Shown: piece by piece, positions 1 through 64,000 of the stretch | Position numbering within the stretch: the first letter of the stretch is position 1 | Layout of the letters: every line of letters starts with the position of its first letter | Source: Closterium sp. NIES-65 | Taxonomy: Eukaryota > Streptophyta > Zygnematophyceae > Desmidiales > Closteriaceae | Reading direction: 5' to 3' | Length of the DNA stretch: 64,000 nucleotides | NCBI GenBank assembly: GCA_948144175.1 | Contig: CANXME010000033.1 | Location: 1-64,000 of the forward strand | Notes under the pieces: generated by a model | The model's input: the letters and a program-made list of their open reading frames with translations, nothing else | What the model was told of the DNA's origin: nothing | The model's database searches: none | Position numbers and translations under genes: made by a program

Positions 1-1290
1 AAGGGTACTAGACCAAGCAGAGAGGAAGGAGGAGAGGGAGAGACTAAGCCGAAGAGGAGGAGAGCAACGCCGAGAGGAGACAAGAAAAAACAGAGAATGG
101 AGAAGAGCCTGGAGGGAGAGGATGAGAGATGCGTGTGGGGACGAGGGGGAAGGGAGAACAAGCGAAGGAGGCCTGAGGAGCGGGAAAAACAGAGAGAAAT
201 CCGGAAGATGGGAGAAAAATCCGAAGATGGGAGAGAAATCCGAAGATGGGGAGAGAGGGCCACCAGCAAACGAATGAAAGGGAACCCTCCAGATCGAATT
301 CGAAGGGAGTGAAAGGCGGGGCGAACTGGGGAGAGAAGGGAGAAGGGGAGCGGAATGGTCCAGGTAACAGAGGTAAAAGTGATGGTGCACGGAAATGGCA
401 GAAAAGATTTGCTCCTTGTTAGAGAAAGAGTAAAAAACTGAGGATGAGAAAATTTTGGGGATGAAATCGCATGGGAACGATGGGAGTGGTGGCGAGAAGG
501 AAGAGTAATGTGGGGGCGGATATGGCAAAAATGGGGTGGCGCAGAAAAGGGGAGCGAGCAAGGAAGTCGAAAGGTCAAGGAACGGGAGGGAGCAAGGAAG
601 AGGGCGGGAATAAGGAAGAGGAAAGGTTGACAGACCTGTGGAGGAGCGAGGAGAGGCACACATAGAGCGACTGCATGGCAAAAACAGGATACAGGGGCAT
701 GTCGGGGCATACAGTGGCATACAGTGGCATACAGGCACATACAGACGCATACAAAGAGCGAGAGGTGGGGGACCACAGGGTCAGGAGTGACAGATACAAA
801 AGAGGATGTTAAGAATGGAAGTGATTCTTGAGTCGACTAAAAACTCGGCCGCACGGAGAAAGACAGGAGATGAGAGGTGGGGGGGTGACACATGATCAGG
901 AGTAAGAGGATACAACAAGAACACATGCTGCATGACAGGGTCGCACATAAAATGCATGCAAAAGGGGAGGAGCGTGAGGATGATGTCGAAGACGAGAAGC
1001 TGGAGGAAGCAGCCCCAGGGCGAGACGAGGCGACATGAGGACAAGACCAGAAGGGAGCGTGAGGATGAGGGGCGACATGAGGACGACAAGACAAGAAGGG
1101 GTGGTTTTGAGTCGACTCGAAGGGGCAACAGCTGCTGGAGACTTGAAGGGGCAACAACAGCTGCTGGAGACTTGAAGGGGCAACAACAGCTGCTGGAGAC
1201 TTGAAGGGGCAACAACAGCTGCTGGAGACTTGAAGGGGCAACAACAGCTGCAGGAGGAGAGTGCTGCAGAAGAAAGTGATCCCTCCTCAC
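1..1290. other. Intron-like AG-rich sequence at left edge
   Basis: No complete gene is visible here. The sequence is strongly purine-rich on the plus strand, with simple repeats (for example about 12-bp GGCATACAGT units near 700-760) and a 29-bp tandem repeat. On the minus strand it lies downstream of the last visible SPPL exon, so I read it as intron. A fragment near 975-1010 repeats the end of the SPPL exon at 1291-1450 (the LVF-IILTL stretch), one more partial exon copy. Confidence 0.5.
1121..1250. repeat. 29-bp tandem repeat, about 4.5 copies
   Basis: The unit begins ACTTGAAGGGGCAACAACAG and ends CTGCTGGAG. Copies are almost identical, starting at 1141, 1170, 1199 and 1228. The array begins directly after a TTTTGAGTCGACTCGA palindrome-like site (1105-1120). 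Confidence 0.85.
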
Positions 1291-3396
1291 CTCGAGCGCC
1301 GCAACGCAGAAGAGCGTGAGGATGATGTAGAAGACGAGGGGCGACATGAGGAAGAAGAGCAGCAGCAGCATGACAGACGACATCACCACACGAAACCCAC
1401 TGCTGACCCCCACTGACATGTCATACGCTCCCGAGGAGTCGCCTTTGTGGCTGGAGTATTGGGGAGGAGAGAGGGATATAAATGAGATGGACATGAGCAG
1501 GGGTTGCAGCAGCAGTGCTTTGTGACGTGTATTGAGACGTGTTTTGAGACGTCTCAAACACTTCTTCAATCACGGAGGAGAGAGGGGATATAAATGAGGT
1601 GACATGAGCAGGGGTTGCAGCAGCATCACAAGACAGCATCACCACGAACCCCACCGCTGACCCCGCTGACATGTCGTAACTTTTGAGTCGACTCAAAAGT
1701 CTCCTACTGACATATCGTAACTTTTGAGTCGACTCAAAAGTCTCCTACTGACATATCGTAATGCTCCCGAGGGGCCGCCCTGGGGCTGGTAGGGACAGTG
1801 GGAGTGGGGAAGAGGAGACATGGAATACGGGAGACAGGGGGCGCAGGCCGCAGCTGACCCCACCGACATGTTGCACGCTGGCTGGTGCCTGCCTATGGCA
1901 CGGGTCAGCAAGAGCAGACCAGGAGATCACGAGGAGATTAGCTGGAGGGAGTTAAGGTACGACAAAGCGAGGTTTGGCGAGAACAATAAACATCCCTGCG
2001 TTCGCGGGCTGCGCCCTTCGACTGCTCTGCTAGCTGGCTCACTCACTCACTCACACATCCTCGCATGAAAGCAAACCCCATCACCATCATCACCCGCCCC
2101 AACCTTGTCCCCACGTTTCAACACCCAATCACTGCACCTCTTCTACTCCCCCACCACATCCTCCTTCCCTCCCCCATCTTCCCCCGTTCCCCCCCCCCCC
2201 CACTCCCCCCCGTACCTGGTCCGCCAGGGACTGCCCCGCGCCACTCTTCCTTCCAGCGCGGCCTTCTCCTCCGCGGCAGCCCACGCGGACGCGCCCACGA
2301 GCGACAGCAGCGCCAGCGCCCACAGCACCAGCTCTGCCAGGTCCAGCAGTGACCGCGGAGGCGCGTACAGGGACACAGTGACTGGCGCGGCGGAGGCGGA
2401 GGCGGAGGGGGAGGCGGAGGCGTTGGAGAGGGCATGAAGGAGGAATTGGCCTGACGAGTTGGAGACCATGACCACCGGTATAGTCACAACGCCTTCAGTC
2501 AAGTCTGTTGCGTTGCAACCCATGCCAATGATACCTGCCGCGGGGAAACCCACGTACAAGTATTGAGCCGTCACAAAGGAGGCCTTAGCTGAAACTTACC
2601 TAACTCTATGCATTGACACATATGCTGAAACACACCCAATCACTATCACAAATACATGACCCCAAAGCGTTAAAAACACGATCAAATCACATGTACAAAA
2701 CGTACATCAAGTCCCATTCACATTCAAATCGCCTGCAGGCCATACCTTGTTTGTTGTTGACCATGATAGCAGCAGCAGCTCGCAGCCGCTGCACGCGGAG
2801 GGCCTTCGAGGCTAAGCTGCACTCGCCTTTTGAGGCGCCTCAAAAACGAAAAAAACACATCAAGTCCCATTCACATTCACACCACCTGGGTTACCTTCTT
2901 CACTGTTGATGACGATGGCAGCAGCTGCTCCCAGCCGCTGCACGCGGAGGGCCTTCGAGGCGAAGCTGCAGTCGCCTCGCTGCACTAACACTGCCTGGCC
3001 CTGAAACTAGCATTGGGGAGATGGGTGAAGGTGGGCGGAGGATACGGAAAGAAGTGAAAGACAGGAGGCATGAAGACGTGAAGAAGCGGAACATGGAGTG
3101 AGGTTGAAAAAAAAGCCAAGGATAGAAGCATCTGCGCGACAAATTTGACTTCAGGAGCATGGTGACTAACGAGGGCGAGGAAAAAAGACGGGGCTCTGAG
3201 CGCACGTACTGAAGGGAGAGGAGGCAGGGGGGTCGGAACAAGCAAGCAGGGGCTGCATCTGCGCAAGGGAGAAGGAGAGCGCGTCAGCCTTGGTCTTCGG
3301 AAGCCCCGCGCCGAAGCTGGCTTCGAGAGCGAGGATTTGACGGTCATTGCTGCCGCTGATGGTGGCGTTGCCTCCCACGTGCACGGAAAGCTTGAC
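1291..3396 (-). CDS. SPPL: Signal peptide peptidase-like (SPPL) intramembrane aspartyl protease, partial (PA domain and first membrane part)
   Basis: Plant SPPLs are GxGD aspartyl proteases of the endomembrane system with a lumenal PA domain before the membrane core. Four exons join in phase: 3396-3210, 2990-2895, 2534-2216 and 1450-1291. The first encodes the start of the PA domain (LSVHVGGNATISG, then LLACSDPPAS); the second RGDCSFASKALRVQRLGAAA, the typical PA core; the third MGCNATDL, VTIPVVMVSNSSG and VSLYAPPRSLLDLAELVLW, which match the plant SPPL signature order (IPVVMISKSSG, then LYAPKRP) and enter the first membrane helix; the fourth YDMSVG followed by the leucine-rich helix VMLLLLFFLM. 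The catalytic YD and GLGD segments would lie beyond the left edge. The signal-peptide exon was not found upstream. Exons 1, 2 and 4 have partial duplicate copies in neighbouring introns. Confidence 0.85.
1681..1698. repeat. Perfect 18-bp palindrome TTTTGAGTCGACTCAAAA
   Basis: This is a perfect inverted repeat and the best representative of the dispersed palindrome family. An identical second copy lies at 1722-1739 inside a 41-bp tandem duplication. Confidence 0.95.
1722..1739. repeat. Perfect 18-bp palindrome, second copy
   Basis: Identical to the palindrome at 1681-1698, 41 bp away, with the intervening CTCCTACTGACATATCGTAA also duplicated. Confidence 0.95.
2742..2827 (-). repeat. Duplicate copy of SPPL PA-domain exon with its 5' splice site
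   Basis: A copy of the exon at 2895-2990. It reads RGECSLASKALRVQRLRAAA and ends at a usable donor (AAG|GTATGG). It differs from the functional exon at about eight amino-acid positions and only about two silent ones, so it looks unconstrained. The GAGGCGCCTC palindrome at 2828-2845 separates the two copies. Confidence 0.8.
2828..2845. repeat. Palindrome TTTTGAGGCGCCTCAAAA
   Basis: A perfect 18-bp palindrome, a variant of the family with a GGCGCC centre. It lies exactly between two copies of the SPPL PA-domain exon. Confidence 0.93.
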
Positions 3397-3426
3397 CTGA
3401 GGTGGGGGGATGGTGAAACGAGATGA

Positions 3427-3512
3427 TTTTTGAGTTGAATCAAACCCGAATCTCGAGGTCACTGCCGCCGCTGATCGTGGCGTTGACTTTCACGTGCACG
3501 ACAAGCTTGACC
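3427..3512 (-). repeat. Partial duplicate of SPPL exon start plus decayed palindrome
   Basis: The sequence at about 3448-3512 repeats the start of the exon at 3210-3396 (VKLVVHVKVNATISGG against VKLSVHVGGNATISGS) including the acceptor CCTCAG. A decayed palindrome, TTTTTGAGTTGAATCAAA at 3427-3444, lies between the two copies. Confidence 0.75.
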
Positions 3513-3539
3513 TGAGGTGAGGAGGAGGTGGGATGTGAG

Positions 3540-5166
3540 TTTTCAGTCGACTCTAGAGTCGTATTGGCTGATTATTCAAGCTAAGTTGAGGGGATGGTGG
3601 GATTGTGAAAGGATTGTGAGGAAACTCGGAGATTGTATCAGAGATGACAATGATGAGGCAAGGAAGGGATCGCCGTACCATTTCCACGCTGTTATCGCAT
3701 CCTTGTCGCGGAGACTGTGCGCTTACGGACGGCGGACACAAAATCAGGACGAGCGAGAACAGCGATAGTAACAGAAGCCGTTAGTGACGCTACACCCGGA
3801 GTGTGCTGTACAGGCAAGCATGATCGGCGAGTACTCGGCGCTCGGGTCAACCATCGACGGTCCATCTCAGACAGTACGACGATACGGTTTGCTAATTAAA
3901 GAATAACGTATGCGTTGGATTCGTGATGCTTCGGGCGGGACGAACTGGCGTCAGAATCTGCTACTTTAGAGACGTCCCTAACCTCGTGGGAGTCTGCTAA
4001 TAAACTCTCGACAAGCTAAGCTTATCCTCGCTAAGATCACGCATCAACTTCTTAACGAGTAAAAAAAACCACGGATTCCTGACCAAGGACCAACTCGGTC
4101 CTCTCCCGACGACGGCACGGAGGGGAATCTCGGAACTGTCAGCCGTGAGGGAGACCTATGGCTGACAGATAAGACAATGAGGATCAACTATTGAACTCGT
4201 CGACACGAGAGTTCCGTTGAAAGGTCGGGCAAATTCAAGGCTGGATTGGCTCTACTGCAGGATACCACTCTCTAACGTGTACAAACGTACTACACCGTAC
4301 TCGACGACCGAACAATGACATTGAAGGGTTACTTCCGAAGCTTTGAAGCTGGTTTGACGTGGACCTGTGGTCTTCTGACACTACGACCACGTCGTCAGTT
4401 TCGAGGGCTTTCCCGCGCATTTGTTGTCTGAAAAAACTGCAAATTCTGTAAGGATTTACAAATCCTTACTGAGGCACTCGTTAGCGAGGCCATCCCGAGG
4501 GTCACGCGACGAACCTGTCTTGCCTATTTCGTCGCACCGAACCACCCCCGACCGGCCTCCGCCCCAATCGCAACCATCACCGAGCCATCACATCCCGAAC
4601 CCCCCGCCTAGCTAGCTTTTCCTCTATTTCGGCCTCCTTCATTGTTTCTTCATTCAGTAATTCAGTAATTTCCATTTTCGTTATTCGTTTTACTGCGCAC
4701 TCTGCAAGTTGATTCATAACAAATTCTATACATTCAAGCGTGTTACGAGTGCAATTGAATGAACGAACGGGAATTGCACTATCGAAGCAAGAGTACAATG
4801 AGCGAAGGCATGAGCGAAAAATATATAGCGAAACTACAGTGGTAACGGTAATGGACTGTGGTTGTCGCGCGACGGGCCTGGGACTGAGGTTGGGAATTAG
4901 TGTCGAAGCGGAGGCCTGGAGCGCGGCTTACCCGCCGAGCCGTGAGGTTGGGGTGCGACGTGCGAAGGTGGCGGGCGGATTGTCGACGCGAGGATTGTGA
5001 GTGGTAACGGTGCTGACTGTGGTGCTACAGCGATGTACGCGTTGAGCAGGGATGCGAAGTAAGGAAAGGGATTTTCCTTACTAAGCGTCATAAAAGTCAT
5101 GATATTTTTAGGATGTCTTACAAGGTGACCACCTTACGCAAATTTTATCATTTACACTCAGCCCCA
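3540..5166. other. Region between SPPL and ELAPOR, no gene recognised
   Basis: This lies upstream of the visible SPPL exons and downstream of the ELAPOR stop codon. It should hold the missing first SPPL exon and promoter, but no signal-peptide exon could be identified. Base composition is more balanced than in the flanking introns. The short open frames have no family features. Confidence 0.4.
5058..5083. repeat. Small inverted repeat downstream of ELAPOR
   Basis: AGTAAGGAAA and its complement TTTCCTTACT are separated by about 5 bases. The repeat lies about 85 bases past the ELAPOR stop codon on the transcribed strand, so it would form a hairpin in the 3' end of that transcript. Confidence 0.5.
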
Positions 5167-8100
5167 CTAACTGCTCTCGTCTCCCTGCCTACGAAAGTGT
5201 GCCTCCTCATGCTCATACTCGTCGTCCTCATCACCCCCATCCATTTCCTCCATCTCATCATTCTCCTCCGCTTGCTCCGCATTCTCGCACAGCCTCGCAT
5301 ACTCCCTGTAGATCTTTCGGCTCTTGAGCCACGTCATAATCGTCATGACTGCAAGGCCGACAATTGCCAGCCCTCCAAGCGCAAAAATGGCAATGTATTT
5401 GGGGCTCAAGGTGCTTGAAGCGATGTATTTCACCTCCATGTCACAAATCCCCGCCAGTGTCCCTTCCGGAAGCTTCTCCGCTCCAGAAAGGTCCTCGTTA
5501 CAAGTCTTCGGGAGCTTCCAGATGTATGTTACGTTGTGCACACCGTTGGCGTCGGTGCAAGAGTCCTCAAATCTCTGGTAGTCGTCCTTGGTGCAGGGAA
5601 GGCAGTACTCATCAGGAGGTAAGGGCACCTGGGGATTTGGCTGGCAAAGCTGCCAGTTTGGAGGGTTAGAGGAAACAGGTACTCAGGAGAATTGAGCAAG
5701 CATACATCACCAACATGAAGAGCCAAGCCTGCGCCTTAACTCAAACACAAATTCAGGACAACATCTCCACAATAACCAAACCGAACACTTCTCCTTTCAG
5801 CCCTCCGCACCCAGCTACACCCAACCACAATCCACCCTTGGCTTGAATCACAGAAAACAGCCGTCTCTTGGTTATCTCCCCACTTCACCTGCCCCTGCCC
5901 CTGGAAACCCAATGAGTGGAGTACTCGTAAATGTAAATGTAGGTCAAGCAGCATACCCTTGGGGTCTTGTATTTGTAGATGAAGCGCTTGTTGTCGATAC
6001 AAATGGCAACGGCCACGGGCTCCATGTCAAGCACGGTGCACAGCGGGCAGGCATACGCCGTGTACCACACCATCTGGAACAGACACGATACAGGCGCCCG
6101 CAAACCCCTTCAAACCCCGTCCGAGCCGCCTGCCGTTTCCACCCTCATCCAACTCCACCCAACCCAACCAGATCCCACTTTACCTGCCCCTAGGAACACA
6201 GAGAGCAACGCACCCTTGGCGTCTTGTATTTGTAGGTGAAGCGCTTGTTGTCGATGCAGTTGGCAACGGCAACAGGATCCATATCCAGCACAGTGCACAG
6301 CGGGCACGCATACGCCGTGTACCACACCATCTGGAACAGGCATGAGACAGGCGCCTCGCGCCCCACGGGGATGACATCGCCCGACCGATTGGCCCATGCC
6401 GGGTAGGAGAGGGTCGGGTTCAGAGCTGCCTTCTTGCCCCCCTCCGTCCATGGCTCTGGGTGGCCGTAGCCTGGGGGGAACGGAGAGAGAAAGAGAGCGT
6501 GGAGAGAGGAGAGAGGTGAGGAAGAAGTGGGGAGGGGTGTGCCGGGTACCACACCACCTGGAAGAGGCAGGAGCCAGGCGCCTCCTGCTCTATCGATTGC
6601 CCCACCAGCCTTATGGTCGTACCAGCCCTGGGGTCACAGATGAGGTTGGGGTTGAAGGTGCTGGGGGCATCAAACATTGGGCAGCTCTCCCCGTTAAACG
6701 ACATCACCAGCCCTCGCCACCAGCCTCAGAATCTCACCACCAGCCTTATGTCTTACCTGCCTCGGGGTCACAAATGAAGGTGCTGCGGGCATCGGACATT
6801 GGGCAGCTCTCCCCGTTGAATGACAGCACCAGCCCTCGCCGCTCTTTTGAACTCAAAGCAATACTGCTCTTATGACTTCAACTAGACGCCTCACTCACCA
6901 GCCTCGGGGTCACAGATGAAGGTGAGATTGAAGGTGCTGGGGGCGTCGGACATCTGGTGAAGGCTGTACAATCAAGGTGCTGAGTTACATGTACATTCAG
7001 GTGCTTGTGCAACAGTCTAAACTCAAAGCCTCACCAGCCTCGGGGTCACAGATGAAGGTGAGGTTGAAGGTGCTGGGGGCGTCGGACATCGGGCAGCTCT
7101 CTCCGTGGAACGACATCACCAGCCCTCGCCGCTGCAGCTGCGGCTCGGAGAAGCTCCCCAAAGGGGCCAGTGACACGGTGTCCCCCAGGCTGTGGGCCGA
7201 TGTGGCTGTGCTGTGCTCATTCAGATTCGGGTTGATCTGATGGGGAGCGGGAGGGGAGGCGGGGGTTAGGGAGGGAGGAGAAAGGATGTGAAGGGAAGTG
7301 GACAGGATGTGGCTGTGCTCTGCTCATTCAGACTAGGAGGGGGGGCGGGGAGGGAGAAAACGGGGTGATGGAGGGGAGACGAGGAGAACGAAGGTGAGAG
7401 GGAAGGAAATGATACTTAAGTGTAATCAAAATCAGCAGTCAAAAGCAAACAAACATGCAAGAGTCAAGGCGAGGAGCGTCTGGATATCGATAGGGCGGTT
7501 TGGCTTGGAACCAGGGCACTCACCCGGCACACATAAGTGTTGTTGAGAGGCTTCCCACTGTACATGATACACGGATACGTCGTGTTGGAACAAGTCACGT
7601 TTGCGCGCCTGCTCACCACCTTGCCACCAACAAACGCTTGAGACGCCTCAAGAAGCACTCACCCGGCACACATAAGTGTTGTTGAGGGGCTTCCCAGTGT
7701 ACATGATGCACGGGTACTTCGTGTTCGCTCTCTCTCCCTTGCCGCCCCTGCCCCCCTTCCCACCACCACTATCACCACTCCACACACCACCACCCCCAGC
7801 CGCACCACCCCCAACACCAGCACCCCCAGCAGCAGCAGAGGAAGCGACAGGGCGATACACAGCGTTATCACTGTTGCTGCGAGCACACACCGACACATAG
7901 TACTTAGGACCCTTCTGCAGGTCTACAAAGGATGGGCCTTCGTATATGGGCCCCACGAGGCGGCCCAGGTTCTGGTGCGCGAGGGGGGAGAGGTCGTAAA
8001 GGAGCGTGTCTGTACTGTTGAAGGAGCGGACGATGAAGGTGCAGAAGGAGGAGGGCGAGGTGATGTCCCCTATGGCGCACTCCGCACTGCCCTCCAGAGA

Positions 8101-11100
8101 GGATGTGCCCAGGCCGCACGGCTGGCAAGCAGTGCGGTTGCCCTGAGATGGTGGCAGGGGAAGGTAGAGCAAAGGGCGAGATGCAAAAAAGGTTGACTGA
8201 GAGGGAGGTGAGAGGTCGTAGAGGAGCGTGTTGGTGGAGTTGAAGGAGCGAACAATGAAGGTGCAGAAAGAGGAGGGCGACGTGACGTCCCCTATGCGAA
8301 AGATGTTCCCAGGCCGCACGGCTGGCAGGCTGTGCGGTTGCCCTGAAATGTTTGCAGGTGACGAGGACAGGGTGGGAATGGGGAAGGGGAGAGAAGAGGC
8401 AGGGTGAGAGACTCCATTGGAGCACTGGGGTTGGGAGAAGGGATGTGACGTCCGCAATGCTGCACTCCGCACTGCCTTCCAGCGAAGATGTCCCTGGTGA
8501 ACAACACGGCTGGCAGGCAGAGCGGTTGCCCTGAGACAATAGGGGAGAACGGGGGAAGGAGGGACTGGCTAGCGCCATCATGGTGCACTCAATACGGATG
8601 AAAAAAAGGGGGAATCTGAGAACACAACTGCACTCACTGCTCGCTTCAGGTTGAAGGTGTTGGCAGTGAGGGCGAAGGGCACTTCTCACCCAGCCCTTCC
8701 CCGCCCTCACTGTAAAACCCAGCAGCAGCGCATTCCTCCCACCAATCCTCACTCTGCCCTTTGCTTAAGGAGCCAAAGAGTAAAACTAACCGCAGGTTTC
8801 GGGTTGAAGGTGTTGGCAGGGCACTTCTGGCACAGCCCTTCCCCGCCCTCACTGTAATACCCAGCAGGACACTCCTCCCACGCGTCCCCGCTCTGCCCCT
8901 TCTGCGCGCCTGCAGGGATGCGCACACACCCGGGCGCGCCCCCTGTGCCGCCCCCCACACGCGCACGCTGTGCAGGATGGCAGAGGAGCGATCGACGGAG
9001 GTGCGATCGGCGTTGAGGGTGACCCACACCCACATGATGCGGTGGCTGCCTGCTGCCAGCGGCCAATGCTGGCTGCTGCTGCGACCCACTGGCACGCTCA
9101 CGCCCATGCTGCCCCCGTCCTGAGGGAAGGTGGGAGGGGAAGATGGAGAGAGGAGTGGGTGAGAGAAAAAGGAGACAAGAGCAGAGAGGTTTGCGATCAG
9201 GTTGTCATTCATGTAAGAGAAAAGGTAAAGTTGCGATAACCTTCTCAGAAATCCCACCAACCTCACCTTCTCAGCACATGCTCATTGTCCCGCAACACAT
9301 GCCCACCATACCTCGGTATTCTCCAGCAGATTATCGTCCACATGGAAGAGGCCGCGCTGCAGGTCACCTTATCGTTGACATCACCCACCTGAATACCACA
9401 CAGCACTGCTCAACATCGCCTGACGCTCACTACCTCACAGCACCGCATATCACACCTCGATGTTCTCGAGCAGGTTGTCGTCCACGTAGAAGAAGAGTCC
9501 GCGCTGCAGGTCGCCAGGAGGGATGTCCACGTCAAAGTCGTATGTGATGTAGCCAGGGATGGTGAGATTCACTGTGAGTGCCAGCCACACCTGCGGGGAG
9601 ACGGGAGAAGGTGGTAGGCAATACAAGGAGTAGATGATGAGAATGCTTGGCAAGTGTGGTTGGACTCATGAACAACAGGTACCCAGGAGGGATGTCGACG
9701 TCAAAGTCGTATGTGATGTAGCCGGGGATGGTGAGATTCACTGTGAGCGGGCCAGCCACACCTGCAGGGAGGGGGAAACAAGGGAGATGAGAATCAGGAG
9801 GTGGTATGGTTTGGCACATGGACAAGCAAAGTCATATGTCATGTAGCCGGGGATGGTGAGATTCACAGCCAATGCTAGCCACACCTGCAGAGACAAGGGA
9901 GAGTGGTGGGGAGGGGTGAGCTTGGGTGGCACATAGACAAGCAAAGTCGTATGTGATGTAGCCGGGGATGGTGAGATTCACCGTGAGTGCCAGCCACACC
10001 TGCAGGGAGAGGAGAGAGGGAAGGAGGATGGAGAGAATGGGAACGCGCCATGTTATGGCGCATGGTCACACGATATGGTGCATGGTCACACGATATGGCG
10101 CATGGTCACACGATATGGTGCATGGTCACACGATATGGCGCATGGTCACACGATATGGTGCATGGTCACACGATATGGTGCATGGTCACACGATATGGTG
10201 CATGGTCACACGATATGGTGCATGGTCACACGATATGTGATGTAGCTGGGGATAGAGCGAGGGGGAGGGAAGACACGGTTGAGAGGACGATGAAACAAAG
10301 TAGGTGATACTGTCGGACCAAATTCACCTCTCGCGAACCAAATTCACTCAACCAACAAACACACTTACAGAAACAGCTTTGCCGTTATTTGCCCCCACCA
10401 CCCAAGATCAAGTGCACTTAACTAACAAACACACTTACAGAGGCAGTCTTGCCGTTATTCGCCCCCGAGTCCAGATAATCCCCCACCACTCGCCACCCGC
10501 CTGACCCACACTCCCCACTGCATCCAGTCTGGAAGCCGCTGGGAAGCTTCCCCTCTTCCACGGTGCGGAAGTGCTCCAGCAAGAGCATCCTCACTGCTGC
10601 CTCGCCAGGCTGGCACGGGTGGCAAGTTTCGTCCGATGTGGTTGAGGGGGCTGCAGAGGGAGGGGCAGCCGCGCCTGGAGGGGGGAGTGGTTGTACTGTT
10701 GGTGCTTCTGAGACGTTCCGCGCTGTGCCCTGAAAAAGGGAGGGAAGGGGGATGGAAAAAGGAAGAGGAAGGGAGGAAGGAACATGGGAATGGCAGGGAG
10801 GAGAGCAATGTGAGGGGAGGAACGAGTGTTGCAGATTGAGGAAGACAATGGGAGGTGGGTGGGGGTTAGGGCGGTTAGCCAGAGAAGCATCATACAGGGT
10901 GGCTGCAAGAGTTTCAAACGAAGCAGGGATTGGCTAGAGGCAGATGGCAGAGAGAATGAGTGAAGGCAGAGAGTGAAGGCACAGAGTGGCTGGGCAGACG
11001 GCCAAGAGAGTGGGTGGGGCGAGGGCGTACAGTGGGGCAGAAGGTGCAGGTGAGAGTGTCAGTGGCAGAATCCACAACTGCGTACTGCCCTGACGGGCAG

Positions 11101-14100
11101 GGTTCTACACACACGGGGCCAGAGGGAGGGAAGAGAGATATGTGCCAGGGAAGCGGCAATAGGGAGAAAGAGTCGACTTTTGAGTCGACTCAAACGTCAG
11201 CTCTGCACACACGGGGCCAGAGGGAGGGAGGAGAGATATGTGCCAACCTGGCAAGGAAGGGGTGACAGGGAGAAAGAGAAACGCATGGAGGTGATTTCTG
11301 AGGTGCCTCAACGATGGTCTCATCTCACAGAAAGGGAGAGAGGCATGTGCTGAGAAATGAGTGGTAGAGACAGAGAGATGCATGGAGGCAGTGGCACGCC
11401 CTGCGTCAGCGCCAATACCACTGATCCATGCACTACAGAGACGTGCAGAGCCGGGCTGTAGCCAAGACTCAGTGGAGAGGCAGTGGTGTGAGAAGAGAGG
11501 CGGTTACCGCATGGCTCGGTGGTGTTGGGAGGGAGGCCATGGGCGGGGTCGGGCTGGCAGACTTGAGGGGAGAGCCACGACCACACCCTGGTGCGCGTGC
11601 GCGAGGAGGCAACGCAGGGGGTGAAGGTGGGCGTGGCGTCTACTGTCACGTTGCACACTGGAAGGGGGGGAACGGGTGAATGATATGGAGAGTGAATGAC
11701 ACTGATACGCCTTGGTGAGATCCACGACGACCGCACTCACGTGCGCGTGCGTGACGAGGCAGCCAAGGGGTTGAAGGTGGGGGGGTTCAAGTATTCAGGT
11801 GTTGCACAGGGATGAAATCATGGAAATAGTCACAAAGCTCTGGGTGTACTGGGTGTGGGGCATGGTGAGGGTGGGGTGCACTCACGAGGGCGTGGGGTGC
11901 ACTCACGAGGGCGTGGGGTGCATTGGGTGCGGGGTGTGGCGAGGGCGAACGTGGTGCTGTTGCACGCCTCGCACTGGCCTGACCCCTCCCTGGTTGAAGG
12001 TGGCAGGGGAAAAGGACATGTGCGCGAGAGGGGAATGGGGGAAAGGGAAAAGAGGCGTGGGGAGACAGGAAGGTTTTTGGAAATGTGTGGAGAGCGTGTG
12101 CGAGCACGGTGCGCAAATTGCAGCAAGGCATTAAGAAGCAAGGGAGAAAGGCATAAGAAGCAAGGGAGCGAGACAATAGAGTAGGGGGTGAGGGAGTCAT
12201 AAGCAGCAGTGGGACGGCTGTGGAAAGGGAAGTTGTAAACATGGTGGGCATAAGGGCCGTTCCTTTTGTAAAGACACACACCACGTGGTGTGTGCGATTA
12301 GGAGGGAAGGAGGAGAAAGAAGAGAACTAAGAGAGATAGGAGATAGGGACGAGGGGAGAGAGAGGAAAAAGAGGAGAGTGAACAGAGAGGAGAGAGGGGA
12401 GAGAGGAGACAGAGAGGGGACAGGGGGGGAAGAGAGGAGAAAGGATCGAGGAGAAAAGGAGAAGATGGGAGAGGGAGGGAGGTGAGCGTACGCTGAGATG
12501 TGGTCGGGAGGGCATGCTGTGCAGTTGGTGGCTTGCTCCCCACTGATGAGAGGATGACATCATGAGGAGCATGGGAGCATGTGATGATGAGAGGAGTGTG
12601 GTGAGGGGAAGCACAATCCCACACACACAGGTGTGCGTACCCACTCGCAAACACACACTCACTCACCCACCCACACCCCTCTCTTCCCCCCTCCCACACA
12701 CAAAAAACGCACGCACGCAGAAACACAACCACACGCACACAAAGGCACATGAGGATTGTCCAAGCAGCCGCTCAGGAGAAAAAAACACAGCAACAAGAAG
12801 CAGTGTGATTCATGAGGTGAGCACACTGATAATGCAGCAGCAGCAGCGGGACCATGCGCATGCAGCAGCTCAGAAAGCGAGTGGAGTGGAGAAGCAGACA
12901 AGACCTGAAGAAGCCGGCAGGGCATTTGAGGCAGGCTGAGTCGGTGAATGCAATGCCGTCCACCTCCAGAAACTGCAGGTTAGATGTGAAAGGGAGGCAT
13001 GCAGAGATAAAGAGGCAGATGGAAAGAGAGGCACACAGAAAGTGCGTTCACAGTTTAGAAACTTTAAACGCTTCAAATTCAGAAGGTTTAGACATGGTGT
13101 AGAAACTAAAAGTGTGGAGGAGGACGGGCAGAAAACATAGAAGCAATTATTTTCAACTCTACAGCAACACATACGACCATGGTGGGTGAGCCAAGGACCA
13201 GAGCTGGAGTTGCAAACCCTACACCTGTAGGGCGACAGAGTCCCTGCCCTGCGTGAATGAGGAGCCTTTGACATCAGATTCACATGAGCATGTGTGTGTG
13301 CCTCCCTGCTGCCAGTTGTGTTTTGGTCGCCGCAAAAACAAAAGCTGGCTACCAGACCGACAAAAGCCACACACCACCTGTAGGGCGACAGAGTCCCTGC
13401 CCTGTATGAATGACGAGTCCTTGACATACGCCCACACGAGCGTGTGCCTGCCTGCCCACAGCGAGTTGTGTTTTTGAGTTGACTCAAAACACGAAATGGT
13501 TACCAGACTGGCAAAAGGCACACCTGTAGGGCGGCAGAGTCCCTGCCTTGTGTGAACGACGAGTCCTTGACATACGCCCACACGAGCGTGTGCCTTCCTG
13601 CTGCCAGGGGGAAGCGGACCTCCTTAGGATCGAACTGCAAAGGGAGAGGGACCAAGGGAGTTTTAGGGCACGGGAGGGTTGAAAACCGGAAAGTTGAGAA
13701 GGGAAGGACGTAACTCTGATAAGGGTGCAGCTTACACACAAGAGTGCTGACAAAGCAGCACCTGGTGCAGCACTCACCTGGTGCAGCACTCACCTGGTGC
13801 AACACTCACCTGATGCAACACTCACCTGATGCAACACTCACCTGATGCAACACTCACCTGGTGCAACACTCACCTGGTGCAACACTCACCTGGTGCAACA
13901 CTCACCTGGTGCAACACTCACCTGGTGCAACACTCACCTGATGCAGCACTCACCTGATGCAGCACTCACCTGATGCAGCACTCACCTGGTTGTAAGCCAG
14001 CAGCATGGCGGGGGTGTTAAGGTCGTCGATATAGAACACCAGTCCATCCCGCTGCCGCTCCGAGCTCACTGTGAAGCGGAATGTGACATACCTGGTGGTG

Positions 14101-17100
14101 GGTGGGGTGTATGGGCGGAGAGGGAGGAGGAAAGGAAGAGAAACAGGGCTGTTGAGTCGACTGGAATTCTCACCGCTCTGAGCTCACTGTGAAGCGGAAT
14201 GTGACGTACCTGGTCCTGGTGGTGATGGATGGGCAGGGAAGGAGGAGGAAAAGTGGGTGGGGTGAAAGGCGACAAGGACTCAAAGGGCGAGTTTGAAAAC
14301 TATGCCTTCCCTGTTAAGTGAGAAGGACGGGGAGGGAGTGCAGGAGGAGGGAGTGCAGGAGGATGTGGTCTAAATGTAGTTGAATTTGGCTCACCCGTCC
14401 CTGACGAGAGTGAGTGGCAGCTTGAGCGAGGACTGCAGGTTGTTGTGGCACGTCATGTTGGTGAAGTACGCACACTCCTCCTGCTCACACGGCCACAACA
14501 ACAGAGATGAGTAACGGTTGCAGTGAGAGAGCTTTTTGAGGCGCCCTCAGAAAGCGAGGACTGCAGGTTGCTGTGGCATGTCATGCTGGTGAAGTATGCA
14601 CACTCCTCCTGTTCACACGGCAATGAAATCGATGGATAGTGACTGCAGTGCATGGATGGTGGCATCAGTTAGTCAGGAAAGATGTTTTCCTGTGGAAAAG
14701 GAGTAACTGCACGTGTGTTAATCAGATCACGAATGGAAAAAAAACACATGCAGAAACATCAGCACGTGCAAACGGGCACACGGGCACATGAGCACACTCC
14801 AATGTGTCACGGACATGTAGCAGTCAAATGAATGGACTGCTGGGTCACGCAAACACCACCCATTCTCCTGCACTCATCATCACCCAGTAAACAAAATTCA
14901 CCAGGCAGGCACCAGCGAAATTCCATTATACTCCATTCCACACACAAGCACCGCACCGCACTGCACACCTCGAGCCAGTAGTTGGCAGGGTCGTAGGAGC
15001 CCACTTTCAGCTGCCCCTCCTCCGCATACCACCCCTCACAGGGGAACGTGCCCGTGTTGTTGCTGAACGAGCACTCTGTCTGCATGGCAATGGGTGAAAC
15101 CAGGGGGAGGGCGGCAGGAATTGGCGGCGGAGCGGAGGGAAATGAGAGAAGAAGCAGGGACGCTGGGGCACACATGCTGCCCCTCCTCCGCATACCACCC
15201 CTCACACGGGAACGTGCCCGTGTTGTTGCTGAACGAGCACTCTGTCTGCATGGCAATGGGTGAATGATGGAAAGGGTGAGAGGAAGTTGGGCCGGAAGGC
15301 AACATTTTGAGTTTGGGAGTTACTTGAAGATAACATGCGCAAAAATGCTGCAGGGGTTGCCTGCAGAACCCCAGCTTGAAGTCAGGCATTCCCTAAAGCA
15401 CAACACTTCGAGGACCTTAAGTTCAAGCATTATAAAGCACAGCATCCACCTGCAACACAACACCCTGGGTTGTTAACAAAGCATCGTGCTTTATGAATAC
15501 TGTTTATCAAGCATGGCTCCCACCTGGAAAACCTTGAGGTCGAGGTCCTTGAAGACATCATAAGACCTTTCAAAGACCTTAAGTTCAGGCATTCATAAAG
15601 CACAGCACAGAACCCACCTGCAACACAACACCCTGGGTTCAGGTGTTAATCAAGCGCAGCTCCCACCTGGAAGACCTTGGGGTCGAGGTCCTTGAAGGCA
15701 TCATAACGGAACCCGCCTCCCATGCTATAGTAGCCTGCATGCGATAGACAGCAGAGGATAGAAAGCAGATGCGTAATGATGCCAAAGTGAAGGCAAAAGG
15801 CATTTGTACCCTTGAATCTTTGTCACAAAGAAGTTCCTGAATATATCAACAGGGCCGCAGTAAGGGACCTCTCAAATGATTTCAACAGTAAGAGAGTTAC
15901 GACCAACCCTCTCCCCCATTCCCGCCCCTCCCCTTTCCTCCGTTTCCACAGACACGAGTATACCTTGCGGGCACTTGTGACAGTTGTTGCCTTTGAGAAA
16001 CATCCCCGGGCCACACCGCGTGTCTGCACACACATGCATTCAGTCAGTCAGAGACGCACACACACAGCAAGGCACACACACATATGCTTGCAGCCATAGG
16101 TGAACGCACGGAAACAGCAAGGCACACAAATGGATGGGCACGCATGTGGGAAAACAACGCATCCACACAGGAGTGAAAAAATGTACGTTTAGTGTGTATG
16201 CCAGCATTTATGCATGCATGTATGTGTGCAAGCAGGCTTGGGCGCAAGCACGCATGTGTGCAAGCAGGCATGTGTGAAGCAGGCATGGGCGCATGCACGT
16301 ATGTGTGCAAGCATGCATGTGTGAAAGCATGCCTCACCGCAAGGAATGTAGTCGCTGGGAGGGAGGGCAAGGGAGCCACGAGCAGCAGGGTTGCACTGAT
16401 TGTCGAAATAGTACACCACCTGATGGTGGGGAGGGGAGGACGATATTATGGGATTCATGAGATGAGCTTTGACGAGCGTGCACACTACATGCTGCAGGGT
16501 TGCACTGGTTTGTCAAAGTACTACACCACCTGATGGTGGGGAGGGGAGGATATGGGATGGCGGGGGAGAGGATAGGAAGTTAACAAAAGGTTTTTGAAGA
16601 TTCTACACATCACAAACAGCAGGGTTGCACTGGTTGTCAAAGTAATACACTGCCTGATGGTGGGCAGGGAAGGATATGGGATGTCGGGGCAGGAAATATG
16701 GGGTGATGCGGGACGAGGATATAGGGAGGTAAGGAGGAGGATATGGGGTGGTGAGAGTAGGGATATGAGGCTCATGGAGCATGTTATGATTTGAGGAGTC
16801 TACAGGTCATGTGCTGCAGGGATTGCACTGGCTGCCAGAGCTATACACCACCTGACTGCTGATTGGTGGCTGGGTGGGTCACGAATGTAGTCCAATCCCA
16901 TGTGTGCGTGCCATGCCACTGCCAACTCTCCAGTGGGGTTTCTACATATGTCAACCACTAAAGAGCTGTGTCGAGCCTCTGGCTGTGTCAACTAAGTGAG
17001 ATGAACGGCAGTAGAGGGACGCACCTGGATCATGCGAGTCTTGGAGAGCTGCTGATTGGTGGCTGGGTCACGGATGTAGTCGCACGTGAGGTACATGCTC

Positions 17101-17166
17101 TTCACGTTCGCCTCTGTGCATGGGACAGGCTTCAACTCTGCCCATGGGCATGGGTATGGGTATGGA

Positions 17167-17202
<36 letters not shown>

Positions 17203-18986
17203 GATGGGAAGGGTGGTAAGTGGGTCTCAAGGATTTCGCCACAGGTGAGGTTCATACTCCTCCTTCCCACGTTGGTCTCCATGCAGTGAAGTGCAGCAGA
17301 CCTGAAGGACGGGCTTTGGGTCTGATGAGAGTGACAGGCGTGGGCACGGGAGTCGGGGCACCAAGAACGAAAGGTTGGAGAAGGCTGCTGCGACACTGAG
17401 GACAACGGAGCTGCTTGACGGCAAAGGCAGGCCCTGGATACAAGTAGGGTCAGAGTGCGGACTGCAGTGCCGGGTGAGTGCTGCGTGCTGCGTGCTGCCT
17501 GGAGCGTGCTGTGTGCTACACTGCTGCTTACCACAGAACAGAAGGTCCACCAGGATTCGCTTCGACTCTTGCCCTCCCTGGCAGTCTATCGTTGCAGTGT
17601 GGGGGGGAAGCGGAGGGAAGCAGGGAGGGGGGAAAGGGGGGAGAAGCAGTGAGGGGAAACAAGTGAGGGGAGAAGTGAGAGTGAAACCAGCGAGGGGGAA
17701 ATACAGTGAGGGGGGGATGCAGTTGGGGGAAAGCAGTGAGGGGGGGATGCAGTGCGGGGGAAAGCAGTGAGGTACCTATGGATGAGTTGCTACATCCAGA
17801 GGAGATCCTAATGTCTAACAATTGAAACAGTACATTTGAAAGAGCTAGAGCACTTACTGCTTGGGCGATACTGCAAGTAGCATTTGCCATCATCCCCTTT
17901 CGAGTACTCCTTCGCATAGTCAGAAGGCGTACACGCTGCAAGCACACCGGGGGACGGGAGGGATTCCCAGGAACGAGACAGTCTGAGAAGTCAGCGTGCT
18001 GAATCTACAAATTTGGATTTTCACATGCTGGTTCCTTGAAAGAAACCAACCCACAAATTTAAGCTGCAGAAAACCGCATCGTAAACAGCAGGGAGTACAG
18101 ACGACTAGTCTAGCAGCAACACAGGGAGTAGCGGAAAGGAAGACGGAAAGGATGGAGAGGGAGCTGACCGCAGGGCTCCTTGCGGATGTTTTCAAACTGG
18201 AACGGGTGGGCCATCTAGTCTAGCAGTGAACAGGAAAATGCGGAAAGGAGGAGGAAAGGGATGGACAGGGAACTGACTGACCGCAGGGCTCCTTGCGGAT
18301 GTTTTCAAACTGGAAGGGGTCGGTGCAGTTGCGATTCGCCTTCTCAAAGTTAATCTCCCTCTTTCCATCTGCCACACCGCACCACGCAACACCACATCAC
18401 ACCACACCAGTCGTCAAGACATCGTAGTAGATCTTAGGATGTCTCGAAAGGTGTCGCTCTTATGCCCTGGTGCACGATACGGAACGATCTCAGATTCTCA
18501 TGGCAACCATTTGCTTGAGCTTTCTAAACGATGCAAGCCTTTATCATTCATGATGCTGCATTGTGCGTGCTGCTTTGTCGCGAATGGCGTAAGGCAGTCT
18601 TACCACCAGTAAAAACTAATAACGGATACCTTGGACAAGACCATAATGAACTTGGGCAAAGCAAAATTACCTTGTCACGGTTGAGACCAGGTTACCACGA
18701 GACACCTACTACGCCGAAAGCAGTTCAATACAATCCAAAGTTCTGCGACACTCTGTTTCTCAACTCGCAGATTACCTTGACAGGGTCCAGAAGCTCTGAC
18801 GTAATCCGTCAGTTCGCACGTCTGACTGCCACTGGATTCTGGCAGTTGAGCCATCGTCCTCTCGACGCAAACGAAGATGGAGAATAGTACGGTGGACACA
18901 ACAATCCTCGTGCGGACTGGCGCAGACACGTGGGATCCAGATCCGCGACGTGATCCTTTAGCGATTCGCGGTGCTTGAGAATCCAT
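5167..18986 (-). CDS. ELAPOR: ELAPOR1/2 (KIAA1324/EIG121) homologue, type I membrane glycoprotein, 25 exons
   Basis: Animal ELAPOR proteins are single-pass endosome-lysosome membrane proteins with cysteine-rich GCC2/GCC3 and mannose-6-phosphate-receptor-like domains. Exons, all GT-AG: 18986-18776, 18368-18282, 17935-17858, 17585-17532, 17113-17025, 16419-16338, 16023-15964, 15734-15667, 15079-14969, 14480-14395, 14091-13986, 13634-13524, 12972-12905, 12542-12492, 11989-11886, 11657-11508, 11104-11031, 10729-10439, 9590-9456, 9119-8961, 8901-8791, 8142-7663, 7236-7035, 6470-6214, 5628-5167. All phases agree and give 1228 codons plus stop (human ELAPOR1 about 1013 aa). The order matches the family: signal peptide, CELTDYVRASGPC, VDGIAFTDSACLKCPAGFF, GWRVVGDYLDSGANNGK, ECPAGYYSEGGEGLCQKC, GPSFVDLQKGPKYYVSVC, LTFICDPEAG, AYACPLCTVLD, CTKDDYQRFEDSC with YIWKLPKTC, one membrane helix (IAIFALGGLAIVGLAVMTIM) and an acidic tail. 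The role in algae is unknown. Confidence 0.92.
5950..6095 (-). repeat. Duplicate of ELAPOR exon 24 3' half, possibly an alternative exon
   Basis: This copies the 3' half of the exon at 6214-6470 (LFQMVWYTAYACPLCTVLD, then CIDNKRF, YKYKTPR) with its own donor (AGG|GTATGC). Of the changed codons in the roughly 39 compared, about 8 are silent and 3 change the residue (D/E, N/I, T/I). That is more constraint than expected for a dead copy. A CAG acceptor within the copy could allow use as an alternative 3' segment. Confidence 0.75.
6600..6960 (-). repeat. Three partial duplicates of the ELAPOR exon ending LTFICDPEAG
   Basis: The end of the exon at 7035-7236 (coding FHGESCPMSDAPSTFNLTFICD) recurs at about 6640-6710, 6756-6830 and 6894-6958, all downstream in the following intron. 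A shortened palindrome-like TTTTGAACTCAAA (6845-6857) lies between the second and third copies. The copies vary in length and several keep a GT donor. Confidence 0.8.
7520..7656 (-). repeat. Duplicate of ELAPOR exon 22 3' end with palindrome
   Basis: The end of the exon at 7663-8142 (CIMYTGKPLNNTYVCR plus donor) is repeated at about 7522-7598 (CIMYSGKPLNNTYVCR). CTTGAGACGCCTCAAG at 7638-7653 separates the two copies. Confidence 0.8.
8205..8545 (-). repeat. Two partial duplicates of the ELAPOR exon 22 5' half
   Basis: Copies of the exon start (GNRTACQPCGLGTSS, then SFCTFIVRSFNST-TLLYDLS) occur at about 8210-8345 and 8440-8545, the second reading GNRSACQPCCSPGTSSLEGS. Both keep the TCAG acceptor and lie upstream of the functional exon at 7663-8142. 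Which copy is spliced cannot be decided from sequence alone; I chose the one with the long continuous frame. Confidence 0.75.
8640..8770 (-). repeat. Duplicated segments of ELAPOR exon 21
   Basis: Two stretches repeat the exon at 8791-8901: one around 8640-8665 (ending in the AACACCTTCAACC motif) and one around 8690-8765 (SKGQSEDWWEEC, FYSEGGEGL). Both lie in the intron downstream of the functional copy. Confidence 0.7.
9325..9385 (-). repeat. Duplicate of ELAPOR exon 19 3' end
   Basis: This codes GDLQRGLFHVDDNLLENTE, matching GDLQRGLFFYVDDNLLENIE at the end of the exon at 9456-9590, with three bases missing. It lies downstream of that exon. Confidence 0.75.
9640..10010 (-). repeat. Three upstream partial duplicates of ELAPOR exon 19 start
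   Basis: The acceptor and start of the exon at 9456-9590 (VWLALTVNLTIPGYITYDF) recur at about 9690-9765, 9828-9893 and 9945-10005, each preceded by CTGCAG. Adjacent intron stretches such as CACATGGACAAGCAAAGTC are duplicated too. Confidence 0.85.
10055..10236. repeat. 20-bp tandem repeat, about 9 copies, in an ELAPOR intron
   Basis: Unit CATGGTCACACGATATGGTG, nearly perfect and alternating in one base (GGTG/GGCG). It lies directly next to the series of duplicated exon 19 starts. Confidence 0.95.
10320..10410 (-). repeat. Duplicate of ELAPOR exon 18 3' end and donor
   Basis: ACTTACAGAAACAGCTTTGCCGTTATT..GCCCCC repeats the donor end of the exon at 10439-10729 (ACTTACAGAGGCAGTCTTGCC..). The CCAAATTCACTCAACCAACAAACAC stretch is shared with the intron. 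Confidence 0.75.
11105..11312 (-). repeat. About 100-bp tandem duplication at ELAPOR exon 17 acceptor, with palindromes
   Basis: ACACACGGGGCCAGAGGGAGG..GAGAGATATGTGCCA occurs at 11107-11146 and again at about 11205-11245, and the following AGGGAGAAAGAG is also repeated. TTTTGAGTCGACTCAAA (11178-11194) sits between the copies and a decayed version, TTTCTGAGGTGCCTCAACG (11294-11312), sits at the far end, so the palindrome behaves as part of the duplicated unit or of its junction. Confidence 0.85.
11730..11790 (-). repeat. Partial duplicate of ELAPOR exon 16
   Basis: GTGCGCGTGCGTGACGAGGC followed by GGTTGAAGGTGGG mirrors the exon core at about 11590-11630 (GTGCGCGTGCGCGAGGAGGC, GGGTGAAGGTGGG). 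It lies upstream of the functional exon. Confidence 0.6.
11876..11920 (-). repeat. 21-bp tandem repeat containing the exon 15 5' splice site
   Basis: The donor region (coding strand CCACGCCCTC|GTGAGTGCACC) is present twice, 21 bp apart, giving donors after 11886 and 11907. Because 21 is a multiple of three, either donor keeps the reading frame and the protein would differ by 7 residues. Confidence 0.8.
13205..13470 (-). repeat. Two downstream duplicates of ELAPOR exon 12 3' part
   Basis: Copies of the end of the exon at 13524-13634 (HTLVWAYVKDSSF, GRDSAALQ) lie at about 13215-13325 and 13380-13465, each followed by the ACACCTGTAGGGCGACAGAG donor region. They are about 80-90% identical to the functional exon and retain GT donors. 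Confidence 0.85.
13471..13489. repeat. Palindrome TTTTTGAGTTGACTCAAAA
   Basis: A one-mismatch member of the palindrome family, lying between a duplicate of exon 12 and the functional exon. Confidence 0.9.
13762..13992 (-). repeat. 17-bp tandem array of a 5' splice site, about 13 copies
   Basis: On the coding strand the unit is CAGGTGAGTGTTGCACC (variants GCTGCATC). The first unit is the real donor of ELAPOR exon 11 (AACCAG|GTGAGT at 13986), so the array consists of consecutive strong donor sequences. It spans almost the entire space behind the exon. Confidence 0.95.
14150..14225 (-). repeat. Duplicate of ELAPOR exon 11 start with palindrome
   Basis: The CTGAGCTCACTGTGAAGCGG-AATGTGACGTACCTGG block repeats the acceptor end of the exon at 13986-14091. 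GTTGAGTCGACTGGAATT (14151-14168), a damaged member of the palindrome family, separates the copies. Confidence 0.8.
14530..14630 (-). repeat. Duplicate of ELAPOR exon 10 start with palindrome
   Basis: GCGAGGACTGCAGGTTGCTG..GGCATGTCATGCTGGTGAAGTA repeats the 5' part of the exon at 14395-14480. CTTTTTGAGGCGCCCTCAGAAAG (14532-14554 region) lies between the two copies. Confidence 0.8.
15175..15265 (-). repeat. Very recent duplicate of ELAPOR exon 9 5' half
   Basis: Matches 15005-15092 with only about one difference over roughly 85 bases, including the CAG acceptor and the TECSFSNNTGTFPCEGWYAE code. This is the youngest duplicate in the gene. Confidence 0.9.
15410..15660 (-). repeat. Duplicates around ELAPOR exon 8
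   Basis: CACCTGGAAAACCTTGAGGTCGAGGTCCTTGAAG at about 15521-15555 repeats the 3' end of the exon at 15667-15734 with its donor. The intron stretch with CACCTGCAACACAACACCCTGGGTT occurs at about 15447 and 15615. Confidence 0.75.
16490..16905 (-). repeat. Duplicates of ELAPOR exons 5 and 6 junctions
   Basis: The start of exon 6 (coding CAG|GTGGTGTACTATTTCGACAA, CAGTGCAACCCTGC) recurs at about 16490-16545, 16615-16670 and 16805-16860. Part of exon 5 (DYIRDP) recurs at about 16860-16900. All lie between the functional exons 5 and 6. Confidence 0.8.
17155..17206. repeat. Hexamer repeat CACAGG
   Basis: A short run of about 6 perfect CACAGG units (17168-17204) preceded by GGGCATGGGTATGG units, inside an ELAPOR intron. 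Confidence 0.9.
17225..17300 (-). repeat. Duplicate of ELAPOR exon 5 start
   Basis: The sequence codes METNVGRRSMNLTCGEI, related to TEANVKSMYLTCDYI at the start of the exon at 17025-17113, and lies upstream of it. Confidence 0.6.
18155..18260 (-). repeat. Duplicate of ELAPOR exon 2 3' end and donor
   Basis: CCGCAGGGCTCCTTGCGGATGTTTTCAAACTGGAA at about 18168-18202 repeats the end of the exon at 18282-18368. The flanking TCTAGCAG..GGAAA..GGATGGA intron sequence is repeated too, giving a unit of about 115 bp. Confidence 0.85.
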
Positions 18987-19578
18987 CCTGGCTAGAGTCG
19001 CTCGAAGTTTATCGCACGATTCGCCTATCCTGATGCCCTGGAGATGGAAAGTCCAGTCTTCTAGGGGAGCAGAGAATGGGGAAGCGAAAATATATGAAAA
19101 TCGCCGCCGTTAATGGGCCAGGTCGACAACGGCGTTGACACGAAGCGAGCCCACTGTGAGTCGCCTGTTGACGCGACCTGCACCTATCCGAGCGACAAAG
19201 GTCATGGCAATGTCACCCGAAGCGGCCTCTACTGCCTATATCAGGGACCTCCTCCTCCCAGCGCCATAAAGTGCAAGTGAATCAGGAGTGGTGAATGGGT
19301 TGTGAATCGGACGTGACGACAATACGACAGGGAGCCTTCGGGACTGCCGAGATATGCTCGAAACTTTCAATAGAAGGACGTTCGCAGGTCAGATACTACA
19401 GTGGCAACATTTTTTATGAAATTAGCATGTACACCATCCTACTTCCAACCCTTATTTTCTACAAAGAAATCAGCATACTTGGAAAATAGCTGTGCACTCA
19501 AGGTCTGACACACAAAAAGACCTCATTTCAGTCCTAACATACCACACACTAAATAACACAATTGTCGTTTCAGACCAG
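18987..19578. other. ELAPOR upstream region, no gene
   Basis: Between the ELAPOR start codon and the stop codon of the next minus-strand gene. It should contain the ELAPOR promoter and the 3' UTR of the Rho-N gene. No clear TATA box or conserved element was recognised. AT content rises at 19430-19570. Confidence 0.4.
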
Positions 19579-21999
19579 CTAGTTAATCTCCTCCATATCG
19601 AGGATGAACTCCACTAGCTCAGCCTTGCGCATCCTCGAATACCCCCGCACTTTCCTTTCCTTGAGCAACGATTTCAAATCCTGGGCCGTCATCGCCTCAA
19701 GCGCATCTCGCCTCTTCACCCCATTCACACTCGGCGCTGCTTCCACCACCGCCTCGATATCTCCTACATCTTCTTCTTGGGTCACCGCTACTTCTTCAGC
19801 AGCACTGACTGATGCATCTGACACAGGAGCAGGTTCCAGCTGTTTCTCCTGAGCAGCAGCAGAACCAGACAGGTTCAGAACGACTTCTGTCAAGTGGGTG
19901 CCTGGGCGCGGTCTGGACTGGAACCTTGGGAATTGGCGCTTGAACTTAGAAGGCAGCCGGGGAGGAAGTGACGAACGCCATCGCGTGGCTGCTTCGACAA
20001 GCTCCTGTTCAGACAGAGAGGGAGATTGATTGAGTGTTTGGCCAACAATGGAACATGAGGGGAGAGGGGGGAGGGAGAACTGAACATCAGGCAACAAGAT
20101 CAGGATCAATGGTGAGGGTTAAAGTTTACGGTGCTGATGACGAAGCTGACTTGCAAAATTATGGACAGGGTGGTATGGAAGGAGGGATGGAATGGGGGCA
20201 ACAAGAGGCCACGCTAGTTAAAGACATGGTTACACAAGGCAAACAAATTTCCCATGAAAAAATGGATGAAGACAGAGCCGTGTCCAGCGAGCTCACAAAA
20301 GTGATGTGGAGCTGGTCTAGGAGTTTAATTTCGCAATGGGTTCATTACGGGATGGGTTTTGGGCTTTTCAGCACAAAAACCAGCTCACAAACTGGCAAAA
20401 GCCTGCACTCTTCCACGCGCGGTTATGTGGAAAGGCAAATGTTATCTGCGTTCCCTTCGTCTTTCCCGCCCGCAACAATGACAAAAGCAACTCACCGATT
20501 CATCGTCGCTGGGCTCGCCCGCTGCGGCCGCTGCCTCCAGTTTCCTCGCCATCGCATCCTTGAGCGGGCTCCGCTTCACAAATCTGGTGGGCGGCCGCTC
20601 GGGGATCGCAACAGCGACAGCAGGAGCAGCAGTGGTGGCAGACGCATGGTCAGCAGAGGCAGCACTCTCAGCAGAGGCCTCACCTGCTGCAGTAACCACA
20701 GCTGCCCTCTCGTCCTCGTGAACCGCAGATGCTACTTCCGCCATCGCTCCCGCCACCGCGCTCCGCTTAGAGCTCTGCTTGCGCCGTGCATTGGCCACGG
20801 GGGACCGCTTCGCGAACCCCATGGGGCGCTGACGCGTAGCGGCACCTCCTACCGCTGCCGCTGGTTCTGCTGCTGCTACTGCTACTGCTGCCACAGGCTC
20901 CACTACCGTCTCCTCCGTTACAGGCGCTGCTGCCACCGCTGCAACTGCTGGCTCTATCTCAGCGGCTGGTGCCGACTCCGCTACGACTGCTGCCTCTGCC
21001 TCGACTGCTGCAGGATCTGCCTCGACTGCTGAAGGCTCTGCCTCGACTGCAGCGGGCTCTGCCTCGACTGTTGCGGGCTCTTCCTCTTTGGGAATATCGG
21101 CTAATGCGTTGTCTGCTGCTGCAGCGACTACTACCGGATCGGCGCTCACCTCTTCTTGCAACGCTTCAGTAGCCGTTGCTGCTTCTGCCTCCGCTTCTTC
21201 CACTCCTGCTGGAGCAATCTCCGCAACCTCAGCTGGAGCTTCGGGCTCAGCCGGTGCGGCTGTCTCGGCTACTGGCTCTGGCGCAGGCACTGGCTCGGGT
21301 TCAGGTTCCGGCTCTGGAACAGGCTCGGGCTCTGGTTGAGGTTCGGGCTCTGCAGCTTGTTCGGGAGCGGGCTCTGAGGCAGGTTCAGGGGTGGGTTCGG
21401 TTTCCTGTGTGGGTGTTGGTTCGGCAGAGACCTCAGGTGTAGGCTCTGGCGTTGGATCAATCTTTGGGGGCGCCGAGGTGTCGACATCGCCGAAGGAGTA
21501 GAGAACGGTACCGTCAGGAAGCTCTGCTCCAAATTAGAGTTGAAATGTACACAGGGAGGCACGAATGTTCTATCGTGAGTTTTTTTTAGAAAATGTAAGT
21601 CGTTAACAAAAAAAAGGTCTATTTTTAAAAGCTTAAAAAACAGAAGTCCTACTGACAAACAGGAAGTTGCAAACATCTATCTCGCGTGATAAAAAGAGAA
21701 TGCATCAAGAACAAAATGAAGCAATACGTGAAAACAATCATACCTTTGATTTCGATAATGTCGAAGAACGAAGGGGGTTGGTTCTCATCAGATTGCGCTG
21801 CCATGGCTACGCACCGCCGACCATGGCTGCTCGACCTTGTTGAAATCCATGGAGAAACGGAAACCCGGTTTAACGTCTTTACTCCGCCAGAAGCTGTCTC
21901 CGCTACGACATTGCTCCGCGTTCTGCTCAGCGAGGCCGCCGGAGGCGGAGCGCAGAGCGACAACATGGAGGTTGCTGCCGCCGTACGACTGCTCAGCAT
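19579..21999 (-). CDS. Plastid-targeted Rho-N/SAP-type domain protein with acidic Ala/Pro/Glu-rich middle
   Basis: Three exons, 21999-21744, 21523-20496 and 20004-19579, join in phase to 569 codons plus stop. The N-terminus ([20 protein letters not shown], many Ser/Arg, no acidic residues) looks like a chloroplast transit peptide. A conserved-looking stretch [17 protein letters not shown] bridges exons 1 and 2. The middle is low complexity: [11 protein letters not shown] runs and [20 protein letters not shown] repeats. It holds two similar basic motifs, [14 protein letters not shown] and [15 protein letters not shown]. The last about 35 residues, [20 protein letters not shown] then KAELVEFIL, match the Rho termination factor N-terminal (Rho-N, SAP-like) fold found in plant plastid nucleic-acid-binding proteins such as RHON1 and rice BP-73. 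Binding of plastid RNA or DNA is inferred. It shares its upstream region with the divergent FAD oxidoreductase gene. Confidence 0.82.
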
Positions 22000-22700
22000 T
22001 GTCTTACACAGGATTGAAGCGCGAAGGGCGGAGAGCTCTGGTCAGCCCAACTAACCAAGGCCCTACAATGACAATGATTCCAACAATGACAACGGCCTAG
22101 AGACAAACGAGAAGGACCATTGCGAAGGTTGCTGCTTGCATGTGTTGGGTTGTGGGGGGTTGGGACCTGCTGCTGCAATGCGGCCGCATTCAAGCATGCA
22201 ACTCTGATGACATTTGGTTCGTCACACTCAACCAAAAAATGGTATGTATTGGAAGAGTGGTGCAGGAAGTACTGTTCTGCCTTTGCCAGAATGGGTGCGT
22301 ATGAACCTTTGACTCCATTCAGAAGTCATATTCTCGAAGTTTCAACAGAAAACAGTTCCTCGGGAGTTCCGTTGGGCAGAAACTGCAGAATCAACAGATG
22401 AGCTGGCGGTGAGCGGGAAACTGTTGTACGTGTGGCTCAGCGTCCCTCGCGCGCACATCGTTATCCACTCATGAGAATCCACTCGCTACAAAGGTGACTC
22501 GCGATAATCATTTTCCGTGCAGAGAATCAAAACTGCACTAAATCTGTTCTTCATAATTTGTAGGGTACAGCAAGAATAATGAGCCATTCAGCATCCACAC
22601 ATTGTCTCTTTCAAACGAGTATGCATTGGTCTGTCACCAAACGCGCTTCACACAGCAGCTGCATCTCTGCTAGAAGCAACCACCGCGATTCGCACTGAGC
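22000..22700. promoter_or_regulatory. Divergent intergenic region between two plastid-protein genes
   Basis: About 700 bases separate the start codons of the Rho-N gene (minus) and the FAD oxidoreductase (plus), so both promoters must lie here. Both products carry transit-peptide-like N-termini. I saw no obvious TATA box. The open frame at 22120-22401 has no family features. Confidence 0.5.
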
Positions 22701-24228
22701 ATGTCAGCTTTGCTGCCTGTAACATGGCTCCCTGCTCCGGCGTATTTGGGCCAAACCCGACTACTCTCGTCGCGTCGTAGTTCTCTCGCTCTCGCTGCTC
22801 CGTATCTGTTTCGCAGGACAAATTTAAAAAATCCTAGCCACGTAACGCAGTCCCGAAGTTCGCGTCTGAAAGTAAGAGCATCGGCGCCGGATATGGAGTC
22901 AGTTGCCGCGGAAGAAGCGGCGTCTAAGCCGCTCCACGCGGTGGTATGCGGGGGAGGCGTTATCGGCGCGTGCACTGCGTTTTACCTAGCGGAGAAGGGG
23001 GTCAAAGTAACGGTCGTCGAGAAGTGCCACGTGGCATGCGCTGCTTCTGGAAAGGCGGGTGGGTTCCTTGCATTGGATTGGTGCTCCGGCCCTACTGGGA
23101 AGCTCGCACAGGTGAGAGCCAAGTAACGATATTAAGTCACAATTGAGAATTCAAGAGCCACTAACACAACGTATAAAATTCAGTGAGTATTTCTTCACAT
23201 ACGTTGTTCAAAAGCCAGCAAAAGCCAGTATGTTAAGTCTATTCCCATTTTGCTCCCTTCTCCAATCCTTTCCCCTCCCTTTTCCCTACCAGCTGAGCTA
23301 TCGTCTTCACGAGCAGCTAGCACAGCAGTTCGGTGACTGTTACGGTTACCGCAAGGTGCACACGCTCAGCCTCCAGGTCGCCGAGCCCAAAAAATCGTCT
23401 GGCGGGCAGCGAACAAAGAACTCCACGCTGCCTGGATGGATAGACGGGCCAGTGCGGGGAGTCCAAACGATGGGATCGCCAGTCACAACTGCCCAGGTTC
23501 ACCCACAACTGTTCACAGAGACTCTACTTAGAGTGGCTGGGGAGAGGCATGGGGTGGAGGTACAACTGGGGGAGGTTCAAGAGGTTGCTGTGGCGCCAGT
23601 GGGGGATGCTGCTGCTTCCTCTAAAGTCACTGGTGTGATTGTAGATGGTGCTACAGTGCCAGCTGATATTGTGCTGTTTGCACTGGGTCCTTGGTCCGGC
23701 AAGAATCGTCTCATAGCACGGCTGGGCCAGATTACAGGGCTGAAGGCGAACAGTGTCGTGGTCCGGCCGAACCAGAATCCCGATGCTGTGACCAACCATA
23801 TGCTCTTCCTGCAGTACAGGACAAAGGACGGGCGGCATGCAGACCCAGAAATTTACCCCCGGCCATCGGGGGAAGTTTACCTCTGTTCCGTCACAGAAGG
23901 GGATAATTACCTTCCGGATAATCCTGAGGAAATCACCACCACCCCAGGCGTCCCAGAGTTCTTAAAACGAGTTGGAGCCACAGTGTCGTCGGCACTATCA
24001 GATGTGACTATAGTGAAGGAGCAGGCGTGTTTCCTGCCATGCTCCCAGGATAATGTGCCTGTAATAGGCGCTGTGCCAGGGATGCAAGGGGCGTACGTAG
24101 CAACGGGGCACAGCTGCTGGGGCATTCTGAACGCCCCTGCTACAGGCCTGGCTGTAGCAGAGCTGGCTGTGGATGGCAGGGCTAGCTGTGTGGACCTTAG
24201 ACCCTTTGACCCTGCTAGGTTCTTGTAA
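22701..24228 (+). CDS. Plastid-targeted FAD-dependent oxidoreductase (DAO family)
   Basis: Two exons, 22701-23111 and 23293-24228, give 448 aa; the intron starts CAG|GTGAGA and ends CTACCAG. The first about 60 residues are Ser/Arg/Leu-rich (SSRRSSLALAAPYLF), consistent with a chloroplast transit peptide. A dinucleotide-binding start follows: AVVCGGGVIGACTAFYLAEK then GVKVTVVEK, a GxGxxG Rossmann motif ending in the acidic residue that binds FAD ribose. Further family features are SGKAGGFLALDW, a substrate-domain segment with VHPQLFTETLL, and near the C-terminus AYVATGHSCWGILNAPATGL, the second FAD-contact region of D-amino-acid-oxidase-like enzymes. Plant and yeast relatives (for example the TDA3-type group) are of unclear substrate. 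The start was chosen for the transit peptide. Confidence 0.88.
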
Positions 24229-24911
24229 TTTTTTTTCGTTGTAGAGTAATTTTTTATGCAGAGTAATTTTTTATGCACAATGTTGGCTTCCCCTCTCCTA
24301 ATTGGTTGCGTGTGGAACAGTGGGACCTGTGCATGCTGGCATGCAAGGCGAGTCGCATAGCAGTGTGGCACAGGTGGTCATGTTTTGCCCTTGTTGTAGG
24401 CCTGGGCTGCATCAGTGCTGACAGCTCATTTCACTGCCAGGATATAAATAGAAATGTAATATATGTATCATCACTGTCATTTCAGAAGATATATAGTTTA
24501 GTTCTTTAGTGTATGGGATGTTTTTCAACTAAGTATTCTTCATTGATAGTGAAATACACCCTATAAGAATAGCCCATGTCTAGAAATGTAGCATTCAGAT
24601 CAGTTGGTCTGGTCTAGCGTGCGGCGGTACGGTGTGCACAAGAGATGCGAGTGGAGGGCAACCACAGCGTCTTGAGCGGCGAGGGCGGGAGGGCGAGCAG
24701 GCATGAGAGGGAGAGTGAGAGGGAGAGCAAGAGGGGGAGTGAGAGGGGGAGTGAGGGGGGAGAGGGGAATGAGAGGGAGATGAAGTGGGGAATTGGAAGA
24801 GGGAGTGAGAGGGGGAGTGGGCGGTGAAGTTGCCACCCTCAGGGAGTGGGTGCGGGTCTCTGGTGCTCTTTGAGCCTGGGCGGACCCCACTCTCCCACTG
24901 CTTCACTGCGC
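24229..24911. other. 3' region between convergent genes
   Basis: This holds the 3' UTR of the FAD oxidoreductase and the 3' end of the next, minus-strand gene. A 60-base minus-strand stretch at about 24600-24680 (ALAAQDAVVALHSHLLC then TPYRRTLDQTN, stop) could be an alternative last exon of that gene. The rest is AT-rich, then GAGAGGGA-type purine repeats (24690-24830). Confidence 0.4.
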
Positions 24912-26960
24912 TCAGCCTCCCTGTCCGTTCTCCCTTTCAAATGCCCCCTCGTGGCCTTCCTCTCCCTGTCCCGCTCCCCCTGGCTCCACTCCTCCCCCCC
25001 CTGCTCCGCCCAGGCGGGGGCCACAGCCGAGGACCTTCATTTCTTCCAGCAGCTGGGAGAAGCGCTGCTGCGGGCGCAGACACGTTATTGCCTCGTTGAA
25101 CCGCCTCTGCCTGCGTGGGGGGAAGAGAGGGGAAGAGGGGGGGGAAAGGGGGGGAGATGGGGGGAGAGGGGGAAGAGGGGGGGAGAGGGGAGGAGAGGGC
25201 GGGAGAGGGGGGGAGAGGGTGGGAGAGGCGGGAGAGAGGGCGGAACAAGGAGGAAATGAGAGGAGATGAGGACTGCCGCTGCGGACGCAAACACATGATG
25301 GCCTCATTGAACCGGCGCTGGCTGCATGGGGGGAGGGGGGGGGGGGGGGGGGGGGGGAGAGAGATGGGTGGGAGGGTGTTGTGGCGGGGGAAAAGGGTGG
25401 GTAGAGAGAGTAGGAGAGAAGAACCACTGCTGCGAGCGCGGACACGTTATGGCCTCGTTGAACCGGCGCTGGCTGCACGGGGAGGGAAGGGGGTGAGAGG
25501 GGGGGAGAGGAGAAGGGTGGGGGTGTGGGGAGGACAAGGAGGGTTCACGGACTGGATGCCAGAGTTGAAAGCAAGCAGCGTTGAAAGCAAGCAGCGTTGA
25601 AAGCAAGCAGCGTTGGAAGCAAGCAGCACAGCACCCTAGACTATACGACACGCTTTTGTTGATCATACCAGAATGATGCTCACTTGGGCAGGCAGGCTCA
25701 CTGGATGTTTGGTGGGCCGTTGGCAGGGCAGCAGCGCACCACTCACCGGATGACAGCGCTTACAGCGACTGACGGCACTCACCAGATGTCAGCGCTTACA
25801 GCGCTGACAGCACTCAAGTGCCAACTCTTGAGGCGCCTAAGAATCATTTAGAAGTCAAACACAACACAGCACTCACCGAATGACGGCGTTGACGGTGTCC
25901 CTCAGTTGCAGCCCGCCCCTCTGAATACCTGCACGGATGGGCGCACGGGGATGGGCGCACGGGGATGGGCGCACGGGGATGGGCGCACGGGGATGGGCGC
26001 ACGGGGATGGGCGCACGGGGATGGGCGCACGGGGATGGGCGCATGGGGATGGGCGCACGGGGATGGGCGCACGGGGATGGGCGCACGGGGATGGGCGCAC
26101 GGGGATAGGCGCACGGGGATGGGCGCATGGGGATGGGCGCACGGGGATGGGCGCACGGGGATGGGCGCATGGGGATGGGCGCATGGGGATGGGCGCAGAG
26201 GGATGGTGAAAATGCAGTCAGGCAGGGCACATGCACAAAGGCATGGGCATGCATGGGCATGGACATGGGCATGGGCATGGGCGTGGGCATGGACATGGGC
26301 ATGGACATGGGCATAGACATGGGCATGGGCATGGGCATGCACACGCACGCGCACATGCACATGAACCCCCCTTCCTCTCCCAGACTTCCCCATCTCTCCC
26401 ACCTGTTCGATCATGAGCGCGGAGTGCGGCCAGTGGAACCCAAAGTAAGACAGCATGCACGCGTCCAGCTCCGCGATCAGCTCCTCCCCCAGCTGCTCCC
26501 CCGCCCCCGCTCCCGCGAGCCCCCGCCTCCCCCCTGTCTGCGCGACGAGCGCGAGAAGGTTGGCGCGGCTCTTATCGAATGTGCTCTTATCCGATGTGCT
26601 CTTATCGCCCCTCACTTAGTCGTCCGCCACCTGCGCCCGTAGAGCCACGGCTGCCATGTGACTTTTGAGTCGCCTCAAAAGTCGCCTGCGCCAGTAGCGC
26701 CACCGCTGCCAGGTCCGTGGGCATGCCCCACTGGCGCACTGGCGGACGGGGAAAGCGGAGAGGAGGACGGGGGAGGGGGACGAGGAGTGTCCGAAGGGAA
26801 AGGCGCGGGTCGCACATGATGCCCGTGCGCTCACTACCACGTACCACCTTCTCGTCCTCTCTAACCTTCCCGTGGCTGTGCGTGGGACCGTGGAACATTT
26901 CCGGGAGCTGCGGCTTCCCAGGCGGGAGTGCGTGTTTTTCCGCACATGACACCAAGAGTT
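24912..26960 (-). CDS. Unrecognised conserved-looking gene, partial exon model
   Basis: I do not recognise the family. Three exons join in phase: one ending at 26403 (about 26570-26403: ANLLALVAQTGGRRG, then LDACMLSYFGFHWPHSALMI), 25920-25877 (RGGLQLRDTVNAVIR) and 25110-24912 (QRRFNEAITCLRPQQRFSQL, then LEEMKVLGCGPRLGG, with a Gly/Glu-rich end). An upstream piece at 26640-26960 (MPTDLAAVALLAQ) probably belongs to it, but its splicing is unclear. The aromatic LSYFGFHWPH motif and the charged helix look like real coding sequence. Its introns contain the same kind of partial exon duplicates and palindromes as ELAPOR and SPPL, plus a large minisatellite. Confidence 0.5.
25290..25480 (-). repeat. 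Two upstream duplicates of the QRRFNEAITC exon start
   Basis: The acceptor and first about 40 bases of the exon at 24912-25110 recur at about 25290-25322 (RRFNEAIMCLRPQ) and 25432-25482 (QRRFNEAITCPRSQQ), separated by G-rich simple sequence. All three copies keep GCAG acceptors. Confidence 0.85.
25328..25360. repeat. Long poly-G run
   Basis: A nearly uninterrupted run of about 29 G with a single A near its start. Such runs are prone to sequencing error and can form G-quadruplexes. Confidence 0.95.
25738..25845 (-). repeat. Duplicated donor ends of a 44-base exon, with palindrome
   Basis: The end of the exon at 25877-25920 (coding GTCATTCG|GTGAGTG) recurs as GTCATCCG|GTGAGTG at about 25740 and as GACATCTG|GTGAGTG at about 25780. 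CTCTTGAGGCGCCTAAGAA (25825-25843), a decayed palindrome, lies between the copies and the functional exon. Confidence 0.8.
25932..26208. repeat. 14-bp minisatellite, about 19 copies
   Basis: Unit GATGGGCGCACGGG with occasional GCATGGG variants, directly before the acceptor of the exon at 25877-25920. Long open frames across it on both strands are artefacts of the repeat. Confidence 0.95.
26236..26340. repeat. Hexamer repeat ATGGGC/ATGGAC
   Basis: Imperfect hexamer array (GGCATGGGCATGGACATGG...) in the same intron as the 14-bp minisatellite. Confidence 0.9.
26650..26710 (-). repeat. Duplicated exon end separated by palindrome TTTTGAGTCGCCTCAAAA
   Basis: CTGGCAGCGGTGGCGCTACTGGCGCAG (coding) at about 26687-26713 and ATGGCAGCCGTGGCTCTACGGGCGCAG at about 26631-26658 are copies. 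The palindrome at 26663-26680 lies exactly between them. Only the second copy is followed by a GT donor. Confidence 0.85.
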
Positions 26961-28926
26961 GGCTGATGCTTCATAAAGAAGGTGATTGTTCAAGGGCAGA
27001 TCCTCGACATTAGTTTGAAAGCACATCAATTGCAGGTTGTACCAGCAAACAAATGACGCCCCAGGCCCACACTCATGCGTCAGGCCATGGATCACAAGCT
27101 TTGTTTTAGTCAGATATTAGTTGATCACAAAATAACACACATTTTAGATACTTTATGTTGAAGTAAGAAAAGGAGGTGAAGGGCATCTAAAGTGGAGTAG
27201 AAATGAACTTAAACACAAATCACACAGAAAGTTCATGTGCTTTCATTCAGTTCTCAGATTGAGGACGTCTTTGACGAGGAATGGCATCTTATCGAAGACA
27301 TAGAATATTCACTCTTGGTCTGACGTGTAAAGTTCACCCACTCCTAAAACCCCGTTTTGCCAGCGTAGAAAGTCCAACTGCAATCCTTGACACCCTCGAG
27401 TTTTGGGTTTGAGTTGGTGAGGGAATGGAGGCATGCTGGTTTCTTGACTAGGTCAATGGGTCAATGGCGTTGCAAGGTATGGAGCAGTGCGTGTGTGACA
27501 GAACAGAGAAGCAAGTTCGAGGTTGGCCGAGCATTTGGTGGTGTAATCCGAACACGTCAGAACAGTGTGCCACGTATGCGGATATCCACGAAGAATTCCC
27601 CGCAAACGCCGCAAGCCTTCGACAACCGTCGATCTCCTTCGCCGTAGCCACAAGAATTTCGTGGCAACCAATCATGAGCGGCAGAGGATAACCCCCTATG
27701 TTCCTGCATCCCGGGCATGTTTCAGCGGTTCGAAAGATTCTGTGGTGGTCCTCCCTTCCTTGGGTCACGGGCACCGTGCCTAGAACCTCGCATGAAGTGG
27801 GGGCTGGGACCCAGCGTGTCGCTCTGCCCGCTGACACGTTCGGAGCTCTGCAAACGAATCGCTGGCGGGCAAACGCAAAATATTTTCCTCAGAAACGGCC
27901 GAAGCTGCTTTACTATTGCCCCTTTCAAGCATCATCGCTGTTCAGTTTCCCGTCAACACTACTGACCAAACTCAAACCCAGTCTGATGCTCAGTGTGGTG
28001 AACATCGACAGTAGTCCACGGAAAACCAGGAAACAAAGTCAGTTCGACGGACCGCATCTGAAAAATCTCCAAATTTCTCTGACCCATGTGAACCATGCCC
28101 CCGGAGATCGGGCCAAACAAACACCCAGAGTGACCGCTTCATTCCTTGTTACCCTCTGCCGCCCTGCAGAACACACCCGCTGCGCACCCCTTGTAACAAC
28201 CTCCCCGTGCCATCTTTCGGGAAAATTCCCGAGATGTCCGTAACGAATGTATGCGCGCCTGGTTCCTGCTGCACCTGCTGCGGACGAATGGCACGGTTGC
28301 GTGGGCAGACGCTGGCGGAGCAAAGCACGCTCACGCTGCACCCCCAGCCGAAGGCCATTTGCCATTCATCCCTGTCACATAATCTCCCGCACCACCCCCA
28401 GCACCAGTTCACACCAATCATTCCCCCCAGCCTGCCTGTCTGGTCCCACTTCCAGACCATTCCTCGATTCTGTTTCCCGCGTTTCTGACCCTCTGAAACC
28501 GTTTCTGCTCCTAGCCTGTTACTCCGACCTGAAATGCAGGACCGCCATGGATGCTACTCACCCGTACGCGATGCTGCCTATAGAAGACCCGGTTCCCCAT
28601 CATAATCGGGCAATTGTGGGTGTGAACGTCGCAGTTGGAGCGGTCAGCATATCCAGTTCGACGCTCGAGGCGTCAACCATGGCTGCCGTTTGGACCCTTG
28701 AGTCTTCAACACTCAGCTAGCAGGACGTACATTTACTATTTTTCTTCAATCGCTGCTCCAAACTGGTGGACAAGGCCGGTACCTTGGCGAAATCATCGCG
28801 TCCGCACGAGTCTCTGACCGACCCGACTCTGACATCTGACAAGACTGAGCGTCAAACATCGACACTAACATTTTTTCATTAAGCCTTAATTTTTCCCCTG
28901 CTATTTTGTAAAGATCAAGACCAGCC
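26961..28926. other. Long intergenic region, no gene recognised
   Basis: About 2 kb between two divergent genes. Open frames up to 181 aa (27698-28243 plus, 28247-28720 plus) have no recognisable domain or biased codon use, and I do not call them. AT-rich at 27050-27250. It should contain the RER5/6-type promoter near its right end. Confidence 0.4.
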
Positions 28927-31900
28927 ATGACCAGCGCAGCCCCTTCAGCAATGGCTTCCCGCGTCGTGGGGTCTCCAAGCCCGCTTCTTGACCGTGCCGC
29001 CTCCAGCTCGTCATCGTTTCTCAGCGGACGGCCTCCTCTGTCTTCTTCCGGTACCAACTTCTTTCGCGGGACAACTTCCCGGGCGCGTGGCGGACTTTCC
29101 TCGAAAGATCGGGTTTCATCTTCTTCAACCATCAGTAAAAAAACCGGACCGCGAGTCAAGGCCAGACTCGCCCTTGCACCTGCTCTTAGAAGCGCGGATA
29201 TATGGCCTCAGCACCCTTGCGGCTCGGTCTTGGTGATTAAGGCTCCACCAGCACTGCGGTCGATTAAGCGCTTAATCTCCGCCGTCTCTGCGCGCCCCGC
29301 GGCTTCCCGGACCAACTCTGCGGAGACTTCTGCGGGCGGAAGCGAGGATATTCCGGCAGAATCGAAGCTTCTCTCTCAGCAAGACGACGAAGCGCAATCG
29401 GCACCTGTCCCCGCGATCGTACTTCCGCAACTGCCGTCTCGGTTCGCTTTGCCTACTCCTCGTCTGAATCGTCGCGCTCTGCTTGGCATCGGCGCCGCCG
29501 CACTCGGCGCCGCAGCCGCCGCCGAGCTGGGGTTGGTCAACGCGGCGGCGGCGGAAGCGGGGAAAGAGAAGTCGCCGTTGTGGTTCCTCGGCAACGCTAA
29601 CGGCGCCGGGGTGAGCGTGGATGGCGGCGCGAAGGCCGCGGCAGCGCCGAAGGGCCCCGAGTCGCGTGTGTACGACGCAACGGCGGTCGGAGAGCCGGCG
29701 CTGCTGGGGGATAAGGAGGGCGTGTGGCAGCGACTTTTGGCGGCTCGAGTGGTGTACCTAGGCGAAGCAGAGATGGTTCGCGACCCGACGGACAAGGTGA
29801 GGCTTGACGATGGAGGTATAGTCTTAATTCCGCCATTGTTTTTGTGTTTTGTCTACTTCCAACTAGTTTTCGGTATATCTTGACACATGCTGCCCCCATT
29901 TCTGCAACATACATATTAAGGCTTAATCGTTGAAGACCATGCTTCCCTCTAAGACGTTCTCTTTTCCTTTTTTCGCCTACCTCGCCTTAAATTATTCAGG
30001 TCGTGGCTCTGGAAATCGTAAGTCGGTTGAGAGACGAGTGCTTCAAGGCGGGGCGCCCCGTCACCCTCGCGCTCTCTGCGTTTCCGCGATCCACGCAGCC
30101 GCTTCTCGACAAATATCTCAACAAAAGGTGAGGCATCTTCTTGTACGCGCTGCACCGTTACTCTATTTCGAGATGTTATTTATTTCCCTGTATCTCGTAT
30201 TTCTGACCGCATCTTGTTTCTCTGCCAGGCTTTCTGAAGAGGACCTCCAGGTGGCAGTGAGCCATTGGTCCAAGGGTCGCTTCGAGGAGATGGTTCCGCT
30301 TTTGCAGTACTGCCGCGACTCGGGCGTCCGCCTCTTCGCGTGCGGCGTGCCTCCTAAGGTGAGCGGCGCGTCGTAGTCATTACAAGAACCTCGGCACATC
30401 GTTAATTGTTTAGGCCTCACTTCTTCGCTCCCTCGCTCCCTTTTCTTCTTCACCTCGAAGACTTGACTTAACATTTTCTCGACCCCGCCCTCCGCTCCTT
30501 CTCCCCCGCGCGCCCCTTTCCGCGTCAGATTCTGCGCTCGGTGCAGGCAGGCGGAGTGCAAGCCCTCGCGCCCATCGACCGCCAGCGCTACGCCCCTCCC
30601 CTCGGCGGCTTCCCCGCGCCTTCGCCCTCCGCATCAACCGACCAACCGCTTACCAGCTCCGCGGCGGCATCCGCGACGGCGGGGCTGTGGGGGCTGGAGC
30701 CAGCGGCGGTGGCGGCGGAGGTGTACTCGCGGGAAGCCGTTTCGCGAGCGTCGCTGCCTTTCGGCCCGGGGCCGTACTGGTTCGCGCAGGCGCGCGTGGT
30801 GGAGCAGCACGCCGTGGCGCGCAGCATCGATCAGGCCATGGCGGACGGCGGAATCGTCGGGCTGCTCGTCGTCCTCACGGGCGCGTCGCAAGTGCGCTAC
30901 GGAGCGCAGGGGTCCGGAGTCCCTGCCCGGATCAACAACGGGCAACTGAAAATTTCTGCTGGGTCGCAACGAGTGGTCCTTCTCAACCCCGAGCGCCAGC
31001 GCAGCCGGGGAGACGGTGAACTGCCCGAAGCCGATTTTTTCTGGTACTCGGGCAGCCGCATGTGCACGCAAAACTGTTATGACAGGGCGGAAATCGCGCG
31101 CGTGATGGGCGCAGCGGGGAGAACCTTCGACAACCTACCGCAGGACCTACAAACGGGGATAGAACGCGGATTAATCTCTCCGGACACGCTCCAGTCGTTC
31201 TTCGAGTTAGAAAGCCACCCGCTAGTCGCGGAGGCGACGAAGCGCTTCCAGGGGCTGCGGGAGCGCGTGTACGCCGACCCGCGGTTCCTCCAACGGATAG
31301 TAACTGAGGAGGCGATCAGCGTCACGACGGCGCTGCTGGCGCAGTGGGAGAAGCGGCGCGATCGATTCTGGTCGGAGATCGAATACGTCGCGACGGACGT
31401 GCTGCGCGGCGTGATCGTGAATTTCTTCACCGTCTGGTTACCCGCTCCCACGCTCTCGTTCCCCGCCGCCTCTGCCGCCTCTTCAATCGCGGGCTCCGCA
31501 GCAGCAGGAGCGGCTGGCGCAGCGGGGGCGGTGCAAGGGCCGGTGCAGCAGCTGGTGTCAGGTGTGGGTGCGTGGGCTGCGACGCTGCCGAAGAACGCGT
31601 TTCAGAGGGCGACGCAGCCCGGGCAAGACTGGGGGCTGCAGCAGCGGCTCGCGTCCATCCTCTTTACAAGCGGGAAGCTGTTCACTGTAGGGTTCTCGGC
31701 GAGTGTTGGCACTGTAGCGCTGAATAATTTGTTCATGGAGGTGAAGAACCGCCTGGGAGAGTTGTCTGCTGCTGGCGGCGCTGCTTCTGCTGCCGCTGCC
31801 GCTGCCGCTGGTGCTGCTGCTAACGCGCCTGCTGCAACGAAGCGGTCCCCTGTGCTGAAGACTGCTGCAGTGTATGGCGGGTTCCTTGCCACGTCAGCGA

Positions 31901-33309
31901 ATCTCCGGTACCAGGTGATAGGCGGGGTAGTGGAGCACTGGATCGCGGATTACTACCTAGCAGCCAACCCCATGGCAGGAGCAGCGCTTTCCATGATTGC
32001 GCGTACTCTCAACTCCTACTGGGGAACCTCCCAGTGGGTTGATCTTGCCCGCTTCGCCGGCCTCCAAACCTCCACCGCCCAGTCCTCTGCTCCTGCTTTG
32101 CCAGCTGAATCAGCGGCAGAAGCGGCAGCGGCGGCGGCAGCAGCAGCAGCGGCAGAAGCGGCGGAAGCATCAGCAGTGGCGGCTGCGGCTTTGGAGCAGG
32201 CGTATTCGGCCTCTCCCTCGGGGTTTTCTGGGTTGACTCCGATCCCTGTGCTGGTCCATGATCCGCGCTATGCTGCTGCTAGTGCCGGCGTGCCTGCGTT
32301 TGAGGCCTGGCAGTATGCTGCTCCTGCCGCCGCTGCTGCAGAGGCAGCTGCTGACAGGGCAGTGGCAGCAGAAAGGGTGGCTGCAGCAGCAGCAGCAGCG
32401 GCAGCGGAAGCAGCAGAAGCAGAAGCAGAAGCAGCAGCAACAGAGAAAGCAGTGGCAGCAGAAGCTGCAGCTGCGGACTCAGAATCCCTAGCAACAGCGA
32501 ACTCAGATTATCTCCTGTTGGGAATCCCGGCGCTCCCTGAGCAGATATCCTCATTCTCAGTCTCTGAATCAGGTGAATCTCTGCCTCCTGCCGCTCAAGA
32601 GCCTGCACCACCTACCACCAGGACCCTCCCTGGAACACCCAACGGATTTGAGGGAACGGATTCTGCAGCAGCTGTTACAGAGGCTCTTTTTGAACTGCTC
32701 CGGGAATCAGACGAATCAGAGGCTGCGGCCGTTGACCGCCTGATGACCACTGCTCCCGATTCCCCGCTTCCTCTCGCGGCTATTGGGCTTGAAATCACGG
32801 AGTCTGAGAGGAGTGAGCGTGGTGGTGCTTGGGCGATATCGGATGAGGAAATTATCTTGGAAGCCGCAGAGCTGTCAGTCCCCTCCTCTCCCCCCATGGG
32901 ATCTGTGATCTCGCTTGAGCATGTGTCAAGGGTAGGGGATGTGGAGCTGCTTCCTTCTCTGGATTCCTCCATCCCTCTTGATTCTCTGTCTACTCTTGAT
33001 TCACATCCCTGCCTTGACTCCCTTCCTACTCTCGACTCGCTTCCTTCTCTTGATTCTCTTGCCTCTGGTGATTCTTTAGAAGTGCCTGCAGTGGTGCCTG
33101 CAGTGGTGCCTGCAGTGGTGCCTGGTGATGGCCCTGCTGTGACAGTGCTGGGTGAAGAATCACCCAATGCAGTGGCAGTGGCAGTGCCAGCAGCAACAGC
33201 AGCAGCACCACCAGCAGCAGGTTCAGGTTCAGGTTCAGGTTCAGGTGCAGGTTCAGGTTCGAGAGCTGACGAGCAGTTTTCTTCACCGCGGGATGCGGTG
33301 TGTGCGTGA
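28927..33309 (+). CDS. RER5/6: RETICULATA-RELATED 5/6-type plastid protein (ChaN-like DUF399 plus DUF3411)
   Basis: Four exons, 28927-29796, 30000-30127, 30229-30358 and 30529-33309, are in phase and give 1302 aa. Arabidopsis RER5 and RER6 combine a ChaN-like (DUF399) region with DUF3411 and act in the chloroplast envelope. The N-terminus ([19 protein letters not shown]) is a transit-peptide type, and [19 protein letters not shown] near residue 180 may be a second, thylakoid-type signal. ChaN-like segments run from about 262 to 530: [44 protein letters not shown] and [17 protein letters not shown]3411 runs from about 560 to 890 with several membrane segments ([38 protein letters not shown]). 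The last about 400 residues are an unusual Ala/Glu-rich, coiled-coil-like tail with [16 protein letters not shown] and [15 protein letters not shown] repeats. Confidence 0.9.
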
Positions 33310-34545
33310 AAATGCGGCGGGGGTGAGCAGGCTGAGAGATGATAACGGCACTCGGTGGAATCCATGGTAAACGAATGTCTCAGTCGCAGCAGAAGCAGCG
33401 GCTGGGATGGATATGCGTTGGCTGACAGGCAGCAGCAGGACCTGATTGGAGCGATGGAAGAAAAAGGGTCAGTTGAAGCCTGAAGCAGCGGAACAGGAAT
33501 TTGTGGAGGGGCAGAAGAACGCACAAGTCGTATTGCGGCGGCTGTGTTGGTGGTTTCAGCAGCAGAAGCTGCTGAGGGTGCAGTTGCATGGGCAATGCAG
33601 GCAAGGGAAGCATGAAGCTGAAGCAGAGCAGCAGGGCAGGTGGGACCCGCAGTGCAGTGCGCAATGGTCTACGGAGTCTATGGCTGTGTTAATAATAAGG
33701 GATGGAGGCCCAGGTTTGGAGACAGCTGGCCTTGGGATCTCAAAACCCCCAAGAATTCAAGCTAGAGGCGCAAATTTAGGAGGAAGGAGGGGAGGGGCTG
33801 GGGTGATGAGGGTTTCTGGGTGTTGTTGAGTTGCAGGTTTTGGTTGGGTTAGTTAGTATTCTGTATCTTTTCTAGGCTTGCCTATCATGAACACCGAGTG
33901 TGAAAGATGGGCCTGATTTCAAATTCCTTGTTGGTACGGTAGTTTCAGCAAAATCTGCAGATTGCTCAAGTAATTAGCAGCATCTGTACCGTACGAGCAC
34001 AACCTGTAATTAATATTGGTACAGCTATGGTAATAACAGAGCAGCAAATAATGTGGTTTGACGATGCTATCTGATGTGATACAATATTTTTTTATCACGA
34101 CCATAAACTCGGGAAAATCAGAATATTGGGAATACATCACATTCAATAGATTGAGAGCTGCGTAGATATGAAATATGTAGCCTACGAAACATGAAAATAC
34201 AAATCGAAGCGCACCAGATTTCAGCCCACCGCATCGCAGCTCACCACGGGAATGATGAGGCAAGTCCATCAGTATCACATCCCACTAAATTCCGAGGGGA
34301 TTAAAATTTGTTGAGGGGCTGCCTTTGGGAAGTTAGCAAAAGGTCATCGTGCTTTTAGGTACCCGTACCTCAGTGCAGCTAGGACAGACAAATAAAGTAA
34401 ATGGATAACGAAAGAACCGTAGCGTACATAACAATACAACGAGCTAGATTACCAGCCCACCAAAACCCAGCCCACCAAATCGCAGCCCACCAAGGGAACG
34501 GAGGAGCATGTCAATCAAGATTACACCACCGGCTAGAGTGCGAAT
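33310..34545. other. Convergent 3' region, no gene
   Basis: 3' UTRs of the RER5/6-type gene (plus) and the Root-cap-domain gene (minus). CAGCAG-rich at 33380-33640, then AT-rich. CAGCCCACCAAATCGCAGCCCACC-type direct repeats appear near 34460-34495, with a related copy near 34222-34245. Confidence 0.5.
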
Positions 34546-35994
34546 TTAGTTGAGGGGCTCCATGGGAAAGTCCTCGACGGGGCTCAGCTGCTTGGCGCGG
34601 TGGTACTCCGTTTGCGCGCAGTCCACGGACAGCACGGAGCTCGACTCGTACAGCCGGGGAGTGCCGTCCAGGAACCCAGCGCCCTCCGCGCTGTCAGCCG
34701 ACACCGGACGGTGCAGGTTCGCGATCAGGCGCTGGAAGTCGGCGGCGCGAGCCGCGTGGTCGGGGCGGTAGGTTTGACCGAGCACGCCGTGCACGTCGTC
34801 GGTGTGCTCCAGCTCCACAATCCCCACGTTGATGTGCGCCTCGGCCTCGCTGGGCGTCTGCAGCTTGGGGTTGGCCACGCGCAGGCGCAGGTCGAGCGCC
34901 ACGAGCCCGTCGATGGTGAGCGTGTAGTAGTCCACGTCATACGGGCCCTCCTTCTCCAGCGCCGCGAATCGCAGAGTCAGCCCGCCCTCGGTCGTCACCT
35001 CGTCGCCCACGTGCATCCTCGGGATCTCCTCGCCGTCGATCTCGATCGTCTTCATGAACCCATCACCACGCTCCTGCTGCTTGCCGGAGCGCGCCGCGAG
35101 CCGCACCTTGTGGTCGGCGCCGTTGGCGAACCACACGATGCCCAGCTCCTTAATCCACGTGTGCACGGCCTTGCCGTCCACAACGAGCGCCGCGTTCTCC
35201 GTGTCGTCCGAGTAGTACCCGCGCAGCAGCATGTTCACGTGCAGGTCCTTGTCCGTCAGCAGGCAGAACGCCTTGTCGGGGCGCCCGTTGAAGTCGAAGT
35301 GCGTGCCGTACGCGCCCACCAGATGCGGGTCGTTCACCACGTTTGCCGCGGGGTTGCACTCGCCGCCCGTGCGCACCTGCAGATGAACCGGCTTCGAGTC
35401 CGTCGCGTACTGCGCCGTCATGTCGCCGCACGAGTAGTCGATGTTGTCGTGCACCAGGTAGCACGCGCCCTCCGTCTTCTTGCCGTCGATCGTGATGTCA
35501 GGGATGTACTGCCAGTACGTGCAGCTGCTGTACCCCGCGCACGTGTTGCAGCACGTCTGCGGGGACGCCTTCTTCAGCGTCAGCGGGTTGCCCTTCACGT
35601 ACACCTCCACGCCCAGCTTGTTCTTCAGCAGGTTCGACGTCTTCCACTTGGCGGCGATGCCGCCCTTGCTGCAGTTGGCGGGCGTGCACGCGCCCTCCCC
35701 GGGTTTGCCCAGGTCCTTGTGGCACTTCATTTTGTTCCATCCCGCAACCTTCACGTCCACCATCAGCATACTGTCCGTGCTCGGGCTCACGATCGTCGTT
35801 CCCTCGAACTTGTCAAGCCCGCCGGCGGCCGCCGCCTTCTCGATGCCAGGAGGGACCTCGGTTGCCACGCCATTCTCGCCCTTGGCCTTGTCCAGGCTGA
35901 CCGCAGGGTTGTTGGGTCCAGTCACGACGGTTTGTCCTGCGGACGCCACCGCCAGCAGCACGGCGAACGTTGCGACGAAAAGTAGACGCGCCAT
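34546..35994 (-). CDS. Secreted Root-cap-domain protein
   Basis: A single-exon gene of 482 aa. The N-terminus MARLLFVATFAVLLAVASAG is a clear signal peptide, so the product should be secreted or cell-wall located. A cysteine-rich part follows (about residues 100-215: TCCNTCAGYSSCTYWQY, GACYLVHDNIDYSCG). Then comes the Root-cap / von-Willebrand-D-like domain (about 240-440): NDPHLVGAYGTHFDFNGRPD, KAFCLLTDKDLHVNMLLRGY, VHTWIKELGIVWFA, ADHKVRLAARSGKQQERGDG, AHINVG and VHGVLGQTYRPD. These match, in order, the plant Root_cap family, whose land-plant members include proteins secreted at the root cap; the biochemical role is not established. The high-GC reading frame also opens a 461-codon frame on the other strand, which is a shadow. 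Confidence 0.93.
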   Translation of the reverse strand: MARLLFVATFAVLLAVASAGQTVVTGPNNPAVSLDKAKGENGVATEVPPGIEKAAAAGGLDKFEGTTIVSPSTDSMLMVDVKVAGWNKMKCHKDLGKPGEGACTPANCSKGGIAAKWKTSNLLKNKLGVEVYVKGNPLTLKKASPQTCCNTCAGYSSCTYWQYIPDITIDGKKTEGACYLVHDNIDYSCGDMTAQYATDSKPVHLQVRTGGECNPAANVVNDPHLVGAYGTHFDFNGRPDKAFCLLTDKDLHVNMLLRGYYSDDTENAALVVDGKAVHTWIKELGIVWFANGADHKVRLAARSGKQQERGDGFMKTIEIDGEEIPRMHVGDEVTTEGGLTLRFAALEKEGPYDVDYYTLTIDGLVALDLRLRVANPKLQTPSEAEAHINVGIVELEHTDDVHGVLGQTYRPDHAARAADFQRLIANLHRPVSADSAEGAGFLDGTPRLYESSSVLSVDCAQTEYHRAKQLSPVEDFPMEPLN

Positions 35995-37072
35995 GGGCTA
36001 AACTCTTCTGCTGAATCTGGTGATTAAGGATTCTACTATACTTAGTCAAATCGACAATACTGCGCAGGAGCGTATTTGGCTTCTATGCTGCCAGAGAAAT
36101 GGAGAAGCCCCGCGCCTTGGGTCACCTCTGAAACTGATTAATACTGTTATGCTGTACTGCTAAATGAGTTGGATCTTTATGATCCTCGGTGCTGTTTTAT
36201 TTGCTACCACCCCATGCCCAGGCACGGCTGAAAGCGAGGGTTTGGTTTGAGGTTTGTTGCGAGCCGCGACAACATGTACAAACCGAATCGTGCTCAACCT
36301 GGTAAGGTTCAGGTCAGGAGAAAAGTAACTACAGTGTGTGTACTGTGTCTGCATTCAGTTCGACCTGCGACAGAGGCGTCCCTACCAGTCTGAAGCTAAC
36401 CAGGTTTCTACTCAGGCAGCGTTTTCTACTTTTGCTGTTTTTCGGATCGCAGATTCAGGTGTCTGTGCCGCGGTCAATCTAACCTGCCCACACACACTTG
36501 GTGAGTTGTTTTGCTTCGCTTCCTTTCGCCTTCCTCACTCGCATCCCTTCCTCTCAAACCATCCTCAAATCATCCGCACCGTGCTCAACCCAATTGGGCC
36601 ATTTTCTGGCTTATTGTGACAAGACTCTACAAGGAGTCTCCAATGCAGTCGTCATAGGTCGTCACAATCATTAAATTTAGAGACTTAATTCTAAATTATT
36701 CATGTCGCATAATTTGCCCGAATCCAGAGCAGATTTGTGTTTTCGATGTAACCAGCATGGTTACCACCCAACACTCCATCTCTCCAAGTCGACTCTCTCT
36801 CGCAACCCAGCGCTGCCTTTGGTGCCTAGGGACGCGTCACCTGAACGCCAATCCTGCGATTGATCCTACGTAGGATCGTTTTTTTTTCGTGGCTCCAAAA
36901 ACGTCTAGATGTTTTGAATGCAATATGCGGGTTTTTAGTGCGGTCAAATATCGGTTTTTGCACGATCGAGCCGGAGGGGACGCGTCCTTAGGGTTTCGAG
37001 GCTGGCAACCAGGGCCTATTTTATCAGGGTAAAATACCCTTTTTGCCCTGACGGTAGGCCGGTTTTTCCCAG
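35995..37072. other. Intergenic region upstream of the Root-cap-domain gene, up to copia-1
   Basis: No gene is recognised. It should include the Root-cap gene promoter just right of 35994. A 16-bp palindrome, GATCCTACGTAGGATC, lies at about 36862-36877. Confidence 0.45.
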
Positions 37073-37077
37073 TCACC

Positions 37078-37194
37078 TGTCAAATGTTGTAGCCTCTAGT
37101 GGGTCATGCTATATGGGGTACAAACAGTTAGGGTTAGCCATTTGTACCCCAACCCAATCAATCCAATTCATTCCGCTGTGTTTAGTTTCTGAGA
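37078..37194 (+). repeat. copia-1 5' LTR
   Basis: Starts TGTCAAATG and ends TTTCTGAGA; 117 bp. It is matched by the 3' LTR and immediately followed by a primer-binding-like sequence. Confidence 0.92.
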
Positions 37195-37256
37195 TGGTAT
37201 TAGCAGTAGGTTCGCCGTTCCTACGCATCACCTAGCCGTCGTCGTTCCTAGACTTA

Positions 37257-37718
37257 GGGTACATTCCTGTGTGGACATTTGTGTCTCAATCCTTTAGTGA
37301 CACGTAAAAACACCATAAAACGTAGTATGTCGCAAACGGAATCGCCTTTTAGCGACCATTACTGTATTTTTCATTGGTCAGCGTGAAACGCGCTGATGTC
37401 GCGAACGAGTTGCAAATTGACTCGTCACTGGTAAAAAGTCGCACGCGTTCGAAATGTCAATGCACCTGAACACCCCCAAACGCCAATTTCGCGCGGGAAA
37501 CAAATCCCGCTCGTCTAAACCACACCCCAGCCATGCGTTTGAAGAAACGGGTGTACAGTCATTTCCGAAATCCAATAAAAAACGCACAACTGTACATTTC
37601 GCCTGGTCGCCTAGTGTCGCGATACATTAATTTTTTGTGACGCGAGGTTGACAAAATGTTTCGACGCGACTCGGGAAAAGGGGGATTGAGACATTTGTGT
37701 CCACATAGGAATGTACCC
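37257..37718. mobile_element. PIF/Harbinger (Tourist)-like MITE, 462 bp, inside the copia-1 leader
   Basis: Terminal inverted repeats of about 38 bp begin GGGTACATTCCT at both ends (the inner part is similar: TGTGGACA...TCTCAATCC). The element is flanked on both sides by TTA (37254-37256 and 37719-37721), the target duplication typical of PIF/Harbinger elements. No coding capacity. It must be younger than the copia-1 insertion. Confidence 0.88.
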
Positions 37719-37749
37719 TTACGCCGCCTCCTTCCTCCACGTGTGCCCT

Positions 37750-38250
37750 AAAACGCCTTAGCCCGCGCCTCGCCAACGCGCCACGCCATCGTGCCACGCC
37801 AGCGCACCGCGCTGCCCACTAGCGCACCACGCCACCCGCTCGTCGACCTGCAGCGCGTCCCGTCCGCTAGCGCACCGCGCCGCCCGCCCGTAGGCCCGCG
37901 CGTCGCGTCGCCCGTAGGCCCGTGCGTCACGCCACCCGTAGGCCCGCCTGTTGACCCGCCGTGCCGCCCGTAGGCCCGCGCATCGCGCCGCCCGTAGGCC
38001 CGCGCGTTGCGCCGCCCGTAGGCCCGCCCGTCGACCCGCCGTGCCGCCCGTAGGCCTGCGCGTCGCGCCGCTCATAGGCCCGCCCGTCGACCCGCCGTGC
38101 CGCCCGTAGGCCTGCGCGCCGCGCCGCCCGTCTGACGACCCGCCGCGCCGCCTGCCCGTCGACCTGCCGCGCCGCCCGCCAGCCAGCGCACTGTGCCGCC
38201 CGCCTGTCCACATGCTGCGCCACCTACCCGCCTGCATGCCTCCGCACGTG
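37750..38250. repeat. GC-rich degenerate repeat in the copia-1 leader
   Basis: Imperfect repetition of CGCGCCGCCCGTAGGCCCGC-like units with CGTCGACCCGCCGTGCC variants. Open frames here on both strands are products of the repeat. Confidence 0.8.
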
Positions 38251-41200
38251 CTCACACGTTAGTGACTGTCTCCCCCTCCCGCGGCTGGCAGCCACGATCT
38301 CTCAGTTTCGCCCCCTATGGCGAGCAAGAGGCCGACTACGAGCGCCAGCTCCTCGCTCGCGATGTGTGGGAGTCTCGTGACGCCGCTGCCTGCCTCGCCC
38401 TGACCGACCTTCTCCCGCCGACAGAGGCAGTCCACTTCGCTGAGGTCGAGTCTGCTGCAGATCTGTATAAGGCTATTGTTACTCGCTACTCCACTCCCTC
38501 CTCTGCTTCGCTCAGCCGCCTCCTCGTACCCTTTATCTACCCTGACCTCGCCTCCTTTGAAACTGTCTCTGACCTCGCTACCCACCTGCGCTCCCTTGAT
38601 GCTCGCTTTCGCGCTGCTTGCACTGAGGACCAGCTTGCCCTTGCCCCATCCCCTATGTGGCTCACTATTCACTGACTAGTCACTCGCCTCCCTCACCGCC
38701 TAGCCACAGCCCGCGACGCGCTTATTCTGAATCACCCCACTGAGCTTACCGTCGATCTTCTTGATACTGCTCTCTCGAAGATCGAGAGTAACCTCCTCAC
38801 TATTGCTTCTGCCTCTTCCGCGCCTCCTCCTCGTCTTTTTTAGGGGTGTGCGGTACCACAGTTTCCCACCTTCTCTGCCTCACTTGCCACTCCCACGTCT
38901 TCTACCTCTGAGGAGACGGCGACTGTTTCTGTCTCTGGCGGGCAAAAACGTGGCAAGGCTGGTAAGAGGGGCGGGAAGGGCGGCGGGGGTACTGGAGGTG
39001 GTGCGGGTAGTGGCGGTGGCGGTGGAGCAGGTGGTGGGAGTAGTGGTGGGGGTGGCTCGGGACCTGACGGCCCTCCTTTCGACGGTGGAGTTTTCACTGG
39101 TGGTGAGGGGTCCCAGCAGCAACAGCAGCCGACTCCTCAGCAGCTTACCATCGCCTGGACAGCAGCAGCGGCAGGGACATCAGCAGCAGCGACAGGGCCA
39201 GCAGCAGCGCCCGCCACAGCAGCAGCCTCACCAGTGGGGCCCTCCGCAGCAGTGGGGCCCTCCGCAGCAGTGGGGCCCTCAGCAGCAGTGGAGGTCTGCG
39301 GGTCCCCCGAGCACTGGGCGCAGTGGCGCCCCCTCTAGTCAGGGACCTCGCTCGGACGGCCGCGACGTTGGTCCCTGTGAGTACTGGATCCTTACGCGTC
39401 CTCGTCGGGACTCGTACTGTGGCCGCCCCGACCACTCTGCTGCACGCTGCTTCAGTCGTCTCGACGACCTCTACCGCTTGCACCACGGCCCCTCCGCTTC
39501 CCCGCCGCCACGCTAGGAGACAATTCTTGCTCGTGGTATTGCCGCTTTTGACATGACTATGGATGATGCTAGGTCATTTGCCATGTATGCTGATGTTGAC
39601 TATAGTGCTCCTGGAACTGTGTACTTGCCTGTACCTAGCTTAGGATCTTTGCTTGTTGCTAGAGTAGGTGCTAGTGTAGGATCTTGTTTAGCTACTAGTA
39701 CAGGTACTCCCTCGGCGGACGCCTCTCTCTCCTTCACACTGGACTCGGAGCGTCACACTGCTTCTTCCTCGACTGCACGACTCTCTCTCCGCTACCGGCA
39801 CCTGTCCCTGTAGCACTGGCCGATCCCTCTTCGGGACCGGTCATTGCGACTCACGCCACTACACTCCCGTGCCCAGCTGCTCCTTTCGGTTCCCTGACTG
39901 GCCTCCACGTTCCTACGTTCTCTAGGAACCTGGTTGGTGTGGGCACCCTGGCGAGACAGCACGTCGGGGTCTGGGTTGATCCTTCTGATGACACCGCGGT
40001 CTGTGTGGACGGTGACACGTACGCCCCCTTGGCCAGTTTTTGCTAGGAGCCAGGCTCCGGTCTGTACACCCTCCGCACCGACCCTCGTCAGGTTCCCCCG
40101 TCCCACCAGGTAGCCGGGTCCAGTCAAGTTGCTGTGTCAGGTGTAGTTGCCGCGTCGTGCTCGTGTCGGTCGCTTGCCCACCCCTCCCTCCTCTGACACC
40201 ACCGCCTTGGTCACCCTTCCCTCCCTCGTCTCCGCACTATGTCCAGTCAGCGTCTTGTCTTAGGCCTCCCCAGAGTCCTCCCGCCACTCCCGCCGCCCCC
40301 AGCTCCTCCGTGCGGTCCCTGTGTCCAGGGTCGGCTGCGCGCCACCCCTCACTCCTCCTCCCTTCGTCCGGCCACCGAGCCCTTCCAGACTCTCCACTTA
40401 GACGTCTGGGGCCCGCTCCCCGCCTTGGCCCTGCCCGTGAGAGTTTCTTTCTGGTGGTTGTTGACGACTACTCCTGGTACACCACCGTGTTCCCTTTGGC
40501 GAAGAAGTCCGACGTGACTTCTACGCTGATCCGGTGGCTCCTCGCCACCGAGGGCACTCGCGGTCGTCGTGTCAGTTGTCTTCACTCCGACCGTGGGGGT
40601 GAGTTTCGCTCCGGCATTCTCGCCATATTTTGTGCTGAGCAGGGCATCACCCAGTCCTGGACTCTTCCAGACTCTCCGCAGCAGAATGGGGTTGCTGAGC
40701 GCCGCTTAGGCCTGGTCATGGAGATCGCCCACACCTCCATGATCCACGCCCGCACGCCCCATTTTCTGTGGCCCTACGCGGCTCGGTACGCCGCTCACCG
40801 GCTGAACCTCTGGCCTCGCGTCTCTTGGCCGGGGGCTTCACCGACCAGTCTTTGGACAAGGTCCCCTGGTGTTGCGTCAAGGTTTAGTGTCTGGGGCTGC
40901 TTGGCTCTTGTCCGCGACACCTCTGCGGACAAGATCTCGCCTCGCGCTGTCCCCTGTGTCTTCCTTGGTTTCCCAGAGGGCTCCTCTGACTTGACCTTTT
41001 ACCACCCTCCCTCCCACTGGTTCTTTGACTCTCGTGACGTCCGCTTCGACGAGTCTGTCCCCTACTACGTCCGGTACCCCTGTCGAGGTCTCCCGGTTCC
41101 CCCCCCCTCCCCTCTTCCTGGCTCTAGCTCCTCCTCCTCCCGCCCCTACTCCTCCGGCACCCCCCCTGGTTCCCGCTCCGTCTGGTGTGTCCCACGCTAC

Positions 41201-44046
41201 TCCCCCCCCCTCGGTACCCCCCCAGGTCTCTCCTCCTTCCCCATAGTCGTCCTCACCGCCTCTGCAGCAGCCGTCAGCGCTTCCTTTACCGGCCACTGCG
41301 GCCTCTAAGGGTGTTGGTGCTCGAGGTGAGGGCTCTAGCGGTGCTCGCTCTGGGGGTGCTGGCGTCGGAGCTGTTCGTGCACCTACAGGAGCAGCCAGTT
41401 CTGGGGGTGTTGGCGTTGGCGCTGAGCGTGCACCTGCCGCAGCTGCCCGTTCCGAGGGTACTGGAGCTGGTGGTGGTGCTGGAGCTGGTGGTGCTTTTGG
41501 AGCTGGAGAGTCTGGGGCTGGTGCTGGTGCCACTGGAGGCACCACGAATGGGGGTGCGGGTACATCTCCTACAGGTGCTGGTCGTACTGCCTTGGGAGGT
41601 ACTTGCTCTGGGGGTGCTCAGCCGGGTAGTGTCGAGGACGGAGCCGGTTCTTCTGTTGTGTCTCCTGACACCACTCCTCCTCCTCACCCCTACTCGACTC
41701 GTTTCCAGGCCCTTCTTCGTCTAGAGCGTGAGGAGTAGCAGCGTTCGGAGCGTGAGAGGTCGGAGGTTCAGCAGCGGGTGGAGCGTGAGAGGTTGGAGTT
41801 GCAGCGGAAGCAGCAGCAGTAGCAGCAGCAGCAGCAGCCGCAGTAGCCGGAGCAGCCTCCGGCCCCTGTTTCTGGCCTTTGGGCCCTTGGTCTCCCCTCC
41901 TCTCCTCCTGTGTTCGGTCCTACGTTTCCTCCTCCGGACTCAGCTCCGGCTGTGTTCCCTCGTTCTCAGTCTCCTCCGTCTCCCTCTCCTCTCGCCCACA
42001 CTTGGACCTCTCATCCCCCTCGTGCCCGTCCTTCGTCACCTGTCACTGACCTCCGTACCATGTTGTTTCGTCCTAGTCCTCCTCGTCCTCCTCCGTCTGT
42101 TCTTCCTCGTCCTCTTGCGTCGTCTCTCTCTGCCTCCCTGTCCACTCTGGTCACTGACTACTATCGCACGTACCGCCCCACTCTCTCTCGTGTTCTCGCC
42201 TCTCTTGTTACAGACCCTCGTGCCTCTCCTTCCTCCGTCGCGGTCCTCACTGCCGCTGTCACTGACTTTACTGCCACGCGTCGCCTTGACTACGCCACTC
42301 GTGTTGTGGCCGCTCCTCCTGTCCGTCCTCTGTCCGCCGGGGGTGAGTCTGCCTTTGGCTGTGACGTCCTAGAGGACAGACAATTTGAGCTAGAGTTGCT
42401 TCGCCTCATCTCTGTGCCATGCTCCTCGCTCCTGAGGGATACCCCAACGCTCCTGACATACCTACTCCTCGCACTTACGCTGAGGCAGTGTCAGGGCCTT
42501 GGGCCTCTCAATGGAGAGCTGCCATGGAGGCAGAGATTGCCTCCTACAGGTCCACAGTTGAAGGCATGTGGATCTTCAAGGTGAAGCGGCCGCCGGGATC
42601 TCCCCAAGTCTTCAAGGCATGCTACGTGGCTAGAGGGTTCAGTCAGCGTGACGGAGTTGACTTCTTTCAGACCTTCGCGCCCACCCCGAAGATGACCACC
42701 CCTCGGGTGTTACTGCACGTAGCAGCGCAGAGAGACTACGAGCTATACTCTCTTGACTTCTCCACTGCCTTCCTCCATGGCAGTCTACACAAGGAGATCT
42801 GGCTGTGTCGTCCTCCGGGCTTCACTGGCACCTTCCCGCCTGGGACCCAGTGTAGCCTCAGACGACCGGTCTACGGTCTCCGCCAGGCACCCCGTGCGTG
42901 GCACGACACTCTCCGCTCTACTCTGTTCGACCTTGGGTTTTAGCCGTCTTCCGCCGACCCGTCGCTGTTTGTTCGTCGTGGGCGCACACCTCTCTTCGTT
43001 CTCGTCTACGTTGACGACCTGGTTTTTGCCACAGCCGACACAATTGTACTGGTGGAGGTGAAGTCCGAACTGCAGAAGAGACACACCTGCACTGACCTTG
43101 GGGAACTGCGCCGCTACCTTGGCCTGCAGATCTCCAGGGACAGAGCCGCTCGCACCATCACTCTGACTCAGTCACACATGGTGCAGCAGGTCCTTCAGCA
43201 GTTCGGGCTTCAACACCCTTCACCTACACCCACCCCTCTTGCTGTAGACCACAGACTCACTGGGCCTTTTCCTTACGAGCCGTTCGAGCCTAGTGGTCCC
43301 TACGCAGTGCTGGTGGGCTGCCTCATGTACCTGATGACGTGTACTCGCCCGGACCTTGCCTTCCCTCTTAGCATCCTTTCTCGCTTTGTTGCGACTAGGA
43401 GACACCGTCCTGTTCACTGGACGGCGGCTAAGAGGGTGGCGAAGTACATCGGCGCGACATCAGACATGGGGCTTGTACTTGGAGGGACACAGCCAGTTGT
43501 ACTCACCGGTCACTACGACTCCTCCTACGCCGACGACGTTGAGACTCGGAGGTCTACGCAGGGTTACTGTTTCAGCCTGGGCTCTGGAGCTGTTTCGTGG
43601 AGGTCCACCCGGTCCTCTTCTGTTGCGACTTCTACCGCAGAGGCCGAGATCTACGCTGGAGCCCTTGCTGCACCGGAGCTACGCTGGTTGACCTTCTTGC
43701 TCACTGACCTTGGTGAGCGGCCGAGCTCTGCACCGACCTTGTTTGCTGACATCTTCACCAAGGCCCTCCAGCCTTGTGACCACCGCCGGTTTTGTCTGCA
43801 GTTAGGCCTCGTTGAGACTGGGTCTAGTAGACTGCAGTAGTGAGTTCTTACCTCTTGTTTGTGTGTACCATATATATTAGCTTGTACACTGTTGAACTGG
43901 CCTTGTGGCCCTTTGTTTGTGCTCAGACTGTGTGGTGACGTTGTGATCCACCTTGAGCTTTGTTTTCTCTCTTGCTTGTGACTGGTCTTGTGACCTTAGG
44001 TTGCGTTTCTTGTTGCTTGGCATTCCCCACTTAGGCTATGGGGGTG

Positions 44047-44180
44047 TGTCAAATGTTATATCCTCTAGTGGGTCATGCTATATGGGGTACAAAAAGTTAG
44101 GGTTCGGCATTTGTACCCCAACCCAATCAATCCAACTCATTTCGCTGTAACAGTTAGGGTTAGGCATTTAGTTTCTGAGA
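44047..44180 (+). repeat. copia-1 3' LTR
   Basis: 134 bp, about 93% identical to the 5' LTR over the shared part, with an internal duplication of about 17 bp (AGTTAGGGTTAGGCAT). Followed by the TCACC target duplication. Confidence 0.92.
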
Positions 44181-44217
44181 TCACCCTTGCCAAATCAGCT
44201 GAAAGAAATTTGTAAAG

Positions 44218-44545
44218 TAGCGGATCAATGCGCCCATAAACCCCCAAGGCGAACGCGCCTGTAACCCTCCCTAGGATCAATCGGGCATCCACAGTGCAGA
44301 TCTACTGACACCCCCCCATACTGGGAGGCCCAAGACTGAGCACAGCGGCAACGACCTACATGTGCATACACAGGGATTCGAACCCGAGACCGCTCTGAAA
44401 CCACGTCAGAATCCCAACACTAGACCATTGGGATAAAATGACTTGTTGAGAAGCGGGTCAATGCGCCCATACCCCCCAGGCGAACGCGCATGTAACCAAC
44501 GCTAGGTTCAATCGGGCATCCACAGTGGAGATCTACTGACATCCC
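44218..44545 (-). repeat. tRNA-derived SINE-like sequence between two direct repeats
   Basis: Two copies of an about 90-bp sequence (AGCGG.TCAATGCGCCCATA ... CATCCACAGTG.AGATCTACTGACA) lie at about 44218-44310 and 44453-44540. Between them, on the minus strand, a tRNA-like stretch (44433 to about 44370) has an A-box-like TGGTCTAGTGTTGGG and a perfect B box GGTTCGAATCC. The arrangement suggests a tRNA-headed SINE with a repeated body. Confidence 0.55.
44369..44433 (-). tRNA. tRNA-like pseudogene / SINE head
   Basis: TCCCAAT, GGTCTAG, a TCTGA/TCAGA anticodon-stem pair and GGGTTCGAATCC are seen in tRNA order. The acceptor stem does not pair and position 33 of the anticodon loop is not T, so this is a tRNA-derived relic rather than a working tRNA. 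The D-arm resembles Glu/Pro tRNAs. Confidence 0.45.
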
Positions 44546-44580
44546 CTAGCGTTTTCACTCGATAGATTAAGGGCCCACCA

Positions 44581-45600
44581 TATTCGCTGGCGCACTCATC
44601 GTACTAACGCGCGCCCCATTGTAATGCGCGCCTTGTAGACCATTGCCCGTCGCCCGGAGCACACCCGTCGTCAATACCCGCCCCATCGCCCATAGATTTC
44701 TCGTCACTCATCGATTTTTCCCCTCCCGTCGCCCGTTGCCCGTCTCCCGTTGACCGTGGGAACAGGCCCCGCAGCCCCTTTTTCGCTAGCGGGCCCCGCG
44801 GCCCTTTCGATAGTGGGCCCCGTGGTCGCGTCGTCAGTCGTACGCACACACAGTAGTAGCCGCGCGCACGTGCAGCTCGCCGCCTTAACCGCTGCCTCAC
44901 CATTGAACCGCTGCCTTACCTGCCGCCCCATCTCTTAGCCCTGCCCCACCTGTCAGTAGCCCCCCCACGAGCTGAAACCCGCCGCCCCACCTGGCACCCG
45001 CTGCCCCACGAGCTGCCTCACCCGCCGCCCCACCTGTTAGCCTCAGCCTCATCAACTAGCCACACATGGAAACCATAGTCTACCACCCGTACCCGCTGAA
45101 CCGCACAGAACCGCACAAAACCGCACAGAACCACACAGAATGGCACAAAACGGCACAGAATGACACAGAACGGCACGAAACCACACAAAATCGCACTCCA
45201 CCCATGCTAGCTCCCCTAGAACTGCACAGGACCACATTCCACCCGTACTAACCCTCCTGGAATCGCACAGAACCGCACTCCACCACCCTAGACCGTTCTT
45301 TACTGCTCCCAACCACAGTGAACTGCCCTCCATCGCTCCCAGCCGCATCCGACCACACTGAACCCCTCCCACAAGCACCAAAACCGCACTCAGCAGCATT
45401 CCACCGCACCAAGCCAATCCTAGCCCCACTGGATCGTCCAACACAGTTCCCAACCGCTCTCAACCCCACCCAATTGTTCACCACCGCACTAGACTGCCAT
45501 CAGTTGCACCATCAGCAGTATAGGCTGCCCCCCAGCGCACCAGCAGCAGCTTAGGCTGCCACCAGTAGCACCAGGAGCAACTTAGGCTACCGCCAGCGTA
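44581..45600. other. Low-complexity region between copia-1 and copia-2
   Basis: CCGCCCCACCTG-type repeats (44920-45050), then an ACCGCACAGAACCGCACAAA-type repeat (45090-45200) and related ACCGCACTCCACC units to about 45480. This resembles copia leader sequence but no LTR was found. Confidence 0.5.
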
Positions 45601-48600
45601 CCCCCCCCCCCGTACTAGCTTGCCATGTAGCTGTGGCAACAGCCGCAGCAACAACAGTGGTCTCAGCAGCAGCAGTGGCAGCGGCAGAAGCACAGGTGGC
45701 CGTAGCTGCAGCAGTGGCGGGTTCAGCTGCAGCGCCAGCAGCGACCTCCACAGCGGGGCCCTGACGGACCCAGCCAGTACACATACCGGTACGTGGGAGC
45801 TGCAACTGCTATTGAGACTTGTGTTACCAGTCTTGGTGCGTGTGTAGTTTTCGGTCCAGGCGCCTCAGAGGTTCTTAGTGCGGGAGCTACAGCCACCACT
45901 ATAATAGTACCAGCCTTTGTCGCTGGCTCGGTTGCGACCTCACCGACTGCACGGCTTTCCTTCACCCTAAACTCTCGAGCGTCCAGGTGTTTCTTTCGTG
46001 ACTGCACCGACCTCACGCCACTGCACACTCCAGTCACTGTCACCTTGGCTGACCCCTCCGTAGGATCCGTAGTTGCAGAGAGCACCGGCACTCTCCCATG
46101 TCGATCGGCTCCCTTTGGGTTTCTCACAGGTTGCTACACCCCCTCGTTCTCTAGAAACCTAATGGGTGTCAGTCACCTTTACGACCTCGAAGTTGTCACT
46201 ACTTTCCCACTGTACGAGCCTGTTGCCTCTTGCACAGTCGGTGCGACTGAGGCGCCTCTAGCCACTTTCCACAGGGAGCCTGGCTTTGATTTGTATTCAC
46301 TACATACTGGGTCCCACCACACTCGGTCAGGTCAGGTCAGGTAGCTGATGTGTCGTGCGACTGTCGGTCACTCACCCACCCGTCGGTCCTCTGGCACCAC
46401 CGTCTTGGTCACCTGTCGTTCCCACGTCTCAGTTGGATGGTACGTCACCGTCTGGTCTTAGGTCTCCCAGAGTCGCTTGCCCCGCTTCCTCGCTCGCCAG
46501 CGCTGCCGTGCACTCCCTACGTCGAGGGTCGGCAGCGCGCCGCCCCTCACTCCTCCTCGTTCCCTCCCACCACGGCTCCCTTACCAACCATGCACTTGGA
46601 CGTCTGGGCCCCCTCCCCGGTCCTTGGCCCACGTCAGGAGCGCTACTTCCTTATTGTAGTGGATGACTACTCCCGCTACACCACGGTTTTCCCTTTGCGA
46701 CGGAAGGCCAATGTGCCAACCGTCCTTGAACCGTGGCTACTAGCAAGGGGTGGCGTCCAAGGCCTATGTGGGCTCCGCCTACACTCGTACCGTGGTGGAG
46801 AATTTTCTTCCACTCGCCTGGAGACGTTCTGTCAGGGTTGGGGGATCATCCAGTCTTACACGCTACCAGTCTCGCCGCAGCAGAACGGGGTAGCCGAGCA
46901 ATGCATCGGCCTGGTCATGGAGGTTGCCCGGACCTCCATGTGCCATGCCGATGCCCCCCAGTTCTTGTGGCCTCAGGCAGCCCGCTACGCCGCGCACCAG
47001 CTGAACCTGTGGCCTGGTGACGCACGGCCACGGGTGATGCCGATCTTCCTTTGGACAGGTTTTCCGAGCGTAGCAGCTGACTACCGCGTCTGGGTTGTCT
47101 GGCTCACGTTCGCGCCCCTAGCATGAACAAGTTGTCTGCGCGCACCCATGTCTGCATCTTTCTTGGCTTCCCCGTCGATGCCTCAGGCTGGGTGTTCTAT
47201 GACCCAGTCACCCAACAGTTCTTTGCCTCTCACGACGTCACTTTCGACGAGTAGGTCAGTTACTATAGGAGTCGCCCCTACCGAGGTTCTGAGGCCTTTT
47301 CCCCCCCGCTGTTCCTCGCCCTTGAGCCCCCCCCTAGTCGCCCCGGTAGCCCCACCCCCTTCGCATCCTGCCCCGTCAGGTGTGTCGCACGTCACTCCGC
47401 AGTCTTCCCCCCCACAACGTCTAGTCCCTGTCGTGTCTGGGGGTGCTGGAGGTGCAGTTGCGGAGGGTGAGGGTACTGGGGCTGCTGGAGCCCGTTGTGC
47501 AAGCTCTGGGGGTGCAGGGGGTGTGAGAGCGGAGACCACTCCTAAGGAGGACATGGCTATCTCGACTCAGCGGCCTCGCCCCGCCTCACCCCCTGGCTTT
47601 CCGTTTGTTCCGCAATCCCCTCATCGTTTGCCTCCGCGGCCGGTCGCTGCAGAGCCTGGGGGTGTTCCTACAGGAGGCACTGGAGTCCCTGGGGGTGTTG
47701 TTGGTGGAGGTTCTGGTTCTGGGGGTGCTGGAGCCGGAGACACGAGCACTGCGACGCCTACGCCGCGCACTATACGTTTCCTGACCCGAGTGCAGTGTTT
47801 AGACAGGTTGGAGAGGGAGGAGCGGGAGCGGTTTGAGAGGGCACAGCAGCAGCACCAGCAACAGGCTCAATCGGAGCGTCAGGAGGGAGTAGAGGAGGAG
47901 TCACGGCAGCAGCAGCAGCATTCTCAGTCGGAGCATCAGGAGAGAGTAGAGGAGGAGTCACGGCAGCAGCAGCAACAGTTTCAGTCGAAGCGTCAGGAGA
48001 GAGTAGAGGAGGATTCACGGCAGCAGCAGCAGCAGCAGCACCAGTCTTAGTCGGAGCGTCAGGAGAAAGTAGAGGAGGTGTCACGCAAGCAACAGCAGCA
48101 GCAGCAGCAACACCACCAGCAGCACCAATAGCAGCAGCAACAGTAGGAGCAGCAGCAGTCTTAGATGGAGCGTCAAGAGAGAGTAGAGGAGGAGTCACAT
48201 CCACAGCAAGAGAGAGTAGAGGAGGAGTCACGACTGCCACAGCAGGTGCAGTTGCACCCACAGGAGGAGAGGGTAGAGCAGGATTCCCGGCCGCATCAGC
48301 AAGTGTTGTTGCAGCCACAGCAGGACATAGTAGAGGAGGAGCCACGGGAGCAGCAGGGGGGGCAGGTGCCGCAGCAGCAGTCGCCAGAGGAAGCGGAGCA
48401 GCAGCGACTTAGAGACCTGCTCGACTCAGCACCAACACGCTTTGTTTGTGGTCCCCTATCCTCCCCTCCTGTTCCCCCTGTCGAGTCCCTTTCCTCGTCC
48501 CAGTGGACTCGTCGTTCTCCCCTCAGTCGTGTTGTGTCCCCAGAGCCTCGCCGGTCCCGTTACCGTGCCGACGGCCCGTTTCACCTAGTTCTTCACTCTC

Positions 48601-50952
48601 GTGTTCCACCTCCTCCTGTACTTCCACAGCCTCCTGAGTCATCCCTCACTGTGTTTCACGACTCGTTGTCCGACTACCTCCGTGCCTCTCGTCATGTTGT
48701 CTCCCGTGTATTGTCCGCGCTGGTCACGGACCCGATTGCACCTCTGTCGTCTGTCTCGGAACTTGTTACCACTGTCGTTGGCTTTGCCTCTTCCCACTGC
48801 CTTGACTACACCGCTCACTTGGTGAGTGGATCTGCTCGTTCTCCGTTCTCTGGGGGTGCTCCTGTTTTTCCCCTGGAGGTCCTCGAGGACAGGCGGTTTG
48901 AGCTTGGCTTCCTTGCGGCCGCTGTTCCTCATCTCTGTGCCATGCTGCTTGCCCCTGAGGGGGATCCAGACGCCCTTGACATCCGATCCCTGACAATCAT
49001 GCTAAGGCGGTCTTGTGACCCTAGGCTTTGTACTGGATAGCAGCTAAGGAGGCAAAGATGGCATCTTATAGGTCCACATGCACCTATGTTGATGCCGTCC
49101 CACCACCTGGGGCGAACGTTGTCAGTAGCATGTGGCTCTACAAGGTGAAACGGCCGCCTGGAGCACCACCCGTGTTCAAGGCGTGCTACGTGGCGAGAGG
49201 CTTCAGTCAGCAAGAGGGGGTAGACTTTTTTCAGACCTTCGCTCCCACCCCAAAGATGACCACTCTTCTGGTGTTGCAGCATGTTGCAGCACAGCGCGCC
49301 TACGAGTTGCACTCCTTGGACTTCTCCACTGCGTTCCTTCAGGGGAGCCTGCACGAGCAGATCTGGCTGTGTTGTCCTCCTGGCTTCACTGGCTCTTTCC
49401 CTCCTGGGACCCACTGGCAGCTTCGTCGACCGGTCTACGGCCTGCGCCAGGCTCCCCGCGAGTGTCACAACATGCTACGTATGACTCTTGCAGCGCTTGA
49501 CTTCTTTCCGTCCTCCGCCGACCCGTCGCTGTTCGTCCGCCGTGGCTCAACCCCGTTCTTTGTTCTGGTCTACGTTGATGACCTGGTCTTCGTCACTCCC
49601 GATCGACGCGCACTAGCCTCCGTGAAGGAGGAGCTGTAGAGGAGACACACTTGCACTGACCTTGGAAAGCTGCAGCGCTACCGTGGCCTGCTCGCACCAT
49701 TACGCTGACGCAGCCGCATATGGTCGAGCAAATCCTCACGCGGTTTCGCTTCTCGTTCTCCAAGGTACAGCCCACCTCTCTTGCTGTGGATCATGGGCTC
49801 ATGGCTCCACCTTCGGACGAGCCATTTTCGTCCAACGGTCCATATCTTGAGCTGGTGGGGTTGTCTCATGTACTTGATGACTTGTACTCGCCCAGACCTA
49901 GCTTACCCTCTTAGCGTCCTTGCGCGCTTTGTTGCGCCTGGGAGACACCGACCTTCCCACTAGTACGCTGCTAAGAGGGTGGCGAAGTATGTGGCAAGTA
50001 CATCAGGCATGGGACTTGTCCTTGGAGGGAAGCAGCCAGTTACACTTACAGGTTACTCGGACTCGTCGTGGGCAGACGACGCAGAGTCGCTGCAGTCTAC
50101 ACAGGGTTACTGCTTCAGTCTTGGGACCGGAGCTGTTTCGTGGAGCTCAACTTGGGCGTCGCCCGTCTCTAGTTCTAGTTGTGAGGCAGAGGTGTACGCT
50201 ACAGCCATGGCCGCCCAGGAGCTTCGCTGGCTGTCTTTCCTCCTCACCGACCTTGGCGAGCGGCCTCGCTCTCCCCCAGTCTTGTTCAGCGACAACAGGT
50301 CTGCTGTCCTGTTGTGCAAGGAGCCCCGACTGGTTGGGAAGGCGAAGCACATCCAGCTTTGTTACTTCCTTCCCCGCGAGTTTCAGCAGCATGGCCAAGC
50401 CCGCGTGGTACGTGTGGTTTTTGAGGCCAACACTACATATATCTTCACCAAGGCGTTGCCGCCTTGTGCTCACCAGCGCTTCTGCATCCAGCTAGGCCTT
50501 GTGTCTACAGGCCCTCACTTGCTTGCGCAGAGATGCTTTGTCTTGTACCCTTGTATCTCTTCCTATATATACATCTATATTGATGCATACGGATTGGCCT
50601 TATGGCCCCTTGTTTGCCCTCAGACTATATGGTGACGTTGTGATCCACCCTGAGTTGCATCCCTTGCTTGATTCTTGTTGTTGCAGACCAGTCTTGTGAC
50701 CTTTCCTTGCTCTTGCTGACTAGTCCTATGACCCTTGCTCTCAGATTGTATGGTGACTTCGTGATCCACCCTGAGATATGTGTTGCTTTCCGCAGGACTA
50801 CCATCACCTAGACTATGGGGGTGTGTCAAACTATAATGATATAGTTTGTATTGTTCTAGTCTAGGTGCATTTACTTTGTCCTAGGTTTAGGGTTGGGGCT
50901 GACTTATATCTTGCTTGTTCGTTCATTTGCTATTCATTCTCATATCTCAACA
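45600..50952 (+). mobile_element. copia-2: Ty1/copia fossil with 3' LTR only
   Basis: Parts visible: protease region (about 45.9-46.2 kb), integrase (about 46.4-47.1 kb; QQNGVAEQ), a Gln/Ser/Pro-rich linker with CAGCAG repeats (about 47.8-48.4 kb), reverse transcriptase (about 49.0-49.6 kb; AFLQGSLHEQIWLC and YVDDLVF) and RNase H (about 50.0-50.5 kb), followed by an LTR (50824-50952). No 5' LTR or Gag was recognised, so the left boundary is approximate. The element is broken, with several breaks. It is a different lineage from copia-1. Confidence 0.88.
50824..50952 (+). repeat. copia-2 3' LTR
   Basis: Starts TGTCAAACTATAATGATATAG and ends CTCATATCTCAACA; preceded by a purine tract (ATGGGGGTG), as in copia-1. 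No partner LTR was found in the window, so the ends are by analogy. Confidence 0.7.
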
Positions 50953-53900
50953 CCCCACTCAGTCGCAGTGAATGTGAGATCTGAGTGAGCTGGGACCGCC
51001 AAAACCCATGCACCAGCCCCTGGGCCTTGAAGGGATGTGAAACGGGCCAGGGTGGCATCGTCACGAGCCGAGCGGCGCAGTGCATGGAGCTCCTCAACAG
51101 CCAACTGCCGCTGCCGCGCCTGGAAAAGCTGAAGAGGAGGGGCCGCTACACACAGAGGTAAGCCCGGCATCTCCTAGCGTATAGTCGCAGGCAACTGCTC
51201 AATCGCCTTGGCAAACCACGGGTCAAGAAACTCCGCCCCTGCCTAAGTGGTGAGGTATTCTGCAAATATCGCCTCCTCGGCCGCCACCCCCAACTGTGCA
51301 ATATCCCGCGCGGCCTGCGCCCACCCGCACACATTGGACAGCGGACTCAAAGAGGCCGTCGCCCGGATCCCAAACCCTCCGAGTCGCACAGGGAGATGCA
51401 GCTGCATGCGTGCGCGCCTAGAGCGGTCGGGGGCCTGCTCCCAAATGCTAGGTGGGAAAAGCTGCTCAAAGCAATCCTCCAAACAGCTATCCCAATTCCT
51501 AAAGGCCTCCACCACCTCCGGACGCGGCAGCATAGTCCGGGCCAGGTACATCGGCTGTGCTGAAACTGCAATGGCGAGGAGATGTGAAGCCATCTGGGGG
51601 TGGTCGAACAGGGGGAGCCATAGCAATGGTGCCTGCAACTGTCGAAGCTGCTCCCGTAACCGGGCCACCTCCCAATCCTCCTCCCCAATAGGCACACCCA
51701 CCACAGTGAGACCCTCCTCCACCTGCTGCATCCCCAATGGCAGTGCCCGCACCACATCCCCACCTTCGCGCTCCCAAAACCGGCCCTTGTGCGCCTGCAC
51801 CTCCAGCCCCACCCACTCCAACTGTTCCCGCAGTGCCCCAAAAGCCTTTAGAATTTCAGCCGCTGGTCCCAAGATATAGGTATCATCTGCATAACTCAGG
51901 AAAAGTAGGTCCCTGAGCTCTCTAGTCACCGACTCCATCACCTGCTGCTCCGTGAACGCGAAACGAAAAGGGTCGAGCGTGTCCCCCTTCCGCGATCCTC
52001 GTGCCGACTCAAGGCTCTGTATGAAAGGGCCCGCTCAGAGGTACAAGTCGCTAGGTGTCCCGTAGAAAACACGCAAGAATGGGATCAACCCTAAGAAAGG
52101 CGACTCTCGCAGCCCCTTAAACATCTCATGACGGTGAAACGAATTGAAGGCGTTCGCGATGTCTATCTGCAGTGCACACCAGCCGGGGTGAGTGGCCAGC
52201 GCTGACCGAAAAGAATGAGTAAGAATCTCCACCCCGGTCCTGGTGCCTGCTCCCAGATGGTTGCACGGCAGAAAGTAGGAAGCCATCGCAGGGCGGAGCG
52301 AGATGCAGAGAGCTCGAGCGAACCTCCCCAGTCGCCACCGGCCGGACGTCGCCGTTAGGCTTGGAAAGCCCAACTAGGTTGGATGCGGTGAGCCAGGGCC
52401 GAGCCCGCTCGGGGACCTGTCTCGCCACCCATTGGTTGAACACTTCCAACAAGTGGGAAAGGCAAAAAGGTTCAGTGAGAAAGGTGTCGCGCAGATGCTC
52501 TGTGACCCACCCCGATGGCCTTGCTGCTGAAGCGCGAGCATCAACATAGATAGCTTTGGCCAGGATGTCGATCGTGAGTGGAGGCCGCTGAGGAGCATCG
52601 ACGGTGAAATCACGGACCCACTGTGGTACCTCGCCAGTGCTAGCAGGGTGCTTCTCTCGTAGCGATTGCACCAGGGGTCGAGCCAAGTGCCTGCGCGTGC
52701 CTCTCCACCTCAGACGCCCGGCATACCCTTATGTGGTTTGCAGCAGCCCCTCTCGTAGCGAACGTGTGAAAACACGTGTCACATGGAAAACAGGGGCATG
52801 GGGAAGGCGGCCTGGGAGGTTCTCCGTCCGCCTCTGACTCCTCCGCAGTCGCCATGGGGGTATCTAACTCCAAAAGTCGGCTCCACTCCTCCCACTGCTG
52901 CTCCTGGTTGTCCATCAACTGCCCCCCTGGCTGCTGCGCTCCCTGGGGTGTTCCGGTCACCCCCGGCTGCCCCTCTGCCTGCTACTCTCGCCGGGGTGCT
53001 CCGGGCACCCTCGGCTGCCCCCCTGGCTGGTGCGCTCCCTAGGGTGCTCCGGTCACCCCCGGCTGCCCCCCTGGCTGGTGCGCTCCCTGGGGTGCTCCAT
53101 TCGCCCCCGGCTGCCCCCCTGGCTGCTGCTCCCTCTGGAGTGCTCCGGTCGCCCCGGGCTGCCCCCCTAGTTGCTGCGCTCCCTGGGGTGCTCCGGTCAC
53201 CCCCGGCTGCCCCCCTAGCTGCTGCTCTCTCTAAGCTGCTCCCTGCACCCTCGGCTGCCCCCCTACCTGCTGCTCTCCCCAAAGTGCTCCCAGCACCGTC
53301 GGCTGCCCTCCTACCTGCTGCTCTCCCCGGGGTGGTCCGGGCACCCTCGGCTGCCCCCCTGCCTGCTGCTCTTCCTCAGGTGCTCCGGGCACCCTCGACT
53401 ACCCCCCTGCCTGCTGAGCTCCCAGGAGTGTCTCACTCGCCCTCGGCTGCCCCTCCGCCTGCTGTGCGACATCCCCGCTTCCAGTCCACCCTTGCGATTT
53501 ACGGGAATGGCGCCTCCAGCCTCGGCCCCGTGCCCGGGTTCTCTTCACTTGGCTTGCAACATCCAGATTAGCGACCTTCTGCTGCCCCTGCGCTGGCAGC
53601 TCCCGCCGCTCCCCCCCCCGGCAGCTCCTGCCGCTCTCTCACCGACAGCGCTTGCTGCCCTCCTGCCGGCAGCTCCAGCTGCCCTCCTGTTGGCTGCTCC
53701 AGCTGCCCTCCTGTTGGCAGCTCCTGCTACTCTTCTCGTGGCAGCTCCTGCTGCCCTCTTGCGTGAAGCCGCGCCTGGTACCCGGATCGGTCCCGCCGCA
53801 CCTCTGGCTGTAGCTCGGCCATTTCCACGTCTACCGCTTGCTGCTCCCTCTCCGGCAGCTACCCTTCCCCCGGCAGCTCCGGCTGCCCCTCCCTTGGCAG

Positions 53901-55016
53901 CTCCTACTGCTCTCCTCCTGTTGGCTCCTACTGCCCTCCAGCCTGCAGCTGGGCCTGGTTCCCCGATTGGTCCCACTGCACCTCTGGCTGTAGCTCGGCC
54001 ATTTCCACGTCTACCGCTTGCTGATCCCTCGCCGGCAGCTCTAGCTGCCCTCCTGCCGGCAACTCCTGCTGCCCTCCTGCCGGCACTTCTTGCTGCCCTC
54101 CTGCCGGCAACTCCTGCTGCCCCCCTGCCGGCAACTCCTGCTGCCCTCCTGCCGGCAACTCCTGCTGCCCTCCTGCCAGCAACTCCTGCTGCCCCCCTGC
54201 CGGCAGCTCCTGCTGCCCTCGTGCCTGCAGCTCCCGCTGCCCTCCCACCACCAGCTCTTGCCCCTCTCCCGCCGGCCGCTCCTGTTGCTCTCCTGCCGGC
54301 AGTACCTGCTGCTCTCCTGCCGGCAGTACCCGCTGCCCTCCTGCCTGCAGCCCTTGCTACCATTTCGCCGGCAGCTCCTGCTCCCCTCCCACCGGCAGCT
54401 CCTGCTGCCCTCCCGCCGACAACACCTGCTGCCCCAATGCTTGTGACTTCCAGGCCTCCCCCGACGGCCGGTTCTGCTGCCCCCCCTCCCGCCACAAGGA
54501 TTGGGTCCCCGATGGACTCCCCTGCTGCACGTCCGCCCGAGCTCTCCGCCTTCGTTCCTGCCTTTGGGCTAGGCAAGGCCTGCGCCGAGCTGTGAGGGCT
54601 GGGAGTGCCGAGGGATTTCCGAGGGCATGCCGCCGCCTATCGTGAGACTCTTGCAGTCGCCGGCGGTGTGCCTCCCATGCAGCCATCGCCGCATCATCAC
54701 CGGTACCTTGCCTGTGCACCCCATGACCACACTCGCCTTCGTCTGTCGCGTCCAGGTCCCGGCTAGAGATGGTGTCGCTGCCGCCTACGAAGCTGCCGAG
54801 AGTGTCTTTGGGTGGTTCCTCCATTCCCCCCTCTGTTGAGAGGGGTCCATACCTTTGTCGCTTACTGGGCTTGCCAAAAAGGCAGAGTGCATCCTCATAG
54901 TGGAGGCGGCAGATTTGTGGGTATTGCACGCTCAGCGCTAACTCTTTGGGTCTCTTGTAGCCAAACGCACACCGGATCTTCCTCCCCTGGTCTGGGGGAT
55001 CATGGTCGTCGTTCAT
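50953..55016 (-). mobile_element. Non-LTR (LINE) retroelement with N-terminal zinc finger and reverse transcriptase
   Basis: The coding strand runs from about 55016 to 50953. An N-terminal part (from 55016: MNDDHDPPDQGRKIRC) leads into a long Gln-Glu-Leu-Pro-Ala-Gly-Gly repeat. A C2HC/C2H2-type finger (CFPCDTCFHTFATRGAAANH) lies at about 52750-52820. Reverse transcriptase motifs follow: SKPNGDVRPVATGE, LQIDIANAFNSFHR, KGDTLDPFRFAF and the catalytic SYADDTYILG near 51890. The C-terminal part has LQGPGAGAWVLAVPAHSD. No endonuclease was recognised. In-frame stop codons (for example TGA near 52034 and stops near 51244 and 51178) and a frame change near 52320 show it is inactive. Its 3' end abuts the copia-2 LTR, suggesting insertion of one into the other. 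The zinc finger before the RT recalls R2/NeSL-type elements. Confidence 0.75.
52920..54450 (-). repeat. Coding minisatellite within the LINE N-terminal region
   Basis: Degenerate 24-bp and 48-bp-type units (GCCGGCAACTCCTGCTGCCC plus CCT on the plus strand; minus-strand code ELPAGGQQ) at about 53590-54430, and a related GGGGTGCTCCGGTCACCCCC unit (code GVTGAPQGAHQPGGQP) at about 52920-53450. The repeat opens long frames on both strands. The Gln/Gly-rich minus-strand reading agrees with the orientation of the RT. Confidence 0.85.
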
Positions 55017-55187
55017 GGCATAAGCCGTTTGCGGGGAGCACTAGAGGAGCACCTCCCGCCTTCGAAAAAAGGCCCGCAGTCCGGGTGAGCGTCGCTAGTG
55101 CACGGGGACTCCTCTACACGCATGGACGCTCTTACCCACGGGTGTTGCTACCTAGGCACGGATCTCGCCGTGTGGACCCTCCTACGC

Positions 55188-55587
55188 GCAAATGTCGTTG
55201 CTTGGGCGCAGATCTCATTGCTTCGGAGTGGATTTCGCTGCTATGGCGCGGATTTCGTTGCTACGGCGTGGATTTTGCTGCTACGGCGCAGATTTCGCTG
55301 CCTGAGCGTGGCTTGTGCTGCTACCGAGTGGATGTGGCTGCTACAGCGTGGTTTTTTATGCCTACTCGCGGATTTCGCTGGTACGACACAGATTTCGCTG
55401 CCACGGCGCGGATTTTGCTGCCACGGCTCAGATGTCGCTGCTACGGCGCAGATTTTGCTGCTACGGCACGGATGTCTCTGCTACGGCGCGGATTTCGCTG
55501 CTACAGCGCAGATTTTGCCGCCTAGGCGCGGATTTCGCTGCTACGGCGCAGATTTTGCCGCCTAGGCGCGGATTTCACTGCTACGTG
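55188..55587. repeat. 20-bp minisatellite, about 20 copies
   Basis: Unit CTACGGCGCAGATTTCGCTG with variants, extending up to the edge of the copia-3 LTR. The period is not a multiple of three, so apparent proteins (GADFAATA and similar) appear in all frames and are not real. Confidence 0.93.
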
Positions 55588-55716
55588 TCAAGAAACTGAA
55601 CGAGAATGATTGCATTGAGAAGAAATTGAGTACAAGTACTAACCCTAATTGGGTTGCACCCCTTATGGGCTACCCCACTACAGCCTACACAATATAAACA
55701 TTATAACAGTTTGACA
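55587..55716 (-). repeat. copia-3 LTR
   Basis: On the minus strand it starts TGTCAAACTG and ends TTTCTTGACA. The end motif is shared with the copia-4 LTR and the start with the copia-2 LTR. Confidence 0.7.
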
Positions 55717-56640
55717 CACCTTTATAGGCAAAGTGGGGGAGAACAAATGGTCACAAGACCAATCAAGAAAACCAAAGCAAGCTCAAGGTGGATCACAAAG
55801 TCACCAAACATTTTCAGTACAAGCAAATGGCCACAAGGCTAGTCCACTAGCGGAGTTATATAAACGAGAACAAACTATACAGTGATCATAACCTATCAAG
55901 TGTAAGCATGCAGGTATATATACATATATACATATATCACAGTACAAGCAAAGGAACGCAGTGAGCAAGTGAGACAAAGTAGGCACAAGGCCTAAAGCAG
56001 TACAGAACCGCTGATGATCACCAGGCGGAAGTGCCTTGGTGAATATATCAGCAGTGTTGGCCCGAGTGGCCACGTAAGCAAGACGAAGCTGACCACGCTG
56101 CTGCAACTCTCGAGCAAGGAAGTAACGCAGAGCGATGTGCTTCATTCTGTGCTCCAGTCTGTGCTCCTAACACAAGGCAATAATGGCCTTGTTGTCTATG
56201 TACAGAAATGGAGGAGAACGAGGCCGCTCTCCCAGGTTGGTCAGCAGGTAGGTGAGCAAGTGTAACTCATGTGCAGCCATGGCCCCTACGCAGATCTCAG
56301 CCTCACAGCTGGAACTGAGAACAAAAGATAATTGGGTAGACCACCAAGAAACAGAGCCGGAGCCAAGGCTGAAAGTGTAACCCTGTGACGACCGCTGCGT
56401 AGCCAGGTCGTCAACCCAAGACGCATCTGTGTGTCCACTGAGAGTAGCCATAGCAGGCAAAGCAGGGAGGCGCGCGACCAGCAGGGCAACACTCAGGCAA
56501 GGCAGGGCGGCGCGCAGGTAGCAGAACGGTGCGACAAACAGGGCGGCGCGCGGGCACGAACGAAGCGTGCAGGGCAGGGCGGGCAGCGAGCAGTAGGGCG
56601 GCGCGCCAGGTAGGGCAAGGCGGCGCACGGCTAGCATGGC
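55587..56640 (-). mobile_element. copia-3: Ty1/copia fragment, 3' end only
   Basis: On the minus strand: an RNase H region (about 56.45-56.17 kb, TDASWVDDLATQRSSQGYTF; then about 56.1-55.95 kb, ADIFTKALPPGDHQRF) followed by an LTR at 55716-55587. Upstream parts are not seen; GC-rich repeats follow instead. Broken, few parts left. Confidence 0.85.
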
Positions 56641-57120
56641 GGCGCGGCGGCCAGCAGGGCGGCGCGCGGGCAGGGCAGGGCGGCGCTACAGGTAGCATGG
56701 TAGTGCGCGAGCAGGGCAGGGCGGCGCGCGGCCAGCAGGGAGGCTCGACGTGCACGACAGGGCAGCGCGCGGCGGGCAGGGCAGGGCAGCGCGCAGCTGG
56801 CAGGGCGGCGTGACGGGTAGGGGAGGGCAGCGTGCGGCCAGCAGGGCGGCGCGACGGGCAGGTCAGGGCAGTGCGCGGCCAGCAGGGCGGCGCGACGGGC
56901 AGGGCAGGGCGGCGCACGGCTGGCAGGGCGTTGCGACGGGCAGGGCAGGGCAGCTCGCGGCCAGCAGGGCAGCTCGCGGCCAGCAGGGTGGCGCGACGGG
57001 CAGGGCAGGGCGGTGGCGCGGCTGGCAGGGCGGCGCGACGGGCAGGGCAGGCCAGTGCGCGGCCAGCAGGGCGGCGCGACGGGTAGGGTAGGGTAGCGCG
57101 GCTAGTGGGGCAGCGCTATG
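56460..57120. repeat. GC-rich degenerate repeat between copia-3 and copia-4
   Basis: Repeated GCGGCCAGCAGGGCGGCGCG / ACGGGCAGGGCAGGGC units of about 30-35 bp with point changes. It resembles the leader repeats of the copia elements; long open frames on both strands result from the repeat. Confidence 0.85.
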
Positions 57121-57133
57121 GGCAAGGAACTAA

Positions 57134-57242
57134 TGTCAAATGTTGTAGTCTTAATGATGTGTGTTATAGGGGGTACAACTATTAGGGCTAGGCTTATGTA
57201 CCCCAACCAACCTTAGTGAAACCAACACTTTCATTCTTGACA
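57134..57242 (+). repeat. copia-4 5' LTR
   Basis: Starts TGTCAAATGTTGTAG and ends TTCTTGACA; followed directly by TGGTATCACC. It is related to the copia-1 LTR (shared GGGGTACAA and GTACCCCAACC). Confidence 0.8.
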
Positions 57243-57287
57243 TGGTATCACCTAGGTTAGGATCCCGTGGGATCCCGTTCCTCTCGA

Positions 57288-60200
57288 AATGGACCTCGCT
57301 AGTGTTTGAACCTGCCTGACGCATCAGACGGGCCCTTCGGGCCCGTCTGACCCATCAGAATTTTTTTTGTAATCTGTGTCTGTTACATCAGAAATTTTCA
57401 AATTCTCCGTCTGTTCAATCAGACGTGCCAGAAAAAACAGCCTAATGTCTATATTATGCTATATTTAGCAGCTGCATCGTTACATGTTTTAAAAACAGCA
57501 CGAAGTTCCATTCATCCTAAACTACTCTGTGTCAGAGTCAATATCAAGCGCCAGAGTTCCACAAACATCTACTCCATGGTCGTCATCACTGTCACTGTCC
57601 ACTACTTTAGCCTTTCCTTTCTTTCTCCGCCTCTCCTCCTCATCCACAGGCTCGCCTTCTGCCACTGCCTTGGGTGCTTCTGCAACAGACTCTGCCACTG
57701 CCTTGCGCTTGCAGCTCTTGGGCAGACCACTCACTTCCTTTGCTGGGCGACGTTTCTTCGCACCGCGCCACAGATTCACGACGTCATCCCAGTCGGGCTC
57801 ATAATCAAGCAAGGAAATGCACATGAGATCCCCGAGTCTAGCGTCGCAAAGGTGGGTGCGAATCCATGACTTGACAATGTTCTAGCGGCTGAAACCGCGC
57901 TCACACTCGACAGTGCTGAGCGGGAGAACAGCAACAGCCACCCACAGGTGCACGAGGTTCAGGTATGAGGACTCCCAGTCCTCACTCCGCAGCATGTTCT
58001 TCAAGCCGACATGGAAGGTCACGTCCTTATACTGCACATGCATCACACGGATAAAGCGCAGCAGCTCCCTCTCTGCCTTCTTCCAGTTGACCCCTGGCAT
58101 GCACAATACAACTCGTTAGATTAAAAGTCCACACAAACATTGCTCTCCTTATATAAACAGCGACAATTGCAATATCCAAAACGACAAGTGGTTACCTGGC
58201 ATATCGCATGTGTCTGCGCTGAAGAGCTTGCGCAAGCCGGCGAACCAGGCTGCACAGACGCGCTCTTGCTTGGCCACGCCATTTGGGTACGTATCGGGCA
58301 GGAATAGCTTGGCCCCATCAAGGGTCGCGAGGCTGCGAAACCTGAAAAGCAGTCGGCCAATGACATCCTACGTAAACAGCTTCGCAGGCTCACGCAAGAT
58401 TCAAGGTCACCTCCAGACTCTTGACCGTCCAGATGCTCCTCGTGAAGCTTGAATTTGTGTGACACGGCGTTGCTATCCCCGTCCATCCCCTCCACTTTAA
58501 CGACGTGCTTAGAAGGGTGTGTGTGCTCCTCTAGAAAGGTGCTGAGGTGCTCGCTGTCCTCGGTGAAGTTGACTCCGTGCTCGATGTAGCGCGCCTTCAG
58601 CTTCCCGACGGTGTTTTGAACCATCCCCATCACTCTCGTGATGTCGACCTGCATGTAAAGTCAAAGAATGTCTCGGTTAGATAATGGTGCATTAACACGT
58701 AAGACAGAAACACATTTTGTGACCCACCGCTTGCTTCTGGAACCTCCTATTGAGCTCGTTGAGCTCCTTTAGGACATCAGCAAGGAAGAACAAGAAAAAA
58801 TGAAACTTGAAGGTCGTCACGACTTGCTGCATCTTCTGATCAAACTCGTGCAGCAAGACGATGGCGGCCGGCAAGACAGCAATGAGACGGGAGATGGCGT
58901 CACCGCGCGACAACCACCGGACGTCTTTGATCCCCTGGGTCTCGAGGGATATCGAGTGAAGGACGTTCTGCAGCTCGAGGAACCGCCAATGATGGTGTGG
59001 ATGGAGCGCACTGCAGAGTCGACGATGTCGAAGTCGGTGTAGTTCTCTGCGCCATCCTTGGCGGTCAATGCCTCCCTGCACATAACAAAGAAAGTTAAAA
59101 GTCATGTCATGTTTAGACAAGACAACAACTGGCAGCATAGGTATAACATGGTAATTCTACATGTGAGTGATGCAGTGACATGCGACCAGGTGCGGCACCC
59201 GCATCCGCAGCTGCACCACGAGCCCATTCTGGGAGCCGGGCATCACATTAGCACCGTCGATACTGATGCCAGAGATCTTCCGGAGGTCCAGCCCCGTGCT
59301 ATCCAGGTGAGCGAGTAGAACGGTAAGAAGAGAGCCGGCGTCGCATTTTTCCACTGTCAGGTGCCCGAACAACTCGGTCGCCACCTTGGCTTCTTTCATG
59401 AAGGATATGTAAACGATCATATGCTTCCCCCTCCTGCGGTCGGTCGATTCGTCGAGCTGTATCCCCAGGAAGGGCAACTCAATGAGATACTGCATCTGCC
59501 GCGCCTTCAAATGCTTGACGGTCACCTCCGTCATCTCTCGAAATCCATATCTGCGAGTAAGAAAACGTTAAATTAGATTAGGAAACATTTAGAAGCAGGG
59601 AAACGACTAAATGCAGTACTCACTCCGAGAGATAAGTGCCAATAGCCTTGTCAGGGATATGCAGCGTCTTCAGTTGGTGCAGCAATTGAATGAGACTGAC
59701 AAACAAAGCAATAGGAGCATCGGATTTGCAAATGAAATGCACACATAGAAGTAGTTGCTTTAAACGCAACACCTCACCCTCCCCGTCCTCAAATTCCTCG
59801 ATACCATGTTGATGTACCCTCGCACCTTCCGCACGCGCCTTCCTGTTGATGGCGTCTTGATGCTTACGACTCAAACCATGCTTGCGCATGGTTTGTTTCT
59901 GAATGTCGACGTCGCCTTCGCCATTTTTGCCGTACTGCTAGTTTGCCGACCCGTGCTTAATGCAAATGGTGCATTTCATGCACGAGCGGCCATCCTTCCT
60001 CTGCAAGATCATTAGCCAGGGGAAGCGCCGTTGCCAAATGTCGTTACACTTGGCTTGAAGCTCGGCAAGAAGGGCGTCGAGATCGGGAACGAGCAGCGAG
60101 GACTTTGACGGGTCAGGGACAGAAGGATGAATCGTCCCCCCCCCACAACAGCTGCCTATGCGGAGTCTAGCGTTGCGGGTGTGCGAGCTCGAGCTTGCGT

Positions 60201-61233
60201 GACTCGGACGTGGGGCACGCGGGTACGAGCGAACCTGATAGTGCTCTGAGTGAATCAGCTGAACTTCAGGAATTGTGCAACGCCCGCTGATCGGACGTCA
60301 CTAACAGACGATGTAGCAACACGCCCTGTGTTTTTACTGGGCGTCTCCTCCAATGGTGGATCACTAAGTGCACGGCGGTTGTTCATTTCCGGCCATGGCT
60401 TTGTGCTAGCCGTCGGCGCATTACTCGAGGCCGCTGGTGGCTTAGCTGCAGGTGCCACAGGTGTAGCGGGAGTAGGCTGGCGACGAAGAAAGTCTAGGCC
60501 CGTCAGTGGTGATGGGCGTGGAGGTGAAATGGGAGAATGAGGAGGGGACGCGGCAGGGTTGCCGTCCCCACCATCCATGGCGAATGGCCCTGAGAGGATG
60601 GTTGGTGCAGCTGGATGAAAGGCTCAGCTGAAATCTACTGCTACGAGGCTTGTTGAAGCACCAGGTGCCCCATAGTCGCCCTTTTCTAGAAAATTCCTCG
60701 CATGCAACGTCATGACCGCACCGCGGTGCCCCATAATCGCCCACGCCACCGTCATGTGGGTGGCTGCATCGTCGGTGTGAGGCGCAGGCTCGAAGCCATC
60801 CACTTTTCCACCATGGTGTACTAGACTGCCCAATGGCAACGAGTACTACTGCTGATTCATATGAAATTGGGCAAGGTGGGTTGAATCTGACTCAGCCCAA
60901 CGTGCACTTGACTGCAGTTACCGCGCTCCTGCGCGGCGCTGCGGCATCCACGAGTGAAGATTTACAGTGATTGCTGTGACAGACGTAATTACCGTAAGTG
61001 CGCCGTCAATCTCGGCACTGACAAGAAGATTCGGTTTCAGACGAAACGGATACAAGGACCTAGAAAATCAGATTATACAGGAAACAACTTCTTACTCATA
61101 AGACGAAACATACATAGCTTGTCTTATCAATCAGAAATAATATAACACCAACACTTAAAAGGCAGATTCTGCAGCATTTGCCTGTCTTGTTTCTAAAAAA
61201 AACAGACAAAAATGTTTGATAGCGAGGGCCCTG
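57288..61233. mobile_element. hAT DNA transposon, 3946 bp, with exact 8-bp target duplication
   Basis: The element is flanked on both sides by CCTCTCGA (57280-57287 and 61234-61241), the 8-bp target duplication expected for hAT elements. The right terminus read inward begins CAGGGCCCTCGCTA and the left begins AATGGACCTCGCTA, an imperfect terminal inverted repeat (about 11 of 14). The interior encodes a hAT-type transposase on the minus strand. A subterminal palindrome, CAGACGGGCCC-TTC-GGGCCCGTCTG, lies near the left end (about 57324-57347). It is inserted in the copia-4 leader. Confidence 0.9.
57522..60578 (-). pseudogene. hAT-family transposase (ZNF862/KIAA1586-like type), degenerate
   Basis: Pieces in order on the minus strand: a Pro-rich N-terminus (from 60578, MDGGDGNPAASPPHS); a finger-like KCTICIKHG then RKHGLSRKHQDA (about 60.0-59.8 kb); the RNase-H-like catalytic part with LPFLGIQLDESTDRR and ISIDGANVMPGSQNGLV (about 59.5-59.2 kb); IKDVRWLSRGDAISRL (about 58.9 kb); the C-terminal dimerisation region with YLNLVHLWVAVAVLPLST and VECERGFS (about 58.0-57.9 kb); and an acidic/basic tail (KKRRPAKEVSGLPKSCKRKA) ending at 57522. 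Several GT-AG junctions look usable. An in-frame TAG at 59938-59940 and a frame change near 58.98 kb indicate a pseudogene. Confidence 0.82.
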
Positions 61234-64000
61234 CCTCTCGATCACGTTCGTAGCGCACGAGCCTGTCCCGTACCCTAGTACTTGTCCCGCCCGTACCGTC
61301 CCGTAGCACCTATCGCGCTCGTCTCTCACGTGCTCTAGCGCCTGTTGCGCCGCCCGTACCGTCCTGTAGCGCCTCTTGTGCTCGTCTCTCACGTGCCCTA
61401 GCGTCTGCTGCGCCACCCGTCCCGTCCCGCTCGTTCCGTCCTTCGCGTCCCGCGCGTCCCGACCCCCTCGTCCCGCACGTCCCGTCCCCCCCGCCCCGCA
61501 TGTCCCGTACCCCCCCTCCCGCGCGTCCCTTCCTCCCTGTCCCGCGCGCCTCGTGCGTCCCGTCCCGCACGTCCCGCGCATCCTTTCGCACGCGTCCCGC
61601 GCGTCCCGTCGCACGCGCCCCGTGCGTACCGTCCCGTGCGTCCCATCGCACACGCCCAGTGCGTCCTGTCCTGCGCGTCCCGCGCGTCCCGTTTGTCACG
61701 CCCCCGCTGCGCCCTGCCCGTCCGTCGCGCCCCCATGCGCCCTGCTCGTTCGTCGCGCTCCGTGCGCCCTGTCTATCCGTGCGCCCAGTGCGGCCTGCCC
61801 GTCCGTCGCGCCCTCATTCCGCCCTGCCCATCCTTCGTGCCTCGTGCGCCCTGTCCGTCCGCACCTGTCCCGTCCGTCCCTGCCAGACGCATCCTGTACC
61901 GTCGCGTCGCATTGCCTGTCGCGTTTAGGGTTTTGGCGTTATTGTTCCTATCTCTTCGCTTCCTCTATGGCGACCCCCAGGGTCCTGCGTTTTGACGCCG
62001 AGGGTAGGCCGCTTGAGTTTCCCGTCTGGCTCCAGCAAGTGCGCCGCCTTTTAGAGAGTCAAGCTCAGGCGGATGTGTCTCTGTGGTCGCACGCTTCCGG
62101 CGACATTCCTCAGCCCGTCGATCCTGCACCCTTAGGTGCAGACCCTAGCTTTTCAGACAGGGACCGTTATGCTCGCCAGCATGCTGACCTCACAGCATGG
62201 ACGTCGCGTGACGCAGCAGCCTGCATCGCCCTTAGCAGCCTCCTGCCTGAGTCTGGGGAGACTCACTTCATTCAGGTTCACACGGCTAGTGATTTCCTGA
62301 CTACGATCAAGGCCCGCTACACCTATCCCACCACTGTCTCCCTAGGTCACCTGTTCCTCCTGTTCCTGTTTCCGGACCTCGCCTCGTTTGAGCGCTCTGC
62401 TGACTTGATCGCTCACCTGCGTTCACTAGATTCAAGCTACCGAGCTGCTTGCACTAACGCACAGCTTGCACTGCTCCCTCCACCCATGGTGATTACTGTC
62501 TATTTCATCGCCACTAACCTCTTTGACTGCCTTGCCTTGGTTCGTGATGTGCTTCTTCTCAAGTACCCTAGCGAGCTCACTATCGAGGTCCTTGAGTCGG
62601 TCCCCAAGGACGTCGAGAGCAACCTCCGCTCTGTAGCCTCTGCCTCAGGTGCTATGCCCCTTCCACTGTTTCACGGGTGCACTCTCCCTCAGCTGCCCAC
62701 CTTTAATGCCTCCCTCGCCACTGCCGCTACTGACGTGACCGCAGCTGCTGTTATGACTTCCTCGCGGTCTCGGGGTAGGAGTGGTAGGATGGGTGGTCAG
62801 GGTGCGGGCGGAGGCGGCGGAGGCAGTGGGGGTGACGTGGCGAGCGGCGGTGGCGGGAGTGCAGGGGCTGGAGGAGCGCCTCGTGCAGCGGCCGGTGACT
62901 CCCCTGCTGCAGCTGGTGGAGGTGACGCCCGAGTTCGTCAGCCACCTACTAGTTTGCCAGCTGCAGGGGGGTGGAGCAGCGGCGTGGTACCTGACTCAGC
63001 GACAACAGCGGCAGCAACAGCCCCTCCCCTCGCAGCAGCCACAGCAGCAGCAGCGGCAGCAGCCAGCTTCGGGCAGGGGTCAGGACAGCGTCAGCTGCAA
63101 CGCGGTGTCGTCCACCCTCCCTGCACCTATCACGTTCTGATAGGTGCTCGCCGCGGCCAGCATTGTGGCCGCTGCCCACCGGGTCAGTGCTTTGCTCAGC
63201 TTACTGACATGGTTCGGTTGGCCTACGATGTTGACGGCCCTGCCTCTGACTGGCTTACACTTGTTCAGACGTACGACCTCGCTCTGTGGGGCATGTCGGC
63301 TTCTCAGTTGGTTGATCTCTAAGGAACTCCTCATGCTATGTATGCTGTTGTTGACTCTAGTGCTTCTAACTCTGTTTACTCGAGTGTTATTAGCTTAGGT
63401 GCTAGTCTTGCTGAGGTGCCTGTTGCTAGTGTAGGTACTTGTGTAGACACTAGTCCAGGAGCTGCTCCGGAGGACGCTTTGCTGTCTTTCACTTTGGACT
63501 CCGGAGCTTCGCACAGTTTCTTCCGCGACCGCGCGACACTTACCCCGCTTCCTATTCCGATCTCTGTAGCACTGGCTGATCCCACTTTGGGACCAGTCAC
63601 TGCTCGCTACACTATTACGCTTCCCTTCCCGGCTGCTCCCTCCGGTTTTCTGACCGGCTTCCACGTCCCCTCGTTCTCGAGGAACTTGGTGGGCATGAGG
63701 CCGGCTCTTTACTTCCTTCTCCTCCTGAGTCGCCTCTCATTTCTTCCCTCTCTACTCCTGTCATGGACTACTACCGCACGTTCCGTTCTGTTCTCTCTCG
63801 TGTTCTCGCCTCTCTTGTTACCGACCCACATCCTTCTCTGTCCTCTTTCTCCGCTCTTACTGCCGCAGTCACTGAGTTTGCCTCTACTCGTCACCTTGAC
63901 TACGCCACCAGTCTTGTGCCTGCTCCTCCTACCAGTCCTCTGGCCGTCGGGGGTGAGTCTGCCCTTGGCTGTGACGCCCTAGAGGACAGGCAGTTTGAGC

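Follow-up and report, generated by a model that had tools for sequence, protein, structure and literature searches.

Palindromes and junction copies in the window

The window, that is, the whole 64-kb stretch of Closterium sp. NIES-65 nuclear DNA that was analysed, carries on its minus strand an ELAPOR-like gene (5170..18368, 24 exons as drawn) and part of a signal peptide peptidase-like (SPPL) gene (PA and peptidase A22B; 695..3904, approximate limits). The introns of the ELAPOR-like gene contain copies of the gene's own exon-intron junctions, and 36% of the intron interior resembles the adjacent junctions. A preliminary description of this DNA had listed about 17 short palindromes, and a scan for the motif with a 4-base centre and up to four arm mismatches recovered 16 of the 17, at most 3 bases from where they had been placed; the remaining one, near 6845, is decayed and was recognised by eye. 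The formula given there, TTTTGAG-N6-CTCAAAA, was mis-spaced (4 matches versus 2.05 expected); the correct centre has 4 bases and is of the TCGA, GCGC, or ACGT type in the window. With at most two arm mismatches, 10 sites were found versus ~0.2 expected (20 simulations), all within 826-26663, and at this stringency the reported absence from 28-64 kb holds. The class with four mismatches comprises 22 sites versus 15 expected, and the motifs at 13320, 14150, and 14534 alone are not above chance. Because it is located between copies, site 13320 (four mismatches) was added to the 17, giving 18 sites.

Palindromes and duplications are given here without strand. The motif scan places a decayed TCGA-type palindrome, TCTTGAGTCGACTAAAAA, at 826..843, flanked by copies at 760-803 and 872-920, and another TCGA-type palindrome at 1105..1122, the right arm of which reappears in the subsequent 29-bp minisatellite. 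An ACGT-type palindrome at 1542..1559, preceded by two extra tandem 12-base arm units, lies between copies at 1463-1514 and 1574-1625, and two identical 22-bp palindromes, ACTTTTGAGTCGACTCAAAAGT, belong to a 41-bp tandem unit at 1679..1741. In the duplication at 2697..2976, copies 2697-2827 and 2852-2976 enclose a GCGC-type palindrome (2828-2845), and the donor of an SPPL exon falls within the true copy. An acceptor junction is copied at 3330..3608 (3330-3415, 3447-3530, and, weakly, 3577-3608), with palindromes 3428-3445 and 3540-3557 between the copies. A decayed palindrome at 6843..6860 lies within an array of donor-junction copies (6621-7130), and the duplication at 7516..7768 (copies 7516-7632 and 7655-7768, donor junction 7663) encloses a palindrome at 7636-7653. 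At 11104..11388, the first of three copies (11104-11172, 11202-11278, and the weak 11326-11388) begins at acceptor junction 11104 and includes a single exonic base; the associated palindromes are 11175-11198 (TCGA, 24 bp) and 11296-11313 (GCGC type, decayed). At 13197..13606, three donor-junction copies are separated by palindromes 13320-13337 (decayed) and 13472-13489. Acceptor junctions 14091 and 14481 belong to the duplications at 14055..14251 (copies 14055-14133 and 14173-14251, decayed palindrome 14150-14167) and 14425..14650 (copies 14425-14525 and 14553-14650, palindrome 14534-14551, GCGC type with one inserted C), respectively. Finally, a decayed GCGC-type palindrome lies at 25826..25843 in the third neighbouring gene, and at 26630..26714 a 24-bp palindrome (26660-26683) separates copies 26630-26659 and 26685-26714.

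The claim that most of these palindromes sit between direct copies was borne out. Left-right alignments scored at least 80 at 9 of 17 window sites versus 13% of random positions in 400-27000. When adjacency of the copies was required, 15 of 18 sites scored at least 24 and 13 of 18 at least 40, versus 12.5% and 9.3% of random positions, respectively; among the sites with at most two arm mismatches, 8 of 10 reached 40. Sites 1105, 11296, and 25826 fail this test and have only weak or distant copies. Because only 1 of 32 other palindromes in the window passes, at either level, we reject the idea that any palindrome behaves in this way.

A genome-wide family with flanking duplications

Across the 874-Mb genome, we counted 24,964 TTTTGAG-NCGN-CTCAAAA cores with zero mismatches versus 0 for a reversed-pattern control, and with up to two mismatches 41,723 near-copies versus 14; on these counts, a chance origin of the motif is rejected. 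The centre is self-complementary, of one of three types, in 96% of the perfect-core copies. Covariation of the centre pairs is significant for the palindrome as a whole (P 0.0008), while a separate hairpin for each half-palindrome was rejected because its covariation is non-significant (525 and 2865 of 5000 shuffles were equally high). Inserts around the symmetric core measure 18-62 bp overall, with ends that differ from copy to copy. At the loci examined, most young GCGC-type copies have inserts of ~18-23 bp, and the maximum is 38 bp for the TCGA type and ~52 bp for the ACGT type; the palindrome itself exceeds 18 bp at several window sites, reaching 24 bp at 11175 and 26660. Extended-arm subfamilies (CGAGGTGACTTTTGAGTC and CCACGTG..GAAGAAGGGTTTTGAGAC) recur between loci, arm units are repeated at 1542 and at genome loci L048 and L071, and there are tandem arrays in which palindrome units keep multiplying. 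Twenty arbitrarily chosen stretches totalling 194,371 bases held one perfect site versus ~5 expected from the genome mean, and the family is therefore unevenly spread; five of the 20 stretches are satellite-rich.

An assembly artefact is judged unlikely because the copies are diverged, spread over many contigs, and read in protein models of other strains. The palindrome is translated in 3 of 26 Closterium protein models, once as FEAPQKS (NIES-54 model P0127, in the same intron as window 11104..11388) and twice as RVDSK (NIES-64, palindrome 1105..1122). Because the same loose peptide motifs gave 4 matches among 235 control proteins, this argument depends on intron placement, judged by eye. Viral contigs gave 0 matches to the palindrome and bacterial and archaeal genomes 8 scattered matches, near the ~4 reckoned by chance, in sets that may omit the window's own relatives.

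Beyond the window, we tested 58 perfect-arm sites, a non-random sample taken largely from the top of the list, from few contigs, and with arrays included (5 in L012); at 48 of them, direct copies lie on both sides at most 45 bp away. The corresponding figure is 10.6% for random non-satellite positions (28.1% with satellite stretches kept), so that the association described for the window is far from a random rate elsewhere; an earlier run of the test gave 55 of 65 sites versus 40 of 150 random positions. The test detected no adjacent duplication at seven of the 58 sites and gave scores below 30 at three more. At 51 genome sites, the duplications are 13-135 bp long (median 51). Over 14 sites, with divergences that were entered manually, palindrome decay correlates only weakly with copy divergence (Spearman 0.46, P 0.09).

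The cleanest young case consists of 60 bp, a palindromic insert of 23 bp, and the same 60 bp again; at two other young loci, identical copies of 23 and 22 bp flank inserts of 23 and 29 bp, respectively. Inserts of 18 bp lie flush between 90-bp copies (96%) and between 39-bp copies (95%). By eye, none of the listed young cases has a one-sided tail, and their symmetry is two-sided. No empty site was found among the additional copies that the genome has of the window locus and of the L042 site: for the former, pieces of two such copies align across the palindromes, and for the latter, a copy at 99% carries the same duplication.

Splice junctions and the origin of the duplications

Each of 19 hand-picked duplications in the two well-read genes contains one exon-intron junction. 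Exon and intron parts of the duplicates have similar identities (1136/1267 and 521/588), and ascertainment through faster intron decay was rejected on this ground. In seven palindrome-bearing pairs, the true copy is bordered by the palindrome towards the intron and by an unbroken exon on its other side, which supports an exon-side border that was contiguous prior to the event. Inserts in the window are located within introns beside junction copies, and the splice sites are those of the exon copies. Palindromic insertion with duplication is apparently one of the ways in which introns of this genome grew.

The link between palindrome and duplication is one-sided: most palindromes examined have a flanking duplication, whereas most duplications aligned in the two well-read genes are palindrome-free. 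Twelve of the 19 hand-picked duplications have no palindrome, so that in the same genes palindrome-free duplications are at least as common as palindrome-bearing ones. It follows that duplication can occur without the palindrome, and the earlier proposal that duplicate and palindrome are the footprint of one process does not hold in the sense of an obligatory process. A search for decayed palindromes in 16 palindrome-free spacers gave a summed score of 169 versus 158 expected, with 2 of 16 individually below 0.05; taken together, these spacers have no clear remnant of a palindrome, and the idea that all duplications contain a decayed one is rejected. One window insert is a 127-bp tRNA-like sequence between copies of 106 and 104 bp (87%), which follows the same rule of long direct copies around an insert; box motifs in this one example suggest a SINE, and neither an ARAGORN scan of the window nor Rfam identified a tRNA.

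On balance, we think that the palindromes form a family of ultra-short self-complementary inserts, spread through the nuclear genome, each of which entered a filled-in staggered break in a single event. A pair of strand nicks at a distance of 13-135 bp would give a staggered break, fill-in of both overhangs would produce two direct copies, and the palindrome, made by self-templated synthesis or captured, would be joined in between the filled-in ends, all in one step. Palindrome-free duplications would then be breaks of the same kind joined with little or other filler. The model leaves unexplained why the breaks are located at splice junctions. Among the mechanisms suggested in the preliminary description, a tiny mobile element fits best given the 24,964 copies and the 96% of self-complementary centres, and a nuclease target or hairpin-driven template switching fits less well.

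A two-step origin, in which an intronic palindrome existed beforehand and a hairpin or cruciform formed by it then caused breakage or stalled replication so that the junction was copied across it, seems unlikely to us. In the seven pairs, the palindrome occupies the side of the true copy that faces the intron, a place where a prior palindrome would be tolerated, and tandem arrays indicate that units go on multiplying; yet lone palindromes should then be common, while 48 of 58 perfect-arm sites are flanked by a duplication and 31 of 32 other window palindromes have no such copies, and a spreading mechanism would still be required for the 41,723 near-copies. Target-primed insertion usually gives duplications of variable length, so the observed lengths, as well as the SINE-like insert with its 106- and 104-bp flanks, would suit LINE-type retrotransposition machinery that makes long target duplications and inserts a very short self-complementary RNA copy. 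We find this reading very doubtful because the young cases are tailless and symmetric on two sides and the SINE reading comes from box motifs of a single example with no ARAGORN or Rfam tRNA. A transposase leaves a target duplication of one fixed short length; flanking duplications of 13-135 bp and variable insert ends therefore make a MITE-like miniature DNA transposon with two abutting terminal inverted repeats highly improbable, even though extended-arm subfamilies recur between loci. Finally, filler captured in break repair, either plastid or mitochondrial short repeats or tails added on both ends by a reverse-transcriptase- or telomerase-like enzyme, is hardly credible: the parts of the literature consulted describe Volvox organelle palindromes also found in the nucleus (PMC2670323) and repeat-rich Closterium plastid DNA (PMC4877394), and the repeated arm units at 1542, L048, and L071 resemble iterated addition, but organelle fragments should carry unrelated neighbouring sequence and the inserts centre on the core.

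Relation to known systems and implications

As far as described in the relevant part of PMC8355091, small tandem duplications are linked to nearby opposite-strand nicks, and repair of staggered breaks (fill-in, patch-mediated) likewise yields direct copies that adjoin or are separated by very little filler. The window and the fetched loci show two direct copies with a short filler where they meet; unlike in staggered-break repair, the Closterium filler is often one fixed self-complementary sequence with tens of thousands of genome copies. Organelle repeats of Allomyces, Volvox, and Fusarium are, in the sections used of PMC2670323 and PMC7218506, very short, palindromic, located in introns or spacers, and thought mobile. 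The Closterium palindromes share shortness, palindromy, and intron location with these double-hairpin repeats but differ in lying in introns of nuclear genes and in having a single common core and long flanking duplications; the main text of the Volvox palindrome paper (PMC2670323) never names duplications. MITEs and introners also have many copies and inverted repeats and are intronic, and some introner families have duplications of 3-9 bp (PMC9860276, in part). In Closterium, by contrast, the duplications are of no fixed short length (13-135 bp, median 51, 51 sites), which is also unlike transposase-made duplications, the insert is a self-complementary core without interior, and in the window it is not itself the intron. 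Duplications of variable length are shared with SINEs and other non-LTR elements; an RNA-derived body with a 3' tail was not found, the inserts being symmetric and 18-62 bp long (tails checked by eye). Intron gain or growth by tandem duplication, as in the portion used of PMC4974935, likewise ties a tandem duplication in a gene to intron change. In Closterium, unlike in that system, duplications occur in most introns of one gene and no new introns are made. Searches of the open-licence literature listed no report of this element. To our knowledge, no known family has this combination of features.

We tentatively propose, as a possible reading, that the palindrome is a new nuclear mobile element of ~18-50 bp, fully self-complementary, which would enter staggered breaks at exon-intron junctions, copy its first half into its second, leave a long target duplication of variable length, and have helped to lengthen introns genome-wide. 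If so, it would be among the smallest repeated mobile DNAs known to us in a nuclear genome, in a member of the algal group nearest to land plants. Its tens of thousands of sites would be datable through their flanking copies, and along the genome the palindromes would record where breaks were made and repaired and how long the overhangs were. How introns grow, and how a non-coding sequence of almost no length spreads, would thereby become testable.

Palindromes and adjacent copies in the window

Eighteen sites of the palindrome family, which has the core TTTTGAG-NCGN-CTCAAAA, are present in the window. Ten of these are strict, i.e. they have a 4-base centre and at most two arm mismatches, where ~0.2 would be expected, and none of the 10 lies between 28 and 64 kb, as the preliminary description had it. 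The placement of the palindromes in three neighbouring genes also holds: a signal peptide peptidase-like gene, an ELAPOR-like gene (5170-18368) and an unnamed gene (~24.6-26.8 kb), all on the minus strand, for which the NIES-65 protein P0128 is a model. In the public models P0121, P0125 and P0128, the ELAPOR-like gene is joined to its neighbours and junction copies are translated as exons; in P0121 and P0125, a palindrome is also translated as an exon. A FAD oxidoreductase at 22701-24228 matches a protein of Closterium sp. NIES-65 at 100% identity, with 86% of the query covered.

The left and right flanks of the window palindromes are direct copies, often only a few bases from the palindrome. 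Using an adjacency test, in which direct copies are required close on both sides, we found a flanking duplication (score ≥40) at 13 of the 18 family sites and 8 of the 10 strict sites, bearing out the association proposed earlier; the same threshold was reached at 1/32 other window palindromes and 9.3% of random positions. Sites 1105, 11296 and 25826 did not pass the test. In a placement test, spacers of blast-detected duplications contained seven of the 18 family sites where 0.55 would be expected, a count reached in none of 20,000 shuffles, and four of the 10 strict sites (0.30 expected; 5 of 20,000 shuffles gave as many). A 29-bp minisatellite at 1105-1270 includes the right arm of the adjoining palindrome, as if seeded by it, and an unrelated 22-bp palindrome, GTAAGGATTTACAAATCCTTAC, at 4448-4469 is without flanking copies.

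A self-complementary insert between copies of variable length

The perfect core TTTTGAGNCGNCTCAAAA has 24,964 copies in the 874 Mb assembly (reversed control, 0), and the TCGA form with ≤2 mismatches has 41,723 matches assembly-wide (control, 14). Density is uneven: arbitrarily chosen stretches totalling 194,371 bases contained a single perfect site; 5 of 20 such stretches (L013-L032) are satellite-rich. Perfect cores with TCGA (13,080), GCGC (5,851) and ACGT (5,047) centres together number 23,978, or 96%, and because only ~40% self-complementary centres are reckoned if the two centre bases are independent, the palindrome halves are copies of each other and not two independent arms.

The link between palindrome and duplicate also extends beyond the window. 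The 45 loci fetched (40 chosen for their sites, four earlier loci and one arbitrary stretch containing a site) include 58 perfect-arm sites, of which 48 (score ≥30) or 51 (≥24) have duplications within 45 bp on both sides; this sample is not random, being mostly first-listed places on few contigs and including some arrays. The corresponding values for random positions were 10.6% and 13.0% in 15 non-satellite stretches, and 28.1% and 29.6% with five satellite stretches kept; another run with satellite stretches kept gave 55/65 sites versus 40/150 random positions. Across the 51 sites, duplications measured 13-135 bp (median 51) and inserts 18-62 bp (median 27). Thus, a fixed self-complementary insert sits between direct copies of variable length.

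Among the youngest cases, L012:2810 consists of 60 bp, ACTTTTGAGTCGACTCAAAAGTC and the identical 60 bp, with a donor splice site inside the copy (minus strand, read by eye); L038 has the same insert between 23-bp copies, L052 has 22-bp copies, and flush 18 bp inserts separate copies of 90 bp (96%) at L066 and 39 bp (95%) at L068. Extended arms recur between loci: TCGA copies reach CGAGGTGACTTTTGAGTC (L057), and ACGT copies have arms lengthened towards CCACGTG..GAAGAAGGGTTTTGAGAC (L054, L043, L033 and, with an ACGG centre, L071). Arm units recur within some inserts, with three units of 12 bases at window 1542 and further repeats in L071 and L048, and copy-plus-palindrome tandem arrays have palindromes at their joints (L012:1501-1666, period 37; contig C21:1006431-1006868, period 42). 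Related GAATTC-centred palindromes at L044:478, L043:91 and L022:4130 are a possible fourth type.

Exon-intron junctions and the age of the copies

We aligned 19 local duplications, hand-picked from two well-read genes with exon limits that we drew ourselves; seven contain a palindrome and 12 do not. Each of the 19 spans a single exon-intron junction, to within 3 bases; 10 are donors and 9 acceptors, and at 11104 the exonic part is one base. Identity is about equal in the exon (1136/1267) and intron (521/588) parts. For the 17 duplications in the ELAPOR-like gene, one junction is expected in 31% of random placements when wholly exonic positions are left out, and hence P ~3e-9 if the duplications are independent and the introns had their present lengths; shorter introns at the time of duplication would raise this expectation. 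An exon-interior duplication (11577-11631) exists outside the 19.

Of the 7049 bases of intron interior in the ELAPOR-like gene, 2569 (36%) match adjacent exons and flanks, in 16 of 22 introns of ≥200 bp, with or without a palindrome, versus 0 bases against non-adjacent exons. Part of this share is minisatellite repeating junction sequence, e.g. in intron 13637-13987. More than one-third of the intron interior of this gene is worn copies of its own borders.

Because a NIES-54 model translates FEAPQKS within the intron that contains site 11296, and two NIES-64 models translate RVDSK at site 1105, these two sites are probably older than the strain split. The window locus is present in three near-identical copies in the assembly (C33, the window's own contig, C1865 and C170). 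The C1865 and C170 pieces align full-length at 97.9-100%, with the palindromes included, and the duplication at the L042 site recurs in a 99% copy of that site; none of these copies is an empty site, i.e. with neither palindrome nor duplication.

Known systems and a possible mechanism

Four known systems were compared. Unlike introners, the inserts in the window are not themselves introns, and they lie in nuclear genes, not in the organelle home of double-hairpin elements; the palindromic inserts of the young cases show no RNA-derived body with a tail as in SINEs, and the duplications of 13-135 bp are not the fixed short ones of MITEs. A search of open-licence papers found no description of such an element, and the main text of the Closterium genome paper (PMC10407611) has no word beginning 'palindrom'.

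The exon side is uninterrupted in 7/7 palindrome-bearing junction pairs. We suggest that two nicks on opposite strands would be followed by fill-in of both ends, which would then be joined together with the palindromic insert. Small tandem duplications have been linked to nearby opposing-strand breaks and fill-in synthesis (PMC8355091). The symmetry of the centres points to copying of the second palindrome half from the first, or to capture of a self-complementary piece that already existed.

A tRNA-like (SINE-like) insert of 127 bp at 44316-44442 (minus strand; B-box GGGTTCGAATCCC) is flanked by direct copies of 106 and 104 bp with 87% identity (44210-44546). Because neither ARAGORN nor Rfam returned a tRNA for it, the SINE reading is drawn solely from the box motifs. 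This insert shows that long duplication accompanies a second kind of insert in the Closterium genome.
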